50,189 nt of DNA, taken from the NCBI GenBank assembly GCA_009885805.1, contig VFJZ01000024.1, positions 1-50,189 of the forward strand, in the 5' to 3' direction. The notes under the pieces are model-generated. The model did no database searches and was not told the origin of the DNA. It saw nothing but the letters and a program-made list of their open reading frames with translations. The position numbers and the translations under genes were made by a program. The stretch comes from Actinomycetota bacterium (GTDB taxonomy: Bacteria; Actinomycetota; Thermoleophilia; Gaiellales; F1-60-MAGs149). Positions 1 to 50,189 of this stretch are shown one piece after another. How positions within the stretch are numbered: position 1 is the first letter of the stretch; each line of letters starts with the position of its first letter.

Positions 1-146
1 GCTCGATCGCGCACCAGGCCGCGATCACCGGTGACACCGTCGGCGATCCCTACAAGGACACCGCAGGGCCAGCGATCAACCCGATGATCAAGATCGCGAA
101 CATCGTCGCGATCCTGATCATCCCGCTGATCGTCAACCTCTCGTAG
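1..146 (+). CDS. hppA: Membrane-bound H+-translocating pyrophosphatase, C-terminal end (partial)
   Basis: Reading from base 3 gives 47 residues ending at TAG 144-146. They contain the signature tail [20 protein letters not shown] followed by a hydrophobic last helix ([14 protein letters not shown]). This GDTVGDPxKDTxGP block is characteristic of the C-terminus of membrane-integral pyrophosphatases, which couple pyrophosphate hydrolysis to H+ (or Na+) transport across the plasma membrane. The rest of the gene lies left of the window, so the ion specificity cannot be judged. Its stop codon overlaps the TAGCCT box proposed as the promoter of the next gene. Confidence 0.9.
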
Positions 147-149
147 CCT
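144..149 (+). promoter_or_regulatory. -10-like box TAGCCT, 7 nt before GTG of the M20 gene
   Basis: TAGCCT matches the TANNNT pattern seen before most unlinked genes here. With 7 nt to the GTG, transcription would begin at or next to the start codon (leaderless). The TAG is also the hppA stop. No Shine-Dalgarno sequence is visible. Confidence 0.45.
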
Positions 150-156
150 TCGCCGC

Positions 157-1314
157 GTGATCCCGGACCTGATCGAGCCGGAGGAGGTCACCGACCTCCT
201 CCGGCTCCTCGTCCGCACGCCGAGCGTCACCGGCGAGGAGCGGGCGGTCGCCGAGGTCGTGGCTGCCTGGCTGCGGGAGCGGGGCGTCGAGGCGCGGCTC
301 GTCGAGGCCGAGCCCGGCCGGCCGAACGTGATCGCGGCGTTCGGCAGCGGTCGTCCCGGCCTGGTGCTGAACGGCCACTACGACGTCGTTCCTGTCGGTG
401 CCGGTTGGACGCGCGACCCGTGGGGCGGCGAGATCGAGGACGGCCGGCTGTACGGCCGCGGCGCCGCCGACATGAAGGCGGGCGTCGCCTGCGCGATGGT
501 CGCGTTCGTCGCCGCCACCCGTGCCGTGCGCGAGCCGCTCGGGCGGCTCCTGCTCACGCTCGTGATCGACGAGGAGGACGCCGGCCGCGGGACGCGCGCC
601 GTGATTCGCGATGGCCTGGACTGCGATTGGGCGGTCGTCTGCGAGCCGACGGACCTCGTCGCCGTGCGGGCCGCACGCGGCAACTGCTACCTCGACGTCA
701 CGGTCAGCGGCGTCTCCGCCCACGCCGGGAACCCTGACCTCGGGGTGAACGCGATCCACGCCGGTGCCGAGGTGGTGCGGCGCGTCGTCGAGTTCGACCG
801 CGAGCTGCAGCGGCGTACGCATCCGTTGCTGATGCCGCCGCGGACCGGTGTCGGGACGATCGAGGGCGGCCTGCTGGTGTCCGCGGTGGCGCCGGACTGC
901 ACGATGCGCATCGATCGTCGCACCCTGCCGGGCGAGGATGGCGCCAGCGCGCTCGCCGACCTGCAGCGAGTCCTGGCCGCAGCTCCGATCGAACCCGCTG
1001 CGGCACAGGTGGCTGTGGCGCTGACGATGGAGATGCCGCCGTTCGAGACGCCCGCCGATCACCCGTTGCTCGCCGCCCTGCGCGCCTGCGCGGAGGAGGC
1101 GGGGGCCAGGCCGGCGGAACCGATCGGCGCCACCTACGCGACCGATGCCGGCTTCATCGCCCGGGACGCCGGACTGCCGGTGGTCGTGTTCGGCCCGGGC
1201 AGCGTGACGGAGGCGCACCGGCCGGACGAATCCGTGCCGCTGGCGGATCTGCCGGTCGCAGCGCGTACCTACGCGTTGCTGGCCGAGCGGATCCTGACCG
1301 GCCGGTGGCGCTGA
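157..1314 (+). CDS. M20 family metallopeptidase/deacylase (ArgE/DapE type)
   Basis: 385 residues, a normal length for the ArgE/DapE/ACY1/CPG2 family of zinc amidohydrolases. Metal-binding motifs are visible: GHYDVVP (H74, D76), YGRGAADMKAG (D105), the general base pair E139-E140 in IDEEDAG, CEPTD (E163), and a C-terminal EAHRPDE histidine. The dimerisation lid (SGVSAHAGNPDLGVNAI) lies in the middle. The substrate is probably an N-acylated amino acid or small peptide; whether it is N-acetylornithine, succinyl-diaminopimelate or something else cannot be told from motifs alone. It starts at GTG 157, 10 bp after hppA, with no ribosome binding site. The last codons lie inside a palindromic repeat. 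Confidence 0.85.
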   Translation: MIPDLIEPEEVTDLLRLLVRTPSVTGEERAVAEVVAAWLRERGVEARLVEAEPGRPNVIAAFGSGRPGLVLNGHYDVVPVGAGWTRDPWGGEIEDGRLYGRGAADMKAGVACAMVAFVAATRAVREPLGRLLLTLVIDEEDAGRGTRAVIRDGLDCDWAVVCEPTDLVAVRAARGNCYLDVTVSGVSAHAGNPDLGVNAIHAGAEVVRRVVEFDRELQRRTHPLLMPPRTGVGTIEGGLLVSAVAPDCTMRIDRRTLPGEDGASALADLQRVLAAAPIEPAAAQVAVALTMEMPPFETPADHPLLAALRACAEEAGARPAEPIGATYATDAGFIARDAGLPVVVFGPGSVTEAHRPDESVPLADLPVAARTYALLAERILTGRWR

Positions 1315-1391
1315 AGGTGCCGGGCACCTTCAGCGCCAAAGGTGCCTCGGTGGCGCTGAAGGTGCCGGGCACCTTTAGCGCCAAAGGTGCC
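1304..1391. repeat. Two tandem copies of a 43-bp palindromic repeat (family A)
   Basis: Copies at 1304-1346 and 1349-1391 differ at one base (C to T in the right arm of the second). Each begins GGTGGCGCTGAAGGTGCC, then one G, then the complementary arm GGCACCTTCAGCGCC, then AAAGGTGCC. The first copy contains the TGA stop of the M20 gene. The second ends at the TAG stop of the convergent cupin gene. A third, even more symmetric copy is at 8288. Position between convergent genes and the strong hairpin suggest a bidirectional terminator or a REP-like mobile palindrome. Confidence 0.85.
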
Positions 1392-1882
1392 TAGGGGTCG
1401 CGCTCGCCGTCGTAGTAGTCGACGTCCTCGACGCGGATGAACCGCTGCAGTGTCCGGTCCGGAGCGTCACCGCCGGGCGCGGTGCCGGCGAACACGCCGA
1501 GCTTGCCCGAGTCCGGGTACTCGGCGATCTCCGGAGCGACCATCGTCGAGATCATCGCGATCCGGAGCGGACCGGCACCGTCGTTTCGCACCGCGTGGGC
1601 GCCCTCGGGCCCCCGCCGGAACAGGGTCGCCTCGCCGGCGGCCAGCGGCTGCTCGCCGGCGGGAGTGCGCACCGTCGCCGTGCCGGCAAGCACGATCAGC
1701 AGCTCCTCGTTGGCGTAGTGGAGGTGGTACGGCCAGCTCCGTTGACCCGGTGGAAGCTCGTAGACGCTGGCGCCGATCCGCGCGCCGCCGAGGTGGCGGC
1801 CGACCCGCAGTCGGTTCCAGCCGTACCCGGGCTCGGTGTTCGTCTCGTCCCAGTCGTCACCGAAGAGGTTGACGACGTCCAT
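1391..1882 (-). CDS. Cupin-domain protein
   Basis: 163 residues. The cupin core is visible: PYHLHYANEELLIVLAGTATVRTPAGEQPL (first metal-binding motif with HxH and a downstream Glu), and LFRRGPEGAHAVRNDGAGPLRI (second motif with the late His). The predicted fold is a small beta-barrel that binds a metal and may act on or sense a sugar or other small molecule; no specific reaction can be assigned. The ATG shares one base with the hom stop (TGATG), so it is probably translated from the hom mRNA. Its 3' end reaches into the palindromic repeat pair. Confidence 0.8.
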   Translation of the reverse strand: MDVVNLFGDDWDETNTEPGYGWNRLRVGRHLGGARIGASVYELPPGQRSWPYHLHYANEELLIVLAGTATVRTPAGEQPLAAGEATLFRRGPEGAHAVRNDGAGPLRIAMISTMVAPEIAEYPDSGKLGVFAGTAPGGDAPDRTLQRFIRVEDVDYYDGERDP

Positions 1883-3159
1883 CAGCGCGGCAGGACCCGC
1901 AGCACGTGTGGTTCGCCGGCGACGACGCCGAGCGTACAGATCCCGTTGACGGCGGCGAAGAAGCGGCCCTCCGGTGCCGGATGGGTCGTGACGACGAGTT
2001 GTGCCCGTCCCGCTGCCGCCCTCTGGATGACCGACTCGATCGAGACCTGCTCGTCGGCCAGCACCCGTGCGATCTGCGCCAGCACGCCGGGCGCGTCGAG
2101 CACGTCGAGGCGGAGGTAGAACGCGCTCGGCACCTCAGCCTCCGGCACGATCGCCACCTGCCGGAAGTAGCCGTCGTGGGTGAAGAAGCCGGTGCCGGAC
2201 GTCCCGAGTACGGTCATGACGTCGCCGATCACGGCCGACGCCGTCTCGTCACCGCCGGCGCCCGGGCCCGCGAGGGTGATCTCGCGGATGGCCGACCCGC
2301 GGAGCATGACGGCGTTGAACGATCCCTCGACGGCGGCGAGTGGATGGCCCTCGGGGACGAGCGTGGGGTGGACGCGAGCGGTGACGCCGCCGGCGAGTCG
2401 TTCGGCCGACGCGATCAACTTGATGCGATAGCCGAGTTCGCGCGCGATCGCCGAGTCGATCGCCTCCAGGCGCTCGATGCCGTCGAACGGCACGTCGTCG
2501 AGGGTAACGCGGGTGTGGAATGCGATCGAGGCGAGGATGGCGATCTTCGCTGCCGCGTCGGCACCGTTGACATCCTCGGTCGGGTCGGCCTCGGCGTAGC
2601 CCAGCTCCTGGGCGCGGGCGAGGGCGGCGCCGTAGTCCTGCCCGGCCGCCATTGCCGTGAGGATGAAGTTCGTTGTTCCGTTGACGATCCCGAGCACGCC
2701 GGAGACGTCGTTGGCAATCATCGACTCGCGCAGCACCTTCACCACGGGAATCGCTGCGCAGACCGACGCCTCGAACCGGAGCTGGACGCCGTGTCGCTCG
2801 GCAGCGGCGAACAGCTCCTCGCCGTGACGCGCCAGGAGCTGCTTGTTCGCGGACACGACCGACTTGCCGGCCGCGAACAGCTCGAGCAGGTAGCCGCGGG
2901 TCGGCTCGACGCCGCCCATCACCTCTGCCACGACACTGATCGTCGGGTCGTCCCTGACCGTCGCGAAGTCGGCGGTGAGGACGCCGGCGGCGGGCGACGC
3001 CGACCGCGCCCGGGTGACGTCGCGCACCAGCGCGCGCCGCACCTCGACGGGCGAACCGGCGACCCGCTCGATCTCCGTGGCACGGTCGCGCAGCAGCCGA
3101 TCGACGGCCGATCCGACCGTTCCGTAGCCGAGCAGACCGATCGCGACGCCCGTGGTCAT
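1882..3159 (-). CDS. hom: Homoserine dehydrogenase
   Basis: 425 residues from ATG 3159 (an in-frame TTG lies one codon upstream). It reduces aspartate semialdehyde to homoserine with NAD(P)H, the branch step for threonine and methionine. An N-terminal Rossmann motif (IGLLGYGTVGSAV), the SANKQLLA segment, the GxxNGTTNFIL motif and the catalytic region AEADPTEDVNGADAAAKIAIL are present. The C-terminal ACT domain (LDAPGVLAQIARVLADEQVSIESV) fits allosteric control by threonine. It is divergent from thrC across a 41-bp gap with a symmetric promoter, so the two genes are likely co-regulated. It is followed by the overlapping cupin gene. Confidence 0.95.
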   Translation of the reverse strand: MTTGVAIGLLGYGTVGSAVDRLLRDRATEIERVAGSPVEVRRALVRDVTRARSASPAAGVLTADFATVRDDPTISVVAEVMGGVEPTRGYLLELFAAGKSVVSANKQLLARHGEELFAAAERHGVQLRFEASVCAAIPVVKVLRESMIANDVSGVLGIVNGTTNFILTAMAAGQDYGAALARAQELGYAEADPTEDVNGADAAAKIAILASIAFHTRVTLDDVPFDGIERLEAIDSAIARELGYRIKLIASAERLAGGVTARVHPTLVPEGHPLAAVEGSFNAVMLRGSAIREITLAGPGAGGDETASAVIGDVMTVLGTSGTGFFTHDGYFRQVAIVPEAEVPSAFYLRLDVLDAPGVLAQIARVLADEQVSIESVIQRAAAGRAQLVVTTHPAPEGRFFAAVNGICTLGVVAGEPHVLRVLPR

Positions 3160-3168
3160 CAAGCCGGC

Positions 3169-3192
3169 AAGCGTACCCGGTCGCGTACGCTT
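3169..3192. promoter_or_regulatory. Symmetric divergent promoter/operator between hom and thrC
   Basis: AAGCGTAC, an 8-nt spacer, then GTACGCTT: perfect 8-bp arms. Each arm contains TACGCT reading outward. On the plus strand the box (3186-3191) is 9 nt from the thrC ATG. On the minus strand (3175-3170) it is 10 nt from the hom ATG. These positions suit -10 boxes of leaderless mRNAs, and the symmetry also makes a possible operator for a dimeric regulator. Confidence 0.6.
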
Positions 3193-3200
3193 CGAGCGCC

Positions 3201-4241
3201 ATGCCAGGCCTCATCGACCGCTATCGCGCGCGGCTTCCCGTCGGCCCCGCGACACCGATCATCAGCCTCGGCGAAGGCTCGACACCGCTGCTCGCGGCGC
3301 CGCGTCTGTCCGAGCTGCTGGGCGTCGATCTGCACCTGAAGCTGGAGGGCGCCAACCCGACCGGGTCGTTCAAGGACCGGGGCATGACGCTCGCCCTGTC
3401 GAAGGCCGCTGAGGACGGCGCCCGAACGGTCATCTGCGCGTCCACCGGTAACACGTCGGCATCGGCCGCAGCGTACGCGGCGCGAGCCGGGATCCGCTGC
3501 GTGGTGGTCGTCCCCGGCGGCAAGGTCGCGCTCGGCAAGCTTGCGCAGGCGCAGGCCGCGGGCGCGGTCGTGTGTGCGATCGACGGCTCGTTCGACGACG
3601 GGCTGCGGCTGGTGCTCGAACTGTGCGAGCGGCATCCGATCACCCTCGTCAACAACCTCAATCCGTACCGTCTGGAGGGTCAGAAGACGGCCGCGTTCGA
3701 GATCGTGGAGGAACTGGGCGTCCCCGACTGGCTGGCGCTCCCGGTTGGCAACGCCGGCAACATCACGGCCTATCACCGCGGCTTTCGCGAGGCCGTGGCG
3801 GCGGGTGACGCGGCCCAGTGCCCGCGGCTGCTCGGCTGTCAGGCGGCCGGCGCGGCGGCGATGGTGCGTGGGGTGGACATCGGCGACCCGGAGACGATCG
3901 CGACGGCGATCCGGATCGGCGCGCCCATCCGCCGCGACGAGGCAGTGCGGGCGGCGCGCGAGTCCGAGGGAGCGTTCGTGGCGGCCGCCGACGAGGAGAT
4001 CCTCGAGTGGTACGGGCGCGTCTCGGTCCTGGAGGGCGTGTTCTGCGAGCCTTCGAGCGCGACGAGCCTGGCAGGTCTGGCGCGGGCACGCGCGGACGGC
4101 ACGGTCGAGGAGGGCGCCCGTGTCGTCTGCGTTCTGACGGGGCACGGCCTCAAGGATCCGGAGACGGCGACGGCGCACTCGGCACCGACGCTCCGGTCAC
4201 CGGCGACGCTGGCCGCACTCGAGCGGATCGCGCTCGGCTGA
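3201..4241 (+). CDS. thrC: Threonine synthase
   Basis: 346 residues, the short PLP-dependent form common in Actinobacteria. It converts O-phosphohomoserine to threonine. The PLP lysine is K58 in ANPTGSFKDRG. Other family blocks are the LGEGSTPLL N-terminus, the STGNTSASAAAYAARAG phosphate-binding loop, LPVGNAGNITAYHRG and FCEPSSATSLAGL. It starts at ATG 3201, 9 nt after a TACGCT box, with no Shine-Dalgarno. It is divergent from hom, its pathway partner. Its last 92 bases overlap the convergent glycosyltransferase gene. Confidence 0.95.
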   Translation: MPGLIDRYRARLPVGPATPIISLGEGSTPLLAAPRLSELLGVDLHLKLEGANPTGSFKDRGMTLALSKAAEDGARTVICASTGNTSASAAAYAARAGIRCVVVVPGGKVALGKLAQAQAAGAVVCAIDGSFDDGLRLVLELCERHPITLVNNLNPYRLEGQKTAAFEIVEELGVPDWLALPVGNAGNITAYHRGFREAVAAGDAAQCPRLLGCQAAGAAAMVRGVDIGDPETIATAIRIGAPIRRDEAVRAARESEGAFVAAADEEILEWYGRVSVLEGVFCEPSSATSLAGLARARADGTVEEGARVVCVLTGHGLKDPETATAHSAPTLRSPATLAALERIALG

Positions 4242-5487
4242 TCCCGGCTGCCAGCGTGACACCCGCGAGCACCGCGGGTTCGGGGACGGCCGGGACTCGG
4301 AACCGTGCGTACGACTCGGGGCCAGCGGAGAGGCCGACGAGGTAGACGGCCGTGACGAGTACGGGGAGCGCGGCCCGGAGGAGGCGCCGGCGACGAAGCA
4401 CGACGACCGCGAGCAGCGCGGCCAGGGCGACCGTCAGCGCGAAGGCGGTCTGGATGCCGAGGAGCGGCAGCCGGATGGCGCCCGGGAGCGTACGGCCGGG
4501 GCCGACGAGCGCGACTTCGAGCTGTTCCCGGCCAGGTCCCGCGGTGGCGTTCGCGAGCCCGCGGGCCGCGGACAGCAGCGCGCCGCGCGGGTGGTCGCGC
4601 AGCACCTCCAGGCCGAGGTCGCGCTTGATCGGCCCGAGCTCCGTCGGTGTCGCCCCCGGCGCCCGTTCCCGGAGCAGGACCTCCATCTCGGTCCTGGCCT
4701 CCGCCCAGGTGATGCCACGCTCACGCGCGACCGCATCGGCCGCGCGGTAGAACAACATGTTGTGGCCCTCGACAGTCGAGATCACGGCCACGCCGCCCAC
4801 GGTGTGGTTGCGTGCGATCCAGCCCGCGACCGGCGGGGCGAAGCCGGCGAGAAAGACCGCCGCGAGCGCGACGCCGCGGCGGAATCCCGTCCGCGCGGCG
4901 ATCGCCAGCGCGGGGAGCAGGAGCAGCGGCAGATAGGCTCCGATCGGCCGTACCAGGACGGCGAGGCCGAGTACGAGGCCGGCGGCCAGGACCAGGCGGC
5001 GCTGGCCACTCGTGTACCCACGGACGGCCAGGAGAAGCCCGCCGGCGGTCACGACGGCCGCGACCGTTTCGGTCAGAAGCGCCACCGAGTAGAGGGCGCT
5101 TACGGGGTCGAGCGCGATCACGGCGGCGGCGGCCCGTCCGGCGGTGCGTCCGGCGATCCGCACGCCGAGCGCGTAGGCGATGACCGCGCAGGCCAGCGAG
5201 AGGAAGACCTGGACGGCGAGGACCGCCACGTCCGACCCGCCGGTGACCGCGTGTACACCGGCGATCAGGAGCGGATAGCCGGGCGTGCGCAGGAACCCGA
5301 GCGTCTGCAGGCCACCGGCGTCGGCGTCGCCGCCGTAGGCCGTGCCGAGGTCAGCGGCGATCGCGAGGTACTCGACGGAGTCGACGTCGACGTAGCGGGC
5401 CGCGTCCGAGGCGACGAACGCGAGGAGCACGAGCCGCAGCGCCAGGCCAGCGGCGACGATCCAGCGGAGGACCCGGTCGTCTGTCAC
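4150..5487 (-). CDS. Membrane glycosyltransferase of GT-C fold (ArnT/PMT-like)
   Basis: 445 residues with about ten hydrophobic helices and a long extracytoplasmic segment. After the first helix comes an acidic loop (RYVDVDSVEYLAIA), the position where GT-C enzymes carry catalytic acidic residues. FLRTPGYPLLIAGVHAV follows, as in the dolichyl-phosphate mannosyltransferase/ArnT superfamily. It would transfer a sugar from a polyprenyl-phosphate carrier outside the membrane; donor and acceptor are unknown. GTG start 5487 overlaps the stop of the HAD-like gene (GTGA). The Pro/Ser-rich C-terminal tail (TGASVPSAPSPSPDP) is read across the end of thrC on the other strand. Confidence 0.8.
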   Translation of the reverse strand: MTDDRVLRWIVAAGLALRLVLLAFVASDAARYVDVDSVEYLAIAADLGTAYGGDADAGGLQTLGFLRTPGYPLLIAGVHAVTGGSDVAVLAVQVFLSLACAVIAYALGVRIAGRTAGRAAAAVIALDPVSALYSVALLTETVAAVVTAGGLLLAVRGYTSGQRRLVLAAGLVLGLAVLVRPIGAYLPLLLLPALAIAARTGFRRGVALAAVFLAGFAPPVAGWIARNHTVGGVAVISTVEGHNMLFYRAADAVARERGITWAEARTEMEVLLRERAPGATPTELGPIKRDLGLEVLRDHPRGALLSAARGLANATAGPGREQLEVALVGPGRTLPGAIRLPLLGIQTAFALTVALAALLAVVVLRRRRLLRAALPVLVTAVYLVGLSAGPESYARFRVPAVPEPAVLAGVTLAAGISRARSARVRPASPVTGASVPSAPSPSPDP

Positions 5488-5921
5488 CCGGCGGCCAGCG
5501 CCTGCTCGAGCGCAGCGCGCGATACCACCTGCGGCTGGTGCGGCGCGTCCTCCTCGCCGAGGACGCCGGTCGTGGAGCGCAGCACGCCGAGGTGCGACAG
5601 GAACAGTTCGGCCGCGGCCCTCGGCAGCGGCGAGACGACGGTCAGATCGACACCCGAGCGGCGAGCGCGACGGAGCAGTCCATTCAGGGCCGGGTCGGGC
5701 CGGAGTAGCACCGGCGCGTGCGCCTCGTAGAAGCGGACGAGTTCGGCACGCCAGGAGCGGTCTCCAGCCCACTCGTCGAGCGCCGCGATCGCGGCGCTGC
5801 GGTCGCTCGGAAGGGCGGTCGCGTCCAGCGGGCGGATCGCCGCGTACTTGCGCGCAACGTGTTCGACCGCCGCAGCGAACACGGCCTCGGCGTCCGCGAA
5901 CGCACCGTCGGCGACGATCAT
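5484..5921 (-). CDS. HAD-like protein lacking the nucleophilic aspartate
   Basis: 145 residues, shorter than a typical HAD phosphatase. The N-terminus MIVADGAFADAE aligns with the HAD motif I pattern FDFDGTLVDSE, but the position of the nucleophile Asp is Val; only the second Asp (ADG) and the DxE are kept. Motif II-like LTVVSPLPRAAAEL is present. A clear motif III/IV is not obvious. I infer a catalytically inactive, perhaps binding or regulatory, HAD relative. It is embedded between VanZ-like and GT-C genes with 4-bp overlaps on both sides (ATGA, GTGA), so it is probably produced with them. An unrelated helical protein is a less likely alternative. Confidence 0.55.
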   Translation of the reverse strand: MIVADGAFADAEAVFAAAVEHVARKYAAIRPLDATALPSDRSAAIAALDEWAGDRSWRAELVRFYEAHAPVLLRPDPALNGLLRRARRSGVDLTVVSPLPRAAAELFLSHLGVLRSTTGVLGEEDAPHQPQVVSRAALEQALAAG

Positions 5922-6280
5922 GCCGGCTGCCCGGCCCGCCGTCGGAGGGTGAGTCCGCAGGCCGCGCCGACGGCGTCGATCGCGACATCGATCGGCGATC
6001 CAACCCGGCCCGGGACCGTCGTCTGGTGCAGTTCGTCGCTGACGGCATACGCGACGGTCAGCGACAGGGCGATCGTGAGCGCTCGGCCACCGGTCAGACC
6101 CTGCGCTCGCAGCGCATGCACGACGGCGACGGCCAGCGCTGCGTACACGCCCAGGTGGGCGAGCTTGCGCAGGACGAGCTCCAGACCGCCGTCCGTGATG
6201 GCGAGGTGAGGCTGCGCCGACAGGACGAAGATCAGAGCGGAGACGGCGATCGCGGGCAGCCAGGCGAGGAGCAGGCGCAC
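5918..6280 (-). CDS. VanZ-like family membrane protein
   Basis: About 120 residues with three to four transmembrane helices. The VanZ-like signature is SDELHQTTVPGRVGSPIDVAIDAVGAACG near the C-terminus, with a KLAHLGVYAALAVAVVHAL helix in front. VanZ proteins are small integral membrane proteins of unclear biochemistry linked to glycopeptide tolerance or surface functions. GTG at 6280 is chosen because it sits 6 nt after a TACCGT box; GTG at 6286 is an in-frame alternative. First gene of a three-gene overlapping unit with the HAD-like and GT-C genes. Confidence 0.8.
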   Translation of the reverse strand: MRLLLAWLPAIAVSALIFVLSAQPHLAITDGGLELVLRKLAHLGVYAALAVAVVHALRAQGLTGGRALTIALSLTVAYAVSDELHQTTVPGRVGSPIDVAIDAVGAACGLTLRRRAGQPA

Positions 6281-6292
6281 GGCCACACGGTA
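6281..6292 (-). promoter_or_regulatory. TACCGT box 6 nt before the VanZ-like start
   Basis: The minus strand reads TACCGT at 6292-6287, then 6 nt, then GTG 6280. It fits the TANNNT leaderless pattern and supports the downstream GTG as the start. Confidence 0.4.
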
Positions 6293-6356
6293 GTTGTTGC
6301 ACTTCCGTGGCGGTCCGGCACGGTCCGGTACGAACGGGCCGTGTGAGGCTTGCCCC

Positions 6357-8279
6357 ATGCGACGGATACTCCCTCTCTGCCTCCTGCTCGTGTTCGTACC
6401 GGCCGCCCCGGCGGTCGACCATCGCGTCGATCTCGCCTACCCGGCGGCCGACCACTCCAACGTCCGCGCCGCGGTCGGTACCGGCTTCGCCGCCTGCGGC
6501 GCGGGCGCCAGCGGCGCGCTCTGCCGCACGCCCGGCGTGATGACCGCGCACGCCGTGCCCGGTGTGGCGATTCCGGCCTTCAGCGCGGCCGACTTCGTGT
6601 TCACGCCGCCGACGGGCGTGACGATCGCGGCGGCACACGCGATCGTCCGCTACCACATGACCGATGCCGGCGTTCACGCCCGCATCCTGCACCGCGCCGG
6701 CGCCACCTCGTGGACGCCGATCGTGCTACCCGACCGGACGACCGCCGGCACCCTCGGCGTCGACCTGCCCGCCGGCATCACCCAGTTCGCACCGTCGCTC
6801 TACGCGCGCACGAGCGTGCCGCTCGGTCGCATCACGTCGTCGACGGCGAACCAGATCGAGGTGCAGCGGCTCGTCGTCGTGCTCCGTGACCTCGTCGCTC
6901 CCACGGTCACCCTCGGCGCAGGCGCGATCCGTTCGGGAGCGTGGCAGCGGGGCGTCGTCTGCAACCGGGTCGAGGCCGCCGATGACGGTCTCGGCGTGTT
7001 CGCCGTCACGGCCGAAGTCGACGGCCAGACGACGTCCCTGTTGGCGCCCGCCGGCCCGCAGCTGCAGCCACGTCCCCGGGCCTTCGGTGGTGACCTCTGC
7101 GTCGACACTCGCGTCCTGCACGACGGCTACCTGACGGCGGTGGTGTCGTCCCACGACGGCCCGGTGGCGGGTGGCAATCGCTCGGCGCCGGCGACGGGCA
7201 CGCTGCTCGTCGACAACTCCGCGCCCATCATCGGGGTGACCGTGGCCGCTACGACGACCGACCAGCAGCCGGAGGTGACGGTGCGGGCTGTCGATGCGAC
7301 GAGCGGGCTCGCAGCGGTGACGGCGTCGGTCGGCGGCGTGTCTGTCGCCCTCACGCCGACTGGCGATGGCGGCTGGCGCGGCCGGCCGGGACGCGCGCTG
7401 GCGTGGGGCACGTACGTGGTCGAGGCGCGGACCGTCGACGCCGCGGGCAATGCCGCCACCGCGGCGGCGTCGATCGTCATCGCCGACCCGACGCCGGCCG
7501 TGGTGAGTGACTTCGCCGGTGGGGAGGGTGGCTTCGCGGTGACCATCACCGACCCTGAGAGCGGCGTCGCCCGCAGCGGCGTGCACGTCGCCCTCGACGG
7601 CCGCGACGTCGGCGCCGCCGGCGACTTCACCGCCGGCGTGTACCGCTACGTGGTACCACAGCCGCTCGCACCGGGCCGGCATGCCGTGCGCGTGCAGGTC
7701 GTGAACGGAGCGGGGCTGGAAGCCCTGCACGATCTGGCGTTCGAGATCGCCGCGCCGCCGGTCGTACTGCCTCCCATCGCGCTCGCGTTCACCACGGGAT
7801 CCGTCACCGTCCAGCAGGGCGTCCAGCGTGTCGTCGCCCTCCGCGCGACGCGCGGCGCCGCGCCCGAGCGGGGCCTGCGCGTGACGCTCACGTGGGCAGA
7901 CGGAGCGGCTGCCGGGTCGGCGGTCACCGACGAGACGGGCACGGCCGACGCCATCCTCGACGGCTCCCGAGAGGGGACGCTGGTGGCGACCGGCGGCGAT
8001 ACTCGCGCCGAGCTGCAAGTCAGCCTCGCCCGCGGCGTGACGCTGACGGCTCGGCGCCTCGCGCGCGCCGTGCGCCTTCGTGGCACGATCACGCCGCGAA
8101 CCGCTGCGGTCGTGATCGAGGCGTACGCGGCCGGCCGCTGGCGTGCGATCCGGACGGTCAACGTCACGCGCGGCGGCACGTTCAGCGTTCGTGTCCCGCT
8201 GCGCCGCAGGGGCCTCTACGTCTTCCGCGCGACGACGGGTGAGCTGCGATCGCCGGCCGTCCAGGTCTGGCGGCGCTGA
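6357..8279 (+). CDS. Secreted multi-domain Ig-like surface protein
   Basis: 640 residues. It begins MRRILPLCLLLVFVPAAPAV, a clear signal peptide with an AxA-type cleavage region. The mature part is rich in beta-strand patterns. An N-terminal domain (~30-180) is followed by repeated Ig-like segments, e.g. DNSAPIIGVTVAATTTDQQP and EVTVRAVDATSGLAAVTASV, and DPTPAVVSDFAGGEGGF. A C-terminal beta domain follows (LTARRLARAVRLRGTITPRT to the end). Such architecture is common in exported proteins of Thermoleophilia. No catalytic motif or sortase signal is visible; function unknown, probably extracellular structural or binding. The start ATG 6357 sets the signal peptide; the upstream extension is not peptide-like. 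Confidence 0.75.
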   Translation: MRRILPLCLLLVFVPAAPAVDHRVDLAYPAADHSNVRAAVGTGFAACGAGASGALCRTPGVMTAHAVPGVAIPAFSAADFVFTPPTGVTIAAAHAIVRYHMTDAGVHARILHRAGATSWTPIVLPDRTTAGTLGVDLPAGITQFAPSLYARTSVPLGRITSSTANQIEVQRLVVVLRDLVAPTVTLGAGAIRSGAWQRGVVCNRVEAADDGLGVFAVTAEVDGQTTSLLAPAGPQLQPRPRAFGGDLCVDTRVLHDGYLTAVVSSHDGPVAGGNRSAPATGTLLVDNSAPIIGVTVAATTTDQQPEVTVRAVDATSGLAAVTASVGGVSVALTPTGDGGWRGRPGRALAWGTYVVEARTVDAAGNAATAAASIVIADPTPAVVSDFAGGEGGFAVTITDPESGVARSGVHVALDGRDVGAAGDFTAGVYRYVVPQPLAPGRHAVRVQVVNGAGLEALHDLAFEIAAPPVVLPPIALAFTTGSVTVQQGVQRVVALRATRGAAPERGLRVTLTWADGAAAGSAVTDETGTADAILDGSREGTLVATGGDTRAELQVSLARGVTLTARRLARAVRLRGTITPRTAAVVIEAYAAGRWRAIRTVNVTRGGTFSVRVPLRRRGLYVFRATTGELRSPAVQVWRR

Positions 8280-8287
8280 ACGGCGGC

Positions 8288-8324
8288 GGTGGCGCTGAAG
8301 GTGCCCGGCACCTTCAGCGCCACC
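8288..8324. repeat. Perfect 37-bp palindrome (family A repeat, third copy)
   Basis: Two 18-bp arms, GGTGGCGCTGAAGGTGCC and its exact complement, are separated by a single C. The core is the same as the tandem copies at 1304-1391. It lies 8 bp after the stop of the secreted-protein gene and 25 bp before the pcrA promoter box, where it could terminate or insulate transcription. Confidence 0.85.
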
Positions 8325-8348
8325 GCGGGTGCGTTTACACCCCACTGG

Positions 8349-8354
8349 TACCCT
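8349..8354 (+). promoter_or_regulatory. TACCCT box 10 nt before pcrA ATG
   Basis: A TANNNT hexamer directly after the palindrome and 10 nt before ATG 8365. There is no Shine-Dalgarno between it and the start, so a leaderless pcrA mRNA is expected. Confidence 0.4.
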
Positions 8355-8364
8355 GCAGCTCTCG

Positions 8365-10611
8365 ATGCCCGACGGTCTCCTCGACGAGCTGAACCCCGAG
8401 CAGCGTCGAGCTGTCGAGACCGCGCACGGCGCCGTCCTGATCGTCGCCGGCGCCGGCTCGGGGAAGACGCGGGTCCTGACGCACCGGATCGCACACCTCG
8501 TCCGCGAGCATCGCGTCGCCCCGCACGCGATCCTCGCGATCACGTTCACGAACCGCGCTGCCCGCGAAATGGTGGAGCGGGTCGAGGGGCTGCTCGGCGG
8601 CCGCAGCCGTGGGATGTGGGTGATGACCTTCCACGCCGCCTGTGCACGGATTCTCCGGGCCGAGGCTGAGCGGATCGGGTTCCGGCCCGGCTTCACGATC
8701 TACGACCAGGCCGACCAGGTGCGGGTCGTTCGCGACGTCCTGGAGGACGAGCTGGAGAAGGACCCGAAGCGCTATCCGCCGCGAGGCATCCACGCGAAGA
8801 TCTCGGACGCGAAGAACCGCATGATCGGGCCGGAGCAGTTTGCGGCCGAGGTCTCGGGGTTCTTCGATCAGACGGTCTCCGACGTGTACGGCCGCTACCA
8901 GCGCCGGCTCGCGGCAGCCGGTGCGATGGACTTCGATGACCTGCTCGTCCACGCCGTTCGTCTGCTCGAGGACGTCCCTGACGTCCGTGAGCGCTGGCAG
9001 ACGCGGTTCGGACACGTCCTGGTCGACGAGTACCAGGACACGAACCACGCCCAGTATCGGTTCGTGCGGGCGCTGTCGCAGACGCACGGCAACGTCTGCG
9101 TCGTCGGCGACTCCGATCAGTCGATCTACTCGTGGCGCGGCGCGGACATCCGCAACATCCTCGACTTCGAGCGCGACTATCCGAACGCGGTCGTCGTCCG
9201 TCTGGAGCAGAACTACCGCTCCACGCAGAAGATCCTCGACGCCGCGAACGGCGTCATCGACCACAACGCGCAGCGCCAGCCGAAGCGTCTCTGGTCCGAT
9301 CTCGGCGCCGGTGACCCGGTGCGGATCGTGGAGTGCGAGGACGAGCAGGGCGAGGCGCGTCTCGTCGTCGGGGAGATCGCCCGGCTGCTCGACGATGGTC
9401 ACGCCGCGTCCGAGGTCGCCGTCTTCTACCGGATCAATGCACAGTCCCGCGTGATCGAGGACGTGCTTCGCCGGCACGATCTGCCCTATCAGGTCGTGGG
9501 CGGCCTGCGCTTCTACGACCGGGCGGAGGTGAAGGACGCGCTCGCGTACCTGCAGGCGCTGATCAACCCGGCGGACGCCGTCGCAATCCGCCGCATCATC
9601 AACGCTCCACGTCGCGGCATCGGCGACACCACCGTTTCCCGGCTCATCCAGCACGCTCAGGCAATGGGCATCACCCTCCGCGACGCCGTACGGGAGGCGG
9701 AGGACGTCCTGCCGACCACTGCCGCGAGGCGCTCGGTCGCCCGCTTCGGCGCGCTGCTCGACCGACTCGGCGAGCTCGTCGAGGGCAGCCGCGTCGCGCC
9801 GCTCCTCGAACGGGTCCTCGACGACTCCGGCTACCGGGAGGTGCTGCGCGAGGAGCGGACGGTCGAGGCGCGCGGCCGCCTGGAGAATCTCGACGAGCTG
9901 GTCAACGTCGCCCACGAGTTCGATGCGCGGGAGGAGGGAGGCGGCCTCGAGGCATTCCTCCAGGAGCTGTCGCTGGTCTCCGACGCCGACGAGGACGAGC
10001 ACGCGACGCGATCGCTCGTGACCCTGATGACGCTGCATACGGCGAAGGGGCTGGAGTTCCCGGTCGTGTTCCTGGTCGGACTCGAGGACGGCGTCTTCCC
10101 CCATCAGCGCGCGATCGAGGAGGCGAACCTGGAGGAGGAGCGGCGTCTCTGCTACGTCGGCATGACCCGCGCCCGCCAGCGGCTGACCCTCACCTACTGT
10201 CGCAGCCGGATGCTGTTCGGCGTCCGGAACCAGAATCCGCCATCCCTGTTCCTGACCGAGATCCCAGCCGAAGTCGTCGAGCACGAACGGCAGCGCCCGG
10301 CGTTCAGCGCAGCTGGCCGCCGGGCGCCGGCAACGGCGGCGTTCGCCCCGGGGCGCGCTGGCTTCGAGCGTCAGCGCGAGCGCGGCTTCGGGAACCTCGC
10401 GCCGGCGGCCGCAATCACCCGCCCGGCGCCCGTCCGCCCGCGCGAGGACCGTGACGTCCCGCTGCTCGCTACCGGCGACACGGTGAAGCACGCGAAGTGG
10501 GGCGAAGGCATCGTGACCGGGATCCGCAGTGCCGAGGAGATCGTCGTCCGATTCCCCGAGCAGGGCGAGAAGACGCTGCACGTGCGGTACGCACCGATCG
10601 AGAAGATCTGA
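8365..10611 (+). CDS. pcrA: UvrD/PcrA-type ATP-dependent DNA helicase
   Basis: 748 residues, normal for PcrA/UvrD superfamily-1 3'-5' helicases that act in nucleotide excision repair, replication restart and removal of RecA. It has the Q-motif (LNPEQRRAV), Walker A VAGAGSGKT (28-35), TFTNRAAREM (Ia), VDEYQDTN (II), GDSDQSIYSWRGA (III), QNYRST (IV), TLMTLHTAKGLEF (V) and VGMTRARQRL (VI). The C-terminal Tudor-like segment (GDTVKHAKWGEGIVTGI) is typical of PcrA and contacts RNA polymerase. ATG 8365 is preferred over an upstream GTG because homologues begin just before LNPEQ and the promoter box sits between them. Confidence 0.95.
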   Translation: MPDGLLDELNPEQRRAVETAHGAVLIVAGAGSGKTRVLTHRIAHLVREHRVAPHAILAITFTNRAAREMVERVEGLLGGRSRGMWVMTFHAACARILRAEAERIGFRPGFTIYDQADQVRVVRDVLEDELEKDPKRYPPRGIHAKISDAKNRMIGPEQFAAEVSGFFDQTVSDVYGRYQRRLAAAGAMDFDDLLVHAVRLLEDVPDVRERWQTRFGHVLVDEYQDTNHAQYRFVRALSQTHGNVCVVGDSDQSIYSWRGADIRNILDFERDYPNAVVVRLEQNYRSTQKILDAANGVIDHNAQRQPKRLWSDLGAGDPVRIVECEDEQGEARLVVGEIARLLDDGHAASEVAVFYRINAQSRVIEDVLRRHDLPYQVVGGLRFYDRAEVKDALAYLQALINPADAVAIRRIINAPRRGIGDTTVSRLIQHAQAMGITLRDAVREAEDVLPTTAARRSVARFGALLDRLGELVEGSRVAPLLERVLDDSGYREVLREERTVEARGRLENLDELVNVAHEFDAREEGGGLEAFLQELSLVSDADEDEHATRSLVTLMTLHTAKGLEFPVVFLVGLEDGVFPHQRAIEEANLEEERRLCYVGMTRARQRLTLTYCRSRMLFGVRNQNPPSLFLTEIPAEVVEHERQRPAFSAAGRRAPATAAFAPGRAGFERQRERGFGNLAPAAAITRPAPVRPREDRDVPLLATGDTVKHAKWGEGIVTGIRSAEEIVVRFPEQGEKTLHVRYAPIEKI

Positions 10612-10640
10612 GCCTGGCCGCTGCTATCATGCGGCTTCCG

Positions 10641-10713
10641 GGGCGGTTAGCTCAGTTGGTAGAGCACTAGCTCGACAAGCTAGGGGTCACTGGTTCGAGC
10701 CCAGTACCGCCCA
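10641..10713 (+). tRNA. tRNA-Val (GAC) with C at position 33
   Basis: A complete cloverleaf. The acceptor stem is GGGCGGT/ACCGCCC with discriminator A. The D stem is GCTC/GAGC with AGTTGGTA in the loop. The anticodon stem is CTAGC/GCTAG with loop TCGACAA. The variable loop is GGGTC, and the T stem is ACTGG/CCAGT with loop TTCGAGC. The anticodon is GAC (valine), and discriminator A73 fits Val. CCA is not encoded (TCC follows). The residue before the anticodon is C rather than the nearly universal U33. Confidence 0.93.
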
Positions 10714-10905
10714 TCCGTTGCAGCGCAACGGGTTGAGCATCGTCAAGGGTCCGGCTCCAGACACGACCCGCGGCACACTCACGGCACAAACGAACGCGAC
10801 GACGCCATCGCCGAGCGTCGTCTCGGACGGCTCTACATGCACCTAGCGAGCGAGCGGGCGCCCGGCTGACCGACGGGGGGGCCTCCAGACCACCGATCGC
10901 CAGCC
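10714..10905. other. Gene-free stretch after tRNA-Val
   Basis: I see no convincing coding region, hairpin terminator or integrase in these bases. Short open frames on both strands here are low-complexity or read through the tRNA. Together with the channel fragment and IS remnant that follow, it looks like decayed DNA accumulated at a tRNA 3' flank. Confidence 0.5.
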
Positions 10906-11060
10906 AGCAAGAGGCCGCTCTGGCTGCGCCAGCATCTGCTCGATACGGCGATCGTGGTGCTGACGCCGCCGTTCGCGCCAGCCGTGCTGCAGCTGTTCCG
11001 GGGCGCGCGGCTGCTGAGACTCGTCCGGCTCCTGCGGCTGCTGCGGCTCGCCCGCACGCC
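10906..11060 (+). pseudogene. Fragment of a voltage-gated (potassium) ion channel
   Basis: Read in frame with base 10906, the sequence gives LWLRQHLLDTAIVVLTPP followed by FAPAVLQLFRGARLL and then RLVRLLRLLRLAR. This is the S3-S4 region of a prokaryotic voltage-gated channel: a hydrophobic S3 ending in VVLTPPF and an S4 helix with arginine every third residue. There is no S1-S2, no pore loop (TVGYGD) and no S5/S6 in any frame nearby. The IS21-type element begins about 60 bp downstream. I conclude that a channel gene was truncated here and only one segment survives. Confidence 0.55.
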
Positions 11061-11122
11061 TGGACGTCGACAGTCGGGATCGTGCCAACGCCGCGGCCCG
11101 GGGCGGCGTCCCCCGTGTCGGC

Positions 11123-11603
11123 GCCGGTTGAAAACTGACCCCGTTCTGCCGGTTCAATTTCGACCCCGTTGGGCGGGGTTGGCCGGTGTGGTGTCGATCC
11201 TGCTCGCCGTCGGCGAGGCAAGGGAGGGGTCGGGTGCTCGGTGTGGAGGAGTGAGCAGATGTCCGGCCGCTGCATCTCCTGAGGGCTGGTCGATCAAGCG
11301 GATCTGCCGGGAGCGGGGCATCGCGGGTGACAAGAGCAGCGAGCTGAGCGCCGAGCTGGTGTTCTTGTGTCGCGCCCTGAAGGCGCCGTCGCTCGCGCGC
11401 GGTGCCGCGGCTCAGCCGCAAAGGCGACTCCTACCGCCTCCGAGACCGCGACTTCGGGCGTCGTCCCACCCCCACGACCTGACCCGCCGCGTCGGGCGTG
11501 TTCTCCGCTCGGCCCTACGGGCTCCGCTCCGAACACGCCCGACGCGACCCGACCCCCAGGGGTCAGATTTCAACCGGCAGAAAGGGGTCAACTTTCGACC
11601 GGC
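11123..11603 (+). mobile_element. Decayed IS21-family insertion sequence (istA/istB remnants, 481 bp)
   Basis: Terminal inverted repeats of 45 bp occupy 11123-11167 and 11559-11603; 37 of 45 positions match after reverse complementing. Both contain GACCCC and TTCTGCCGGTT blocks. Inside are an IstA-like start at GTG 11234 (VLGVEE, then TGA where Trp is expected, then ADVR), which continues after a frameshift as EGWSIKRICRERGIA. An IstB-like N-terminus (ELSAELVFLCRALKAPSLAR, about 11341-11400) and an IstB-like C-terminus (SRKGDSYRLRDRDFGRRPT, ending at TGA 11480-11482) follow. Most of both genes is deleted, so the element cannot move by itself. No target duplication is evident. Confidence 0.8.
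11488..11546. repeat. Large hairpin inside the IS21 remnant
   Basis: Perfect 16-bp arms CGCGTCGGGCGTGTTC (11488-11503) and GAACACGCCCGACGCG (11531-11546) with a 27-nt loop, directly after the istB stop and before the right terminal repeat. Its position suits the element's own transcription terminator, or a fold-back that protects against read-through. Confidence 0.8.
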
Positions 11604-11621
11604 CTTGACAACGGCCCTGGG

Positions 11622-13256
11622 TCAACGCCCGGTGAGGCTGAAGCGGTTGACCAGCTCCTGCAGGCTCTCGGCGGTCCTGGCGAGCTCGTCGGCGCTTGCG
11701 GCGATCTCCTCCGTCGACGCGCTCGTCTCCTGCGAGGAGGCGGACACCTGCTCGGCGCTGGCGCTCGTCGACTCGGCGACCGATGCGACCTCGTCGAGCG
11801 TCGTCGCGACGCCGCTGATGCCCTCGGTGATCGTGCGGAACGCGCTCAGCGCCTCCTCGTTGACGACGCGCACGGCCTCGCTGCTGGCCGTCTGGATCTC
11901 CCCGATCAGCTCCGAGATCGAGCCGGCCGCCTGCTGGGACTCCTCCGCCAGCTTCCGGACCTCCTCAGCGACGACGGCGAAGCCGCGCCCCTGCTCGCCG
12001 GCGCGCGCCGCCTCGATCGCGGCGTTCAGCGCCAACAGGTTCGTCTGCTCGGCGATCCCGGTAATCGCCGCGACGATGCCGGTGATGCGCGCCGACTTTT
12101 CGGCCAGCTCGTTCATCACCGTGACCATGCGCTGCGCCGTCGCCTCGCCCGACCGCGCCGTCTCCTGCGCGATCGTGGAGGATCCGCGGGCTTCGCCGAT
12201 CAGCTGCGACTGGCGCTCCGCGCCCTCGGCGACGCTGCTCACGGCGAGGGCGATCTCGCCGACCGCGCGGCCGGCCTCCGTGCTCGTCGCCGAGAGCTGC
12301 TCTGACGAGCTGCTGGCGGTCTCCACGACCGCCTGGAGCTCGCCGACGAGGGCGCGCAGGTTCGTGATCATCGTCGCGAACGCGTTGCCGAGGCGGTCCT
12401 GGGGCGAGCGCGCCGTCACTTCCACCGACAGGTCGCCGTCGGCGATCCGGTCGGCGACGGCGGCGGTCTCGCCCAGGTGGTCGATCATCTGGGTGAAGGC
12501 CGCTGCCAGCTGACCGATCTCGTCGCGGTTCGTGACGTCCACGGACTGGCCGACATCGCCCTCCGCGATCGCTGTCGCCGCTACCAGCATCTTCTTCAGG
12601 CCACTGGTGATGCGGCCCGAGAGTACGAACGCGATGGCGCCACCGGCGATCAGCGCTGCCAGGATCAGCGCTATAGAGACCAGTAGCAGCCGCTTGTACG
12701 TGTCATTGATCCTGATGTCCGACTTGTGTGCGAGCTCGGTCTTCGAGTCGAAGAGGGCCCCGAACGACTCGGCGACCTTCCCGAACTCGGGGAGCACCTT
12801 TTCCTTCCAGAGCGCGAAGGTCTCATCCTGCGAGGCGCCCTCGTCAGTGCTCTTCAACACCTCGTCGCGCGCGGCCTCGAATCCCTTGATGTGCTCTTGG
12901 AGGGTCGCGTACAGCTGTTTGGCCTTCTCGGTTTGCAGCGAATTGGCGACTAGACCCAGGTTTTCTTCTATCAGCTTGTCGTTCTCGGCCATCTTTTCGT
13001 AGGTCTTGGCCTTGAGGTCCGGGTCCTGCTCGATCAGCAGGCTCAGCGCCAACGCGCGGTCTTCGTTCGCCTTCGCACGCGCGATGCCGAGTTCCTTCAG
13101 CGGTACGGTGGCGAACTCGTACATTTTTGCCGCCTCGGTGTTGACGGATCGCAGTCCGTAGACCCCGACGACGCCAACCACCACCATCAGCAGTAGGACG
13201 GTGGAGAATCCGGCGATCAACTTCGCCCTGATTCCGAGGTTCTTGAATCTACCCAC
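11622..13256 (-). CDS. Methyl-accepting chemotaxis protein
   Basis: 544 residues from GTG 13256, which has GAGAGGA 7 nt upstream. It has a short cytoplasmic start, TM1 ([20 protein letters not shown]), a roughly 160-residue helical periplasmic ligand domain of the 4HB_MCP type, and TM2 ([21 protein letters not shown]). A HAMP region with a second HAMP-like segment ([19 protein letters not shown]) follows, then the long cytoplasmic signalling hairpin. The kinase-contact tip is [20 protein letters not shown] followed by [20 protein letters not shown]. It lacks the C-terminal CheR-binding pentapeptide. The ligand is unknown. No other chemotaxis gene is nearby, but a sigma-28-type promoter precedes it, which implies motility control. 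Confidence 0.95.
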
Positions 13257-13340
13257 GACGACTCCTCTCGACTTGTCCGGCGAGCTGACCGTTGGCGCGT
13301 CGATCGCGGCTTCGGAACAGCCCACTCGGATCACGGGGTC

Positions 13341-13367
13341 TCATCGGCAGCAGCCCGAAAAACCTGA
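13341..13367 (-). promoter_or_regulatory. Sigma-28 (FliA/SigD)-type promoter of the chemoreceptor gene
   Basis: The minus strand reads TCAGGTTT at 13367-13360, an 11-nt spacer, then GCCGATGA at 13348-13341. The flagellar sigma consensus is TAAAGTTT-N11-GCCGATAA. Six of eight -35 bases, the exact spacer and seven of eight -10 bases match. It lies 84 bp before the GTG of the chemoreceptor, leaving a leader of about 75 nt that contains a ribosome binding site. Confidence 0.75.
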
Positions 13368-13508
13368 GAATGAGTTGTTGGGCGGACTGTTCGCTCGGGC
13401 GCATGAGCCGCCAGGCCGCTTCCTCCGAGCCGTAAGGCGGCGTCCCTTGACCGGTGTACCACCGGAGCCGTCGGCTCCTCCGGTGGAAACGGGCGGGACG
13501 GGAGTCCG
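13368..13508. other. Non-coding stretch with a GC-rich hairpin
   Basis: Contains a hairpin with arms CCACCGGA (13459-13466) and TCCGGTGG (13479-13486) and an inner GCCGTCGGC fold. No T-run follows on either strand. It may end transcription from the small upstream open frame or from the envelope genes. I could not match it to a known riboswitch. Confidence 0.4.
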
Positions 13509-13721
13509 CTACGCCAACGCGTGAGCGGCCGGCCCGATCAGGCCCGCTCCGACCAGTCCGACCAGCAGCCGGCGCACCCGACCTCCGTGGAACGATCCAA
13601 TCCTGGCCCGGCGCACTCTGCGTTCGTCCGCGCACCGTGTCAACCGCGGCTCCGGTGTCCGGTGCGATCGACGCGCGACGAGCGTGCGCACCAGTTCCGC
13701 CGTCTCGAGCCGCGCGCGCAC
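13509..13721 (-). CDS. Possible small membrane protein (70 aa, uncertain)
   Basis: A GTG-initiated frame of 70 residues. The first two thirds are arginine-rich (17 Arg by eye), and the C-terminus holds a single hydrophobic stretch, RRLLVGLVGAGLIGPAAHALA. It lies between the lytic transglycosylase-like gene and the chemoreceptor promoter on the same strand as both. It has no recognisable family, no clear ribosome binding site and no TANNNT box at a suitable distance. A chance open frame in GC-rich DNA is about as likely as a real small protein. Confidence 0.25.
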   Translation of the reverse strand: MRARLETAELVRTLVARRSHRTPEPRLTRCADERRVRRARIGSFHGGRVRRLLVGLVGAGLIGPAAHALA

Positions 13722-13781
13722 GTCGAGCGTCGACCGATGAAGACGACGCGGTCGAGATGGGGCTGGCCCGCTTGTCCCACG

Positions 13782-14456
13782 TCAGTCGTCGAGTTCGGCG
13801 AGGAGTCGCTCGGCCTCGACGTAGCGCGCTCCGCCCGGCGAGATCGCGGCGATGTACGGGTCGACGGCTGCCGTCGCCGGACGCTGGAAGCCACGGACGA
13901 CGGCCTGGGCGGGCGACGAGAACGAGCCACCTTCGATCACCTTGGCGTGTCCACGCAACGCGACCCGCGCATTCGTGACCGGGTCGACGAGGTCCGAAGC
14001 CGTGAGTCCCGCGCCTTCCCCGCCGCAGACGTTGAGCTGGAACAGGCCGTACGAGCAGAAGCCGTCGATGGCGCGAGGGTCGCCGGGACGTCGGTCGCCT
14101 CGAGTGGCCGGATCGAGGGTGCCGGCCGTCTCGACCAGCGCCACCGCGAGCGATCGGGCCGGATCGAGCCGCAGATCGAGGGCGAGATCACGGACGGTGC
14201 GCACCGGGTTCAACGCCCTCAGGGAGGGACTGACGAGCCGACCCGGGCCCTCCGGGGTCGCGCTCGCAACGGTGGTCGGGGCGGCGGTCGAGGTAAGGAC
14301 TCCGGCGAGGTCAGCCGACCGGTCGAGCGCAACGACGGCGAGGACAGACAGCAGCGCGATGCGGCCGAGGACGATCTGCCGACGGGCATGCGAACGGGGG
14401 ACGGGAGCGATCACCATGGCTGACGCACGCGACGGAGGCGCACAGCCTCCGGTCAT
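13782..14456 (-). CDS. Lytic transglycosylase-like (lysozyme-fold) exported protein
   Basis: 224 residues from ATG 14456; ATG 14417 is an in-frame alternative giving 211. It has an N-terminal signal anchor (IVLGRIALLSVLAVVALDRS), a short linker, and a domain with the SLT-like pattern: SLAVALVETAGTLDPATRG, where the ET pair holds the presumed catalytic Glu, and FCSYGLFQLNVCGG, which matches the YGLxQxN motif of goose-type/SLT lysozymes. It probably cleaves peptidoglycan outside the membrane. A perfect TATAGT box (14474-14469) lies 12 nt before ATG 14456, which favours that start. It follows two envelope-related genes on the same strand. Confidence 0.65.
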   Translation of the reverse strand: MTGGCAPPSRASAMVIAPVPRSHARRQIVLGRIALLSVLAVVALDRSADLAGVLTSTAAPTTVASATPEGPGRLVSPSLRALNPVRTVRDLALDLRLDPARSLAVALVETAGTLDPATRGDRRPGDPRAIDGFCSYGLFQLNVCGGEGAGLTASDLVDPVTNARVALRGHAKVIEGGSFSSPAQAVVRGFQRPATAAVDPYIAAISPGGARYVEAERLLAELDD

Positions 14457-14468
14457 CGCGCGCCGCGC

Positions 14469-14474
14469 ACTATA
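14469..14474 (-). promoter_or_regulatory. TATAGT -10 box for the transglycosylase-like gene
   Basis: The minus strand reads TATAGT, 12 nt upstream of ATG 14456, in the 40-bp gap after the preceding gene. It is the most AT-rich promoter box in this region. No -35 element is obvious. Confidence 0.45.
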
Positions 14475-14496
14475 GAGCTTCGTTGGTTCGCCGACG

Positions 14497-15075
14497 CTAC
14501 GAGATCGTGGCGAGAAGATCGCCAAACGACTCCCGGACGAGTGGGTCGAACTCCGTCGGCAGCAGTCCATCGGCCGCGGCGTAGTCACGGAGATGGACGA
14601 GGAGCGCCGACAGTTCCAGCTCGCGCATCGGGTCGAGGGCGCGGTCGCGAGCCAGTTTCTCGAGCTCCCAGAGGTTCCAGCGCACCGTCGGCGGCGGCTC
14701 CGGCGGCGCCTCGTGCCGGACCCGCGGCAGACGACCGAAGCGCGGGCCACCGCCGGGGCGGTCGGCGTCATCGTCAGGGTCGCCCACCACCGGCGCCGAG
14801 AGCGGGCGCGCGCGCGCGACGACCTCGCGAGCCGGTGGCCCTGACCCCGGGCGGTGCGGGGCGTTCACCCGTGCCCGGATCGCGACATCGGCGGCGGTTC
14901 GCACGCGGTCTTCGGCCCGGGAGCCGACCACCTCGGCGCAGGCGGCGAGGAGCCACGCGACGAGCACCGCCACGACGATGCCGGGTGTGGGGATGTCCGC
15001 CACCCACGCCAGCAGCGCAATCACGACGATGAACGCCGCCTCGGCGGCGACCCGGCTGACGCGCCGGCCGGTCAC
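14497..15075 (-). CDS. Two-TM membrane protein of unknown function
   Basis: 192 residues. The N-terminus has two adjacent hydrophobic helices, AAFIVVIALLAWVADIPTPG and IVVAVLVAWLLAACAEVVGS, then an Arg/Pro-rich linker and an acidic C-terminal helical part. That part (WNLWELEKLARDRALDPMRE, then LELSALLVHLRDYAAADGLLP) ends in FDPLVRESFGDLLATIS. I recognise no named family. The GTG start overlaps the stop of the coiled-coil gene (GTGA), so the two are translationally coupled. With the transglycosylase-like gene downstream, a role in cell-envelope organisation is a reasonable inference, no more. Confidence 0.7.
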   Translation of the reverse strand: MTGRRVSRVAAEAAFIVVIALLAWVADIPTPGIVVAVLVAWLLAACAEVVGSRAEDRVRTAADVAIRARVNAPHRPGSGPPAREVVARARPLSAPVVGDPDDDADRPGGGPRFGRLPRVRHEAPPEPPPTVRWNLWELEKLARDRALDPMRELELSALLVHLRDYAAADGLLPTEFDPLVRESFGDLLATIS

Positions 15076-15938
15076 GCGGGCTGGTCACCGCCGTCATCGG
15101 CAGGCGGCGGCGTGTCGGCGGGATCGTCGGCCGCTGCCGGTCGCTTCGCAGCCGGTCTTGCTGCGGGCTTCGCAGGCGCCTTGGGCGCCGCTGCTGACTG
15201 CCCACCGGGGGCTGGACCGGCGAGGGCGCGCGCCGCAACGACGATTGCCTCGATCGCCTCCGCGACGCCTTTCTCGCCGCGGCCAGCTGCTCCGAGCACC
15301 TGCTCGGCGCCGGCCCGCGCCCGTTCGGTGATGACGTCGGCCTGTGCGCGCGCCCAGTCGAGCACCTGGTCGACCTCGATCCGCGCCGAGTTCGTGAGCT
15401 CGACCGACTGCGCCCGCGAGCGCTCGCGCAACTGCTCCGCGGCGGCCTTCGCCTCGGACATCTGCTGGGCGCCGGTCTGCTTGGCCTTTCCGATCGTGTC
15501 CTTCGCCTCCCGGCGCGCCTCGTTGAGCGTCTCGGACGCCTGGCGCTCGATCTCGGTGCGGTAGCGCTTCGTCTCGGTGTTCTGTTCATCGAGGCGCGCA
15601 TAGCCCTCGCGGATCTCGGCCTCCGCCAGCGCCAACTGACGCGCCGCCGTCTCCTGCGCACTTCGCTCGAGCCCGTCGGCGAAGTCGGCGGCGGCCCGGA
15701 TCAGGTGAAGCGCGTCCATCCGCCCACCGTGGCCGATGGGCTCCGCCGGTCCGCCGCGCGGCGCCGACTGCAGGACTCGCAGCTGCGCCTGATACCACGT
15801 GAGCTGACGACGGAAGGCGTCGAACGCCTCCGCCACCTTGTCACGGTCAAACCCCTCCGCTGCGAATGGCAGCTCCTCGAGCCGGGGCACGCGTACGAGC
15901 GGCGCCTGTGGCTCGCCGTGTTGCGGATCGGTCGACAT
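15072..15938 (-). CDS. DivIVA-like long coiled-coil protein
   Basis: 288 residues from ATG 15938, which has GGAGGGAGGG upstream. The N-terminal segment GFDRDKVAEAFDAFRRQLTW resembles the DivIVA membrane-binding/start region (GYDxxEVDxFL pattern). Residues ~75-215 form a long heptad-rich helix (ADFADGLERSAQETAARQLA through LTNSARIEVDQVLDWARAQA). The C-terminus is a disordered Ala/Pro/Lys tail. DivIVA proteins mark curved membranes, poles and septa and recruit wall-synthesis factors. Here the coupled neighbours are a 2-TM protein and a transglycosylase-like enzyme, which fits. The match is by pattern only; another coiled-coil scaffold is possible. Confidence 0.6.
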   Translation of the reverse strand: MSTDPQHGEPQAPLVRVPRLEELPFAAEGFDRDKVAEAFDAFRRQLTWYQAQLRVLQSAPRGGPAEPIGHGGRMDALHLIRAAADFADGLERSAQETAARQLALAEAEIREGYARLDEQNTETKRYRTEIERQASETLNEARREAKDTIGKAKQTGAQQMSEAKAAAEQLRERSRAQSVELTNSARIEVDQVLDWARAQADVITERARAGAEQVLGAAGRGEKGVAEAIEAIVVAARALAGPAPGGQSAAAPKAPAKPAARPAAKRPAAADDPADTPPPADDGGDQPA

Positions 15939-16022
15939 CCTCACCCTCCCTCCGGTTCGATACTGGATTATGACGGTAGCGGGTGCGTCGGCTCCGAGGC
16001 GGCGCCGATCCGTTCAGCGCGG

Positions 16023-16028
16023 TACATT
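16023..16028 (+). promoter_or_regulatory. TACATT box 8 nt before the GNAT start
   Basis: TANNNT hexamer followed by 8 nt and ATG 16037, with no ribosome binding site: a leaderless-type start. Confidence 0.4.
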
Positions 16029-16036
16029 GGCGCGCA

Positions 16037-16924
16037 ATGGACGAGTTCGCCGCCGCAGCGGTCGTCTTCACCACGGTCCGTCCCTGGTGGGATCCGAGGC
16101 GCGCCGCGCACTACCTCGGACTCGACCCGGACTCTGTCGTTCGCTGCATCGACGTCGAGGGCGCCCCCGCCGGCGCGATGTCGATCGGCCGGCTCTTCCA
16201 CCACGGCCCCGACGACGACTCGCTGTTCTGCGAGATCGGTGTCGTGGAGGGATACCGGCGGCGCGGCATCGGGCGAGCGCTCCACGCTGAGGCTGCTGCG
16301 GCGGCGCGGGTCCGCGGCAAGCGGTACCTGCACATCGTCGCGAACGAGGCCGAGGAGGCCGGGCTCGCGTTCCTCGGAGCGCTCGGTTTCGGCGAGCACG
16401 AACGGGCGAAGGCGCTCGGGCTCCGCCTCGACGGCCTGCGGGCACCGGCCCCGAACCCGCCGCCCGGCTACGCGATCACGACGCTCGCCGAGGCGCCGCA
16501 CCTCGAACGGCGCGTGTACGAGGTCGACCGCGAGGCTGTGCCCGACATCCCGTCGCCCGACGGTCCACAGGTCGTCCCCGCGTACGAGGAATGGCGCGCG
16601 CTGCAGCTCGAGCAGCCCGGGTTTCGTCCCGACCTGCTGTTCGTCGCCACGACCGGCGATGAGGTGGCGGGCTACAGCCTCCTGATGGAGGTTCCCGACG
16701 GCACCGTCGAGCACCAGATGACGGGCGTCCTCCGGGCGCATCGCGGACGGGGCGTGGCGAGCGCTCTCAAGCGCGCCGTGATCGCGTGGGCGGCCGCGAC
16801 CGGCGTCCGCGAGCTGGTGACGGAGAACGCCCCCGACAACACCGCGATGCGCGGGATCAACCGGCGCCTCGGCTACGAGCCGAAGCCGGACTGGCTGGTC
16901 TTCCGCGGCGAGGTTGCGTCGTGA
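16037..16924 (+). CDS. Tandem-domain GNAT acetyltransferase
   Basis: 295 residues carrying two GCN5-related N-acetyltransferase folds. The first has acetyl-CoA motif A in IGVVEGYRRRGIGRALHAEA (Q/RxxGxG/A pattern RRRGIG). The second has TGVLRAHRGRGVASALKRAV (HRGRGVA), followed by TENAPDNTAMRGINRRLGYE, typical of the final strands. Double GNAT proteins of this layout include mycothiol synthase MshD and antibiotic or peptide acetyltransferases. The closing NxxMxxxNxxLGF pattern resembles MshD, but the substrate cannot be fixed from sequence. The stop overlaps the GTG of the next gene. Confidence 0.85.
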   Translation: MDEFAAAAVVFTTVRPWWDPRRAAHYLGLDPDSVVRCIDVEGAPAGAMSIGRLFHHGPDDDSLFCEIGVVEGYRRRGIGRALHAEAAAAARVRGKRYLHIVANEAEEAGLAFLGALGFGEHERAKALGLRLDGLRAPAPNPPPGYAITTLAEAPHLERRVYEVDREAVPDIPSPDGPQVVPAYEEWRALQLEQPGFRPDLLFVATTGDEVAGYSLLMEVPDGTVEHQMTGVLRAHRGRGVASALKRAVIAWAAATGVRELVTENAPDNTAMRGINRRLGYEPKPDWLVFRGEVAS

Positions 16925-17682
16925 GCGTCGAGTTGGCCGCCCTTGCCGAGCGCGCGGCCCGGGCGGCGGGCGCCCTGCTCCTCGACCACGCGTCGCGCGC
17001 GCCCGTGCTCGTCGAGACGAAGTCGAGCCCGACCGACCTCGTCTCGGCCGCGGACCGCGCCTCCGAGCGGCTCCTCGTCGACCTGCTGCTCGGCGAGCGC
17101 CCAGACGACGGCGTGATCGGTGAGGAGGACACCCGGCGCGAGGGCAGCTCGGGCCTGACCTGGGTCTGCGATCCGCTGGACGGGACGACGAACTACCTGT
17201 ATCGGCTCCCGGCTTGGGCGGTATCGATCGCCGTCGAGGACGACCGCGGGCCCGTCGCCGCCTGTGTCTACGACCCGAGCCGGGACGAGGCGTTCACGGC
17301 CTGCCGCGGCGGCGGCGCGACACTGAACGGCGTCGTGGTCGCCTCCTCCGCGCTGACCGAGCTCCCGCGGGCGCTGATCGGCACCGGTTTCTCGTACGAC
17401 GCGCAGCGCCGCGCGGAACAGGCAGCGCGGCTCGTTGACGTCGTCGCAGCGGTGCGGGATCTTCGCCGCGGCGGGTCAGCGGCGCTCGACCTCGCCCACG
17501 TCGCCTGCGGCCGGCTCGACGGGTTCTTCGAGTCGGGCCTCAATCACTGGGACTACGCGGCCGGCCGACTGCTCGTCGAGGAGGCGGGCGGGCGTTGCAC
17601 GTTCGAGGCGGGGCCGTTCGCCGAGCCGACCGTCGTCGCGGCGGCGCCGGCGCTGCACGCTGCGCTCGCCGCTATCATCTGA
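16921..17682 (+). CDS. Inositol-monophosphatase family phosphatase
   Basis: 253 residues, normal for the Mg2+-dependent IMPase/FBPase-like superfamily. Metal-site motifs are seen: GEEDTRREG (first Glu pair), WVCDPLDGTTNYLYRLP (motif 1, DPLDGT), and NHWDYAAGRLLVEEAGG (motif 2, WDxAAG). Likely substrates are inositol-1-phosphate, histidinol phosphate or sugar phosphates; the motifs do not discriminate. If the upstream GNAT is MshD-like, inositol metabolism for mycothiol would link the two genes, but that is inference. GTG start overlaps the GNAT stop by 4 bp. Confidence 0.88.
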   Translation: MSVELAALAERAARAAGALLLDHASRAPVLVETKSSPTDLVSAADRASERLLVDLLLGERPDDGVIGEEDTRREGSSGLTWVCDPLDGTTNYLYRLPAWAVSIAVEDDRGPVAACVYDPSRDEAFTACRGGGATLNGVVVASSALTELPRALIGTGFSYDAQRRAEQAARLVDVVAAVRDLRRGGSAALDLAHVACGRLDGFFESGLNHWDYAAGRLLVEEAGGRCTFEAGPFAEPTVVAAAPALHAALAAII

Positions 17683-17771
17683 GAAACGCCTGCTCGGTCC
17701 TGACATTCAGGGCGCGCCGCAATGGCCGCGCCCCCCGGGGGCCGAAGAGATGAACGAAAGGACCGCGCGCC

Positions 17772-19055
17772 GTGCGCTTTTCCGACTTCCGGCTCTCCGA
17801 GCCGATCCTCCGTGCCCTAGGCGACCTCGGCTACGAGACGCCGACGGCGATCCAGGAGGGCACGATCGAGATGCTCCTCCGCGACCGCGACGTCGTCGGT
17901 CAGGCCCAGACCGGTACGGGCAAGACGGCCGCCTTCATGCTGCCGATCCTCGAGCGGATAGATCCGACGCACCGCGAGGTGCAGGCGATCGTCCTCTGTC
18001 CGACGCGTGAGCTGGCCCTGCAGGTCGCCGATGCGAGCCGAGGTTTCGCCAAGTACCTCGACGGCGTCGAGGTGGTGCCGGTCTACGGCGGCGCGCCGAT
18101 CCGCGAGCAGGTCGACCGACTCGCGCGCGGCGGCCAGATCGTCGTTGGCACGCCGGGTCGCGTGCTCGACCTGCTGCAGCGCGGCAAGCTGATCCTCGCC
18201 GACGCCCGCATGGTCGTGCTGGACGAGGCCGACGAGATGCTGTCGATGGGTTTCATCGACGATGTCCGCGCGATCCTGCGGCGGGCGCCGTGGGGCCGCC
18301 AGACGGCCCTCTTCTCGGCGACGATGCCGCCGGAGATCCGCAAGCTCGCCGAGGAGGAGCTGCACTCACCCGAGACGGTCAGCGTCACACCGGAGGTCGT
18401 CACGGTGGAGCGCATCGAGCAGCGGATGCTCGAGGTGGAGCCTCGCGGCAAGCTCGACGCGATCGACCAGATCCTGAAAGCCGAGGCACCGCGCGCGGCG
18501 ATCGTCTTCGCGCGGACGAAGATCGGCTGCCAGCGCCTGGCCGACGACCTCGAGCGCCGCGGACATCGCGTGCGTGCGTTGCACGGCGACATGGGGCAGG
18601 GCGCCCGTGACTCGGTGATGATCGCCTTTCGGGCCCGGCGCGTGCCGATCCTGGTTGCGACCGACGTCGCCTCGCGCGGGCTCGACGTCTCCCACATCAC
18701 GCACATCTTCAACTACGACCTGCCGGACGAGCCCGAGGTGTACGTGCACCGAATCGGCCGCACCGGTCGTGTCGGCCGTAGCGGCGCTGCGATCTCGCTG
18801 GTCACGCGCCGGGAGCAGCCGAAGCTGGAGGCGATCCTCAAGCTGACCGGCGTTCCGATCCCGACCTGGTCGGCTCCGGGCACGGCCACGGTTGCGCCGC
18901 CGGCAGTGACGGCGATGGCGGTCACCGCGGCGGACGCGCCCGCCGAGGCCGGTGCCGCTCCCGCGTCCGCCGACGAGACGCGGCCTCGTCGGCGCCGTGG
19001 CCGGCGTGGCGGGCGTGGCCGCTCCGGCGACCAGTCGGCACCCGTCAGCGGCTGA
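17772..19055 (+). CDS. DEAD-box ATP-dependent RNA helicase
   Basis: 427 residues. It has the Q motif (FSDFRLSEPILRALGDLGYE then PTAIQ), Walker A AQTGTGKT (45-52), PTRELALQ (Ia), GTPGRVLD (Ib), DEAD (151-154), SAT (182-184), IVFARTK (IV), HGDMGQGARDSVM, ATDVASRGLDV (V) and HRIGRTGRVGRSG (VI). The C-terminal tail is Arg/Gly-rich (RPRRRRGRRGGRGRSG), as in RNA-chaperoning DEAD proteins that help ribosome assembly or cold adaptation. The GTG start has GAAAGGA 10 nt upstream, so this is one of the few genes here with a Shine-Dalgarno. It overlaps the convergent methyltransferase end. Confidence 0.95.
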   Translation: MRFSDFRLSEPILRALGDLGYETPTAIQEGTIEMLLRDRDVVGQAQTGTGKTAAFMLPILERIDPTHREVQAIVLCPTRELALQVADASRGFAKYLDGVEVVPVYGGAPIREQVDRLARGGQIVVGTPGRVLDLLQRGKLILADARMVVLDEADEMLSMGFIDDVRAILRRAPWGRQTALFSATMPPEIRKLAEEELHSPETVSVTPEVVTVERIEQRMLEVEPRGKLDAIDQILKAEAPRAAIVFARTKIGCQRLADDLERRGHRVRALHGDMGQGARDSVMIAFRARRVPILVATDVASRGLDVSHITHIFNYDLPDEPEVYVHRIGRTGRVGRSGAAISLVTRREQPKLEAILKLTGVPIPTWSAPGTATVAPPAVTAMAVTAADAPAEAGAAPASADETRPRRRRGRRGGRGRSGDQSAPVSG

Positions 19056-19148
19056 GGTCGCCGCGGAGCCGCGCCTGCAGCGTGTAGGTGAGCGGCAGGC
19101 GCCTCGGGCGCGCGCGCAGTCGCATCTCACCGCCCCCGGCCGGCTCCA

Positions 19149-19892
19149 TCATGTCCGGCAGGGCGTCCCCGGGGGCACGCTCTCGTGCTCCACCAGCATC
19201 GTTAGTTCGAAGCCGACGTCGAGGAGCGCCGTGACGATCTCGCCGAGACCGTGGTTCCATTCGTGCGAGACGGTGTGCGCGAACTCGACGTCGGATTCGA
19301 CGTACGTGCCGCCCTCGTCCCAGACGAGCGGCTCGGCGACCTCGAAGTAGGGGTGCTCGACGACCAGCAGGTGGTCGGGGCGGACGTCCGCGAGCGACCA
19401 CAGCATCGGATGTCCCTCGCGCAGGTGCAGCCGACCGCCCGGCCGTAGCAATGACGCCACGACCGCTGCCCAGCGCCGGATGTCGGGCAGCCAGCAGAGC
19501 GCGCCGATGCCCGTGAAGACGAGGTCGAAGCGGTTCCGGCCGAGCGCGTCGGCGGCGCTGTAGAGGTCGGACTCGACGAAGGTGACCTCGGCGCCGGCGC
19601 GCCTCGCCAGGCCCCGCGCCTCCGCCAGCGATGCCGCCGAGAAGTCGAGCCCCGTCATCCGCGCGCCGAGACGGGCCAGCGAGATCGTATCGGTGCCGAT
19701 ATGGCACTGCAGGTGCACGCCGTCGAGGCCAGCGATGTCGCCGAGCCGGTCGCGGTCGAAGCGCACGACGTCGCTGATGTAGTCGGGATCGGCCGCGAAC
19801 CGGTCGAAGGCGTAGTCCGGGCTGGCGGCGTGCGCCGGCGCCCGCTCATCCCAGGCGGCGCGGTTGATCGCGGCGGATTCCTCCCACGTCAC
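19149..19892 (-). CDS. SAM-dependent methyltransferase, C-terminus frameshifted
   Basis: 247 residues in the open frame. It has the class I fold: HLQCHIGTDTISLARLGARM around motif I, GLDFSAASLAEARGLARRAG (post-I), DLVFTGIGALCWLPDIRRW and LLRPGGRLHLREGHP. The start MTWEESAAINRAAWDERA is typical of a family of small-molecule methyltransferases. The frame ends early at 19149. A +1 shift at the five-C run (19171-19175 on the plus strand GGGGG) restores DALPDMMEPAGGGEMRLRAR and RPRRLPLTYTLQARL down to 19045. That looks like the true C-terminus, so the gene carries a one-base insertion or a sequencing error. GTG 19892 overlaps the ATPase stop. Confidence 0.75.
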   Translation of the reverse strand: MTWEESAAINRAAWDERAPAHAASPDYAFDRFAADPDYISDVVRFDRDRLGDIAGLDGVHLQCHIGTDTISLARLGARMTGLDFSAASLAEARGLARRAGAEVTFVESDLYSAADALGRNRFDLVFTGIGALCWLPDIRRWAAVVASLLRPGGRLHLREGHPMLWSLADVRPDHLLVVEHPYFEVAEPLVWDEGGTYVESDVEFAHTVSHEWNHGLGEIVTALLDVGFELTMLVEHESVPPGTPCRT

Positions 19893-22246
19893 CCGAACAG
19901 TCTCCTCGAGACGAACGGGATCCGGAACCGCAGCAGGCCGAACACGCCGACGGCGAAGGCGAACGCGACCAGCGCGAGGAGCCACTCGACGAAGCCGAGC
20001 ACCTCGAGCGCGAAGAAGCTGCGCACCGGCTCGATCAGGAACACCGCGACGAAGCCGGCGAGGAGGACCCCCATCAGCAGGAGGACGGAGTGCGCGCGGA
20101 CGCGCGAGTGCTGCATCGCCTCGTCCTCCAGCAGGAGCACGAGGTAGAGGCCGGTCAGGACGAGGACGACGAGCGCCACGGTGCGGCCGGTCGGCACGTC
20201 GGAGACGCTGCGGGCGAAGCTGTAGGCGAGGATCACGGCGCCGCCGGAGACGACGCCGCCGGGGACCGCGAAGCGGAGCAGGTCGCGCATGAACGCGAGG
20301 CGCGGCGGCCGCCCGCTGGACGGCGCGAGCGCCAGGGCGAAGGCCGGGACGCCGATCGTGAAGAAGGCGGCGAGCGACAGGTGACGGGGCAGCAACGGGT
20401 ACGCGACGCCGGCCACGCCAACGGTCAGGATCAGGGTCGCGGCGAACGACGACTTGACGACGAACAGTTTGGCGACGCGTCGGATGTTGGCGAGGATCCG
20501 CCGCCCCTCGGCGATGCCGAGGGGAATGGCACGGAAGTCGTTGCCGATCAGCACGATGTCGGAGACGCCGCGCGCGATCTGCGCGCCCGACCCGAGCGCG
20601 ATCGCGATGCGCGCCGCCTTCATCGCCGGCACGTCGTTGACACCGTCGCCGACCATCGCGGTGTAGCGGCCACGGCGGGCGAGGGCCTCGATCAGGGCCT
20701 GCTTCTGCTCGGGCGTCACGCGCGCGAAGATCGCGTGCGCGGCGGCGATCTCCTCCAGGGCGGCGGGGTCGTCGGGGAGGTCGGCGCCGGTGATGCTGGA
20801 GGTGTCGGCGAAGCCGGCCGCCCGCGCCACCGCCTCCACGGTTCCCGGCGCATCGCCGCTCATCACCTTGAGGTCGACGCCCTCGTCGCGCAGGTAGGCG
20901 ACGACCTCGCGCGCCTCCGGCCGCATCCGTTCCCTGATCACGGCCAGGCCGACCGGTCTGAAGCCCGGAGGCGTCGCCGGCACCTGGCCCGGGCCGGGTG
21001 CTTCCGGCAACTCGTCGGCCGTGCCGAAGACGAGGACGCGCGCACGTTCGCCCTGACGCCGTGCGACCTCGGTCGCGAGCGGACCGGCACCGAGTGCCTC
21101 GGGCGCCCCGAGGAGCAGCACCGTGTCGCGGAAGCGGGCGCCGGACCACTTCCAGCGCGACGCGAACTGCACCTCGGCCAGCGTTTCCTCCGGGGCGCCG
21201 CCGAGCGCGTTCGCGATCGCATCCGATGTGGCCGACCGCACCGACCCGGCCGACGCGACGCGGGCGAGTGCGCGCTCCGCCTCCGGCTGGGCGATGCCCG
21301 GCGCCGCGACGATCTCGACCAGCTCGAGGCTGCCGTCCGTGAGGGTTCCTGTCTTGTCCAGGCAGACGGTGTCGACGGATGCGAGCGACTCGACGGCGTT
21401 CAGCTGCTGGGCGAGGGCGCCCGCCCGGCCGATGCGGACCGCCCCGGCGGCAAACGTGATCGAGGCGAGGAGGACGAGGCCCTCCGGGACGAGCGAGATG
21501 AGACCGGCGGTGGCGGTCTGCGCTCCTTCGCGGAACTGGACGTCGTGCAGCCAGAGCGCGGCCACGAGCACCGCGGCGAGGGGCGCCATCGCCACCAGCA
21601 GCACTCGCAACAGCCGGTCGATCTCGAGCTGGAGCGTCGACGGCCGCCGCTTCTGCTCGCGCGCCTTCGCCGTCAGGCGATGCGCGAAGGAGTCGGAGCC
21701 GACACCCGTGACGCGGTAGAGGCCGCTCCCCGAGGCGCAGTAGGCGCCGGAGAGGATCGCGTCGCCGACCTCCTTCGCCGCCGCGTCCGACTCGCCGGTC
21801 AGGATCGACTCGTCGAGTGCGAGGCCGCTCGCCGCGACGACGATGCCGTCCGCCACGACCTGGTCACCGGGCTGCAGGTCGACGATGTCGTCGGGCACCA
21901 CCTCGTCCGCGGGAATCGTCCGTTCCGCGCCGTCGCGGCGGACGCGCGCTCGCGGGGCGACGAGGAGCGCGAGCCGGTCGAGCTTGCGCTTCGCGGACAG
22001 CTCCTGCCAGATGCCGATCACGGTGTTGACGGCGATCACGCCGGCGAAGAGGGCGTCGTGCCAGGCCTCGGCGAGGGCGATCAAGACGAGGAAGCCGAGC
22101 GCGATCGCGTTGACGAGGGTGAGGACGTTCTCGCGGACGATGCGCCGAGCGCTGCGCGATCCCGTGACCGGCTCGCGGGGGCCGAGGCGGGCTGCGCGCT
22201 CCGTCGCCTCAGCGGTCGTCAGTCCCCTGATCGCGTCGGCCGTCAC
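19889..22246 (-). CDS. P-type cation-transporting ATPase (CtpE-like)
   Basis: 785 residues with the full P-type set: TGES (150-153, actuator), VPEGLVLLAS (membrane ion-binding helix, residues 253-262), DKTGTLT with phosphorylated D297, KVMSGDAP, and MVGDGVNDVPAMK (hinge). About ten membrane helices are predicted. The PEGLVLL motif and QQLNAVESLASVDTVCLDKT resemble mycobacterial CtpE, which has been linked to calcium uptake; cation assignment here is inference. No heavy-metal-binding N-terminal domain is present. GTG start lies 6 nt after TACGCT. It is divergent from the Lon-like gene with only 26 bp between starts. Confidence 0.9.
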   Translation of the reverse strand: MTADAIRGLTTAEATERAARLGPREPVTGSRSARRIVRENVLTLVNAIALGFLVLIALAEAWHDALFAGVIAVNTVIGIWQELSAKRKLDRLALLVAPRARVRRDGAERTIPADEVVPDDIVDLQPGDQVVADGIVVAASGLALDESILTGESDAAAKEVGDAILSGAYCASGSGLYRVTGVGSDSFAHRLTAKAREQKRRPSTLQLEIDRLLRVLLVAMAPLAAVLVAALWLHDVQFREGAQTATAGLISLVPEGLVLLASITFAAGAVRIGRAGALAQQLNAVESLASVDTVCLDKTGTLTDGSLELVEIVAAPGIAQPEAERALARVASAGSVRSATSDAIANALGGAPEETLAEVQFASRWKWSGARFRDTVLLLGAPEALGAGPLATEVARRQGERARVLVFGTADELPEAPGPGQVPATPPGFRPVGLAVIRERMRPEAREVVAYLRDEGVDLKVMSGDAPGTVEAVARAAGFADTSSITGADLPDDPAALEEIAAAHAIFARVTPEQKQALIEALARRGRYTAMVGDGVNDVPAMKAARIAIALGSGAQIARGVSDIVLIGNDFRAIPLGIAEGRRILANIRRVAKLFVVKSSFAATLILTVGVAGVAYPLLPRHLSLAAFFTIGVPAFALALAPSSGRPPRLAFMRDLLRFAVPGGVVSGGAVILAYSFARSVSDVPTGRTVALVVLVLTGLYLVLLLEDEAMQHSRVRAHSVLLLMGVLLAGFVAVFLIEPVRSFFALEVLGFVEWLLALVAFAFAVGVFGLLRFRIPFVSRRLFG

Positions 22247-22272
22247 GGCGGCAGCGTACCGGTGGCTCTACC
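22247..22272. promoter_or_regulatory. 26-bp divergent promoter region, ATPase / Lon-like protease
   Basis: The minus strand has TACGCT (22258-22253) 6 nt before the ATPase GTG. The plus-strand counterpart is less clear (TACCGG, 10 nt before ATG). With so little room, at least one mRNA must be leaderless or nearly so. Confidence 0.45.
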
Positions 22273-24693
22273 ATGCCGACGATGCCGCAGCCGCTCGCGA
22301 AGCGGCGTGCCGACCTCGTGGTCGTCGCGTCCGACCTCCGTCTCGTCGTCGATGCCTCCGCCTTCCCGTTCGAGACAACGGTCGCCGTCGCGGCGCCGGC
22401 GTCGATGGTCGGGCAGGAGCGCGCGATCGAGGCCCTCGAACTCGGCCTGTCCCTCCGCGGCACGGGCTCGCACGTGTTCGCAGCCGGCCATCCGGGGACG
22501 GGGCGGACGTCGTCGATCGCGAGCATCCTCGACCGGCTCGCGCCGACGCTGCCGGTGCCGCCTGACCGCGTCTACGTCCATCGCTTCGCCGACCCGGAGC
22601 GGCCGCGGTTGCTGACACTTGGCCCCGGGCACGGCGCCGCGCTGGCGCGGGAGATCGACGAGCTGCGCCGCAACCTCGCGGCCCGCATCCCGCTGCTCCT
22701 CGACGAGCGGGAGCTCGGCCGGCGCCGCGAGGCCCTCGGGAAGCGGTACGCGGCGGAGGAGGAGGCGGAGATCGGCGCGCTCCGGACACGCGCCGAGGCC
22801 GACCAGTTCGCGCTGGTGCAGGTCGACGTCGGTGGCAGCAGCCGTCCCGAGATCGTCGCGATGAAGGGCGGTCAGCCCGCGCCGCCGACCGTGCTCGACG
22901 ATGCCGGTCGGGCGAAGCTCGAGGCCTACAACGAGGAGTTGCGCGAGCTCGCGCGGTCGTCGCGTGAGCGGCAGCGACGGTTCGCCGGTGATCTGCGCGG
23001 TCTCGTCGCGGAAGCGGCTGCCGTGCTCGCTGACGAGGAGGTCGGCGACGTCCGGCGCAACGTCGACGACGAGGCGGTGACCGAGTTCCTCGCGGAGCTA
23101 CGCGACGACATCGTGGCGGCGGTCGTCGATCTGGCGGAGTCGGGGCCGGAGGCGCTGCCACGGCTCGGCGCCCGGATCGAGCGGTATCGCGTGAACGTCC
23201 TTGCCGATCGTTCGGGGCAGACGGGAGCGCCGGTCGTGCACGAGCGCTTCCCGAGCCGCCAGAACCTGGCCGGGTCCGTGGAGCGGGTGCAGGAGGGTCC
23301 GATGAGCTTCCGGGCCGACGCGACGACGATTCGCGGTGGCTCGCTGCTGGCTGCCGATGGCGGCTTCCTCGTCGTCCACGCCCTCGATCTGCTGCAGGAG
23401 CCGGGCGCGTGGGAGGCGTTGAAGCGGACGCTCGAGACAGGACTGCTCGAGGTCGGCGCCTCGCTCCCGGGCATCTTCGGCCTGCCGCGTCCGCTCGAGC
23501 CGGACCCGATCGGTGTCGACGTGAAGGCGGTGCTGGTCGGCGAGCGCGAGCAGTTCGATGCGCTCTGGAACCTTGATCCGGACTTCCGCAAGCTGTTCGG
23601 CATCCGCGCCGACTTCGCCGCCGACATGCCCTACGGGGAGCCTGCGCTCGAACGCTACGCCTGCGTCGTCGCCGGGCTGTGCGCGCGCGAGGGCCATCCA
23701 CCCGTCGAGGCAGGTGCCGTCGGCGCTCTCGTCGAGGAGGGCGTGACGCGCGCCGGGCGCCGGAATCGAGTGTCGGTGCGGTTCGGCGATACGGCGTCGC
23801 TGTTACGGGAGGCTGCGCACGGAACTCGCGCGCGGTCCGGCGAGCTCGTTAGCCGTGATGACGTGGTGGGCGCGCTCGCGGCCCGCCGACGGCGCGAGGG
23901 TCTGATCGAGGAGCGGATGCAGGCGATGCTGGAGGAGGGGATCGTCCTCGTCTCGACGTCGGGCACGGCAGTCGGTCGCGTCAATGGCCTGTCCGTCTAC
24001 CACCTCGGCTACCACGCGTTCGGTAAGCCGACGCGCATCACCGCCTCGGCCGCGCCCGGCCAGGCCGGGATCATCAACGTCGAGCGCGAGGCGCGGCTGT
24101 CGGGGAACATCTACGACAAGGGCGTGTTGATCATCGCCGGCTTCCTTCGTCGGCGTTACGCGGATATCGGCCCGATGACGCTGACGGCGAGCCTGGCGTT
24201 CGAGCAGTCCTACGCCGGCGTCGACGGCGACTCGGCCTCGATTGCCGAGGTGGTGGCGCTGCTGTCGGAACTGTCCGGCCTGCCGGCCGACGGCGGCCTC
24301 GCGATCACCGGGTCGATCAACCAGCACGGCGATGTACAGCCGGTCGGCGGCGTCGACTACAAGATCGCCGGTTTCCACGCCCTCTGCGCAGCGCGAGGGC
24401 TGGATGGCGGGCAGGGCATCGTGATGCCGCACCAGAACGTCCTCGATCTGATGCTCGATCCGGCGATCGTCGCGGACGTGGCCGCCGGGCGCTTCTGCAT
24501 CCATGCCGTCGAGCACGTTACGGATGCGCTGGAGATCGCGCTCGACGCGCCGATGGCAGAGATCGACCGCCTCGTGCGCGAGCGGCTGGCGACGTTCAGC
24601 GCGGCGCTCGCGGACGCCCCTGGTGACCGACCGCCGAGCGGCGCGACGGTGCAGCCGCCGTCGACGCCGATCCCGGATGCGCAAACCCCGTAG
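22273..24693 (+). CDS. Lon-like ATP-dependent protease (AAA+ plus S16 protease domain)
   Basis: 806 residues. The N-terminal AAA part has Walker A GHPGTGRTS at 72-80, with Arg instead of the usual Lys at 78. The middle is helical/coiled (EIDELRRNLAARIPLLLDER and onward) before a second AAA block (GPMSFRADATTIRGGSLLAA). The C-terminal S16 protease domain has Ser654 in DGDSASIAEV and Lys697 in VDYKIAGF. Their 43-residue spacing equals that of the E. coli Lon catalytic pair S679-K722. It belongs to the LonB/LonC-like branch without the substrate-binding LAN domain. The Walker A change and the standard dyad suggest weak or altered ATP use. Confidence 0.88.
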   Translation: MPTMPQPLAKRRADLVVVASDLRLVVDASAFPFETTVAVAAPASMVGQERAIEALELGLSLRGTGSHVFAAGHPGTGRTSSIASILDRLAPTLPVPPDRVYVHRFADPERPRLLTLGPGHGAALAREIDELRRNLAARIPLLLDERELGRRREALGKRYAAEEEAEIGALRTRAEADQFALVQVDVGGSSRPEIVAMKGGQPAPPTVLDDAGRAKLEAYNEELRELARSSRERQRRFAGDLRGLVAEAAAVLADEEVGDVRRNVDDEAVTEFLAELRDDIVAAVVDLAESGPEALPRLGARIERYRVNVLADRSGQTGAPVVHERFPSRQNLAGSVERVQEGPMSFRADATTIRGGSLLAADGGFLVVHALDLLQEPGAWEALKRTLETGLLEVGASLPGIFGLPRPLEPDPIGVDVKAVLVGEREQFDALWNLDPDFRKLFGIRADFAADMPYGEPALERYACVVAGLCAREGHPPVEAGAVGALVEEGVTRAGRRNRVSVRFGDTASLLREAAHGTRARSGELVSRDDVVGALAARRRREGLIEERMQAMLEEGIVLVSTSGTAVGRVNGLSVYHLGYHAFGKPTRITASAAPGQAGIINVEREARLSGNIYDKGVLIIAGFLRRRYADIGPMTLTASLAFEQSYAGVDGDSASIAEVVALLSELSGLPADGGLAITGSINQHGDVQPVGGVDYKIAGFHALCAARGLDGGQGIVMPHQNVLDLMLDPAIVADVAAGRFCIHAVEHVTDALEIALDAPMAEIDRLVRERLATFSAALADAPGDRPPSGATVQPPSTPIPDAQTP

Positions 24694-25555
24694 CCGGCTG
24701 TCGCAATCGTGCCGCACGCCTTTGCGACACGGCACTGTCGCAAAGGCGTGCGGCACCATTGCGACACTGCCGCCACTCGTCGCCTCCGACCTCGACGGCA
24801 CGCTGCTACGCAGCGACGGCACGATCTCCGATCGGACCCGCGCCGCGGTTCAGGCGGTCACGGCCGCCGGCACGACGGTCGTCGCGGCGACCGGCAGGCC
24901 GCCGCGCTGGGTCGATGGACTTCACCTCGAACTCGGCGTGCACGCGCTCTGTGTCTGCCTGAACGGAGCGATGCTGCTCGACCTCGCGACCGGCGAGGAA
25001 CTCGCCCACCGCCCGTTTGCGGACGGTGCCGCGATGGCGATCGCCCTCGACGTGCGTGCCGCTCTTCCGGGCATCCAGTTCGCCGGGCAGCTCGGCGCGC
25101 GCTTTGCCCGCGAGCCGGCGTGGGCGCCGATGTTCCCGCACGCGACCGACCTGATCGCGCCGCTCGAGGAGTTCACGAGCAGGACCGTCACGAAGCTGAT
25201 CGTCCGGCATTCCGACCTCGCGCACGACGCGCTGGCACGCGCCGTTCGCGAGGTCGCGGGCGAGCGCGCGCTGGTGACATTCTCCGGGATGCGGATCGTC
25301 GAGCTTTCGTCGCCCGGCGTCCACAAGGCATCCGGTCTGGCGGCAGCCGCCGATCTCCTGGGTGCGAGTCTCGGCGACGGCATCGCGTTCGGCGACGCAC
25401 CGAACGACATCCAGATGCTGGCTGCGGCACGCTGGGGCGTCGCGATGGCGAACGGCCACGCCGACGTGCTCGCCATCGCCGACGAGGTCACGGCCACGAA
25501 CGACGAGGACGGAGTCGCGCTCGTCCTGGAGCGGCTTGTCGGCGCCGGCTCGTAG
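24677..25555 (+). CDS. HAD-superfamily (Cof-type) phosphatase with repeat-derived N-terminus
   Basis: 292 residues if started at ATG 24677. The HAD core begins at residue ~33: LVASDLDGTLLRSDG (nucleophile Asp), TTVVAATGRPPRW (motif II Thr), KASGLAAAADLLG (motif III Lys) and IAFGDAPNDIQMLAAA (motif IV GDxxND). This is the Cof/YbiV sugar-phosphate or flavin-phosphate phosphatase type. There is no ATG or GTG in frame between the repeat and the core; the only ATG lies in the end of the Lon-like gene. The first ~30 residues would then be encoded by the inverted pair of family B repeats. A start at CTG 24767 or ATT 24758 is the alternative. The TAG stop forms part of the thrS promoter box. Confidence 0.8.
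   Translation: MRKPRSRLSQSCRTPLRHGTVAKACGTIATLPPLVASDLDGTLLRSDGTISDRTRAAVQAVTAAGTTVVAATGRPPRWVDGLHLELGVHALCVCLNGAMLLDLATGEELAHRPFADGAAMAIALDVRAALPGIQFAGQLGARFAREPAWAPMFPHATDLIAPLEEFTSRTVTKLIVRHSDLAHDALARAVREVAGERALVTFSGMRIVELSSPGVHKASGLAAAADLLGASLGDGIAFGDAPNDIQMLAAARWGVAMANGHADVLAIADEVTATNDEDGVALVLERLVGAGS
24699..24766. repeat. Inverted pair of 31-bp family B palindromic repeats
   Basis: Units 24699-24729 and 24736-24766 are reverse complements with one mismatch, separated by CGGCAC. Each unit is itself near-palindromic, with ends TGTCGCAA and TTGCGACA and core CGTGCCGCACG. A single unit (29 of 31 identical) is at 30033-30063. The pair can form a stem of about 30 bp, between the Lon-like stop and the HAD core. 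Confidence 0.88.
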
Positions 25556-25558
25556 ACT
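25553..25558 (+). promoter_or_regulatory. TAGACT box 7 nt before thrS ATG
   Basis: TANNNT hexamer whose TAG is the stop codon of the preceding phosphatase gene. The same TAGACT occurs before pheS and the sugar-dehydrogenase-like gene. It predicts a leaderless thrS transcript. Confidence 0.45.
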
Positions 25559-25565
25559 GCGGCGC

Positions 25566-27476
25566 ATGCACGTGACACTCCCGGACGGCAAGCAGCTCGA
25601 CCTCCCGGACGGCGCGACCGGCCTCGACGCGGCGACGGCGATCGGGCCGCGTCTGGCGATGGCGACCGCGGCCGTGAAGGTCGACGGGACGCTGCAGGAC
25701 CTGCGCCTGCCGCTGCCGAATGGCGCGCGGCTCGAGATCGTCCGCGTCGGCGATGCCGAGGCGCTGCCGGTGCTGCGCCACTCGACGGCGCACGTGCTCG
25801 CGGAGGCGGCGCGGCACCTCTACCCGGGCGTGAAGATCACGATCGGGCCGCCGATCGACAACGGCTTCTACTACGACTTCCTGTTCGCGGAGCCGATCAG
25901 CGAGGACGATCTCGTGCGGCTCGAGGACGAGATGCGTCGCATCCTCAAGACCGAGCACGCGTACACGCGCGCCGAGGTCTCGCGCGACGCGGCGCGGGAG
26001 CGGTTCGTCGCCGAGCAGGAGCCGTTCAAGGTCGAGCTGATCGACGACCTCCCGGCCGACGAGGCGATCACGTTCTACACGCAGGACGACTTCACGGACC
26101 TCTGCCGGGGCCCGCACCTGCAGTCGACGAAGCCGATCAAGGCCTTCCGCCTGACCTCCCTGGCCGGCTCGTACTGGCGCGGCGACGCGACTCGGCCACA
26201 GCTAACGCGGGTGTACGGGACTGCATTCTGGTCGCAGGCCGAACTCGACGAGCACCTGCACCGGATCGAGGAGGCGAAGCGGCGCGACCACCGCCGTCTC
26301 GGGCCCCAACTCGGCCTCTTCCAGTTCCACGACGAGTCGCCGGGCGCCCCGTTCTGGCTGCCGGACGGCCTCACCGTCTGGAACGAGCTGTACGGGCACT
26401 GGCGGCGAGAGAACCGCCGGCGCGGCTACCGCGAGGTGCGGACGCCGATCATGTACGACGCGTCGCTCTGGAAGACGTCGGGCCACTGGGACAAGTACCG
26501 CGAGAACATGTACACCCTGCAGGTCGACGACCAGGACTACGCGCTGAAGCCGATGAACTGCCCGGCGCACTGCCTCATCTTCGGCAGCGAGCGCCGCTCG
26601 TACCGCGACCTGCCGCTGCGGATGAACGAGGCCGGGCTCTGCCACCGTAACGAGATGCAGGGCGTCCTGCACGGCCTGATGCGCGTCCGCTCCTTCACGC
26701 AGGACGACGCGCACCTGTTCATCACGCCCGACCAGATCCTCGACGAGGTGATCGGCGTGATGGACTTCGCCACCTCGCTGTACGAGCTGTTCGAGATGGA
26801 GTTCCGCCTCGAGCTGTCCACGCGGCCGCCCGTACGTGTCGGCGACGACGCGATCTGGGACCGCGCCGAGCAGGCGCTGCAGACGGCGCTCGAGAAGCGC
26901 GGCGTGCCGTTCGTCGTGAACGAGGGTGACGGCGCCTTCTACGGCCCGAAGATCGACGCGCACCTGATCGACGCTCTCGGGCGATCGTGGCAGTGCGGCA
27001 CGTTCCAGCTTGACTTCAACCTGCCGGAGCGGTTCGATCTCGCCTACACCGGCGCCGACGATCACGAGCACCGGCCGGTGATGATCCACCGCGCGATGCT
27101 CGGCTCGTTCGAGCGCTTCATCGGCATCCTGATCGAGCACTACGCCGGCGACTTGCCCCTCTGGCTCGCGCCGACGCAGGCGCTTGTCCTGCCGATCGCC
27201 GACCGGCACGTCGCCAACGCCGAGCAGGCGGCCGCCGCGCTGGAGGACGCCGGACTGCGCAGCGGGGTGGATCGCCGCACCGAATCGATCGGCAAGAAGA
27301 TCGCCGAGGCCGAGGCGCGGAAGGTGCCCGTGATGCTCGTCGTCGGCGACCGCGAGGCCGAGCAGGGCACCGTCTCGGTGCGCCGCCGCGGCCGGCGCGA
27401 TCTCGGTTCGCAGCCGCTCGCCGAGGTGGTCGGCTGGATGACCGAGGAGATGCGCGCCAAGAAGGTCGCCGGCTGA
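25566..27476 (+). CDS. thrS: Threonyl-tRNA synthetase
   Basis: 636 residues. The N-terminal TGS domain ([16 protein letters not shown]) is followed by the editing domain ([20 protein letters not shown], the HxxxH zinc-like editing motif). The class II catalytic core shows [20 protein letters not shown], the Cys-containing zinc site and motif 2 region, and [20 protein letters not shown]. Motif 3 is around [20 protein letters not shown]. The C-terminal anticodon-binding domain covers the last ~100 residues. It charges tRNA-Thr in the cytoplasm. ATG 25566 starts the TGS domain directly, without a Shine-Dalgarno. There is no T-box leader upstream. Confidence 0.97.
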
Positions 27477-27715
27477 CCGCCAGGGCAGGCGCACGGAGGC
27501 GCTGTGCTACCGTCCCGGACGGCAAGCAGGCATGCCTCACGCAGCCTCACCGGCGGCCCTCGCAGGAGCGGTGCGCCGGTTCAACCGAGATGCACCTTTC
27601 CGGCCGCCTCGCGCGGCCTTGATCGCATTGCGGCTGGCGTGACGTATGCTCTGTACGCCACAGATGTTGCAAACGAGGAACGGAGAGGCGCGCATTTGAA
27701 GACGGAGCACTTGCC
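27477..27715 (+). promoter_or_regulatory. infC leader region
   Basis: This 239-bp gap between thrS and infC has no coding potential. It holds a small GC hairpin, GGCCGC-CTCGC-GCGGCC (27602-27618), followed by TTGATC and a TATGCT box (27646-27651), a plausible -10 for the infC-rpmI-rplT operon. A leader of about 60 nt with GACGGAG before the TTG start would remain. I could not recognise a known L20- or IF3-binding leader structure. Confidence 0.4.
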
Positions 27716-28465
27716 TTGAGGCCCAGGCGCGGGTTCGACCAGCCACCGGAGCAGCCACGCGTACGCATCAACGAGGCGATACGCGTACCGCAGATCCGGT
27801 TGATCGACTCCGACGGGTCCCAGATTGGCATCAAGGAGCGGGACGACGCCCTCGAGTACGCGTGGGCCCAGGACCTCGATCTCGTCGAGGTCGCGCCGGA
27901 CGCCCGCCCGCCGGTCTGCCGGGTGATGGACTACTCGAAGTACAAGTACGAGCAGGAGCAGAAGGCGAAACTCGCCCGCAAGCACCAGAGCACCATCACC
28001 ATCAAGGAGATCAAGCTCCGACCGAAAGTCGGTCAGCACGACTACGAGACGAAGCGGGGCCACGTCATCCGGTTCCTCAAGAACCGGGACAAGGTCAAGG
28101 TGACGATCATGTTCCGCGGGCGCGAGACGACCCATCCCGAACGGGGTCGGATGTTGCTCCTGCGGCTCGCCGAGGACATCAAGGATCTCGGCGTGATCGA
28201 ATCCGAACCGCTGCAGGACGGGCGCAACATGGTGATGATGCTGGCGCCAGTCAAGCTCGCAGTGCCCGTTACGTCGAAGACCGATGCGCCCGGAAGTGAG
28301 GACGGAAGCAGTGCCGAAGATGAAGCCGAACAGCTCGGCAGCGAAGCGGATCAAGGTGACCTCGGGCGGGAAGTTGAAGCGACGCCAGGGGATGGAGTCG
28401 CACAACCGCGGCAAGATGAGCGCGAAGCGACGCCGGAAGTTCCACCAGGACCAGCCGCTGTCTGA
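27716..28465 (+). CDS. infC: Translation initiation factor IF-3 with acidic C-terminal tail
   Basis: 249 residues; ordinary IF3 has about 175-180. The core is complete: [20 protein letters not shown] at the N-domain, [31 protein letters not shown] (linker), and the C-domain [20 protein letters not shown] to [10 protein letters not shown]. The start is a TTG at 27716 with GGAG upstream; rare starts are usual for infC because IF3 discriminates against them, giving autoregulation. After residue ~183 comes an acidic, Pro/Glu-rich tail ([20 protein letters not shown] and on to [11 protein letters not shown]). Its last 155 bases overlap rpmI in another frame. Confidence 0.93.
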
Positions 28466-28508
28466 CAACGACCGCCGGGAGGCCCTGCGCCTCCTGGGGA
28501 TGAAGTAG
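28311..28508 (+). CDS. rpmI: 50S ribosomal protein L35
   Basis: 65 residues from GTG 28311 ([20 protein letters not shown]), with the family end [20 protein letters not shown]. Very basic, as expected of L35, a late-assembling large-subunit protein. GACGGAAG precedes the start. The first 155 bases also encode the tail of IF3 in a different frame, so initiation must occur within translated infC message. rplT follows after 10 bp. Confidence 0.95.
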
Positions 28509-28518
28509 GAGCGCCGCC

Positions 28519-28881
28519 GTGCCTCGCGTCAAGCGCAGCGTTCACGCCCGCAAGAAGCGGCGGGAGGTCCTCGAGCAGGCCTCCGGTTACTGGGGCCTGA
28601 AGTCCAAGGTCTACCGCCGCGCCAAGGAACAGGTGATGCGGTCGGGGAACTACGCGTTCCGCGACCGGAAGGCGCGGAAGCGCGATTTCCGCCGCCTCTG
28701 GATCATCCGCATCAATGCCGGCGCCCGGCAGCACGGGATGTCGTACTCGCAGCTGGTGCACGGCATGAAGCTCGCCGGTATCGAGCTCGACCGCAAGATC
28801 CTCGCCGACCTCGCCGTTGCCGAACCGAAGGCGTTCGGCGCCATCGCCGCGCAGGCGAAGGCGGCCATCGCCGCGGCGTGA
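28519..28881 (+). CDS. rplT: 50S ribosomal protein L20
   Basis: 120 residues: [20 protein letters not shown], a long basic N-terminal extension, then the globular domain ([40 protein letters not shown]). L20 is an early assembly protein of the 50S subunit and in several bacteria represses its own operon. GTG start, third gene of infC-rpmI-rplT. The stop overlaps the next start (GTGA), which couples an RNA methylase to the operon. Confidence 0.96.
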
Positions 28882-29639
28882 TCTCGTCGGCCGCGAATCC
28901 GCGGCTGAAGCGGGCCCGACGCCTCCAGGGGCGGCGGGCCCGCGGCGTTTCCGGGCTCTTTCTCGCCGAGGGCGAGGATCTGCTGGCGGCGGCGCTGGCA
29001 GCGGGGGTGCCGCCCGTCGAGGTTCTGGCGGTGCCCGGTCTCGATCTGGCGGTGCCGGCGATCGAGGTCGAGGCCGCGGTGCTGGCCGGCGTCGGCACGC
29101 TCGGGCACCCCGCGCGGGTCGTCGCGATCTTCCGCCGCGCGGACCTGCCGACCGCCAGCTCAGCCGACCTCGCCCTTGAGCTTCACGGCGTCCGCGATCC
29201 GGGGAACGTCGGCACGTTGCTGCGGTCGCTGGCGGCCCTCGGGCCGGGCGTCGCCGTCATCGGTGACGGCTGCGCCGACCCGACGGGGCCGAAGGCGGTG
29301 CGCGCCTCGATGGGCGCGATCTTCACGGTTCCGCTCGTCGCGGCCGCACCGCCGTCCTACCGCGTCGGCCTCGACGCTCGCGGCGACACGGATCTGACGG
29401 AGCTCGACCTGACCGGCCCGGTGACATTCCTGATCGGCGCCGAGCGGGCGGGACTGCCCGGCGATGTCGCCGTGGACGTCCGCGCGCGGATCCCTCAGGC
29501 CGCTGGCGTCGACTCACTGAACGCCGCGATGGCGGGGACGATCGCGCTCTACGCGACGCGCGTCGCGAGGTCGACGAGTTCCTCGGCCGTCGGCGCCCAG
29601 TCTTCGAGGTCGCCACGGAAGCCGGGCGGCGGCGAGTAG
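28878..29639 (+). CDS. SpoU/TrmH-family RNA 2'-O-methyltransferase
   Basis: 253 residues. The SPOUT knot motifs are visible: [20 protein letters not shown] (motif 1, DPxNxGxxxRxA-like), [12 protein letters not shown] (motif 2) and [19 protein letters not shown] (motif 3). The N-terminal SpoU substrate-binding domain has [20 protein letters not shown] then FLAEGEDLL. The target is probably a 23S rRNA or tRNA ribose. Genes of this type often follow rplT, before pheS. The last 91 bases overlap the convergent hypothetical gene, and the final ~20 residues ([20 protein letters not shown]) look like read-through tail. Confidence 0.9.
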
Positions 29640-30016
29640 AGCAACGACGCCGCGCTCGGGCCGAACGTGAGGTTGAAGAGCTTGCGCCAGTGCGCCTCGT
29701 GCGCCGCGTCGTAGGCATCGTCGTGCGGGCTCAGCCGCCGGGCGATCTCGATCAGCTCGGCCCGCGTCACGCCGGCCACCCGCCGCGGGCGGGCGACCAG
29801 TTCGCGAGCCGCCTGCTCGGCCGTCATCCCCGCCAGCAGGCCGCAGACGTCGGTCGGGTCGACCGGCCGCCGCAGCGCGGCCGCCAGGTCGGCGCAGCCG
29901 GGCACCGGGTCGGCGCCGGTGTCGGTCGCCCACTGCACCGCGCGCAGCGCGTGGACGACGCGCGCCAGATCGTCGTCCGCAACGGCTCGGGGAAGGAGTT
30001 CCGGCCGCAGGTCCAC
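29549..30016 (-). CDS. Conserved-looking hypothetical protein, alpha-helical
   Basis: 155 residues from GTG 30016, which lies 6 nt after a TAGAGT box (30028-30023). The sequence appears mainly helical (DDDLARVVHALRAVQWATDT, MTAEQAARELVARPRRVAGV, AELIEIARRLSPHDDAYDAA). It has a conserved-looking centre AHEAHWRKLFNLTFGPSAAS and no transmembrane segment. I do not recognise a family. Its codon pattern is typical of neighbouring genes. It overlaps the SpoU gene tail-to-tail, and a family B repeat lies just upstream. Confidence 0.6.
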   Translation of the reverse strand: MDLRPELLPRAVADDDLARVVHALRAVQWATDTGADPVPGCADLAAALRRPVDPTDVCGLLAGMTAEQAARELVARPRRVAGVTRAELIEIARRLSPHDDAYDAAHEAHWRKLFNLTFGPSAASLLYSPPPGFRGDLEDWAPTAEELVDLATRVA

Positions 30017-30028
30017 CCTCTCACTCTA
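30017..30028 (-). promoter_or_regulatory. TAGAGT box 6 nt before GTG 30016
   Basis: The minus strand shows TAGAGT, then GAGAGG, then GTG. It fits the leaderless pattern, although GAGAGG could also pair weakly with 16S rRNA. Confidence 0.4.
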
Positions 30029-30898
30029 CGGCTGTCGCATTCGTGCCGCACACCTTTGCGACACGGCCGCCAGCCAGGCCATCTCCGATGCCGGTCGCGC
30101 CAGTGGAATCAGGTGCACGCCCCGCACGCCCTCGATGGCGACGAGCGCCTCGATCACCTCGCCGACGGCGGCGAGACCGTCGCCAGCCTCGGCCCGCTCG
30201 GCGACGTCGTCGGCAACCTGCCCGCCGAATCCCCGTAGGCGCTCGCATGCAGCGCGGGAGCCGGGGACGGCGACGCTCGGAATGAACGAGGCGCGCCGGT
30301 GCAGCCCGAGCTCTCGGATGCCGACCATCCACCGTTCGAAGGCCTCGACGTCGAGCGCGATCTGCGTCTGGACGAAGGCGGCACCGGCGTCGATCCGCTC
30401 GGCGAGGGCGGCGGCGGTCGTGAACGCTGGCGACGCGGCGGCGCCGATCACGAGGTGCGGCGGCTCGCCGTCGAGCGACCGGCCGCTCGGCAGGACGCCG
30501 TTACAGAGGCCCGCGACGAGACGGATCAGGCCGGGCGTGTCCAGCTCGCGTACCTCGGCCGCATCGGGATTCTCGCCCTTCGCGACCGGGTCGCCACCGA
30601 GCGGGAGGATCGCCGCCGCACCGAGCGCCGCGGCGCCGAGCGTCTCCGCAGCCAACGCGATCGAGTTGCGGTCGCGCACGGTCAACTGCACGATCGGCGC
30701 CGCTCCCGTCTCCGCGACAAAGGCTGTGGCGGCGACCGCCGACATGCGCACTGCGGCGCCAGCGCCATCGGTGATGTTGATGGCGTCCGCGAACGCCGCC
30801 AGCTCCACGGCGTGCGCGCGGCAGGCGGCGGCGTCGGCGCCGCGGGGCGGCACCAGTTCCGTGGTGACGAGGAAACGGTCGAGGTCGAGGCGTCGCAT
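30026..30898 (-). CDS. metF: Methylenetetrahydrofolate reductase
   Basis: 290 residues, the bacterial MetF size. It reduces 5,10-methylene-THF to 5-methyl-THF with a flavin cofactor, supplying methyl groups for methionine. It has the N-terminal FLVTTELVPPRGAD strand with the conserved acidic residue, INITDGAGAAVRMSAVAATA, PIVQLTVRDRNSIALAAETL and AILPLGGDP, which form the TIM barrel. FVQTQIALDVEAFERWM and PLARPASEMAWLAA lie near the end. The final ~10 residues (QRCAARMRQP) are encoded by a family B repeat. A TAGCCT box sits 8 nt before the ATG. Confidence 0.9.
   Translation of the reverse strand: MRRLDLDRFLVTTELVPPRGADAAACRAHAVELAAFADAINITDGAGAAVRMSAVAATAFVAETGAAPIVQLTVRDRNSIALAAETLGAAALGAAAILPLGGDPVAKGENPDAAEVRELDTPGLIRLVAGLCNGVLPSGRSLDGEPPHLVIGAAASPAFTTAAALAERIDAGAAFVQTQIALDVEAFERWMVGIRELGLHRRASFIPSVAVPGSRAACERLRGFGGQVADDVAERAEAGDGLAAVGEVIEALVAIEGVRGVHLIPLARPASEMAWLAAVSQRCAARMRQP
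30033..30063. repeat. Single family B palindromic repeat within the 3' end of metF
   Basis: The 31-bp unit begins TGTCGCAT and ends TTTGCGACA. It differs from the unit at 24699 at two positions. It encodes the last residues of MetF except the final stop, so the repeat has probably replaced or extended the original C-terminus. Confidence 0.85.
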
Positions 30899-30906
30899 GG
30901 CCCGAC

Positions 30907-30912
30907 AGGCTA
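30907..30912 (-). promoter_or_regulatory. TAGCCT box 8 nt before metF ATG
   Basis: The box overlaps the stop region of the upstream methyltransferase gene. It would give metF its own leaderless transcript in addition to read-through from upstream. Confidence 0.35.
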
Positions 30913-31626
30913 CCGTCGCGTCGCGAGCCACGCGGAGTCGCCCCGCTCGCCGGCGAACGGCTCGCCGGCGAAGCCGGCGTATCCAACGACGATGTCGAGG
31001 CCCGCCTCCTCGCAGAGAGTCGCCCAGCGTGCCCCCGGCAGCCAGTGGAGCGTCATCGAGGTGGCGTGGCCGCGATAGGCCACCTCGAGGTCGAGACGCC
31101 GGGCGTGCTCGTCCCACGTCGCCCGTTCGCGGACGCCGGACGGCCGCTCGAGCCAGCGCGCCTGGGTCGATCGGATGTCCTCGCGGGTCGGCTCGAAGAC
31201 GTCGAAGACGAGCAGGCCGCCGGGCCGCAGGAGCTCCGCCGCGGCGCGGAGGAACCCGAGCCGCTCGGCATCGTCCACGCAGTGGAGCAGCACGCGGAAC
31301 GGTGCGATCACGCGATCCGTCTGCGGCAGGGCCGGCAGCGTCCGCAGATCGCCCTCCATGATCGTGATCCGCCCCGTGAGGTCGGCGCCGTCGACGCGCT
31401 GACGGAGTACCTCGAGCATCGGCGCCGAGCGGTCGACGGCGATCACGTCGTGGCCGGCTGACGCCAGCACGAGCGCGATCCGTCCGGTGCCGCCGCCGAT
31501 CTCGATGACCGGGCCGTTCGCTCCGGCGCACGCGGCCACGTAGAACGCGACGTCCTCGGTGACCTCGGCGCACCAGTGGTCGTAGATCGCCGCGATACCG
31601 GCGTAGGCGTCGTCGTCCATCGTCAC
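30910..31626 (-). CDS. Class I SAM-dependent methyltransferase
   Basis: 238 residues. Motif I is VIEIGGGTGRIALVLASAGH, post-I is DVIAVDRSAPMLEVLRQR (acidic residue for SAM ribose), then ITIMEGDLRTLPALPQTDRV, FRVLLHCVDDAERLGFLRAA and LLRPGGLLVFDVFEP. The start YAGIAAIYDHWCAEVTEDVA is common in small-molecule methyltransferases. The substrate is unknown. GTG start overlaps the Fic stop, so Fic, this gene and metF may share a transcript. The gene has no sign of decay. Confidence 0.82.
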   Translation of the reverse strand: MTMDDDAYAGIAAIYDHWCAEVTEDVAFYVAACAGANGPVIEIGGGTGRIALVLASAGHDVIAVDRSAPMLEVLRQRVDGADLTGRITIMEGDLRTLPALPQTDRVIAPFRVLLHCVDDAERLGFLRAAAELLRPGGLLVFDVFEPTREDIRSTQARWLERPSGVRERATWDEHARRLDLEVAYRGHATSMTLHWLPGARWATLCEEAGLDIVVGYAGFAGEPFAGERGDSAWLATRR

Positions 31627-32627
31627 AACTGGTTGCGCCGGTACCGGTTCCCGCGGTACTCGTCAACCCAGGCCCTGCTGCTCAGCCACTGCCCGCGCCC
31701 GTCCCGCCGCGCAAGGAGTCGGCCGCGTTCGGCAGCGGTACGGAGTGCGCGCACGCTGGTACCCTCGGTCGCAAGCGCCGCCAGTGGGACGAGGGCGGTC
31801 GGACCGGTGACGGCGGGCACCACGAACCGCAGGAGCGTGTCCGTGACGGCGCGGGCGAGCAGTTCACCGAGTGGCCCGGCGTCGCCCCGGTCGGCGGCTC
31901 GGAGCGCGATCAGGTACCGCGTTCGCTCGGCTCGCCGGATCACGGCCGGCGGATAGCCGAGGCGGACGAGGAGCAAACTCGTAATCAGTCGCCCGGCGCG
32001 TCCATTGCCGTCCAGGAACGGGTGGATGCGCTCGAACCAGGCGTGGAGGTCGGCGAGACGCTCGGGCAGGGACGGTGACGAGTCGAGGCCGCAGGCTGCG
32101 GTGACCCAGTCGCGCATCAGCGCCGGTACCTCTGGCCAGTCCGGCGGCTGCATCCCGCCCGGGAAGGGGCGGATGTCGTGACGGCGCCAGTTCCCCGGTC
32201 GCTCGTCCGGCGTTGCTTCCGGGTGGGGTGCGGCGGTCCAGACCGGCCCAAGAGCCAACGCATGGACGTGCCGCACTGCGGTCAGCGTCACGAGTTCGCC
32301 GCCGGACCAGTCCCCCGAGGCTACGCCCTGCCGGTAGACCCAGGCTGCCGCGTCGGCGTAGCCGCGGACGTCGAGGTACTCGGCGAGCGCCCTTGCACCG
32401 CTGGTCCGTCCTTCCGCGAGCAGCATCTGAACCTGTGCCAGGGCGAGCGTATTGCCCTCGATTGCTGTCGAATGATGCGTGTCGCGAAACCAGACATCGC
32501 CCCAGATCGCTGCCGCAGCGTCCGGCGAGGGCAGACCGCCGAGACGACCGAGTGCCTCCACGCTCTCGGCGAGGCGGCGGTAGACCGCGCTGCGGGTAGG
32601 CCGGCCGCGAGGTGCCGGGGGCGCCAT
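31623..32627 (-). CDS. Fic domain protein with N-terminal inhibitory motif
   Basis: 334 residues. The Fic active-site motif HPFLDGNGRAGR is at 202-213 with catalytic His202; such enzymes transfer AMP or another nucleotide group onto proteins. An inhibitory motif STAIEGN (53-59, S/TxxxE G/N) precedes the core, the class II self-inhibited arrangement. The C-terminal part (TSVRALRTAAERGRLLARRD) resembles a winged-helix/HTH region, as in Fic proteins that regulate DNA-linked targets. No antitoxin gene is adjacent, consistent with self-inhibition. TAGGCT lies 7 nt before the ATG. It could be a stand-alone regulator or a remnant of a defence/toxin system. Confidence 0.88.
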   Translation of the reverse strand: MAPPAPRGRPTRSAVYRRLAESVEALGRLGGLPSPDAAAAIWGDVWFRDTHHSTAIEGNTLALAQVQMLLAEGRTSGARALAEYLDVRGYADAAAWVYRQGVASGDWSGGELVTLTAVRHVHALALGPVWTAAPHPEATPDERPGNWRRHDIRPFPGGMQPPDWPEVPALMRDWVTAACGLDSSPSLPERLADLHAWFERIHPFLDGNGRAGRLITSLLLVRLGYPPAVIRRAERTRYLIALRAADRGDAGPLGELLARAVTDTLLRFVVPAVTGPTALVPLAALATEGTSVRALRTAAERGRLLARRDGRGQWLSSRAWVDEYRGNRYRRNQL

Positions 32628-32640
32628 GCGGGAAAGCCTA
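32628..32640 (-). promoter_or_regulatory. TAGGCT box 7 nt before Fic ATG
   Basis: The minus strand reads TAGGCT at 32640-32635, then TTCCCGC, then ATG 32627. No Shine-Dalgarno is present. Confidence 0.4.
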
Positions 32641-32670
32641 GCGGAAAGTGCGTCATGACTGTCCGAGGAA

Positions 32671-32751
32671 TTGACACGACGCCAAAGGAACGTGTGGTAC
32701 CCCTGTCCTCGCCGCTGGCTGCGGATCGTCGCAGACGTCCGCCGATAGACT
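32671..32751 (+). promoter_or_regulatory. pheS promoter region
   Basis: Two candidates: TTGACA at 32671-32676 with TGGTAC 18 bp downstream, and TAGACT (32746-32751) 9 nt before the ATG, the same box as at thrS. The second would give a leaderless message. No attenuator peptide with Phe codons and no T-box is seen. Confidence 0.4.
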
Positions 32752-32760
32752 CCGACACCG

Positions 32761-33786
32761 ATGGCGGACGATCTCGAGCAGCTCCTGCGCGACGCGCGCG
32801 AGCGCATCCAGGGCGCCTCGCTGCGAGCCGCGCTCGAGGAGGCGCGGGTCGCGATCCTCGGGCGCAACGCCGAGCTGACGCAGCGCCTGCGCGGGATCGC
32901 GCAGCTGCCGGCGGACCAGCGCGGCGCGATCGGCAAGCGCCTCAACGAGGTGCGTCTGCAGATCGAGGCGGCGATCGCCGAGCGGGAGCAGCAGGTCGCG
33001 GCGCGGGAGCTCGCGGAGCAACTGGAGCGCGACCGCATCGACGTGACCCTGCCCGGCGCCGTCGTCCCACGCGGCGGCCTGCACGTCCTGACGCAGACGC
33101 GCCGCCAGATCGAGGACATCTTCATCGGCCTCGGCTACCAGATTGCAGAGGGGCCCGAGATCGAGCTCGAGTACAACAACTTCACCGCCCTCAACATCCC
33201 CGACGGGCACCCGGCGAAGGGCGAGACGGACACGCTCTGGATCGCGCCGGGCGTCTGCCTGCGCACGCACACCTCGCCCGTCCAGGCGCGGACGCTCCGC
33301 GCGCAGGAGCCGCCGATCTACGTGATCGTGCCGGGTCGCGTCTACCGGCGCGACACGCCTGATGCGACGCACTCGCCGATCTTCCACCAGGTCGAGGGCC
33401 TCGTCGTCGATCGCGGTATCACCCTCGCTGACCTGAAGGGGACGCTCGCGTACTTCGCTCGCAGCCTGTTCGGTGCTGACCGCGAGACGCGCTTCCGCAC
33501 CAGCTTCTTCCCGTTCACGGAGCCGAGCGTCGAGGTCGACGTGTCCTGCTTCCTCTGCGCTGGCGACGGCTGCGGCGTCTGCAAGCAGTCGGGCTGGATC
33601 GAGATCCTCGGCGCCGGCCAGGTCGACCCGAACGTCCTCGCGATGGTCGGTCTCGACACCGACGAGTGGCAGGGCTTCGCCTTCGGGATGGGCATCGAGC
33701 GGATCGCCTTCCTCAAGCACGGGTTCCCCGACCTGCGCCTGCTCTACGACAACGACCTGCGGTTCCTGGAGCAGTTCCCGGCATGA
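32761..33786 (+). CDS. pheS: Phenylalanyl-tRNA synthetase alpha subunit
   Basis: 341 residues. The N-terminal coiled coil (LEQLLRDARERIQGASLRAA, LRGIAQLPADQRGAIGKRLN) binds tRNA-Phe. The class II catalytic domain has DGHPAKGETDTLWI, LRTHTSPVQARTL (motif 2 region), GRVYRRDTPDATHSPIFHQV, FRTSFFPFTEPSVEVDVSCF and the motif 3 end FGMGIERIAFLKHGFPDLR. It forms the heterotetramer with PheT. The ATGA overlap with pheT ensures balanced synthesis. Confidence 0.97.
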   Translation: MADDLEQLLRDARERIQGASLRAALEEARVAILGRNAELTQRLRGIAQLPADQRGAIGKRLNEVRLQIEAAIAEREQQVAARELAEQLERDRIDVTLPGAVVPRGGLHVLTQTRRQIEDIFIGLGYQIAEGPEIELEYNNFTALNIPDGHPAKGETDTLWIAPGVCLRTHTSPVQARTLRAQEPPIYVIVPGRVYRRDTPDATHSPIFHQVEGLVVDRGITLADLKGTLAYFARSLFGADRETRFRTSFFPFTEPSVEVDVSCFLCAGDGCGVCKQSGWIEILGAGQVDPNVLAMVGLDTDEWQGFAFGMGIERIAFLKHGFPDLRLLYDNDLRFLEQFPA

Positions 33787-36233
33787 AGGTGCCCGTCTCG
33801 TGGCTGCGCGACTACGTCGCGTTCGACCTGCCGCTCGCGGCGCTGGCCGAGAAGCTGGTCCTCAGCGGCCTCGAGGTCGACCGCATCGTCACGCGCGGCG
33901 CGCCGGACGTGGACGGCAACCACGGCACGTTCCGCATCGGCCGCGTCGTCGAGTGGGCGCGACACCCGAACGCCGACCGGCTGCGGCTCTGCCGGGTCGA
34001 CGTGGGGGAGGCCGAGCCACGGCAGATCGTCTGCGGCGCGGCCAACTTCGACACCGGCGACACCGTCGTCGTCGCGCTCCCCGGCGCGCTCCTGCCCGGC
34101 GCCACGGAGCCGCTGCGGCAGGCGAAGCTCCGTGGCGAGGTCTCGGACGGGATGATGTTGTCCGAGCGGGAGCTCCAGCTCTCCGAGGAGCACGACGGCA
34201 TCATCCGCCTGCCCGACGCGTACGAGATCGGCTCCGAGGCGCGCGACCATTTCGCCCTCGCCGAGACGGTGCTGGAGTTCGAGGTGACGTCGAACCGCTC
34301 CGACCTGATGTGCGTGTACGGGATCGCCCGCGAGGTCTCGGCGCTGCTCGACGTCGAGTTGGCGCCGCCGCCCGGCGCCCTTCCGGAGGCACTCGGGAGG
34401 CGGCCGACGAGTGCGCTCGTCACCGTCTCGGTCGACGCGCCCGACCGCTGTTCGCGCTTCACCGCCCGCGCGTTCGACGACGTGCGCAGCGGGGGCTCGC
34501 CGCTCCGGCTCCGCCAACGTGTGGCGGCCGCCGGCATGCGCCCGATCTCGAACGTCGTCGACATCACGAACTACGTCATGCTCGGGCTCGGTAGCCCGGT
34601 CCACGCCTACGACGCCGCGAAGATCCCGGGCCGCGTCCTGACGGCCCGCCTCGCCCGTGACGGGGAGGAGCTGACCACCCTCGACGGCCGCCACCGCGTC
34701 CTCACCACCGACATGCTCGTGATCGCGGACGGCGACGGGCCGAACGGCCTCGCCGGTGTGATGGGCGGCGAGGGCGCCGAGATCGGCGCGGGCACCGAGT
34801 CCGTGGTGATCGAGGTTGCCTGCTTCGAACGCGCGGGGATCGGTCGTACGGCCGCCGCGCTCGGGCTTCGCACGGACAGCGCGAACCGCTTCATCCGTGG
34901 CGTCGATCCACACCTGCCGCCGCAGGCGTCGGCCTGGGTCGCGGAGCTGCTCGTCGCGCACGCCGGCGCGGCGATGCTCCCGAAGCCGCAGGACGTCGTC
35001 GCGGCACTGCCGGCGCGCGAGCGCGTCGTGCTGCGGACCGGCTTCGCCGAGCGGATCCTCGGCATGCCGATCGGCGACGATGCGGCGGTGCGGATCCTCG
35101 ACCGCCTCGGGTACGAGCCGGCCCGTGTCGACGGTGGCGTCGAGACGACCGTCCCGACCTGGCGGCAGCTCGATACGACGCGCGAGATCGACCTCGTGGA
35201 GGAGGTCGGCCGCATTCACGGCCTCGACGCATTGCCCGCGACGATCCCCGCCCGTCACGACCGCGGTGGCGGGCTCGACCGGGCGCAGCGGCTGCGGCGC
35301 ACGGCCGAGGACGTCCTCGCCGGCGCCGGTCTTCACGAGGCGTACACGCTCTCGATCGTCGACGGCGATCAGCCCGATCGCTACGGCCTCGCCTCCGACG
35401 ATCCGCGGCGGGCGATGGTGGCGGTCGACAACCCGCTGTCCGCGGACTACGCCTTCATGCGCCGGACGCTCGTCCCGGGCCTCCTCCAGGCGGTGCGGCG
35501 AAACCGCGCCTCCGGCCGCGCCGACGTCGCACTGTTCGAGATCGCGCACCTGTACCACGCGTCGGAGGGACGCGTCACGGCCGACAACCTCGCGCACGAG
35601 CCGTGGACGCTCGGCGCCGTCATCGCCGGTCCGCTCGGCGGCACCTCCTGGGTCGGCGAGGGCCGCGAGTCGGATGTCTTCAGCGCGCGCGGCGTCCTCG
35701 ATGCCCTCTGCGGACGGCTCGGCGTGGCCGTCCGCCTCGAGCCCACGCAGCTCGCCCACCTGCATCCCGGCCGCGCGGCACGCATCCTCCTCGGGTCCGA
35801 CGCGGTTCCCGCGGGCGAGCTCGGCGAGCTGCACCCCGACGTCGCCGCGCGCTTCGACATCGAGGGGAGGGTGGCCGTCCTCGAGCTCGATCTCGACCTG
35901 CTCGCGGCGGCGGTGCCCGATCGCTTCACGCACCGCGATATCTCGGATCAGCCGCCGGTGCGCCAGGACATCGCCGTCGTCGTCGCCAACGACGTCCGGG
36001 CCGGCGACGTGATCGCGGCGGCGCTCGAGGCCGGCGCGCCGCTGCTGGTCAACGCCGAGGTGTTCGACGTCTATCGCGACGAGCGCAGGCTCGGGCCGGG
36101 TCGCGTCTCGCTCGCGCTGCGGCTCGTCTTCCAGGATCCCGAGCGGACCCTCGTCGAGGACGAGGCGAGTGCCGTCAGGGCCGTCGTCGTCCAGGCGCTC
36201 GAGCGCCGGTTCGCTGCGGAGCTGCGCGGGTGA
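33783..36233 (+). CDS. pheT: Phenylalanyl-tRNA synthetase beta subunit
   Basis: 816 residues, the usual size. In order: the N-terminal domain MKVPVSWLRDYVAFDLPLAA, the EMAP/tRNA-binding domain (GRVVEWARHPNADRLRLCRV), the B3/B4 editing domain (EFEVTSNRSDLMCVYGIARE), B5 (GFAERILGMPIGDDAAVRIL), the inactive synthetase-like core, and the C-terminal ferredoxin-like anticodon domain (HRDISDQPPVRQDIAVVVAN). ATG 33783 overlaps pheS. The stop overlaps the GTG of rfbC, so a sugar-biosynthesis gene is coupled directly to a synthetase operon. Confidence 0.97.
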   Translation: MKVPVSWLRDYVAFDLPLAALAEKLVLSGLEVDRIVTRGAPDVDGNHGTFRIGRVVEWARHPNADRLRLCRVDVGEAEPRQIVCGAANFDTGDTVVVALPGALLPGATEPLRQAKLRGEVSDGMMLSERELQLSEEHDGIIRLPDAYEIGSEARDHFALAETVLEFEVTSNRSDLMCVYGIAREVSALLDVELAPPPGALPEALGRRPTSALVTVSVDAPDRCSRFTARAFDDVRSGGSPLRLRQRVAAAGMRPISNVVDITNYVMLGLGSPVHAYDAAKIPGRVLTARLARDGEELTTLDGRHRVLTTDMLVIADGDGPNGLAGVMGGEGAEIGAGTESVVIEVACFERAGIGRTAAALGLRTDSANRFIRGVDPHLPPQASAWVAELLVAHAGAAMLPKPQDVVAALPARERVVLRTGFAERILGMPIGDDAAVRILDRLGYEPARVDGGVETTVPTWRQLDTTREIDLVEEVGRIHGLDALPATIPARHDRGGGLDRAQRLRRTAEDVLAGAGLHEAYTLSIVDGDQPDRYGLASDDPRRAMVAVDNPLSADYAFMRRTLVPGLLQAVRRNRASGRADVALFEIAHLYHASEGRVTADNLAHEPWTLGAVIAGPLGGTSWVGEGRESDVFSARGVLDALCGRLGVAVRLEPTQLAHLHPGRAARILLGSDAVPAGELGELHPDVAARFDIEGRVAVLELDLDLLAAAVPDRFTHRDISDQPPVRQDIAVVVANDVRAGDVIAAALEAGAPLLVNAEVFDVYRDERRLGPGRVSLALRLVFQDPERTLVEDEASAVRAVVVQALERRFAAELRG

Positions 36234-36772
36234 CCGCCGGCGAACCGGTCCTCCTCGAGCCACAGGTGCACGGCGACGCGCGGGGCTTCTTCGTCGAGAC
36301 CTACCGGGCGGAGGCGCTGGAGGCACGCGGCATCCACCACACGTGGGTGCAGGACAACCACTCCCGCTCGACCCGCGGCGTGCTGCGCGGTCTCCACTTC
36401 TCCGTCGACCCGGGCCAGGCGAAGCTCGTGCGCTGTGCGCGCGGCTCGATCCGCGACGTGATCGTCGATCTGCGCGCGGGCTCACCAGCCTTCGGCCGGC
36501 CCACCGTCTACGACCTCGATGACGTCCACCACCGGCAGCTGTACGTGCCGATCGGCTTCGCGCACGGCTTCGTCGTCACGAGCGACGTCGCCGACGTCGT
36601 CTACAAGTGCTCCGACTACTACGACCCGGCGCGGGAGCGCGCGCTCGCGTTCGACGACACCACGGTCGCAATCGACTGGGGCGTCGCCGCCCCCGTCGTC
36701 AGCGATCGCGACCGGTCGGCGCCTTCGCTGCAGGACATCGTCGACTCGCTGCCGTTCCGGTACCCGACGTGA
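36230..36772 (+). CDS. rfbC: dTDP-4-dehydrorhamnose 3,5-epimerase
   Basis: 180 residues, a cupin-fold epimerase, third step of dTDP-L-rhamnose synthesis. Motifs are HGDARGFFVETYRAEALE, WVQDNHSRSTRGVLRGLHF with the catalytic His, KLVRCARGSIRDVIVDLRAG, and YVPIGFAHGFVVTSDVADVV with the Tyr/His region. DYYDPARERALAFDD follows. GTG start lies within the pheT stop (GTGA) and its own stop is within the start of the FkbM gene. The other rhamnose genes lie on the opposite strand beyond that gene. Confidence 0.93.
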   Translation: MTAGEPVLLEPQVHGDARGFFVETYRAEALEARGIHHTWVQDNHSRSTRGVLRGLHFSVDPGQAKLVRCARGSIRDVIVDLRAGSPAFGRPTVYDLDDVHHRQLYVPIGFAHGFVVTSDVADVVYKCSDYYDPARERALAFDDTTVAIDWGVAAPVVSDRDRSAPSLQDIVDSLPFRYPT

Positions 36773-37650
36773 GCGACACCGTCTCCTGCGCCGTCGACGT
36801 CGGCGATGGCCGGACCGTGACCTTCTACGTCGAGGATGGCGCTCTCGATCCCATCTCCGCGGAACTCGTCGCCGGCCGGCAGGCCAACGCCGATACCGTC
36901 GCCCTGCTCCTCGCCCTGACCGGCAGCCGCGGCTGGATCCTCGACATCGGCGCGCACCTCGGCACGGTCGGTCTCGCCTGCGCCGCTCACGGTCGTCGCG
37001 TGACGATGATCGAGGCGTCGCCGCGCAACGTCGACCTGTTGCTGCGCGCCGCCGCGCCGTTCGGCCGACGAGGCGCGGTCGTCCATGCGGCCGCCGGCGA
37101 TCACGCGGGAACAGTCACCTTCTCGGTCAACGGCCCGTTCGGGCTCGTCGGCATCGACGATCAGACGCGGGCCTACGGCGTGCTCGCCGACGTGCCGCTC
37201 GGCCGGGTCGATGATCTCGCGCCTGCCGGGCGCCTGCGTCGGTATGACGCGGTGAAGCTCGATGTCGAGGGCTACGAGGTGGCGGCGCTGCGGGGGATGC
37301 GGCGTACGCTGCGCCACCGTCCGCCGCTCCTCGTCGAGTCGAACGGCCACACGCTGCATCTCTACGGCGAGTCGCCAAGGACGCTGCGGGCGGCTCTGCT
37401 GGCACTCGGGTACGAGGTGTTCGAGATCCACGGCCGTGAGCTACGGTCGACGACCCCTGACACCGTGCAGGTTCCGGTGCTGATCGACGTGCTCGCGTTG
37501 CAGCCCGGTGCCGCCGCGCCGCCGCTGTACTCGTTCGTCCCACCCGCCACCGCCGAGCAGACCCAGGCCGAGATCGCCGCTGCCGACCACTCAATGCCGG
37601 AACAGGTGGCGCACCTGAGCCGGGTGACCGAACCTACCGACCCCGGCTGA
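36769..37650 (+). CDS. FkbM-family methyltransferase
   Basis: 293 residues. The FkbM-type SAM fold is visible: WILDIGAHLGTVGLACAAHG (motif I), RRVTMIEASPRNVDLLLRAA, AAGDHAGTVTFSV, and the diagnostic YDAVKLDVEGYEVAALRGM (DxExxE-like block) followed by RPPLLVESNG. Such enzymes O-methylate sugars in polysaccharides or natural products. The position directly after rfbC suggests rhamnose or a linked sugar as acceptor, which is inference. GTG start overlaps rfbC. The end overlaps the convergent rfbA by 17 bp. Confidence 0.85.
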   Translation: MSDTVSCAVDVGDGRTVTFYVEDGALDPISAELVAGRQANADTVALLLALTGSRGWILDIGAHLGTVGLACAAHGRRVTMIEASPRNVDLLLRAAAPFGRRGAVVHAAAGDHAGTVTFSVNGPFGLVGIDDQTRAYGVLADVPLGRVDDLAPAGRLRRYDAVKLDVEGYEVAALRGMRRTLRHRPPLLVESNGHTLHLYGESPRTLRAALLALGYEVFEIHGRELRSTTPDTVQVPVLIDVLALQPGAAAPPLYSFVPPATAEQTQAEIAAADHSMPEQVAHLSRVTEPTDPG

Positions 37651-38503
37651 GCGTCGCGACGTAGGCGCCGTACGACGAGTTGCCGAGCCCAGCCGCCAGC
37701 CGTTCGACCTGCTCGGCGTCGATGTAGCCCATCCGGAACGCGACCTCTTCCAGGCACGCGATGCGTAGCGCCTGCCGGTGCTGCAGCACCTGGATGAAGT
37801 GGGATGCCTCCAGCAGCGAGTCGTGGGTGCCGGTGTCGAGCCACGCCATGCCGCGACCGAGTTCGACCAGTCGCGCGCGTCCGTCCTGGACATAGACGTT
37901 GTTGACGTCCGTGATCTCGAGTTCGCCGCGTGGCGACGGCTCGAGGTCGCGAGCGATGTCGAGCACGGTGTTGTCGTACAGGTAGAGGCCGGTCACCGCG
38001 AGGTTGGAGCGCGCCATCGCTGGCTTCTCGTCGATCCACGTGATCCGCCCTGAGGGGTCCGCCTCGGCGACGCCGTACCGCTCCGGATCGGACACGCGGT
38101 AACCGAACAGCGTGCACCCGTCGACGCGTGCGACCTCCGCCTGGAGCGTCTCGGCAAGTCCCTCGCCGTGGAAGATGTTGTCGCCGAGGACGAGTGCCGC
38201 CGTATCGCCGCCGACGTGGGCCCGACCGACGATGAACGCGTCGGCAAGGCCGCGGGGCCGGTCCTGCTCCGCGTAGGAGAGGGCGATCCCGAACTGCGAC
38301 CCGTCGCCGAGCAGGCGTCGGAAAAGCGGCAGGTCGTGCGGTGTCGAGATGACGAGGATGTCCCGCACGCCGGCCAGCATCAGCGTGGAGAGCGGGTAGT
38401 AGACCATCGGCTTGTCGTACACGGGGAGCAGCTGCTTGGAGATGCCGAGCGTGGCCGGGTGGAGGCGAGTGCCGGCGCCGCCGGCGAGAACGATTCCCTT
38501 CAC
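37634..38503 (-). CDS. rfbA: Glucose-1-phosphate thymidylyltransferase
   Basis: 289 residues, normal for RmlA. It makes dTDP-glucose from glucose-1-phosphate and dTTP. Nucleotide-binding motif GGAGTRLHPATLGISKQLLP at the N-terminus, YDKPMVYYPLSTLMLAGVRD, LVLGDNIFHGEGLA with the metal-binding Asp, WIDEKPAMARSNLAVTGLYL, and AWLDTGTHDSLLEASHFIQV. GTG 38503 overlaps the rfbB stop, so rfbB-rfbA form one transcript. Confidence 0.96.
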   Translation of the reverse strand: MKGIVLAGGAGTRLHPATLGISKQLLPVYDKPMVYYPLSTLMLAGVRDILVISTPHDLPLFRRLLGDGSQFGIALSYAEQDRPRGLADAFIVGRAHVGGDTAALVLGDNIFHGEGLAETLQAEVARVDGCTLFGYRVSDPERYGVAEADPSGRITWIDEKPAMARSNLAVTGLYLYDNTVLDIARDLEPSPRGELEITDVNNVYVQDGRARLVELGRGMAWLDTGTHDSLLEASHFIQVLQHRQALRIACLEEVAFRMGYIDAEQVERLAAGLGNSSYGAYVATLSRGR

Positions 38504-39516
38504 GCGCCGGCCCGGCCGCCGTAGTTGGCGGCGACGTAGTCGGTGTAGTCCGCCCCCGCCTGGATGGCGCGCCACCACGGCTCGTTGGCGCGGTACCACT
38601 CGACGGTCGCGCGCAGGCCGTCCTCGAAGCCAATCGTCGGCGCCCAGCCGAGGGCGCGCAGCTTCGCGCAGTCGATGGCGTAGCGGCGATCGTGCCCGGG
38701 CCGGTCGGCAACGTGCTGGATCAGTTCATCGTCGGCCTCGAGGATCTCGACCACGCGCCGCGCCGTATCGAGGTTGACTTGCGCCTGCTCGGAGCCGCAG
38801 TTGTAGGCCTCGCCGGCAACGCCGCGGAGCAGTACGGTCTCGATGCCGGCGGCGAAGTCGGAGACGTGGGTGAACTCGCGCACCTGGAGGCCGTCGCCGT
38901 AGATCGGCAGCGGTCGGCCCTCGATCGTGTTGATGGCGAGCACCGGGATGAACTTCTCCGGGAACTGGTGCGGCCCGTAGGCGTTCGCGCCGCGCACGAT
39001 CGTCGCGTCGATGACGTACGTCCGCACGTAGGCCGCCACCAGCAACTCAGCGGCGGCCTTCGCCGCCGCGTAGGGCGAGGAGGCGTGGAGCAGGTCCGTC
39101 TCGACCGATCGGTGGGGAGCCGCGATGTCGCCGTACACCTCGTCGGTCGACACCTGGACGAAGCGCGTGCCTTCGTGTGCCGCCGCCCAGTCGAGCAACC
39201 GCTTGGTGCCGAGGATGTTCGTCGTGATGAACTCGTCGCCGCCCATGATCGAGCGGTCGACGTGCGTCTCGGCGGCGACGTTGACGATCGCGTCGCAGCC
39301 CTCCGCCGCTTCGGCGACCGCCGCCGCGTCGGCGATGTCGCCGCGCACGAACCGGTAGCGCGGATCGTCCGGGACGTCGGCGAGGTTCTCGGGTCGGCCG
39401 GCGTAGGTCAGCAGGTCGAGGTTGACGACCGTGGCGCCTGGATGGCCGTCGAGCAGACGGCGGACGAGGTGCGAGCCGATGAACCCGCAGCCGCCCGTGA
39501 CGAGGATCCGCTGCAT
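38500..39516 (-). CDS. rfbB: dTDP-glucose 4,6-dehydratase
   Basis: 338 residues, an extended short-chain dehydrogenase. NAD-binding motif VTGGCGFIGSHLVRRLLDG, acidic catalytic region VSTDEVYGDI (Thr-Asp-Glu), and YAAAKAAAELLV (YxxxK). It makes dTDP-4-keto-6-deoxyglucose. ATG start lies 6 nt after TAGGAT; CAGAGG between them could act as a weak ribosome site. First gene of the rfbB-rfbA pair, divergent from the sugar-dehydrogenase-like gene. Confidence 0.96.
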   Translation of the reverse strand: MQRILVTGGCGFIGSHLVRRLLDGHPGATVVNLDLLTYAGRPENLADVPDDPRYRFVRGDIADAAAVAEAAEGCDAIVNVAAETHVDRSIMGGDEFITTNILGTKRLLDWAAAHEGTRFVQVSTDEVYGDIAAPHRSVETDLLHASSPYAAAKAAAELLVAAYVRTYVIDATIVRGANAYGPHQFPEKFIPVLAINTIEGRPLPIYGDGLQVREFTHVSDFAAGIETVLLRGVAGEAYNCGSEQAQVNLDTARRVVEILEADDELIQHVADRPGHDRRYAIDCAKLRALGWAPTIGFEDGLRATVEWYRANEPWWRAIQAGADYTDYVAANYGGRAGA

Positions 39517-39522
39517 CCTCTG

Positions 39523-39548
39523 ATCCTATCCGCCGCCACCGGTAGACT
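39523..39548. promoter_or_regulatory. Divergent TANNNT boxes, rfbB / dehydrogenase-like gene
   Basis: In a 38-bp gap the minus strand has TAGGAT (39528-39523) 6 nt before the rfbB ATG, and the plus strand has TAGACT (39543-39548) 6 nt before ATG 39555. This is a compact back-to-back arrangement as at hom/thrC. Confidence 0.5.
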
Positions 39549-39554
39549 GGCGCG

Positions 39555-41612
39555 ATGGGCGGGAACAGGACGGGGATCGCCACGGCGGCGCGGGCGGTCG
39601 TCGCCGTCGCCATCGCCGCCGTCGGCCTGGTCGGGATCTGGGCCGTGTTCCGGCCCTTCCAACCCGGACCGGATCGTCTGACGGTGACCTTCGACGAGGT
39701 GCCGTACGGCGCCATGATCGGTTTGGACGTCGACGGGCGGCGCCTGACGAGCGCTCCGGCGCCGAGCGGCGGTCAGTGGGCGCAGACGCTGACCATCACG
39801 CCGATCGCCGCTGTCGGGGAGTCCGGCGGCGGCGTCCGCTTCATCTGGGACGCCGCCGCGGAGGCGCCACCGGCCGGCTGGACGATCGAGCGCGATGCCG
39901 GGCCCGCTCGCGTTCTCGGCGTCCCGGGTGTCTCCGGACCGTTTCCGATCAGTTTCGGGGACGGCCCGACGCTCGCGCTGCCGTTCGCAGTCGGGCCGGG
40001 AAACGGCAGGGCGCTCGTCGAGGGGCCTGGCGGCGCGGTCGTCGTCGACCTGTCGACACCGACTCCGAGCGGGTTCCGCGAGGTCGTGCTCGACGCCCGG
40101 CGTCTCACTCGCGGGCCAGCGACCGCGGTGATCGACGTCCCGGTCGACGCCGCCCGCGTCCGCCTCTACCCGAGCTCGGTAGCCGGCCGGGTCGTCGTGC
40201 GGCGTGCTGTCGTGACAGGCTCCCGCGAGGTCGCGTTGAGGCTGGCCGACGCGCCCGTGGGGCCCGGTCTCACCCGGATCGACGCGACCGCCTTCGACGT
40301 CGTCAGCCCCGGAGCCGCGTACATCGACGTGCCGCCATTGCCGCCGCCGCCGATGTTGCATGCCGGAAACGTCCGTGTGCTCCTCGCTGCGGCCGTCTCG
40401 TCGCTTCTGGCGATCCTCGGCGCGTTCGCCGTCGGACGGCTTCGGCGTCCGCTGCTCGTCGCCACGGGGATGACGGTCGTCGGCCTGATCGCGGCCGGCG
40501 CCGTGGCCGCACGGCTGGCGGACGACGTCCCCGGCGGGGCGCCGCTGGCTGTCGTCATTGCCGACGACGCCACGCTGGTCGCGGTGGGAAGGGCGACGAC
40601 GGATGCTGCTGCGACCTTCGCGGTCCTCCCCGACGACAGTATTCTCGTTGGCGGCAAGGGCGGGTTCGGCGGTGAGGCGGACGCCTGGATCGAACGCCTG
40701 CCGGCAGGCGGTGGTCCGGCGGTCAGGATCGGCTCGCTCCGCGTCTGCACGGAGGCCGAGCGCGGGTTGCTCGGCCTCGAGGCGAGTCGCTCGTTCGCAA
40801 CCGATCGGGTCGTCTACGCCTTCCGGACGGCCGCTGCGGCCGCCTGCGGCACCGGTCGGGCGCCCGGCACCGCGCCGACGAACGAGGTTCTGCGCCTGAC
40901 GCTCGCGCCCGACCTCGGCTCGATCGTGCGCGAAGAGGTGATCGCGACCGGGATCCCGTCCTACACCGCCGCGCACAACGCGGGTGGCCTTCGACTTGCC
41001 GAGGACGGCGCGCTGTACGTCTCGATCGGCGATAGCGGGGACGGCGCGCTCTCCCGGGAGCCGGGCTCGGTCCTTGCGAGGATCGTCCGGATACCCGCCG
41101 ACCGTCTTGCCGGCGGTGCTCCCATAGTCGCTGCCGAGTTGGCATCGATGACGTTCGCCGTCGGCTTCCGCAACCCGTTCCGGTTCGCGCTGCTGGACGC
41201 CCAGCACCTGCTGGTGAACGATGTAGGCTCGGCGCCGCCCTCGGCGGCGGAGGAGGTCAACCTGGTCGTCGAGGGCGGCGACTACGGCTGGCCCTACTTC
41301 GAGGGCCCGTCCTCCGACGATCGCTTCGCTGCGCCCTTGTGGTCCTACCCGCACAACGACGGCTGTGCGTCCACGACCGGTGGCACGATCGGGATGCAAG
41401 GCGCCTTCGGCGCCCGTGGCCGCCCCTACGTCTTCGGAGACTTCACGTGTGGTCGCCTCTACGTGCTCGACCTGGACGGCACGCACCCACGGGAACTGAC
41501 CCGGATCCGAGATCTCGACCCGCAGCTCCTGCCTGCCGAATTCCGCACGACGGCCGACGGGCGGGTGGTCGTGCTCGGCTTCGGGGGGACCGTGTACGAG
41601 ATCAGGCGCTGA
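39555..41612 (+). CDS. Membrane-anchored glucose/sorbosone dehydrogenase-like (GSDH, PQQ-type propeller) protein
   Basis: 685 residues. TM1 is near the N-terminus (ARAVVAVAIAAVGLVGIWAV). A beta-rich domain follows (~35-270). Two more helices follow (VLLAAAVSSLLAILGAFAVG, LLVATGMTVVGLIAAGAVAA, ~275-325). The C-terminal ~360 residues form the GSDH beta-propeller: LLGLEASRSFATDRVVYAFR, NAGGLRLAEDGALYVSIGDSG, FAVGFRNPFRFALL, GGDYGWPYFEG and FGDFTCGRLYVLD. The propeller is probably extracytoplasmic. Whether it binds PQQ is uncertain; many relatives have unknown activity. Its place beside rhamnose genes suggests a role in surface glycan metabolism or sensing. Confidence 0.8.
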   Translation: MGGNRTGIATAARAVVAVAIAAVGLVGIWAVFRPFQPGPDRLTVTFDEVPYGAMIGLDVDGRRLTSAPAPSGGQWAQTLTITPIAAVGESGGGVRFIWDAAAEAPPAGWTIERDAGPARVLGVPGVSGPFPISFGDGPTLALPFAVGPGNGRALVEGPGGAVVVDLSTPTPSGFREVVLDARRLTRGPATAVIDVPVDAARVRLYPSSVAGRVVVRRAVVTGSREVALRLADAPVGPGLTRIDATAFDVVSPGAAYIDVPPLPPPPMLHAGNVRVLLAAAVSSLLAILGAFAVGRLRRPLLVATGMTVVGLIAAGAVAARLADDVPGGAPLAVVIADDATLVAVGRATTDAAATFAVLPDDSILVGGKGGFGGEADAWIERLPAGGGPAVRIGSLRVCTEAERGLLGLEASRSFATDRVVYAFRTAAAAACGTGRAPGTAPTNEVLRLTLAPDLGSIVREEVIATGIPSYTAAHNAGGLRLAEDGALYVSIGDSGDGALSREPGSVLARIVRIPADRLAGGAPIVAAELASMTFAVGFRNPFRFALLDAQHLLVNDVGSAPPSAAEEVNLVVEGGDYGWPYFEGPSSDDRFAAPLWSYPHNDGCASTTGGTIGMQGAFGARGRPYVFGDFTCGRLYVLDLDGTHPRELTRIRDLDPQLLPAEFRTTADGRVVVLGFGGTVYEIRR

Positions 41613-41696
41613 CCGCCCCGCCCGGCGCGGGTGCGACGTTGCCGCTGCGTCACGTCGCACGGCGTGCAGGGCGTTCGGCACACCGGTTCGGCGCCG

Positions 41697-42563
41697 TCAG
41701 GAGGAGGGCTGCAGGCCGCGCCCGCCGTCACCGTCCGACGCGAGATACTCGGCAAGTGCCTCCTGCCATGGCGCGAGCGCCGGCAGGCCGAGCGCATCGG
41801 TCCGCGACCGGCCGAGCAGACCGTTCGGCGGTCGCAGCGCCCGCCCAGGAGCCTGCTCCGTCGCCGTCCGCTCGACCGTCGCCCTGATATGCGCGAGCCG
41901 CAGCGTCTCGACAGCCAGGTCCCACCAGGTGCAGGCCCCCGCGTTGGTGAGGTGGACGACCCCTGCCGGTCGTCCCTGCACCACTGCGCCGAGTGCGACG
42001 GCCAGGTGTCGACACGAGGTCGGAGCGATGAACTGGTCGGCGACGACGGCGAGCGGACGACCGGCGCGGGCACCCGCGAGGATGCGCGCCACGAAGCTCC
42101 CGCCCTTGGCGCGGCTGCCAGCGTCGCCGTAGAGGGCGGACGTGCGTACGATGGTGGCCGTGGGGGCGACGGCCATCGTCGCAAACTCGCCGGCGAGTTT
42201 GGAAGCGCCGTAGACGTTGATCGGTCGCGGTGGGTCGTCTTCCTCGTACGGGCGGGCGGCGGTACCGGAAAAGACGTAGTTCGTCGACAGGTAGATGACG
42301 TGCGCGCCGGCGGCGGCCGCCGCCCGCGCGACGCAAGCAGCCCCGACCGCGTTGACGGCGAATGCGCCGGCCATCCCCGCATCCTCGGCCCCGTCGACGT
42401 CGACGAACGCCGCGCAGTTGACGACAACGTCCGGGCGCGCGCCGGCAACCGCCGCCGCGATCCCGGCGCGGTCGGTGACATCGGCGTCGATGGGCACTGC
42501 GCCGCTCGCCGCGATGAGGGCACGGCCGAGCTGGCCTCGTGCCCCAGTGACCGCGATCCGCAC
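41697..42563 (-). CDS. rfbD: dTDP-4-dehydrorhamnose reductase
   Basis: 288 residues, last step to dTDP-L-rhamnose. Rossmann motif VTGARGQLGRALI at the N-terminus, PDVVVNCAAFVDVDGAED, YLSTNYVFSGTAARPYEEDD, INVYGASKLAGEF with the YxxxK pair, and LRPPNGLLGRSRTDALGLPA. The GTG start lies 6 nt after TACGAT. It is separated from rfbB by the GSDH gene and convergent with it. With rfbA, rfbB and rfbC it completes the pathway within 6.4 kb. Confidence 0.93.
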   Translation of the reverse strand: MRIAVTGARGQLGRALIAASGAVPIDADVTDRAGIAAAVAGARPDVVVNCAAFVDVDGAEDAGMAGAFAVNAVGAACVARAAAAAGAHVIYLSTNYVFSGTAARPYEEDDPPRPINVYGASKLAGEFATMAVAPTATIVRTSALYGDAGSRAKGGSFVARILAGARAGRPLAVVADQFIAPTSCRHLAVALGAVVQGRPAGVVHLTNAGACTWWDLAVETLRLAHIRATVERTATEQAPGRALRPPNGLLGRSRTDALGLPALAPWQEALAEYLASDGDGGRGLQPSS

Positions 42564-42575
42564 GCCCGCATCGTA
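42564..42575 (-). promoter_or_regulatory. TACGAT box 6 nt before rfbD GTG
   Basis: The minus strand reads TACGAT at 42575-42570, GCGGGC, then GTG 42563. Another TAGGAT on the plus strand (42614-42619) lies 35 nt before the divergent methyltransferase ATG. Confidence 0.4.
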
Positions 42576-42654
42576 CCGGGACGCAGGGCAGCGATGCCAT
42601 CGATGCCGGTCGCTAGGATTCGACGGCACCTCGTCGAAGGGCCCGACCGGCACC

Positions 42655-43683
42655 ATGCACCATCCACCACCCAGGCCACCTGCGCGACGACTGGCCGCGC
42701 TCGTCCTGCGGCCCTTCATCCGCCCCTTCTTCAGACGACTCGAGGCGCGCGTCGGTCCGCTCGACGCGCGCCTCGCCGCCGCCGAGGCCGGCATCGCCGC
42801 GCTCGGCGACGCGCCGCCTGCCACCGCCGGGCTGGACGACGCGATCATCTCCGCACTGGTCGACGCGGTTGCGGCGTCGAACGCCGCCTCCCGGATCGTC
42901 CGCCGCGAGCACGAGGCGCTGGCCGCGCGGATCGCCGAGGTCACCAGCAGCGCATCGATCCAGGCCATCACGGCGGCGACCGGTGATCTCCGGGCGTACG
43001 TCGACCGGGTTGCGATCCGCTCTGACGAGCGCGACGTCGCCGTCCACGGGCGCTTCCGCCAGATCGAGGAACGGGGCGAGTTCATCCGCCGCGAGGTCCT
43101 GTACGAAGCTCGGTACCTGCATGGTGAGACGGCGGTTGCGCCGTCGGCCGGAGCCGACGCCGACGCGCCTGGCCCCTGGCCCTCGCCCCTGCGTGTCAAC
43201 GTCGGGGCCGGCCATGTCCCGCGGGAGGGGTTCGTCAACGTCGACCTGCGGCCCCTGCCGGGCATCGATGTCGTCGCAGACGCGCGGCGGCTGCCGTTCG
43301 CCGCCGGATCGGTGAACGAGTTGGTCGCGGAGCACGTCGTCGAGCACTTCCCGGTCGAGGAGCTCCGCCGCGTCGTGCTGCCGCACTGGCGACGGGTGCT
43401 CTCGCCGGGCGGGACGCTCCGGCTCGTGCTCCCGGACGGCGAGGCCCTGCTCGCGGCGTATGGCGACGGAACGATGACGTTCGCCGAGCTGGCGCGGGTG
43501 ACGTACGGCGATCAGGAGTATGAGGGTGACTTCCACTACGCGATGCACGCCCGGGACGGGTTGGCCGCCCTCCTCACCGAAGTCGGCTTCGCCGATCCGC
43601 GGTGCGTCGCGACCGGGAGGCGGAACGGGCTCGCATTCGAGATGGAGTTCGAGGCGCGCGCGCCCGCAGCGGACGAGCGCTGA
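42655..43683 (+). CDS. SAM-dependent methyltransferase with N-terminal coiled-coil module
   Basis: 342 residues. The N-terminal ~140 residues are helical and begin LRPFIRPFFRRLEARVGPLD, a segment repeated at the start of the gene at 48238. The catalytic part has VNVGAGHVPREGFVNVDLRP (motif I), IDVVADARRLPFAAGSVNEL, AEHVVEHFPVEELRRVVLPH and RVLSPGGTLRLVLPDGEALL. This last set is the pattern of predicted methyltransferases found in polysaccharide clusters. The substrate is unknown. TGATG overlap with the next glycosyltransferase puts it at the head of a five-gene operon. Confidence 0.8.
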   Translation: MHHPPPRPPARRLAALVLRPFIRPFFRRLEARVGPLDARLAAAEAGIAALGDAPPATAGLDDAIISALVDAVAASNAASRIVRREHEALAARIAEVTSSASIQAITAATGDLRAYVDRVAIRSDERDVAVHGRFRQIEERGEFIRREVLYEARYLHGETAVAPSAGADADAPGPWPSPLRVNVGAGHVPREGFVNVDLRPLPGIDVVADARRLPFAAGSVNELVAEHVVEHFPVEELRRVVLPHWRRVLSPGGTLRLVLPDGEALLAAYGDGTMTFAELARVTYGDQEYEGDFHYAMHARDGLAALLTEVGFADPRCVATGRRNGLAFEMEFEARAPAADER

Positions 43684-44795
43684 TGCCACGCACCGTCGCC
43701 GTGTGGTCGGGTGCTGTCGTCGCCGGCGACGCGATCTCGAACAGCCTCCGCGACAAGCTGGTGGCGATCCGTCGCTGGGATCCGGCCGGGTCGACGGTCC
43801 GCGCGGTCGGCATCGCACAGGGCTCGGATGGATCGGTGCCGGGCATCAACGTCTACGCCGATGCGGCGTCCGCTCTGCGCAGCGGCATCGTCGGCGAGGC
43901 CGACCTTCACATCTTCGAATACGGCATCTACTACGAGCTCTTCGACCTCGCGCTGCTCGTGCCCCGCGAGCGGCTCGCCGCCGTCTACCACAACGTGACG
44001 CCGGCGGCTCTCATCGACGACCCGGCCGTGCGAGTTCGCGTCGAGCGGGCGCTCGAGCGGCGGGAGAACCTCCGCCACGCGCGGCGGATCTTCTGCGACA
44101 GCGCGTTCAATGCCGATGACCTGCGGTCGCTCGGCTTCTCCGAAGAGGCGCTGAGGGTGCAACCCCTGCCACCGGCGATCGTCGCCGCGCCCGGCGACCG
44201 TCGCGGCCTGCCCACCATCCTCTTCGTGGGCCGGATCGTGCCGGCGAAGGGGATCGCCGACCTCGTCGCGGCGGCCGACGACCTCCGCGCGACGGGTCGA
44301 GCCTTCCGGCTCGCGGTGGCAGGGAACCGGCGCCTCAGCGACGCGGATCTGATCGCGTCGCTCTTGGCGCGGCCCGGGATCGACGTCATCGAGTCGCCGT
44401 CCGATTCCGAGCTCGCTGCGTTGTACGCGGCCGCCGACATCGTCGTCATCCCGTCGTACCACGAGGGCTACTGCGTCCCCGCGCTCGAGGCGCTGCTCGC
44501 GGGCTGCCAGGTCGTCGCCTCCGACGCCGGCAACCTCCCCGACCTCGTCGGCCCGGTCGGCCAGTGCGTGCCCGTCGGCGACGTGAGTGCGATCAGCGCC
44601 GCGCTGGCCGCGGCGCTGGATGCCGTGCCGGCGGTGCGAGCCGGCGCCGATGTCGTGGTGCCCGTGACGGGCGGGACGCTCGACGGCGCAGCCCGGCGCG
44701 CGCGGCTGGATGACCTGCGGCTGGAGACGGCCCGGTCGACGGTCGACCGGGCGTTCCTGGACGACGTCCATGACCTGCTGGGGTCGCCGGCGTGA
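43683..44795 (+). CDS. Glycosyltransferase family 4-like
   Basis: 370 residues with the GT-B fold. The C-terminal donor-binding half is clear: TILFVGRIVPAKGIADLVAA, a nucleotide-sugar contact region, and PSYHEGYCVPALEALLAGCQ, the E-x7-E motif of GT4 enzymes. The N-terminal half (TVAVWSGAVVAGDAISNSLR, ADLHIFEYGIYYELFD) binds the acceptor. It transfers a nucleotide-activated sugar to a growing glycan in the cytoplasm; the sugar is unknown. It overlaps both neighbours by a few bases. Confidence 0.87.
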   Translation: MPRTVAVWSGAVVAGDAISNSLRDKLVAIRRWDPAGSTVRAVGIAQGSDGSVPGINVYADAASALRSGIVGEADLHIFEYGIYYELFDLALLVPRERLAAVYHNVTPAALIDDPAVRVRVERALERRENLRHARRIFCDSAFNADDLRSLGFSEEALRVQPLPPAIVAAPGDRRGLPTILFVGRIVPAKGIADLVAAADDLRATGRAFRLAVAGNRRLSDADLIASLLARPGIDVIESPSDSELAALYAAADIVVIPSYHEGYCVPALEALLAGCQVVASDAGNLPDLVGPVGQCVPVGDVSAISAALAAALDAVPAVRAGADVVVPVTGGTLDGAARRARLDDLRLETARSTVDRAFLDDVHDLLGSPA

Positions 44796-47700
44796 CCGCG
44801 CCGACGATCTCGGTCGTCGTCTGCACGACGCCCGGCCGCGAGGCCTCGCTGCAGCGCACCCTGGCGGGCCTCCGGCACCAGCGGACGAGTGGGTTCGAAG
44901 TGGTCGTCGTCGGGTCCGGGTTCGACCATGGCGGCGCTCCGGAGGGGCTCCCCGACGACGTCGTCGCGTGCGGCGTCGCCGAGCGAAACCTGAGCGCTGC
45001 TCGCAACGCCGGTGTCCGGGCCGCCGCCGGCGCGCTCGTCGCCTTCATCGATGACGACGCCGTGCCCGAACCGACCTGGCTGGACGTCCTGGCCGGCTCC
45101 TTCTCTGATCCGGAGGTCGCCGCCGCCGGTGGGCCGGTCCTCGATCACACCGGAGTCGCGCTACAGGCCCGGTACAGCCTCGTCAACGCGCTCGGCGAGG
45201 CGCGCGTGCAATTCGAGGGCGGGAACCCATCAGCGCTGCGCGCCTCGCCAGGCAGCGACTGGATCGTCTACCCGATCGGGACGAGCGCCATGTTCCGGCG
45301 CGACATCCTTGCCGCCATCGGCGGCTTCGACGAGGAGTTCGAGTACTACCTCGACGAGGCCGACGTCTGCCGGAGGCTCGTCGATCGGGGCTGGGTCGTG
45401 CAGGCGCTCGACGAAGGGCACGTGCTGCACGGATTCCTGCCGAGCGTCTTGCGGTCCGCCGATCGCGTGCTCACCGACCGCTTCAGCGTTCTCAAGAACC
45501 GCTGCTACTTCGCACTGCGCCACGGCATCGAGCGGCACGGGTTCGTGGGCTTGATGGACGACCTCGGGCGCTTCGCGGATCATCACCGTGCAGACTGCCG
45601 ATTCCACGTCGACGGCGGGCGTCTCGACCGTGACGGGCCCGCCCGGCTGGAGGAACAGATCGACCGTGGCTACGCCGCCGGGCAGGCAGCGGCGGCGCGG
45701 GGACCGCGCCTTCGCGACCCGGAATGGTTTGCGGCGCCGGCGACGGTGCGGCCCTTCGCGACGGTGCGACGAGCGGACGCCCTGCACGTCGCTCTGCTCG
45801 CCCCGGAGTGGGCGCCGGCCCGGCTGAACGGCATCTCGCGGGTGATCGTGAACCTGGCGGTCGGCCTCGCCGACCGGGGGCACGATGTGCGCGTTCTGAC
45901 CCCTGCAGTTGGCGATGAGAGCCTCGACTTCGAAGACGGCGTGTGGGTCCACCGCGTCCCCGCGATCGTCGCCGAGCAGGCCCTGCCCGACGGGCTCGCT
46001 GTGCCCGAACACCTCGTGCCACAGACCCTCGCGTACGCGGCGAGCCTCGCACGCGTCCACGATCGGTGGCCGGTCGACGTCGTCCAGGTTCCCAACTGGG
46101 ACTCGCCGGGCATCGGGGTGATGGCCGCAGGCGGGCACCGCACGGTCCTCGGCCTGTACACGCCGCTCCGCCAGCTCGTCGCGACCGACCCGCGTATTCC
46201 CGCGAACGACCGCGTGATCGGCGAGCTGGAGGCGCTCGAATTGGTGTCGTTCCGCTGCGCCACGGCGGTCCTCGCCTGCGGGGAGCCGATCGTGGACGAC
46301 GTTGCGGATGCCTACGGCGTCGACCTGCGCTCCCGTCCCCTCGGCCTCGTCCCGCACGGGATCGAGGACGCCGCGCCAGATCGTGTGCGGGCCTCGGGTG
46401 ATCCAGCTGTTCGGATCCTCTTCGTCGGTCGGCTCGAGCCACGCAAGGGGGTCGACGAGCTGCTTGCGGCGGCGCCGGCGATACTCGAGGCGCAGCCGAT
46501 GGTAGAGCTCGTGCTTGTCGGCGACGCGACCGGCAGCACGCCGCGCGGCAGCACGTACCCGGCGGAGTGGGCAGCGTCGGCCGGTTCCGATCGCGACCGC
46601 GTCCGGTTCGCGGGGCCGGTCGACGACGACGAACTCGCGCGCTACTACGCCGATGCCGACATCGTCGTCGTGCCGTCACGCTTCGAGTCGTTCGGCCTGA
46701 CCGTGCTGGAGGCGATGCGCGCCGGCGTCCCAGTCGTCGTCACGGCGACCGGTGAGATGCAGCACATCGTCGCCGAGGCCGCCTGCGGGGCCGTCGTGCC
46801 GCCGCTTGAGCCCGGTGCGCTCGCGGCCGCGCTGATCCGTCTCGCCGGCGACGCCGGCGAGCGGCGCCGCCTCGGCGCCGCCGGGCGGGCGCGCTTCGCC
46901 GCCCGCTATACGCGCGAGCGGATGGCAGCCGACGTCGAGGCGTTCTACCGGACGATCTGCGACCGGCACGAGCGTGGCACCGGCATCGTCTCCGCCGCCG
47001 ACGAGTCCGCCGTCACGGTGGCGGAGGACCTCTCGCCGCTCCTGTGCTGTCCGATCTGCCACGGTGCGCTCGACGTAGCGGCGGCGATCACCGTTGCCGG
47101 GCGGCCGTACGAGGGCGTCGCGACGTGCCCTGGCTGCGCCGTCACCGCCGCCGTGATCGCTGACGGCCGCTGGGACTTCCACCGGCGCGGCGAGGGCGGT
47201 GCGACAGTCGGCACCGTCGACCTGCCCGCGCTCGGCGAGCGTCGCGTCGATCCGTCCGCGCCGGAACTCGTTGCGACCGGTGACTGGCGGCGCCACGGTG
47301 ATCTGCTCGAGACCGATCGCGCGGGTGCGTACCTCGAGCTCGACGCGGTCTGCGCCGGCGCGACCGTGCTGCTTCTCCGGCACCCGCATTCGGGCATGGT
47401 GGAGCTGCGCTGCGACGGCGAGGTCCTGGCCTGCATCGACCTGTTCGAGCCGGGCGGGTCGGTGATCCTGCCGTATCGACTCTGCCCTCCCGGTGAGCCT
47501 CGTCGCCATCGTCTGCAGGTCGCCGTTACGGGCGAGCGCCATCCGGCCGCGCTCGGGTCGCAGGTCCTGGTCCGCGAGATCGTGCTGCACGCGCCGCTGG
47601 CACCGGCGGACGGGTTCGGGCCGCGACGCCCGCTGCTGCGTGGCAACCCGTACAGCCCCGTGATCACGCGCCACCTCGACCAGGCCGCACCGGGTGGGTG

Positions 47701-48238
47701 GATCCTGGAGTGCGGCGGCGGGGAGCGGCGTCGATGCGTGCCCCGGCACGTCAACTTCGAGTACCTCGCGTTCGAGTCCGCCGACGTGCTCGGGGACGGC
47801 CACGCGCTCCCCTTCTGCGACGACGTGTTCGACCTAGTCGTCTCGCAGGCGGTGCTCGAGCACCTGTACCACCCGTTCCGTGCCGTCGAGGAGATGGTGC
47901 GCGTCGCGCGCCCGGGCGGCCTGATCGTCGCCGAGGCGGCCTTCATGCAGCCGCTCCACGCGGTGCCGTCGCACTACTTCAACGTCACACCCTGGGGCAT
48001 GGCCGAGCTGTTCCGCGGTTGCGAGACCGTCGAGTCCGGCTGGTTCGGCTCGCTCTCCGGTACCGTTGCCTGGCTGATGGATGCCGCTGGTCTGCCAGAA
48101 CACCTCTCGCCGGAGGTCCTCGAGCCCGTCCGGGCGGCCTTCAGGTCGTTCGACCAGGTGATCGGCCACGACGACCTGCGGGCCGTCGCCTCGGGCGTGT
48201 ACCAGGTCGTCCGGAAGCCGGTGGCGGGACAGCGGTGA
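44792..48238 (+). CDS. Multi-domain glycan enzyme: GT2, GT4, zinc ribbon, beta module and methyltransferase
   Basis: 1148 residues in one frame. Residues 1-270 are a GT2 glycosyltransferase (ISVVVCTTPGREASLQRTLA, FIDDDAVPEP with the DDD metal motif, FDEEFEYYLDEADVCRRLVD). Residues 330-735 are a GT4 (LLAPEWAPARLNGISRVIVN, ILFVGRLEPRKGVDELLAAA, PSRFESFGLTVLEAM). Residues 750-785 are a zinc ribbon (C753xxC756 and C779xxC782, Trm112-like). Residues ~830-935 are a beta-sandwich-like module (DGEVLACIDLFEPGGS, HRLQVAVTGERHP). Residues ~950-1148 are a class I methyltransferase (LPFCDDVFDLVVSQAVLEHL, VRVARPGGLIVAEA). It would add two sugars and a methyl group on one chain, perhaps a capping reaction. 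No sign of frameshift fusion. Confidence 0.85.
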   Translation: MTAPTISVVVCTTPGREASLQRTLAGLRHQRTSGFEVVVVGSGFDHGGAPEGLPDDVVACGVAERNLSAARNAGVRAAAGALVAFIDDDAVPEPTWLDVLAGSFSDPEVAAAGGPVLDHTGVALQARYSLVNALGEARVQFEGGNPSALRASPGSDWIVYPIGTSAMFRRDILAAIGGFDEEFEYYLDEADVCRRLVDRGWVVQALDEGHVLHGFLPSVLRSADRVLTDRFSVLKNRCYFALRHGIERHGFVGLMDDLGRFADHHRADCRFHVDGGRLDRDGPARLEEQIDRGYAAGQAAAARGPRLRDPEWFAAPATVRPFATVRRADALHVALLAPEWAPARLNGISRVIVNLAVGLADRGHDVRVLTPAVGDESLDFEDGVWVHRVPAIVAEQALPDGLAVPEHLVPQTLAYAASLARVHDRWPVDVVQVPNWDSPGIGVMAAGGHRTVLGLYTPLRQLVATDPRIPANDRVIGELEALELVSFRCATAVLACGEPIVDDVADAYGVDLRSRPLGLVPHGIEDAAPDRVRASGDPAVRILFVGRLEPRKGVDELLAAAPAILEAQPMVELVLVGDATGSTPRGSTYPAEWAASAGSDRDRVRFAGPVDDDELARYYADADIVVVPSRFESFGLTVLEAMRAGVPVVVTATGEMQHIVAEAACGAVVPPLEPGALAAALIRLAGDAGERRRLGAAGRARFAARYTRERMAADVEAFYRTICDRHERGTGIVSAADESAVTVAEDLSPLLCCPICHGALDVAAAITVAGRPYEGVATCPGCAVTAAVIADGRWDFHRRGEGGATVGTVDLPALGERRVDPSAPELVATGDWRRHGDLLETDRAGAYLELDAVCAGATVLLLRHPHSGMVELRCDGEVLACIDLFEPGGSVILPYRLCPPGEPRRHRLQVAVTGERHPAALGSQVLVREIVLHAPLAPADGFGPRRPLLRGNPYSPVITRHLDQAAPGGWILECGGGERRRCVPRHVNFEYLAFESADVLGDGHALPFCDDVFDLVVSQAVLEHLYHPFRAVEEMVRVARPGGLIVAEAAFMQPLHAVPSHYFNVTPWGMAELFRGCETVESGWFGSLSGTVAWLMDAAGLPEHLSPEVLEPVRAAFRSFDQVIGHDDLRAVASGVYQVVRKPVAGQR

Positions 48239-49539
48239 TGCGATGGCTGTTGCGGGCTCTGCTCCGACCCGTGTTCGACCGGTTGGAGGCGCGCGTCGGG
48301 CCGGTCGACCGCCGCGTCACCGACCTCGAGGCACGGGTTGAGCGGATCGATGCGGCCGCGCCGGTCCAGCCTTCGTCGGACGATGTCCTCGGCCAGTGGA
48401 TCGACGATCGCTTCCGCTGCGAGCTCGCCGGCGGTGCCACATTCTACGAGCCCCTGGCAGGGCTGCTCGAGGCGGCTCACGAGTACCGGATGGAGCTGTT
48501 AGGGGGCCTTGCGCTACCGCCACTGGACGATGCCGTCTGTCTCGACTACGGGGTCGGCAGCTGGGGGTTCGCGGCGGTCTACCCGCGGCTCCACGGGTGC
48601 CGATTCGCGATCGGGATCGACATCTCGTCGGCTGCGATCGCCGAGTCCGAGCGCGTGTCGGCGGCCGGGGTCTATCCGTACGGCGATCGCTTCCAGTACC
48701 TGACGTCGAGAGGCGAGAGCCTGCCGCTACCTGACGGGACGGTCGATGTGGTCTTCAGCGGAGAGTCGATCGAGCATGTCGATGCGACAGTCGCGTTCGT
48801 CGACGAGCTCCACCGGGTGATGCGGCCGGGAGGCCATCTGGTCGTGACGACCCCGAACGCCGACGCCGAACTCTACCGACGGCGTGGCGAACGGTACTGC
48901 GTCGGTCCGGAGCACACCGCCCTGATGGGCTACGACGAGCTTGTCGCGCTGCTGAGCGAACGGTTCGCACTGGTCGAGGCGTACGGCTACTGCGCCTCCC
49001 GCTACCCGGACATCGACGCGATGGTGGGCACGACAGACGACGCCCGAGCCGCGGTGCGCACACACACCGCGCGCCCTGATCTGGCTTCGAATCTCGTGTG
49101 CCTCTTTCGTCGCCGCGACGACCGTCCCGCGCCTCGCCACCGCGTCCGCTCCTTCGACGCGACGGCGCCGGAGGTGAGGCGGTTCGGCCGCTGGAGCACG
49201 GCAACGCTCTCCGGGCCGCTGGCTGGCCTGCTGACCGAGGGCGCCGTCGGCGACTGCCTCGAGGTCGAATGTGAAGGTACGACGGCGATCGCGATCCTCT
49301 GGGCCCAACCCTGGGGCGGGCGCGCCGTCGTCGAGGTCGGCGCGCACCGCGAGGAGGTCGATCTGTACGAGCCGGTCGGAGGCTTCCGCCGCGTGCTTGT
49401 CACCGGCCTCGAACCGGGCGTCCACCGCCTGCGGGTGACGGCGACCGGAACGGCCGACCCGCGCAGCGCGGCGACGCAGGTGATCGTCTTCCGGCTGATC
49501 GCCGACCTCGCGCTGGCGAGCGATGCACAGGGCGCCTGA
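48238..49539 (+). CDS. SAM-dependent methyltransferase with coiled-coil N-terminus and C-terminal beta module
   Basis: 433 residues. The N-terminus RPVFDRLEARVGPVDRRV matches the start of the methyltransferase at 42655. The central class I domain has VCLDYGVGSWGFAAVYPRLH (motif I), FAIGIDISSAAIAESERVSA, LPLPDGTVDVVFSGESIEHV and VMRPGGHLVVTTPN. Residues ~317-425 form a beta module (EVDLYEPVGGFRRVL, LEPGVHRLRVTATGTADP) alike in pattern to that of the preceding fusion protein. The ATG overlaps the preceding stop (TGATG). It probably methylates a sugar of the same glycan; inference from context. Confidence 0.82.
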   Translation: MRWLLRALLRPVFDRLEARVGPVDRRVTDLEARVERIDAAAPVQPSSDDVLGQWIDDRFRCELAGGATFYEPLAGLLEAAHEYRMELLGGLALPPLDDAVCLDYGVGSWGFAAVYPRLHGCRFAIGIDISSAAIAESERVSAAGVYPYGDRFQYLTSRGESLPLPDGTVDVVFSGESIEHVDATVAFVDELHRVMRPGGHLVVTTPNADAELYRRRGERYCVGPEHTALMGYDELVALLSERFALVEAYGYCASRYPDIDAMVGTTDDARAAVRTHTARPDLASNLVCLFRRRDDRPAPRHRVRSFDATAPEVRRFGRWSTATLSGPLAGLLTEGAVGDCLEVECEGTTAIAILWAQPWGGRAVVEVGAHREEVDLYEPVGGFRRVLVTGLEPGVHRLRVTATGTADPRSAATQVIVFRLIADLALASDAQGA

Positions 49540-50083
49540 TCGGGTGGCTGCTCCGGAGGCGCGATCGCGGGCGATGCGAACGCACGACGCACTGCTCCGA
49601 TCCGGCGTCGGTCCGGACGGCCCGGCCGTCCGAGCCTGGTGGGTGTGGCGACGCGTTTGGGACGCGGTCGTCGCGTGTCGACGCGGGGATCTGGCCCGGT
49701 TCGAGGCGCGCACGTCCTCGCAGCACGGTGAGGACGGCATCATCGCCGAAGTGCTGCGGCGCGTATCCGTCGACGGCCCGGCCGTGGCGGTCGAGATCGG
49801 CTCCGGGGACGGGTCGGAGAACTGCACGCGGGCGCTTCTCGACAGCGGCTGGCGGACGGTTTGGATCGAGGCCGATCCTGACCGCGCGGCCGCTGCGCGC
49901 CTCGTCACCCCGGCCGCATCGGTGGTCGAGGCGCGGGTCGACGCGGCCAACATCGCCGGTCTGCTCGACGCCGCCGGCGTGCCGGCGGCGTTCGAGGTGC
50001 TCGTGATCGACATCGACGGCAACGACCACGCGGTGCTCGACCGGGTCCTCGCTCGGTCGCGTCCCCGGCTGATCGTCGCCTAG
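49523..50083 (+). CDS. FkbM-like methyltransferase, C-terminally truncated
   Basis: 186 residues. SQHGEDGIIAEVLRRVSVDG, VAVEIGSGDGSENCTRALLD (SAM motif I), WRTVWIEADPDRAAAARLVT and FEVLVIDIDGNDHAVLDRVL are typical of methyltransferases of the FkbM type in glycan clusters. The DIDGND block is normally followed by PRLIVxEYN and a further ~60-100 residues. Here translation stops right after RPRLIVA at TAG 50081-50083, and the following DNA does not continue the fold in any frame. ATG 49523 overlaps the previous gene by 17 bp; ATG 49574 is a later option. Probably a disrupted gene. Confidence 0.65.
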   Translation: MHRAPDRVAAPEARSRAMRTHDALLRSGVGPDGPAVRAWWVWRRVWDAVVACRRGDLARFEARTSSQHGEDGIIAEVLRRVSVDGPAVAVEIGSGDGSENCTRALLDSGWRTVWIEADPDRAAAARLVTPAASVVEARVDAANIAGLLDAAGVPAAFEVLVIDIDGNDHAVLDRVLARSRPRLIVA

Positions 50084-50098
50084 TGGTTCGACACGGAA

Positions 50099-50189
50099 AT
50101 GGCGTTGTGGTCGAGGTTTCTGGAGCGAGCGGGAGGCTCGCCCGTCGCGCAGGGCTTGCAGGAGCAAGTCCAAGCGGCGGGCGGGTCAC
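50099..50189 (+). CDS. Start of an unidentified open frame (partial)
   Basis: ATG 50099 opens a frame, MALWSRFLERAGGSP then VAQGLQEQVQAAGGS, that runs off the window end. It starts 15 bp after the premature stop of the FkbM-like gene. I do not recognise it. It could be the beginning of a transposase or other inserted gene, or a chance frame. Confidence 0.3.
   Translation, partial: MALWSRFLERAGGSPVAQGLQEQVQAAGGS

Follow-up and report, generated by a model that had tools for sequence, protein, structure and literature searches.

Start-proximal TANNNT boxes, some overlapping stop codons, as predicted leaderless promoters in a Gaiellales genome

Many genes of contig VFJZ01000024.1 from an Actinomycetota bacterium (Gaiellales, assembly GCA_009885805.1) are preceded by a TANNNT box only a few nucleotides before the start codon. 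The window, that is the whole stretch of 50,189 nt analyzed here, thus raises the question of whether these boxes are -10 elements of promoters whose transcripts start at the coding sequence itself, and what to make of such a box where the upstream gene ends inside it.

Boxes in the window

The original prediction listed 15 boxes and took them as signs of leaderless transcription as the default of unlinked genes. All 15 were found with the predicted hexamer and spacing, ahead of open frames with coding character (Table 1). For hom the 10 nt hold for the ATG, and an in-frame TTG lies closer to the box. Transcription units were deduced from gene order only, and the assumption that all 15 genes are unlinked unit starts is doubtful for four of them (157, 25566, 30016, and 30898), which begin 9–11 nt after a co-directional stop codon. 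In these same four genes (M20, thrS, 30016, and metF; 4/15) the box takes in the TAG stop codon of the upstream gene, a HAD gene in the case of thrS, a feature that had been overlooked. The genes named as exceptions were expected to carry a Shine-Dalgarno motif, which was borne out for the MCP gene (start 13256, AGGAG at 5 nt) and the DEAD helicase gene (17772, AAGGA at 9 nt). The box of pheS is present at 6–10 nt in 14 of 29 loci scored, the own genome counted and locus L107 excluded because its match begins at a contig edge.

Table 1. Location of the 15 boxes and the start codons they precede in the window
Gene	Box	Position	Strand	Distance to start codon	Remark
M20 peptidase	TAGCCT	144..149	+	7 nt before GTG 157	includes TAG stop of upstream co-directional gene
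hom (homoserine dehydrogenase)	TACGCT	3170..3175	-	10 nt from ATG 3159; 7 nt from TTG 3162	
PALP-family gene (originally thrC)	TACGCT	3186..3191	+	9 nt before ATG 3201	faces hom box
VanZ-family gene	TACCGT	6287..6292	-	6 nt before GTG 6280	
pcrA/uvrD-type helicase	TACCCT	8349..8354	+	10 nt before ATG 8365	
GNAT gene	TACATT	16023..16028	+	8 nt before ATG 16037	
P-type ATPase	TACGCT	22253..22258	-	6 nt before GTG 22246	
thrS	TAGACT	25553..25558	+	7 nt before ATG 25566	includes TAG stop of upstream gene
Hypothetical gene 30016	TAGAGT	30023..30028	-	6 nt before GTG 30016	TAG 30026-30028 is the metF stop codon
metF	TAGCCT	30907..30912	-	8 nt before ATG 30898	includes TAG stop of upstream gene
Fic-domain gene	TAGGCT	32635..32640	-	7 nt before ATG 32627	
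pheS	TAGACT	32746..32751	+	9 nt before ATG 32761	
Epimerase/dehydratase gene (originally rfbB)	TAGGAT	39523..39528	-	6 nt before ATG 39516	
GSDH-domain gene	TAGACT	39543..39548	+	6 nt before ATG 39555	faces rfbB box
RmlD-family gene (rfbD)	TACGAT	42570..42575	-	6 nt before GTG 42563	

Frequency, spacing, and sequence of the box across the genome

The own-genome sample comprised 1,117,238 bp (1.12 Mb) of this Gaiellales MAG (Actinomycetota, GC ~71%) with 1094 called genes. A box was defined as TANNNT ending 6–9 nt before an acceptable start, and eight patterns built of the same three letters served as decoys. Gene starts were assigned by a simple in-house caller; codon-only starts are those picked by codon statistics alone. 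Genes without a called upstream neighbor, genes open at a contig end, genes scoring <15, and starts <60 nt from an end were left out of the counts. Comparison sets were the genome G020, further Gaiellales genomes taken as one pool, and the genomes G001 and G004, which belong with the own genome to family f1.

In the own sample, 137/304 genes with a divergent upstream neighbor carry the box, compared with an average of 9.4/304 for the same-letter decoys, which upholds the claim of an above-chance frequency. Boxes precede 44/101 mid-gap, 28/147 far-gap, and 60/447 internal genes (decoys 2–3%). An equal rate at operon-internal genes had been named as the observation that would speak against the original prediction; internal genes do carry some boxes, and their rate of 13% lies below the 45% at divergent-neighbor genes. 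As a description of a “default,” the prediction is nevertheless too strong, as the strict box is found in at most about half of the divergent-neighbor genes and in 269/999 of all genes examined. Divergent-neighbor rates in the relatives are similar, with 40/86 (G001), 52/108 (G004), 42/90 (G020), and 32/85 (other-Gaiellales pool).

With codon-only starts the spacing peak at 6–9 nt is sharp: a distance of 6 nt between box end and start codon is seen in 12.5% of non-internal genes, one of 5 nt in 0.0%. Genome-wide, TASNNT-N6-RTG occurs 403 times, TASNNT-N5-RTG 74 times. A pooled Firmicutes control is without a peak at 6–9 nt (1.1–2.7%) and has Shine-Dalgarno motifs in 259/444 genes. In plasmid controls the box precedes 14/46 divergent genes in D. 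deserti (decoys 5.6), 10/73 in R. jostii (5.1), and 6/68 in S. clavuligerus (3.2), rates that lie below expectation from published chromosomal figures and were not used for ranking taxa.

The third box position, described as always C or G, is so in 15/15 boxes of the window and in about 80% of the free boxes of four genomes (n=384; C 46, G 35, T 15, A 4%). Set against a sample GC of ~71%, this is a preference, and TAS as a special form of the box was rejected as a rule. Position 5 of free boxes is A in 27% and T in 4%, and the box is flanked by C at -3 and G at -2 and -1. Relaxed boxes of the forms CANNNT and GANNNT would lift the divergent-neighbor figure above that of the strict definition. 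A search for a -35 element, based on counts at each spacer and on enriched columns and k-mers, yielded nothing convincing: TTG occurs at each spacer from 12 to 23 in 0–4 of the 384 free boxes, and a Streptomyces-type TTGAC element 15–19 nt from the box did not emerge. TTGAC at spacers 15–28 is slightly above expectation (3 vs. 0.6 among 229), and C-runs are enriched 15–28 nt upstream of the box (CCCC 29 vs. 8.4 expected).

Boxes and Shine-Dalgarno motifs tend to exclude each other. In the own genome the motif precedes 5% of the divergent-neighbor box genes (n=137), no more than background; the share is 28% where divergent-neighbor genes lack the box (n=167) and 34% among box-less internal genes (n=387), the control position giving 9–13% in these groups. 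A higher share was seen in the far-gap box genes of G001 (25% of 12, a small group). TTG starts are found in 2/450 box genes vs. 43/1218 genes without box (p=1e-4; all p-values assume independent gene pairs). Boxed genes thus show what is expected of a leaderless class, namely a box far above chance, few Shine-Dalgarno motifs, concentration at first genes, and, judged by the near-absence of TTG, a purine as first base.

Boxes that contain the upstream stop codon

With codon-only starts in the own genome, G001, and G004, the upstream gene ends in TAG or TAA in 51/65 tandem pairs 9–11 nt apart, compared with 174/449 at gaps of 13–300 nt (family f1 pool, p=2e-9). The base at +3 after such a TAR stop, which completes TARNNT, is T in 38/51 pairs at gap 9–11 and in 24/174 at longer gaps (p=5e-16). 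After TGA stops, T at +3 occurs in 1/14 pairs at gap 9–11 and 34/275 at gap 13–300 in the same pool. Position 5 of stop-codon boxes is A in 31% vs. 9% and T in 0% vs. 11%, and in this resembles free boxes. No GGAGG-like motif containing the stop codon was found; stop and following bases read TARNNT. The own genome holds 23 stop-codon box genes, to which the window contributes thrS and metF only, since the caller missed thrC (3201) and gene 30016, and M20 is without a complete upstream gene. Shine-Dalgarno motifs precede 17% of these 23 genes (control position 13%), an absence which is partly forced as the box occupies about the position of the motif.

Outside family f1 the pattern is weaker, with 3/268 tandem pairs in G020 and 1/181 in the other-Gaiellales pool. 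In G020, T at +3 is found with 3/7 TAR stops vs. 0/44 (p=0.002), and the gap distribution has no peak at gap 9. The plasmid controls of D. deserti, R. jostii, and S. clavuligerus hold only 1, 0, and 1 tandem pairs at gap 9–11 and are therefore silent on stop-codon boxes in those taxa, and orthologs in the compared stretches were too scarce to score the conservation of individual stop-codon boxes. Literature searches returned no description of leaderless promoters embedded in stop codons.

Interpretation and relation to known systems

The best reading, to which we assign a probability of roughly 0.8, is that the boxes act as -10 elements in housekeeping-sigma promoters giving rise to leaderless mRNAs. 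RNA polymerase recruited at the box would begin transcription at base 1 of the start codon or at most ~3 nt upstream, and the resulting mRNAs would hence be leaderless and translated as such; many mRNAs of this bacterium apparently begin right at their first codon. Recognition would rely on a -10 element of roughly C-G-N-TA-S-N-N-T without a clear -35. A tandem gene could then keep its own leaderless promoter with ~9 nt of intergenic DNA. This predicted mode of transcription is favored by where the boxes lie and how they are spaced, by their avoidance of Shine-Dalgarno genes, by the near-absence of TTG starts, and by their lower rate at internal genes; the wording as a default and the TAS rule did not survive.

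Of the other readings, the one closest to the stop-codon boxes is that TAG or TAA with T at a gap of 9–11 nt is a termination-reinitiation signal within one polycistronic mRNA. The gene pairs are indeed co-directional and close, and translational coupling of close or overlapping pairs is known (PMC6728339). We consider this unlikely, as T is enriched only where the stop supplies TA, the A enrichment and T depletion at position 5 are those of free boxes, the spacing equals that of divergent-neighbor genes, and 4-nt overlaps, the commonest close arrangement, seldom carry a box (15/198). Ordinary promoters with normal leaders and start codons called too far upstream would be a less probable explanation still. 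Start calling is unreliable in GC-rich genomes, and alternative candidate starts exist for several of the genes here; however, starts placed at random relative to the boxes would not be expected to produce the peak at 6–9 nt with its gap at 5 nt, nor do box genes have many Shine-Dalgarno motifs ahead of the called start.

For Actinobacteria it has been suggested that U bias near -10 could stem from S1 binding (PMC5397173), and the box might accordingly be a translational signal such as a U-containing ribosome-binding element. Such a signal should ignore gene context, whereas box rates are 45% at divergent-neighbor, 44% at mid-gap, and 13% at internal genes, and TANNNT, the preceding C-G, and the 6–9 nt spacing agree with mapped promoters (PMC3898074; PMC8079986), which makes this reading very improbable. 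Chance or composition could be suspected of the initial set, which was small and hand-picked with several spacings allowed, but is already refuted by the decoy, N6/N5, and Firmicutes counts and has next to no weight left.

Under the preferred reading of the boxes as -10 elements, we read the stop-codon boxes as predicted leaderless promoters embedded in stop codons. It seems fairly probable that tandem genes of this Gaiellales family routinely borrow the preceding stop codon for the first half of their -10 element, one triplet then serving two unrelated machineries at once, in translation termination and in RNA polymerase recognition. Such promoters would allow tandem genes ~9 nt apart to be transcribed independently of the upstream gene, and the use of TAG/TAA and the preferred gap would be shaped by promoter selection, not by termination or ribosome binding. 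Stop-codon boxes would also be a compact solution to the scarcity of TA in a 71% GC genome, as the stop supplies TA for free. If confirmed, both genes of many operon-like pairs with 9–11 nt spacing would have promoters of their own, and TAG/TAA usage would in part have to be explained by transcription. Leaderless starts as such are familiar from related bacteria; what is unexpected is that closely packed genes often appear to draw the stop codon of the preceding gene into their promoter. There is good evidence of leaderless initiation for a few model actinobacteria, and its sequence signature is here extended to uncultured Thermoleophilia, a group whose gene starts are prone to mis-annotation.

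RbpA supports -10-only promoters in mycobacteria. The protein was not found in any of 31 Gaiellales genomes searched (13 of them at least 90% complete), while it was found in a Corynebacterium glutamicum control genome, and it was dropped as a candidate helper factor; the machinery can therefore not simply be equated with the mycobacterial one. CarD_TRCF domains are present (2/3 matches above cut-off).

In the leaderless transcriptome of M. tuberculosis, mapped starts reveal a TANNNT -10 without conserved -35, often preceded by CGN, a purine start with C at -1, and 22–26% leaderless genes; among tRNA synthetase genes that have a primary start, half are leaderless (PMC3898074). The -10-only signature with preceding CG and the boxed thrS and pheS are shared here; unlike the mapped starts of M. 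tuberculosis, those proposed here are predicted from sequence. “TA-led” genes, which have TANNNT ~12 nt upstream of their starts, exceed 20% in Actinobacteria and Deinococcus-Thermus; the three middle positions carry little information in high-GC genomes, and leaderless genes are taken as operon-proximal (PMC3160421). The boxes described here are alike, except for the placement of some of them in stop codons at tandem genes. The term “stop codon” does not occur in the main text of the former study, where such boxes go unmentioned, or in the accessible text of the latter, where such a placement is likewise absent. Of the leaderless transcripts of Streptomyces lividans, 97% start with a purine; their promoters combine TAnnnT, on average 6.3 nt from the start, with a TTGACn -35 (PMC8079986), to which no comparable signal was seen here. 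The closest parallel to the stop-codon boxes is translational: at short spacers a stop codon may overlap the Shine-Dalgarno motif, biasing stop-codon use at particular gaps (PMC2784483). There, too, the signal that initiates the next gene makes use of the stop codon of the preceding one; that signal is a ribosome-binding site, whereas here it would be a -10 box, with TAG/TAA favored at 9–11 nt.

Probable proximal −10 boxes and their spacing

The window corresponds to the complete contig C83 (50,189 bp) of a draft genome of 3.56 Mb in 101 contigs (95% complete), which belongs to the Gaiellales (Thermoleophilia, Actinomycetota) and to a family, f1, that differs from that of its order-mate G020. 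The own-genome sample of 1,117,238 bp comprised the window and 60 stretches picked by contig number and was compared with stretches from two relatives of other genera in family f1 (G001 and G004), from G020 and from a pool of 15 other Gaiellales genomes. Genes were called with a purpose-written codon-usage caller, their starts being set by coding score alone unless stated, and were classed by upstream neighbour as divergent-neighbour, mid-gap (21–59 nt), far-gap (≥60 nt) or internal (gap ≤20 nt). A box, i.e., a TANNNT hexamer read as a −10 element, was counted at 6–9 nt from an acceptable start.

All fifteen boxes listed in the original prediction were recovered in place. Across the own-genome sample, boxes precede 269 of 999 genes: 137/304 divergent-neighbour genes (9.4 for decoy patterns built from the same three letters), 44/101 mid-gap (decoys 2.4), 28/147 far-gap (decoys 4.0) and 60/447 internal genes (decoys 9.1). 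With codon-only starts, the distance to the start codon peaks at 6 nt (12.5%) and declines through 7 (7.6%), 8 (4.9%) and 9 nt (3.4%), while 5 nt yields 0.0%. Strict counts are too low, since CANNNT (37/167) and GANNNT (34/167) exceed decoys (7–16) among divergent-neighbour genes lacking a strict box; counting relaxed forms as well could bring the share for this class to somewhat more than half. The predicted 15 of about 23 transcription-unit starts is consistent with such a share.

Divergent-neighbour rates elsewhere match the own genome (G001 40/86, G004 52/108, G020 42/90, pool 32/85), and a pooled Firmicutes control, in which 259 of 444 genes carry Shine-Dalgarno motifs, has no box peak at 6–9 nt. 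Genome-wide, the ratio of TASNNT-N6-RTG to its N5 counterpart is 403/74 = 5.4, the fourth highest among 60 Actinomycetota genomes (median 1.45; above 2 in 22/60). The proximal-box signal is therefore strong, but not unique.

Further arrangements in the window are collected in the table. The distances between the facing boxes of two divergent pairs would leave hardly any possibility for two polymerases to bind simultaneously, and the repeats between the M20 and cupin genes may act as a terminator or represent a small repeat family.

Gene arrangements and sequence features in the window
Feature	Position	Strand	Observation
hom/PALP gene pair	3159–3201	divergent	41 nt apart; facing boxes 10 nt apart
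epimerase/GSDH gene pair	39516–39555	divergent	38 nt apart; facing boxes 14 nt apart
M20/cupin intergenic region	1312–1392	genes convergent	repeats of AAGGTGCCGGGCACCTT and GGCGCTGAAGGTGCC, in part palindromic
PALP-family gene	3201–4241	+	tail-to-tail overlap of ~92 nt (4150–4241) with the next entry
glycosyltransferase-like gene	4150–5487	−	
P-type ATPase/LonB-type protease genes	22246–22282	divergent	spacer 26 nt
Lon gene, second possible start	22282		TACCAT 7 nt before

Signs of leaderless initiation

Shine-Dalgarno motifs occur in box genes at or below control level (5% of own divergent-neighbour box genes, n = 137), as against 28% of divergent-neighbour and 34% of internal genes without a box (control 11–13%). 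TTG starts are nearly lacking in box genes (2/450 versus 43/1218 without a box, p = 1e-4), which fits a purine as the first transcribed base. Immediately upstream of the start codon, C is found in 60–62% of genes at spacings 6 and 7, compared with 49% in divergent-neighbour genes without a box. At spacing 8 (n = 29) this C is shifted one base upstream and G directly precedes the start, a pattern which suggests that transcription begins 7–8 nt after the box, with a one-base leader in these genes.

Upstream of the box, only the four columns next to it are clearly off background: C is favoured at −3, G at both −2 and −1, and T is avoided at −1; no −35 signal is evident. C-runs are enriched 15–28 nt upstream of free (ordinary) boxes, at the usual place of a −35 element (CCCC 29 versus 8.4 expected; own genome, G001 and G004).

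Boxes on stop codons

Plotted against the end of the upstream gene, own-sample boxes show one dominant offset, exactly on the stop codon (23 genes); no other offset between −20 and +12 has more than 5 genes. Internal genes carry boxes in 25/49 cases at gaps of 9–12 nt, 13/32 at 13–20 nt and 15/198 at the 4-nt overlap. In an unbiased test on the own genome, G001 and G004 together, starts were set by coding score alone and each tandem pair was counted once. TAG or TAA stops end the upstream gene in 51/65 pairs at gaps of 9–11 nt versus 174/449 at 13–300 nt (p = 2e-9), and the T at +3 that completes the box follows these stops in 38/51 versus 24/174 pairs (p = 5e-16), whereas after TGA it is not enriched (1/14 versus 34/275). 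The same T is found in 23/31 versus 13/77 pairs in the own genome alone and in 15/20 versus 11/97 in G001 and G004.

Such a pattern could also be read as a mere stop-plus-T translation signal. This reading is disfavoured by position 5 of the stop-codon boxes, which is promoter-like (A 31% versus 9%, T 0% versus 11%) and agrees with that of free boxes (A 27%, T 4%). The −10 element embedded in a stop codon, as predicted from these patterns, would be new and has strong statistics. Its simplest origin would be that TAG or TAA already supplies TA, so that one T three bases on would suffice. For the boxes as a whole, the proposed mechanism is initiation at the start codon by the housekeeping sigma factor, guided by the −10 element. 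RbpA and CarD both help −10-only promoters in mycobacteria. CarD may help here too. CarD_TRCF domains are present, but a search for RbpA (PF13397) gave no match in any of 31 Gaiellales genomes (Corynebacterium glutamicum control positive).

Taxonomic reach and known systems

Family f1 shows the stop-codon boxes clearly, at rates of 3.4, 4.1 and 2.4% among tandem pairs. The pattern is weaker in G020 (3/268 pairs, none at gap 9; T at +3 3/7 versus 0/44, p = 0.002) and in the Gaiellales pool (1/181 pairs). Eleven named Actinomycetota/Thermoleophilia pheS loci, at least five of them from genomes of the same order, yield 3/101 by tandem-pair count and four by box position, in four different genes; on the D. 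deserti, R. jostii and S. clavuligerus plasmids, close tandem pairs are too few for a judgement. Two pheS-locus records titled “Bifidobacterium breve” MAGs (L002 and L004) carry a 63%-identical pheS of family f1, and their public names look wrong.

No description of a stop codon as −10 box was found in the open-licence literature searched, and it is absent from the accessible portions of PMC6448022, PMC9581028, PMC6319747, PMC10653884, PMC5397173 and PMC6728331. Leaderless genes themselves are already known: according to the available texts, more than 20% of actinobacterial genes are TA-led (PMC3160421), and leaderless shares amount to 17% in S. lividans, there with a −35 element (PMC8079986), and 22–26% in M. 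tuberculosis (PMC3898074). Stop codons at short spacers have been described as adapted to Shine-Dalgarno motifs (available text of PMC2784483). The anti-Shine-Dalgarno sequence is expected to be intact, since the Thermoleophilia 16S tail is listed with CCUCC in the accessible part of PMC10783764. As far as the accessible text of Cortes et al. (PMC3898074) describes them, the mapped M. tuberculosis promoters share the anatomy of the own-genome boxes, known here from sequence, and the leaderless signature is a further case of an already known kind.

Follow-up and report, generated by a model that had tools for sequence, protein, structure and literature searches.

Methyl caps terminate polysaccharide chains in E. 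coli O8/O9a and in Aquifex, where they are read by the Wzt_C domain (PMC3482155, PMC9445017). In Klebsiella O7 and O12, the terminators are located on the same polypeptide chain as the glycosyltransferases (PMC11231755). A separate line of work concerns Trm112, a zinc-ribbon partner of methyltransferases, whose bacterial function a 2017 review (PMC5372719) described as unknown. Our literature search found no report naming Trm112 together with a glycosyltransferase, a methyltransferase, and polysaccharide. The locus described here brings these elements together in one open reading frame (ORF).

The window, meaning the whole stretch of 50,189 nucleotides that was analyzed, is one entire contig of a 3.56 Mb assembly of 101 contigs. 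Its polysaccharide part contains the features below, in which comparisons refer to related loci in a Burkholderiales genome (L062) and in Polaromonas (L048).

37634..39516, minus strand: rmlA and rmlB, dTDP-L-rhamnose supply (assigned by eye from the sequence)
41697..42600, minus strand: rmlD-like gene, start approximate (assigned by eye from the sequence)
42655..43683, plus strand: MT1, a methyltransferase with a helical N-terminus, start MHHPPP; 34% over 317 aa to its L062 ortholog
43683..44795, plus strand: separate GT4 glycosyltransferase, overlapping MT1 (TGATG) and the fusion ORF (GTGA)
44792..48238, plus strand: GT2-GT4-ribbon-beta-methyltransferase fusion ORF, 1148 aa (ORF calling, Pfam, GC3)
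44792..45430, plus strand: GT2 domain, residues ~1-213, DXD-type motif FIDDDA; PF00535 E 5e-13
45782..46975, plus strand: GT4 domain, residues ~331-728; FESFGLTVLEAM, E-x7-E type
47018..47188, plus strand: putative Trm112-like zinc ribbon, residues ~743-799; CPIC...CPGC
47219..47602, plus strand: beta module, putative CE2_N-like beta-sandwich, residues ~810-937; low-confidence model
47654..48235, plus strand: class I SAM methyltransferase, residues ~955-1148; Methyltransf_11 PF08241 E 6.5e-11, Foldseek
48238..49539, plus strand: MT-beta protein with a second copy of the beta module; 40% to the L048 MT-beta
49523..50083, plus strand: FkbM-type methyltransferase gene; PF05050 E 4e-4, L062 FkbM E 5e-14

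Two further observations concern this gene group. A PQQ-type sugar dehydrogenase-like protein, recognized by eye, is encoded at 39555-41612, inside the rml/polysaccharide genes. The FkbM-type gene has an in-frame stop at 50081-50083 beyond which the frame continues (49523-50189), reflecting either truncation or an error at the contig end. The polysaccharide part of the window showed no Wzm/Wzt gene; the same genome encodes Wzm and Wzt_C on a different contig.

The fusion protein and its modules

The fusion ORF runs from a GTG start at 44792 to a TGA stop at 48236-48238, with 1148 codons uninterrupted, and its GC3 is 0.80-0.96 in each 82-codon block, including at the GT4/ribbon junction. The GTGA overlap at its 5' end and the TGATG overlap at its 3' end are operon-like, as in genes that are translationally coupled, here putatively to both neighbors. 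The single polypeptide of 1148 aa proposed in the initial annotation was confirmed and is uniformly coding. Its division into five modules held firmly for the GT2, GT4, and methyltransferase domains, all above Pfam cut-offs, whereas the ribbon and beta module were recognized only via homologs, since in the protein's own sequence the Trm112p match lies below cut-off and the beta module has no Pfam match.

For the GT2 domain, PF00535 scored 49.7 bits against a curated cut-off of 23.3, and a DXD-type motif, FIDDDAVPEP, lies near residues 85-94. Both PF00534 (E 5e-34; 117.7 bits against a cut-off of 26.4) and PF13439 (E 4e-16) exceeded their curated cut-offs in the GT4 domain, which has an E-x7-E type motif, SRFESFGLTVLEAM, near residues 629-642. 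Foldseek matched this domain of the full-length model to GT-B structures of GT4, confirming the GT-B fold. The key motifs of the glycosyltransferases and the methyltransferase are intact. Elsewhere, the same genome encodes a second GT2-GT4 fusion of ~790 aa (L007, G000:C35:62824-64965).

The methyltransferase domain (PF08241, 43.2 bits against a curated cut-off of 21.2) is Rossmann-like, with Foldseek matches down to E 1.4e-8. Its nearest structures are class I methyltransferases, including the sugar O-methyltransferases RebM and AtmM and also Hvo_0019 (6f5z), which was solved together with archaeal Trm112. The domain carries motif I as ILECGGGERRR, an acidic E at FEY, GDGHALPF, and QPLH..P.HYFN.T. 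Motif I had been feared to be atypical, but an alignment of ten relatives revealed (D/E)xG(G/A)GxR, or a near variant, to be the norm for this family, and G243, E256 as the acidic residue after strand 2 (query numbering), and the QP.H..P.H..N.T stretch are invariant in the 10 sequences. The idea of a methyltransferase dead owing to motif I is thus rejected, and the normal motif together with the class I structural matches makes a SAM pocket likely.

The ribbon consists of two CxxC pairs (residues ~753-774). Taken by itself it is marginal, matching PF03966 (Trm112p) at E 0.09-0.026, under the curated cut-off. At the ribbon position, the L062 ortholog matched NF038101 Trm112 at E 5.5e-7, likewise under that model's curated cut-off, and PDB chain 6zxw_H at 0.003. 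It is through this ortholog that the ribbon is predicted to be Trm112-like, and that the earlier suggestion of such a ribbon in cis with a methyltransferase found support. All four cysteines persist in the fusion protein and L062 but are missing from L048 and from a Burkholderia protein (L044), so zinc is dispensable in some relatives. For the structure models, rows from plasmid records were left out of the input alignment. In the C-terminal model (mean pLDDT 62), the ribbon (~81-91) and the methyltransferase are confident and the beta module is poor; the full-length model (pTM 0.42) is too poor for domain contacts.

The next gene, MT-beta, holds the beta module a second time (E 2.4e-5, match at 49144-49518), and the module also matches proteins of secreted or membrane-anchored appearance in other genomes of the same phylum, down to E 7.8e-9. 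Three of nine beta-family members match CE2_N (PF17996; best E 4.6e-6), the fusion's own module not among them, and the family profile matches a glycosyl hydrolase structure (PDB 3nqh) at E 0.0078. From these family matches, we infer that the module belongs to a CE2_N-like family of carbohydrate-enzyme sandwiches and that it may have a carbohydrate-binding role.

Relatives, distribution, and the origin of the fusion

The fusion protein is part of a cassette comprising a putative coiled-coil methyltransferase, GT4, GT2-GT4, ribbon-beta-methyltransferase, and MT-beta. Versions of this cassette lie beside ABC exporters in two distant genomes, both from another phylum, with differing fusion boundaries. 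The first, L062, was found by profile searches in genome G789, from the order of Polaromonas, and its gene order is MT1, GT2-GT4, a four-cysteine ribbon-beta-methyltransferase, Wzm, Wzt with a Wzt_C domain (PF14524 E 6.6e-14), and FkbM; MT1 and the FkbM gene are thus common to L062 and the fusion locus. The MT1 ortholog in L062 has Pfam coiled-coil matches, and a coiled-coil is possible in MT1, which was itself checked by a crude heptad test. Over its full length, the fusion ORF is collinear with two adjacent L062 genes, with 36% identity to GT2-GT4 over 739 aa and 33% to ribbon-beta-methyltransferase over 402 residues. These two L062 genes share a reading frame, with one TAG and five codons between them ahead of the first ATG, and removal of a TAG stop of this type would produce the one-chain arrangement of the fusion ORF.

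In Polaromonas (L048), the sole genome found by one alignment-based genome scan, the locus encodes a KpsE-, KpsM-, and KpsT-like exporter, GT4, FkbM with a long helical part, GT4-GT2-GT4, beta-methyltransferase, and MT-beta. Here GT4-GT2-GT4 is one chain of 1105 aa, with 28% identity to the fusion's GT2-GT4 over 787 positions, while beta-methyltransferase and MT-beta are separate; Wzt_C is absent from the exporter ATPase, which is KpsT-like. Fusion has therefore occurred at two different places in the cassette (GT4/ribbon in the window, the upstream GT4 in Polaromonas), which supports joint action of the parts. The cassette enzymes probably act as one complex.

More remote relatives were found by tblastn on plasmid records. 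In Burkholderia cenocepacia, L044 (NZ_CP091013.1 1697867-1722856) holds a stand-alone ribbonlike-beta-methyltransferase, and Methylovirgula (L045, 1386 aa) and Roseomonas (L046, 1514 aa) encode giants ordered MT-GT4-GT2-ribbonlike-MT. The L044 gene, with its cysteine-less ribbon, is surrounded by prophage-like genes, recognized by eye as encoding endolysin and structural proteins, and is a candidate for surface-sugar-modifying cargo. Within the phylum of the source genome, three loci (L064, L065, and L066) encode related methyltransferases ordered beta-like domain, ribbon, methyltransferase; in L064 and L065 the methyltransferase adjoins an MT-GT2-GT2 protein of 954 or 963 aa.

Searched with the C-terminal profile or protein, relatives bearing the beta module occurred in one of 101 near genomes and one of 296 in the source phylum, in each case the source genome itself, and in two of 349 genomes in the order and one of 398 in the phylum of Polaromonas. 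The MT-beta gene was limited to the source genome and Polaromonas among 398 genomes, and the exact five-module fusion to the source genome among the genomes scanned. In the species sampled, the cassette occurs rarely and patchily, the pattern that polysaccharide genes moving laterally would be expected to show. A phage-borne cassette was also considered and rejected: L044 had no match in phage records, and two IMG/VR scans contained no relative.

The presence of the exact fusion in a single genome bears on whether it could be accidental, a recent stop loss or an assembly base error having joined two independent enzymes into a non-functional product. The L062 relative is set apart from the fusion by a single stop codon with a short spacer, which speaks for such an event. 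However, GC3 is uniform and the linker is without a stop, and other cassette members are also fused in Polaromonas, pointing to a tendency to fuse; we consider an accident of this kind improbable. Concern that the fusion might be unique and caused by assembly was borne out as to its occurrence in one genome, but collinear relatives with shifted boundaries largely dispel the suspicion of an artefact, which is disfavored further by uniform GC3 and overlapping neighbors. The fusion protein is real and functional-looking.

Proposed function and the role of methylation

The initial annotation had two glycosyltransferases and a methyltransferase serving surface polysaccharide, and this setting is strengthened by the rml genes and by the ABC exporters beside the cassette in two genomes; chain termination by the methyl group is a separate matter, weighed below. 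We think it probable that the fusion protein adds sugars and then methylates the product, as a predicted cytoplasmic enzyme for an ABC-exported polysaccharide. In this proposal, a glycan-assembly enzyme would have been born by the joining of two neighboring genes. Its GT2 and GT4 domains would add two sugars onto a lipid-linked surface polysaccharide, one or both of them likely drawn from dTDP-rhamnose given the rml genes in the same stretch. The C-terminal class I methyltransferase would next O-methylate the newly made end, with the Trm112-like ribbon supporting, and perhaps activating, the methyltransferase and the CE2_N-like beta-sandwich holding the glycan. The products of the operon's other genes, a stand-alone GT4, MT1, MT-beta, and FkbM, would act on the same chain before export by the ABC transporter, and methylation would probably mark or cap the non-reducing end.

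How strictly the methyl group would end the chain can be read in two ways. As in E. coli O8/O9a, the methyl may block the elongating hydroxyl, set chain length, and license export via the carbohydrate-binding domain of Wzt. The presence of Wzm/Wzt_C directly after the L062 cassette and also in the source genome supports such capping, as do the known methyl caps and their recognition by Wzt (PMC3482155, PMC9445017) and the Klebsiella O7/O12 precedent for glycosyltransferases and terminators in one polypeptide (PMC11231755). However, the Polaromonas exporter is KpsMT-like and without Wzt_C, so recognition of a cap is not a feature of the cassette in general; moreover, no extended coiled-coil ruler can be made out in the fusion protein, and a PDB search to E<=1 gave no match between its sequence and WbdD. 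Overall, strict termination is a real possibility that falls somewhat short of probable. Alternatively, the methyltransferase may act on a non-elongating hydroxyl within each repeat unit or side chain while growth goes on. The three or four methyltransferase genes found in one operon point to a sugar unit carrying several methyl groups rather than to a single cap, and a capsule-type exporter in Polaromonas would suit such decoration, but the cap-recognizing type of Wzt associated with L062 would not; we regard internal methylation as possible, though doubtful.

The fusion suggests that its parts may cooperate in assembling a surface sugar chain and tagging it with methyl ahead of export, making the protein a compact single-chain case for the coupling of sugar addition, methyl marking, and export. 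A bolder view is that Trm112-like ribbons in bacteria activate glycan O-methyltransferases in cis, a glycan-binding beta-sandwich lying between the two, and that this protein is a self-contained unit that adds two sugars and then methylates, a methyl terminator that has no kinase and differs from WbdD. In that full form the idea is speculative and rather unlikely. Trm112-like ribbons on methyltransferases in sugar-chain loci, in the fusion locus and its relatives, nevertheless offer a testable role for bacterial Trm112.

Comparison with known systems

Pairs and fusions of Trm112 with methyltransferases (PMC5372719) resemble the arrangement predicted here, in which a Trm112-like zinc ribbon precedes a class I methyltransferase on its N-terminal side, and the fusion's methyltransferase resembles the Trm112 partner Hvo_0019 (6f5z). 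However, known Trm112 partners modify RNA or release factors (PMC5372719), while the context here is glycan synthesis, and a putative beta-sandwich stands between ribbon and methyltransferase. The Methylovirgula and Roseomonas giants likewise combine GT4, GT2, a Trm112-like stretch, and the same methyltransferase family in surface-sugar loci. They differ in their GT4-GT2 order, an extra N-terminal methyltransferase, the mostly lost ribbon cysteines, and the beta module, which was not seen in them.

WbdD of E. coli (a methyltransferase in O8, a kinase-methyltransferase in O9a) is, like the fusion's methyltransferase, a glycan methyltransferase tied to glycosyltransferases and Wzm/Wzt export. 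Unlike the fusion, it is separate from the glycosyltransferases and lacks the ribbon and CE2_N-like module; homology to WbdD was rejected on a PDB sequence search up to E 1. Closest in design are ORF6 of Klebsiella pneumoniae O7 and WbbB of O12, which also unite polymerizing glycosyltransferases and a chain-end terminator in an ABC-exported pathway (PMC11231755), the O7 terminator using a methyltransferase as the fusion protein has. In these proteins a long coiled-coil ruler carries the terminator at its far end, and O7 adds a kinase, whereas the fusion has a C-terminal methyltransferase, lacks a kinase and any evident ruler, and carries the ribbon and beta module in addition. The fusion of transferase and terminator is thus already known from Klebsiella O7 and O12; what is new is a kinase-free set with a Trm112-like and CE2_N-like pair.
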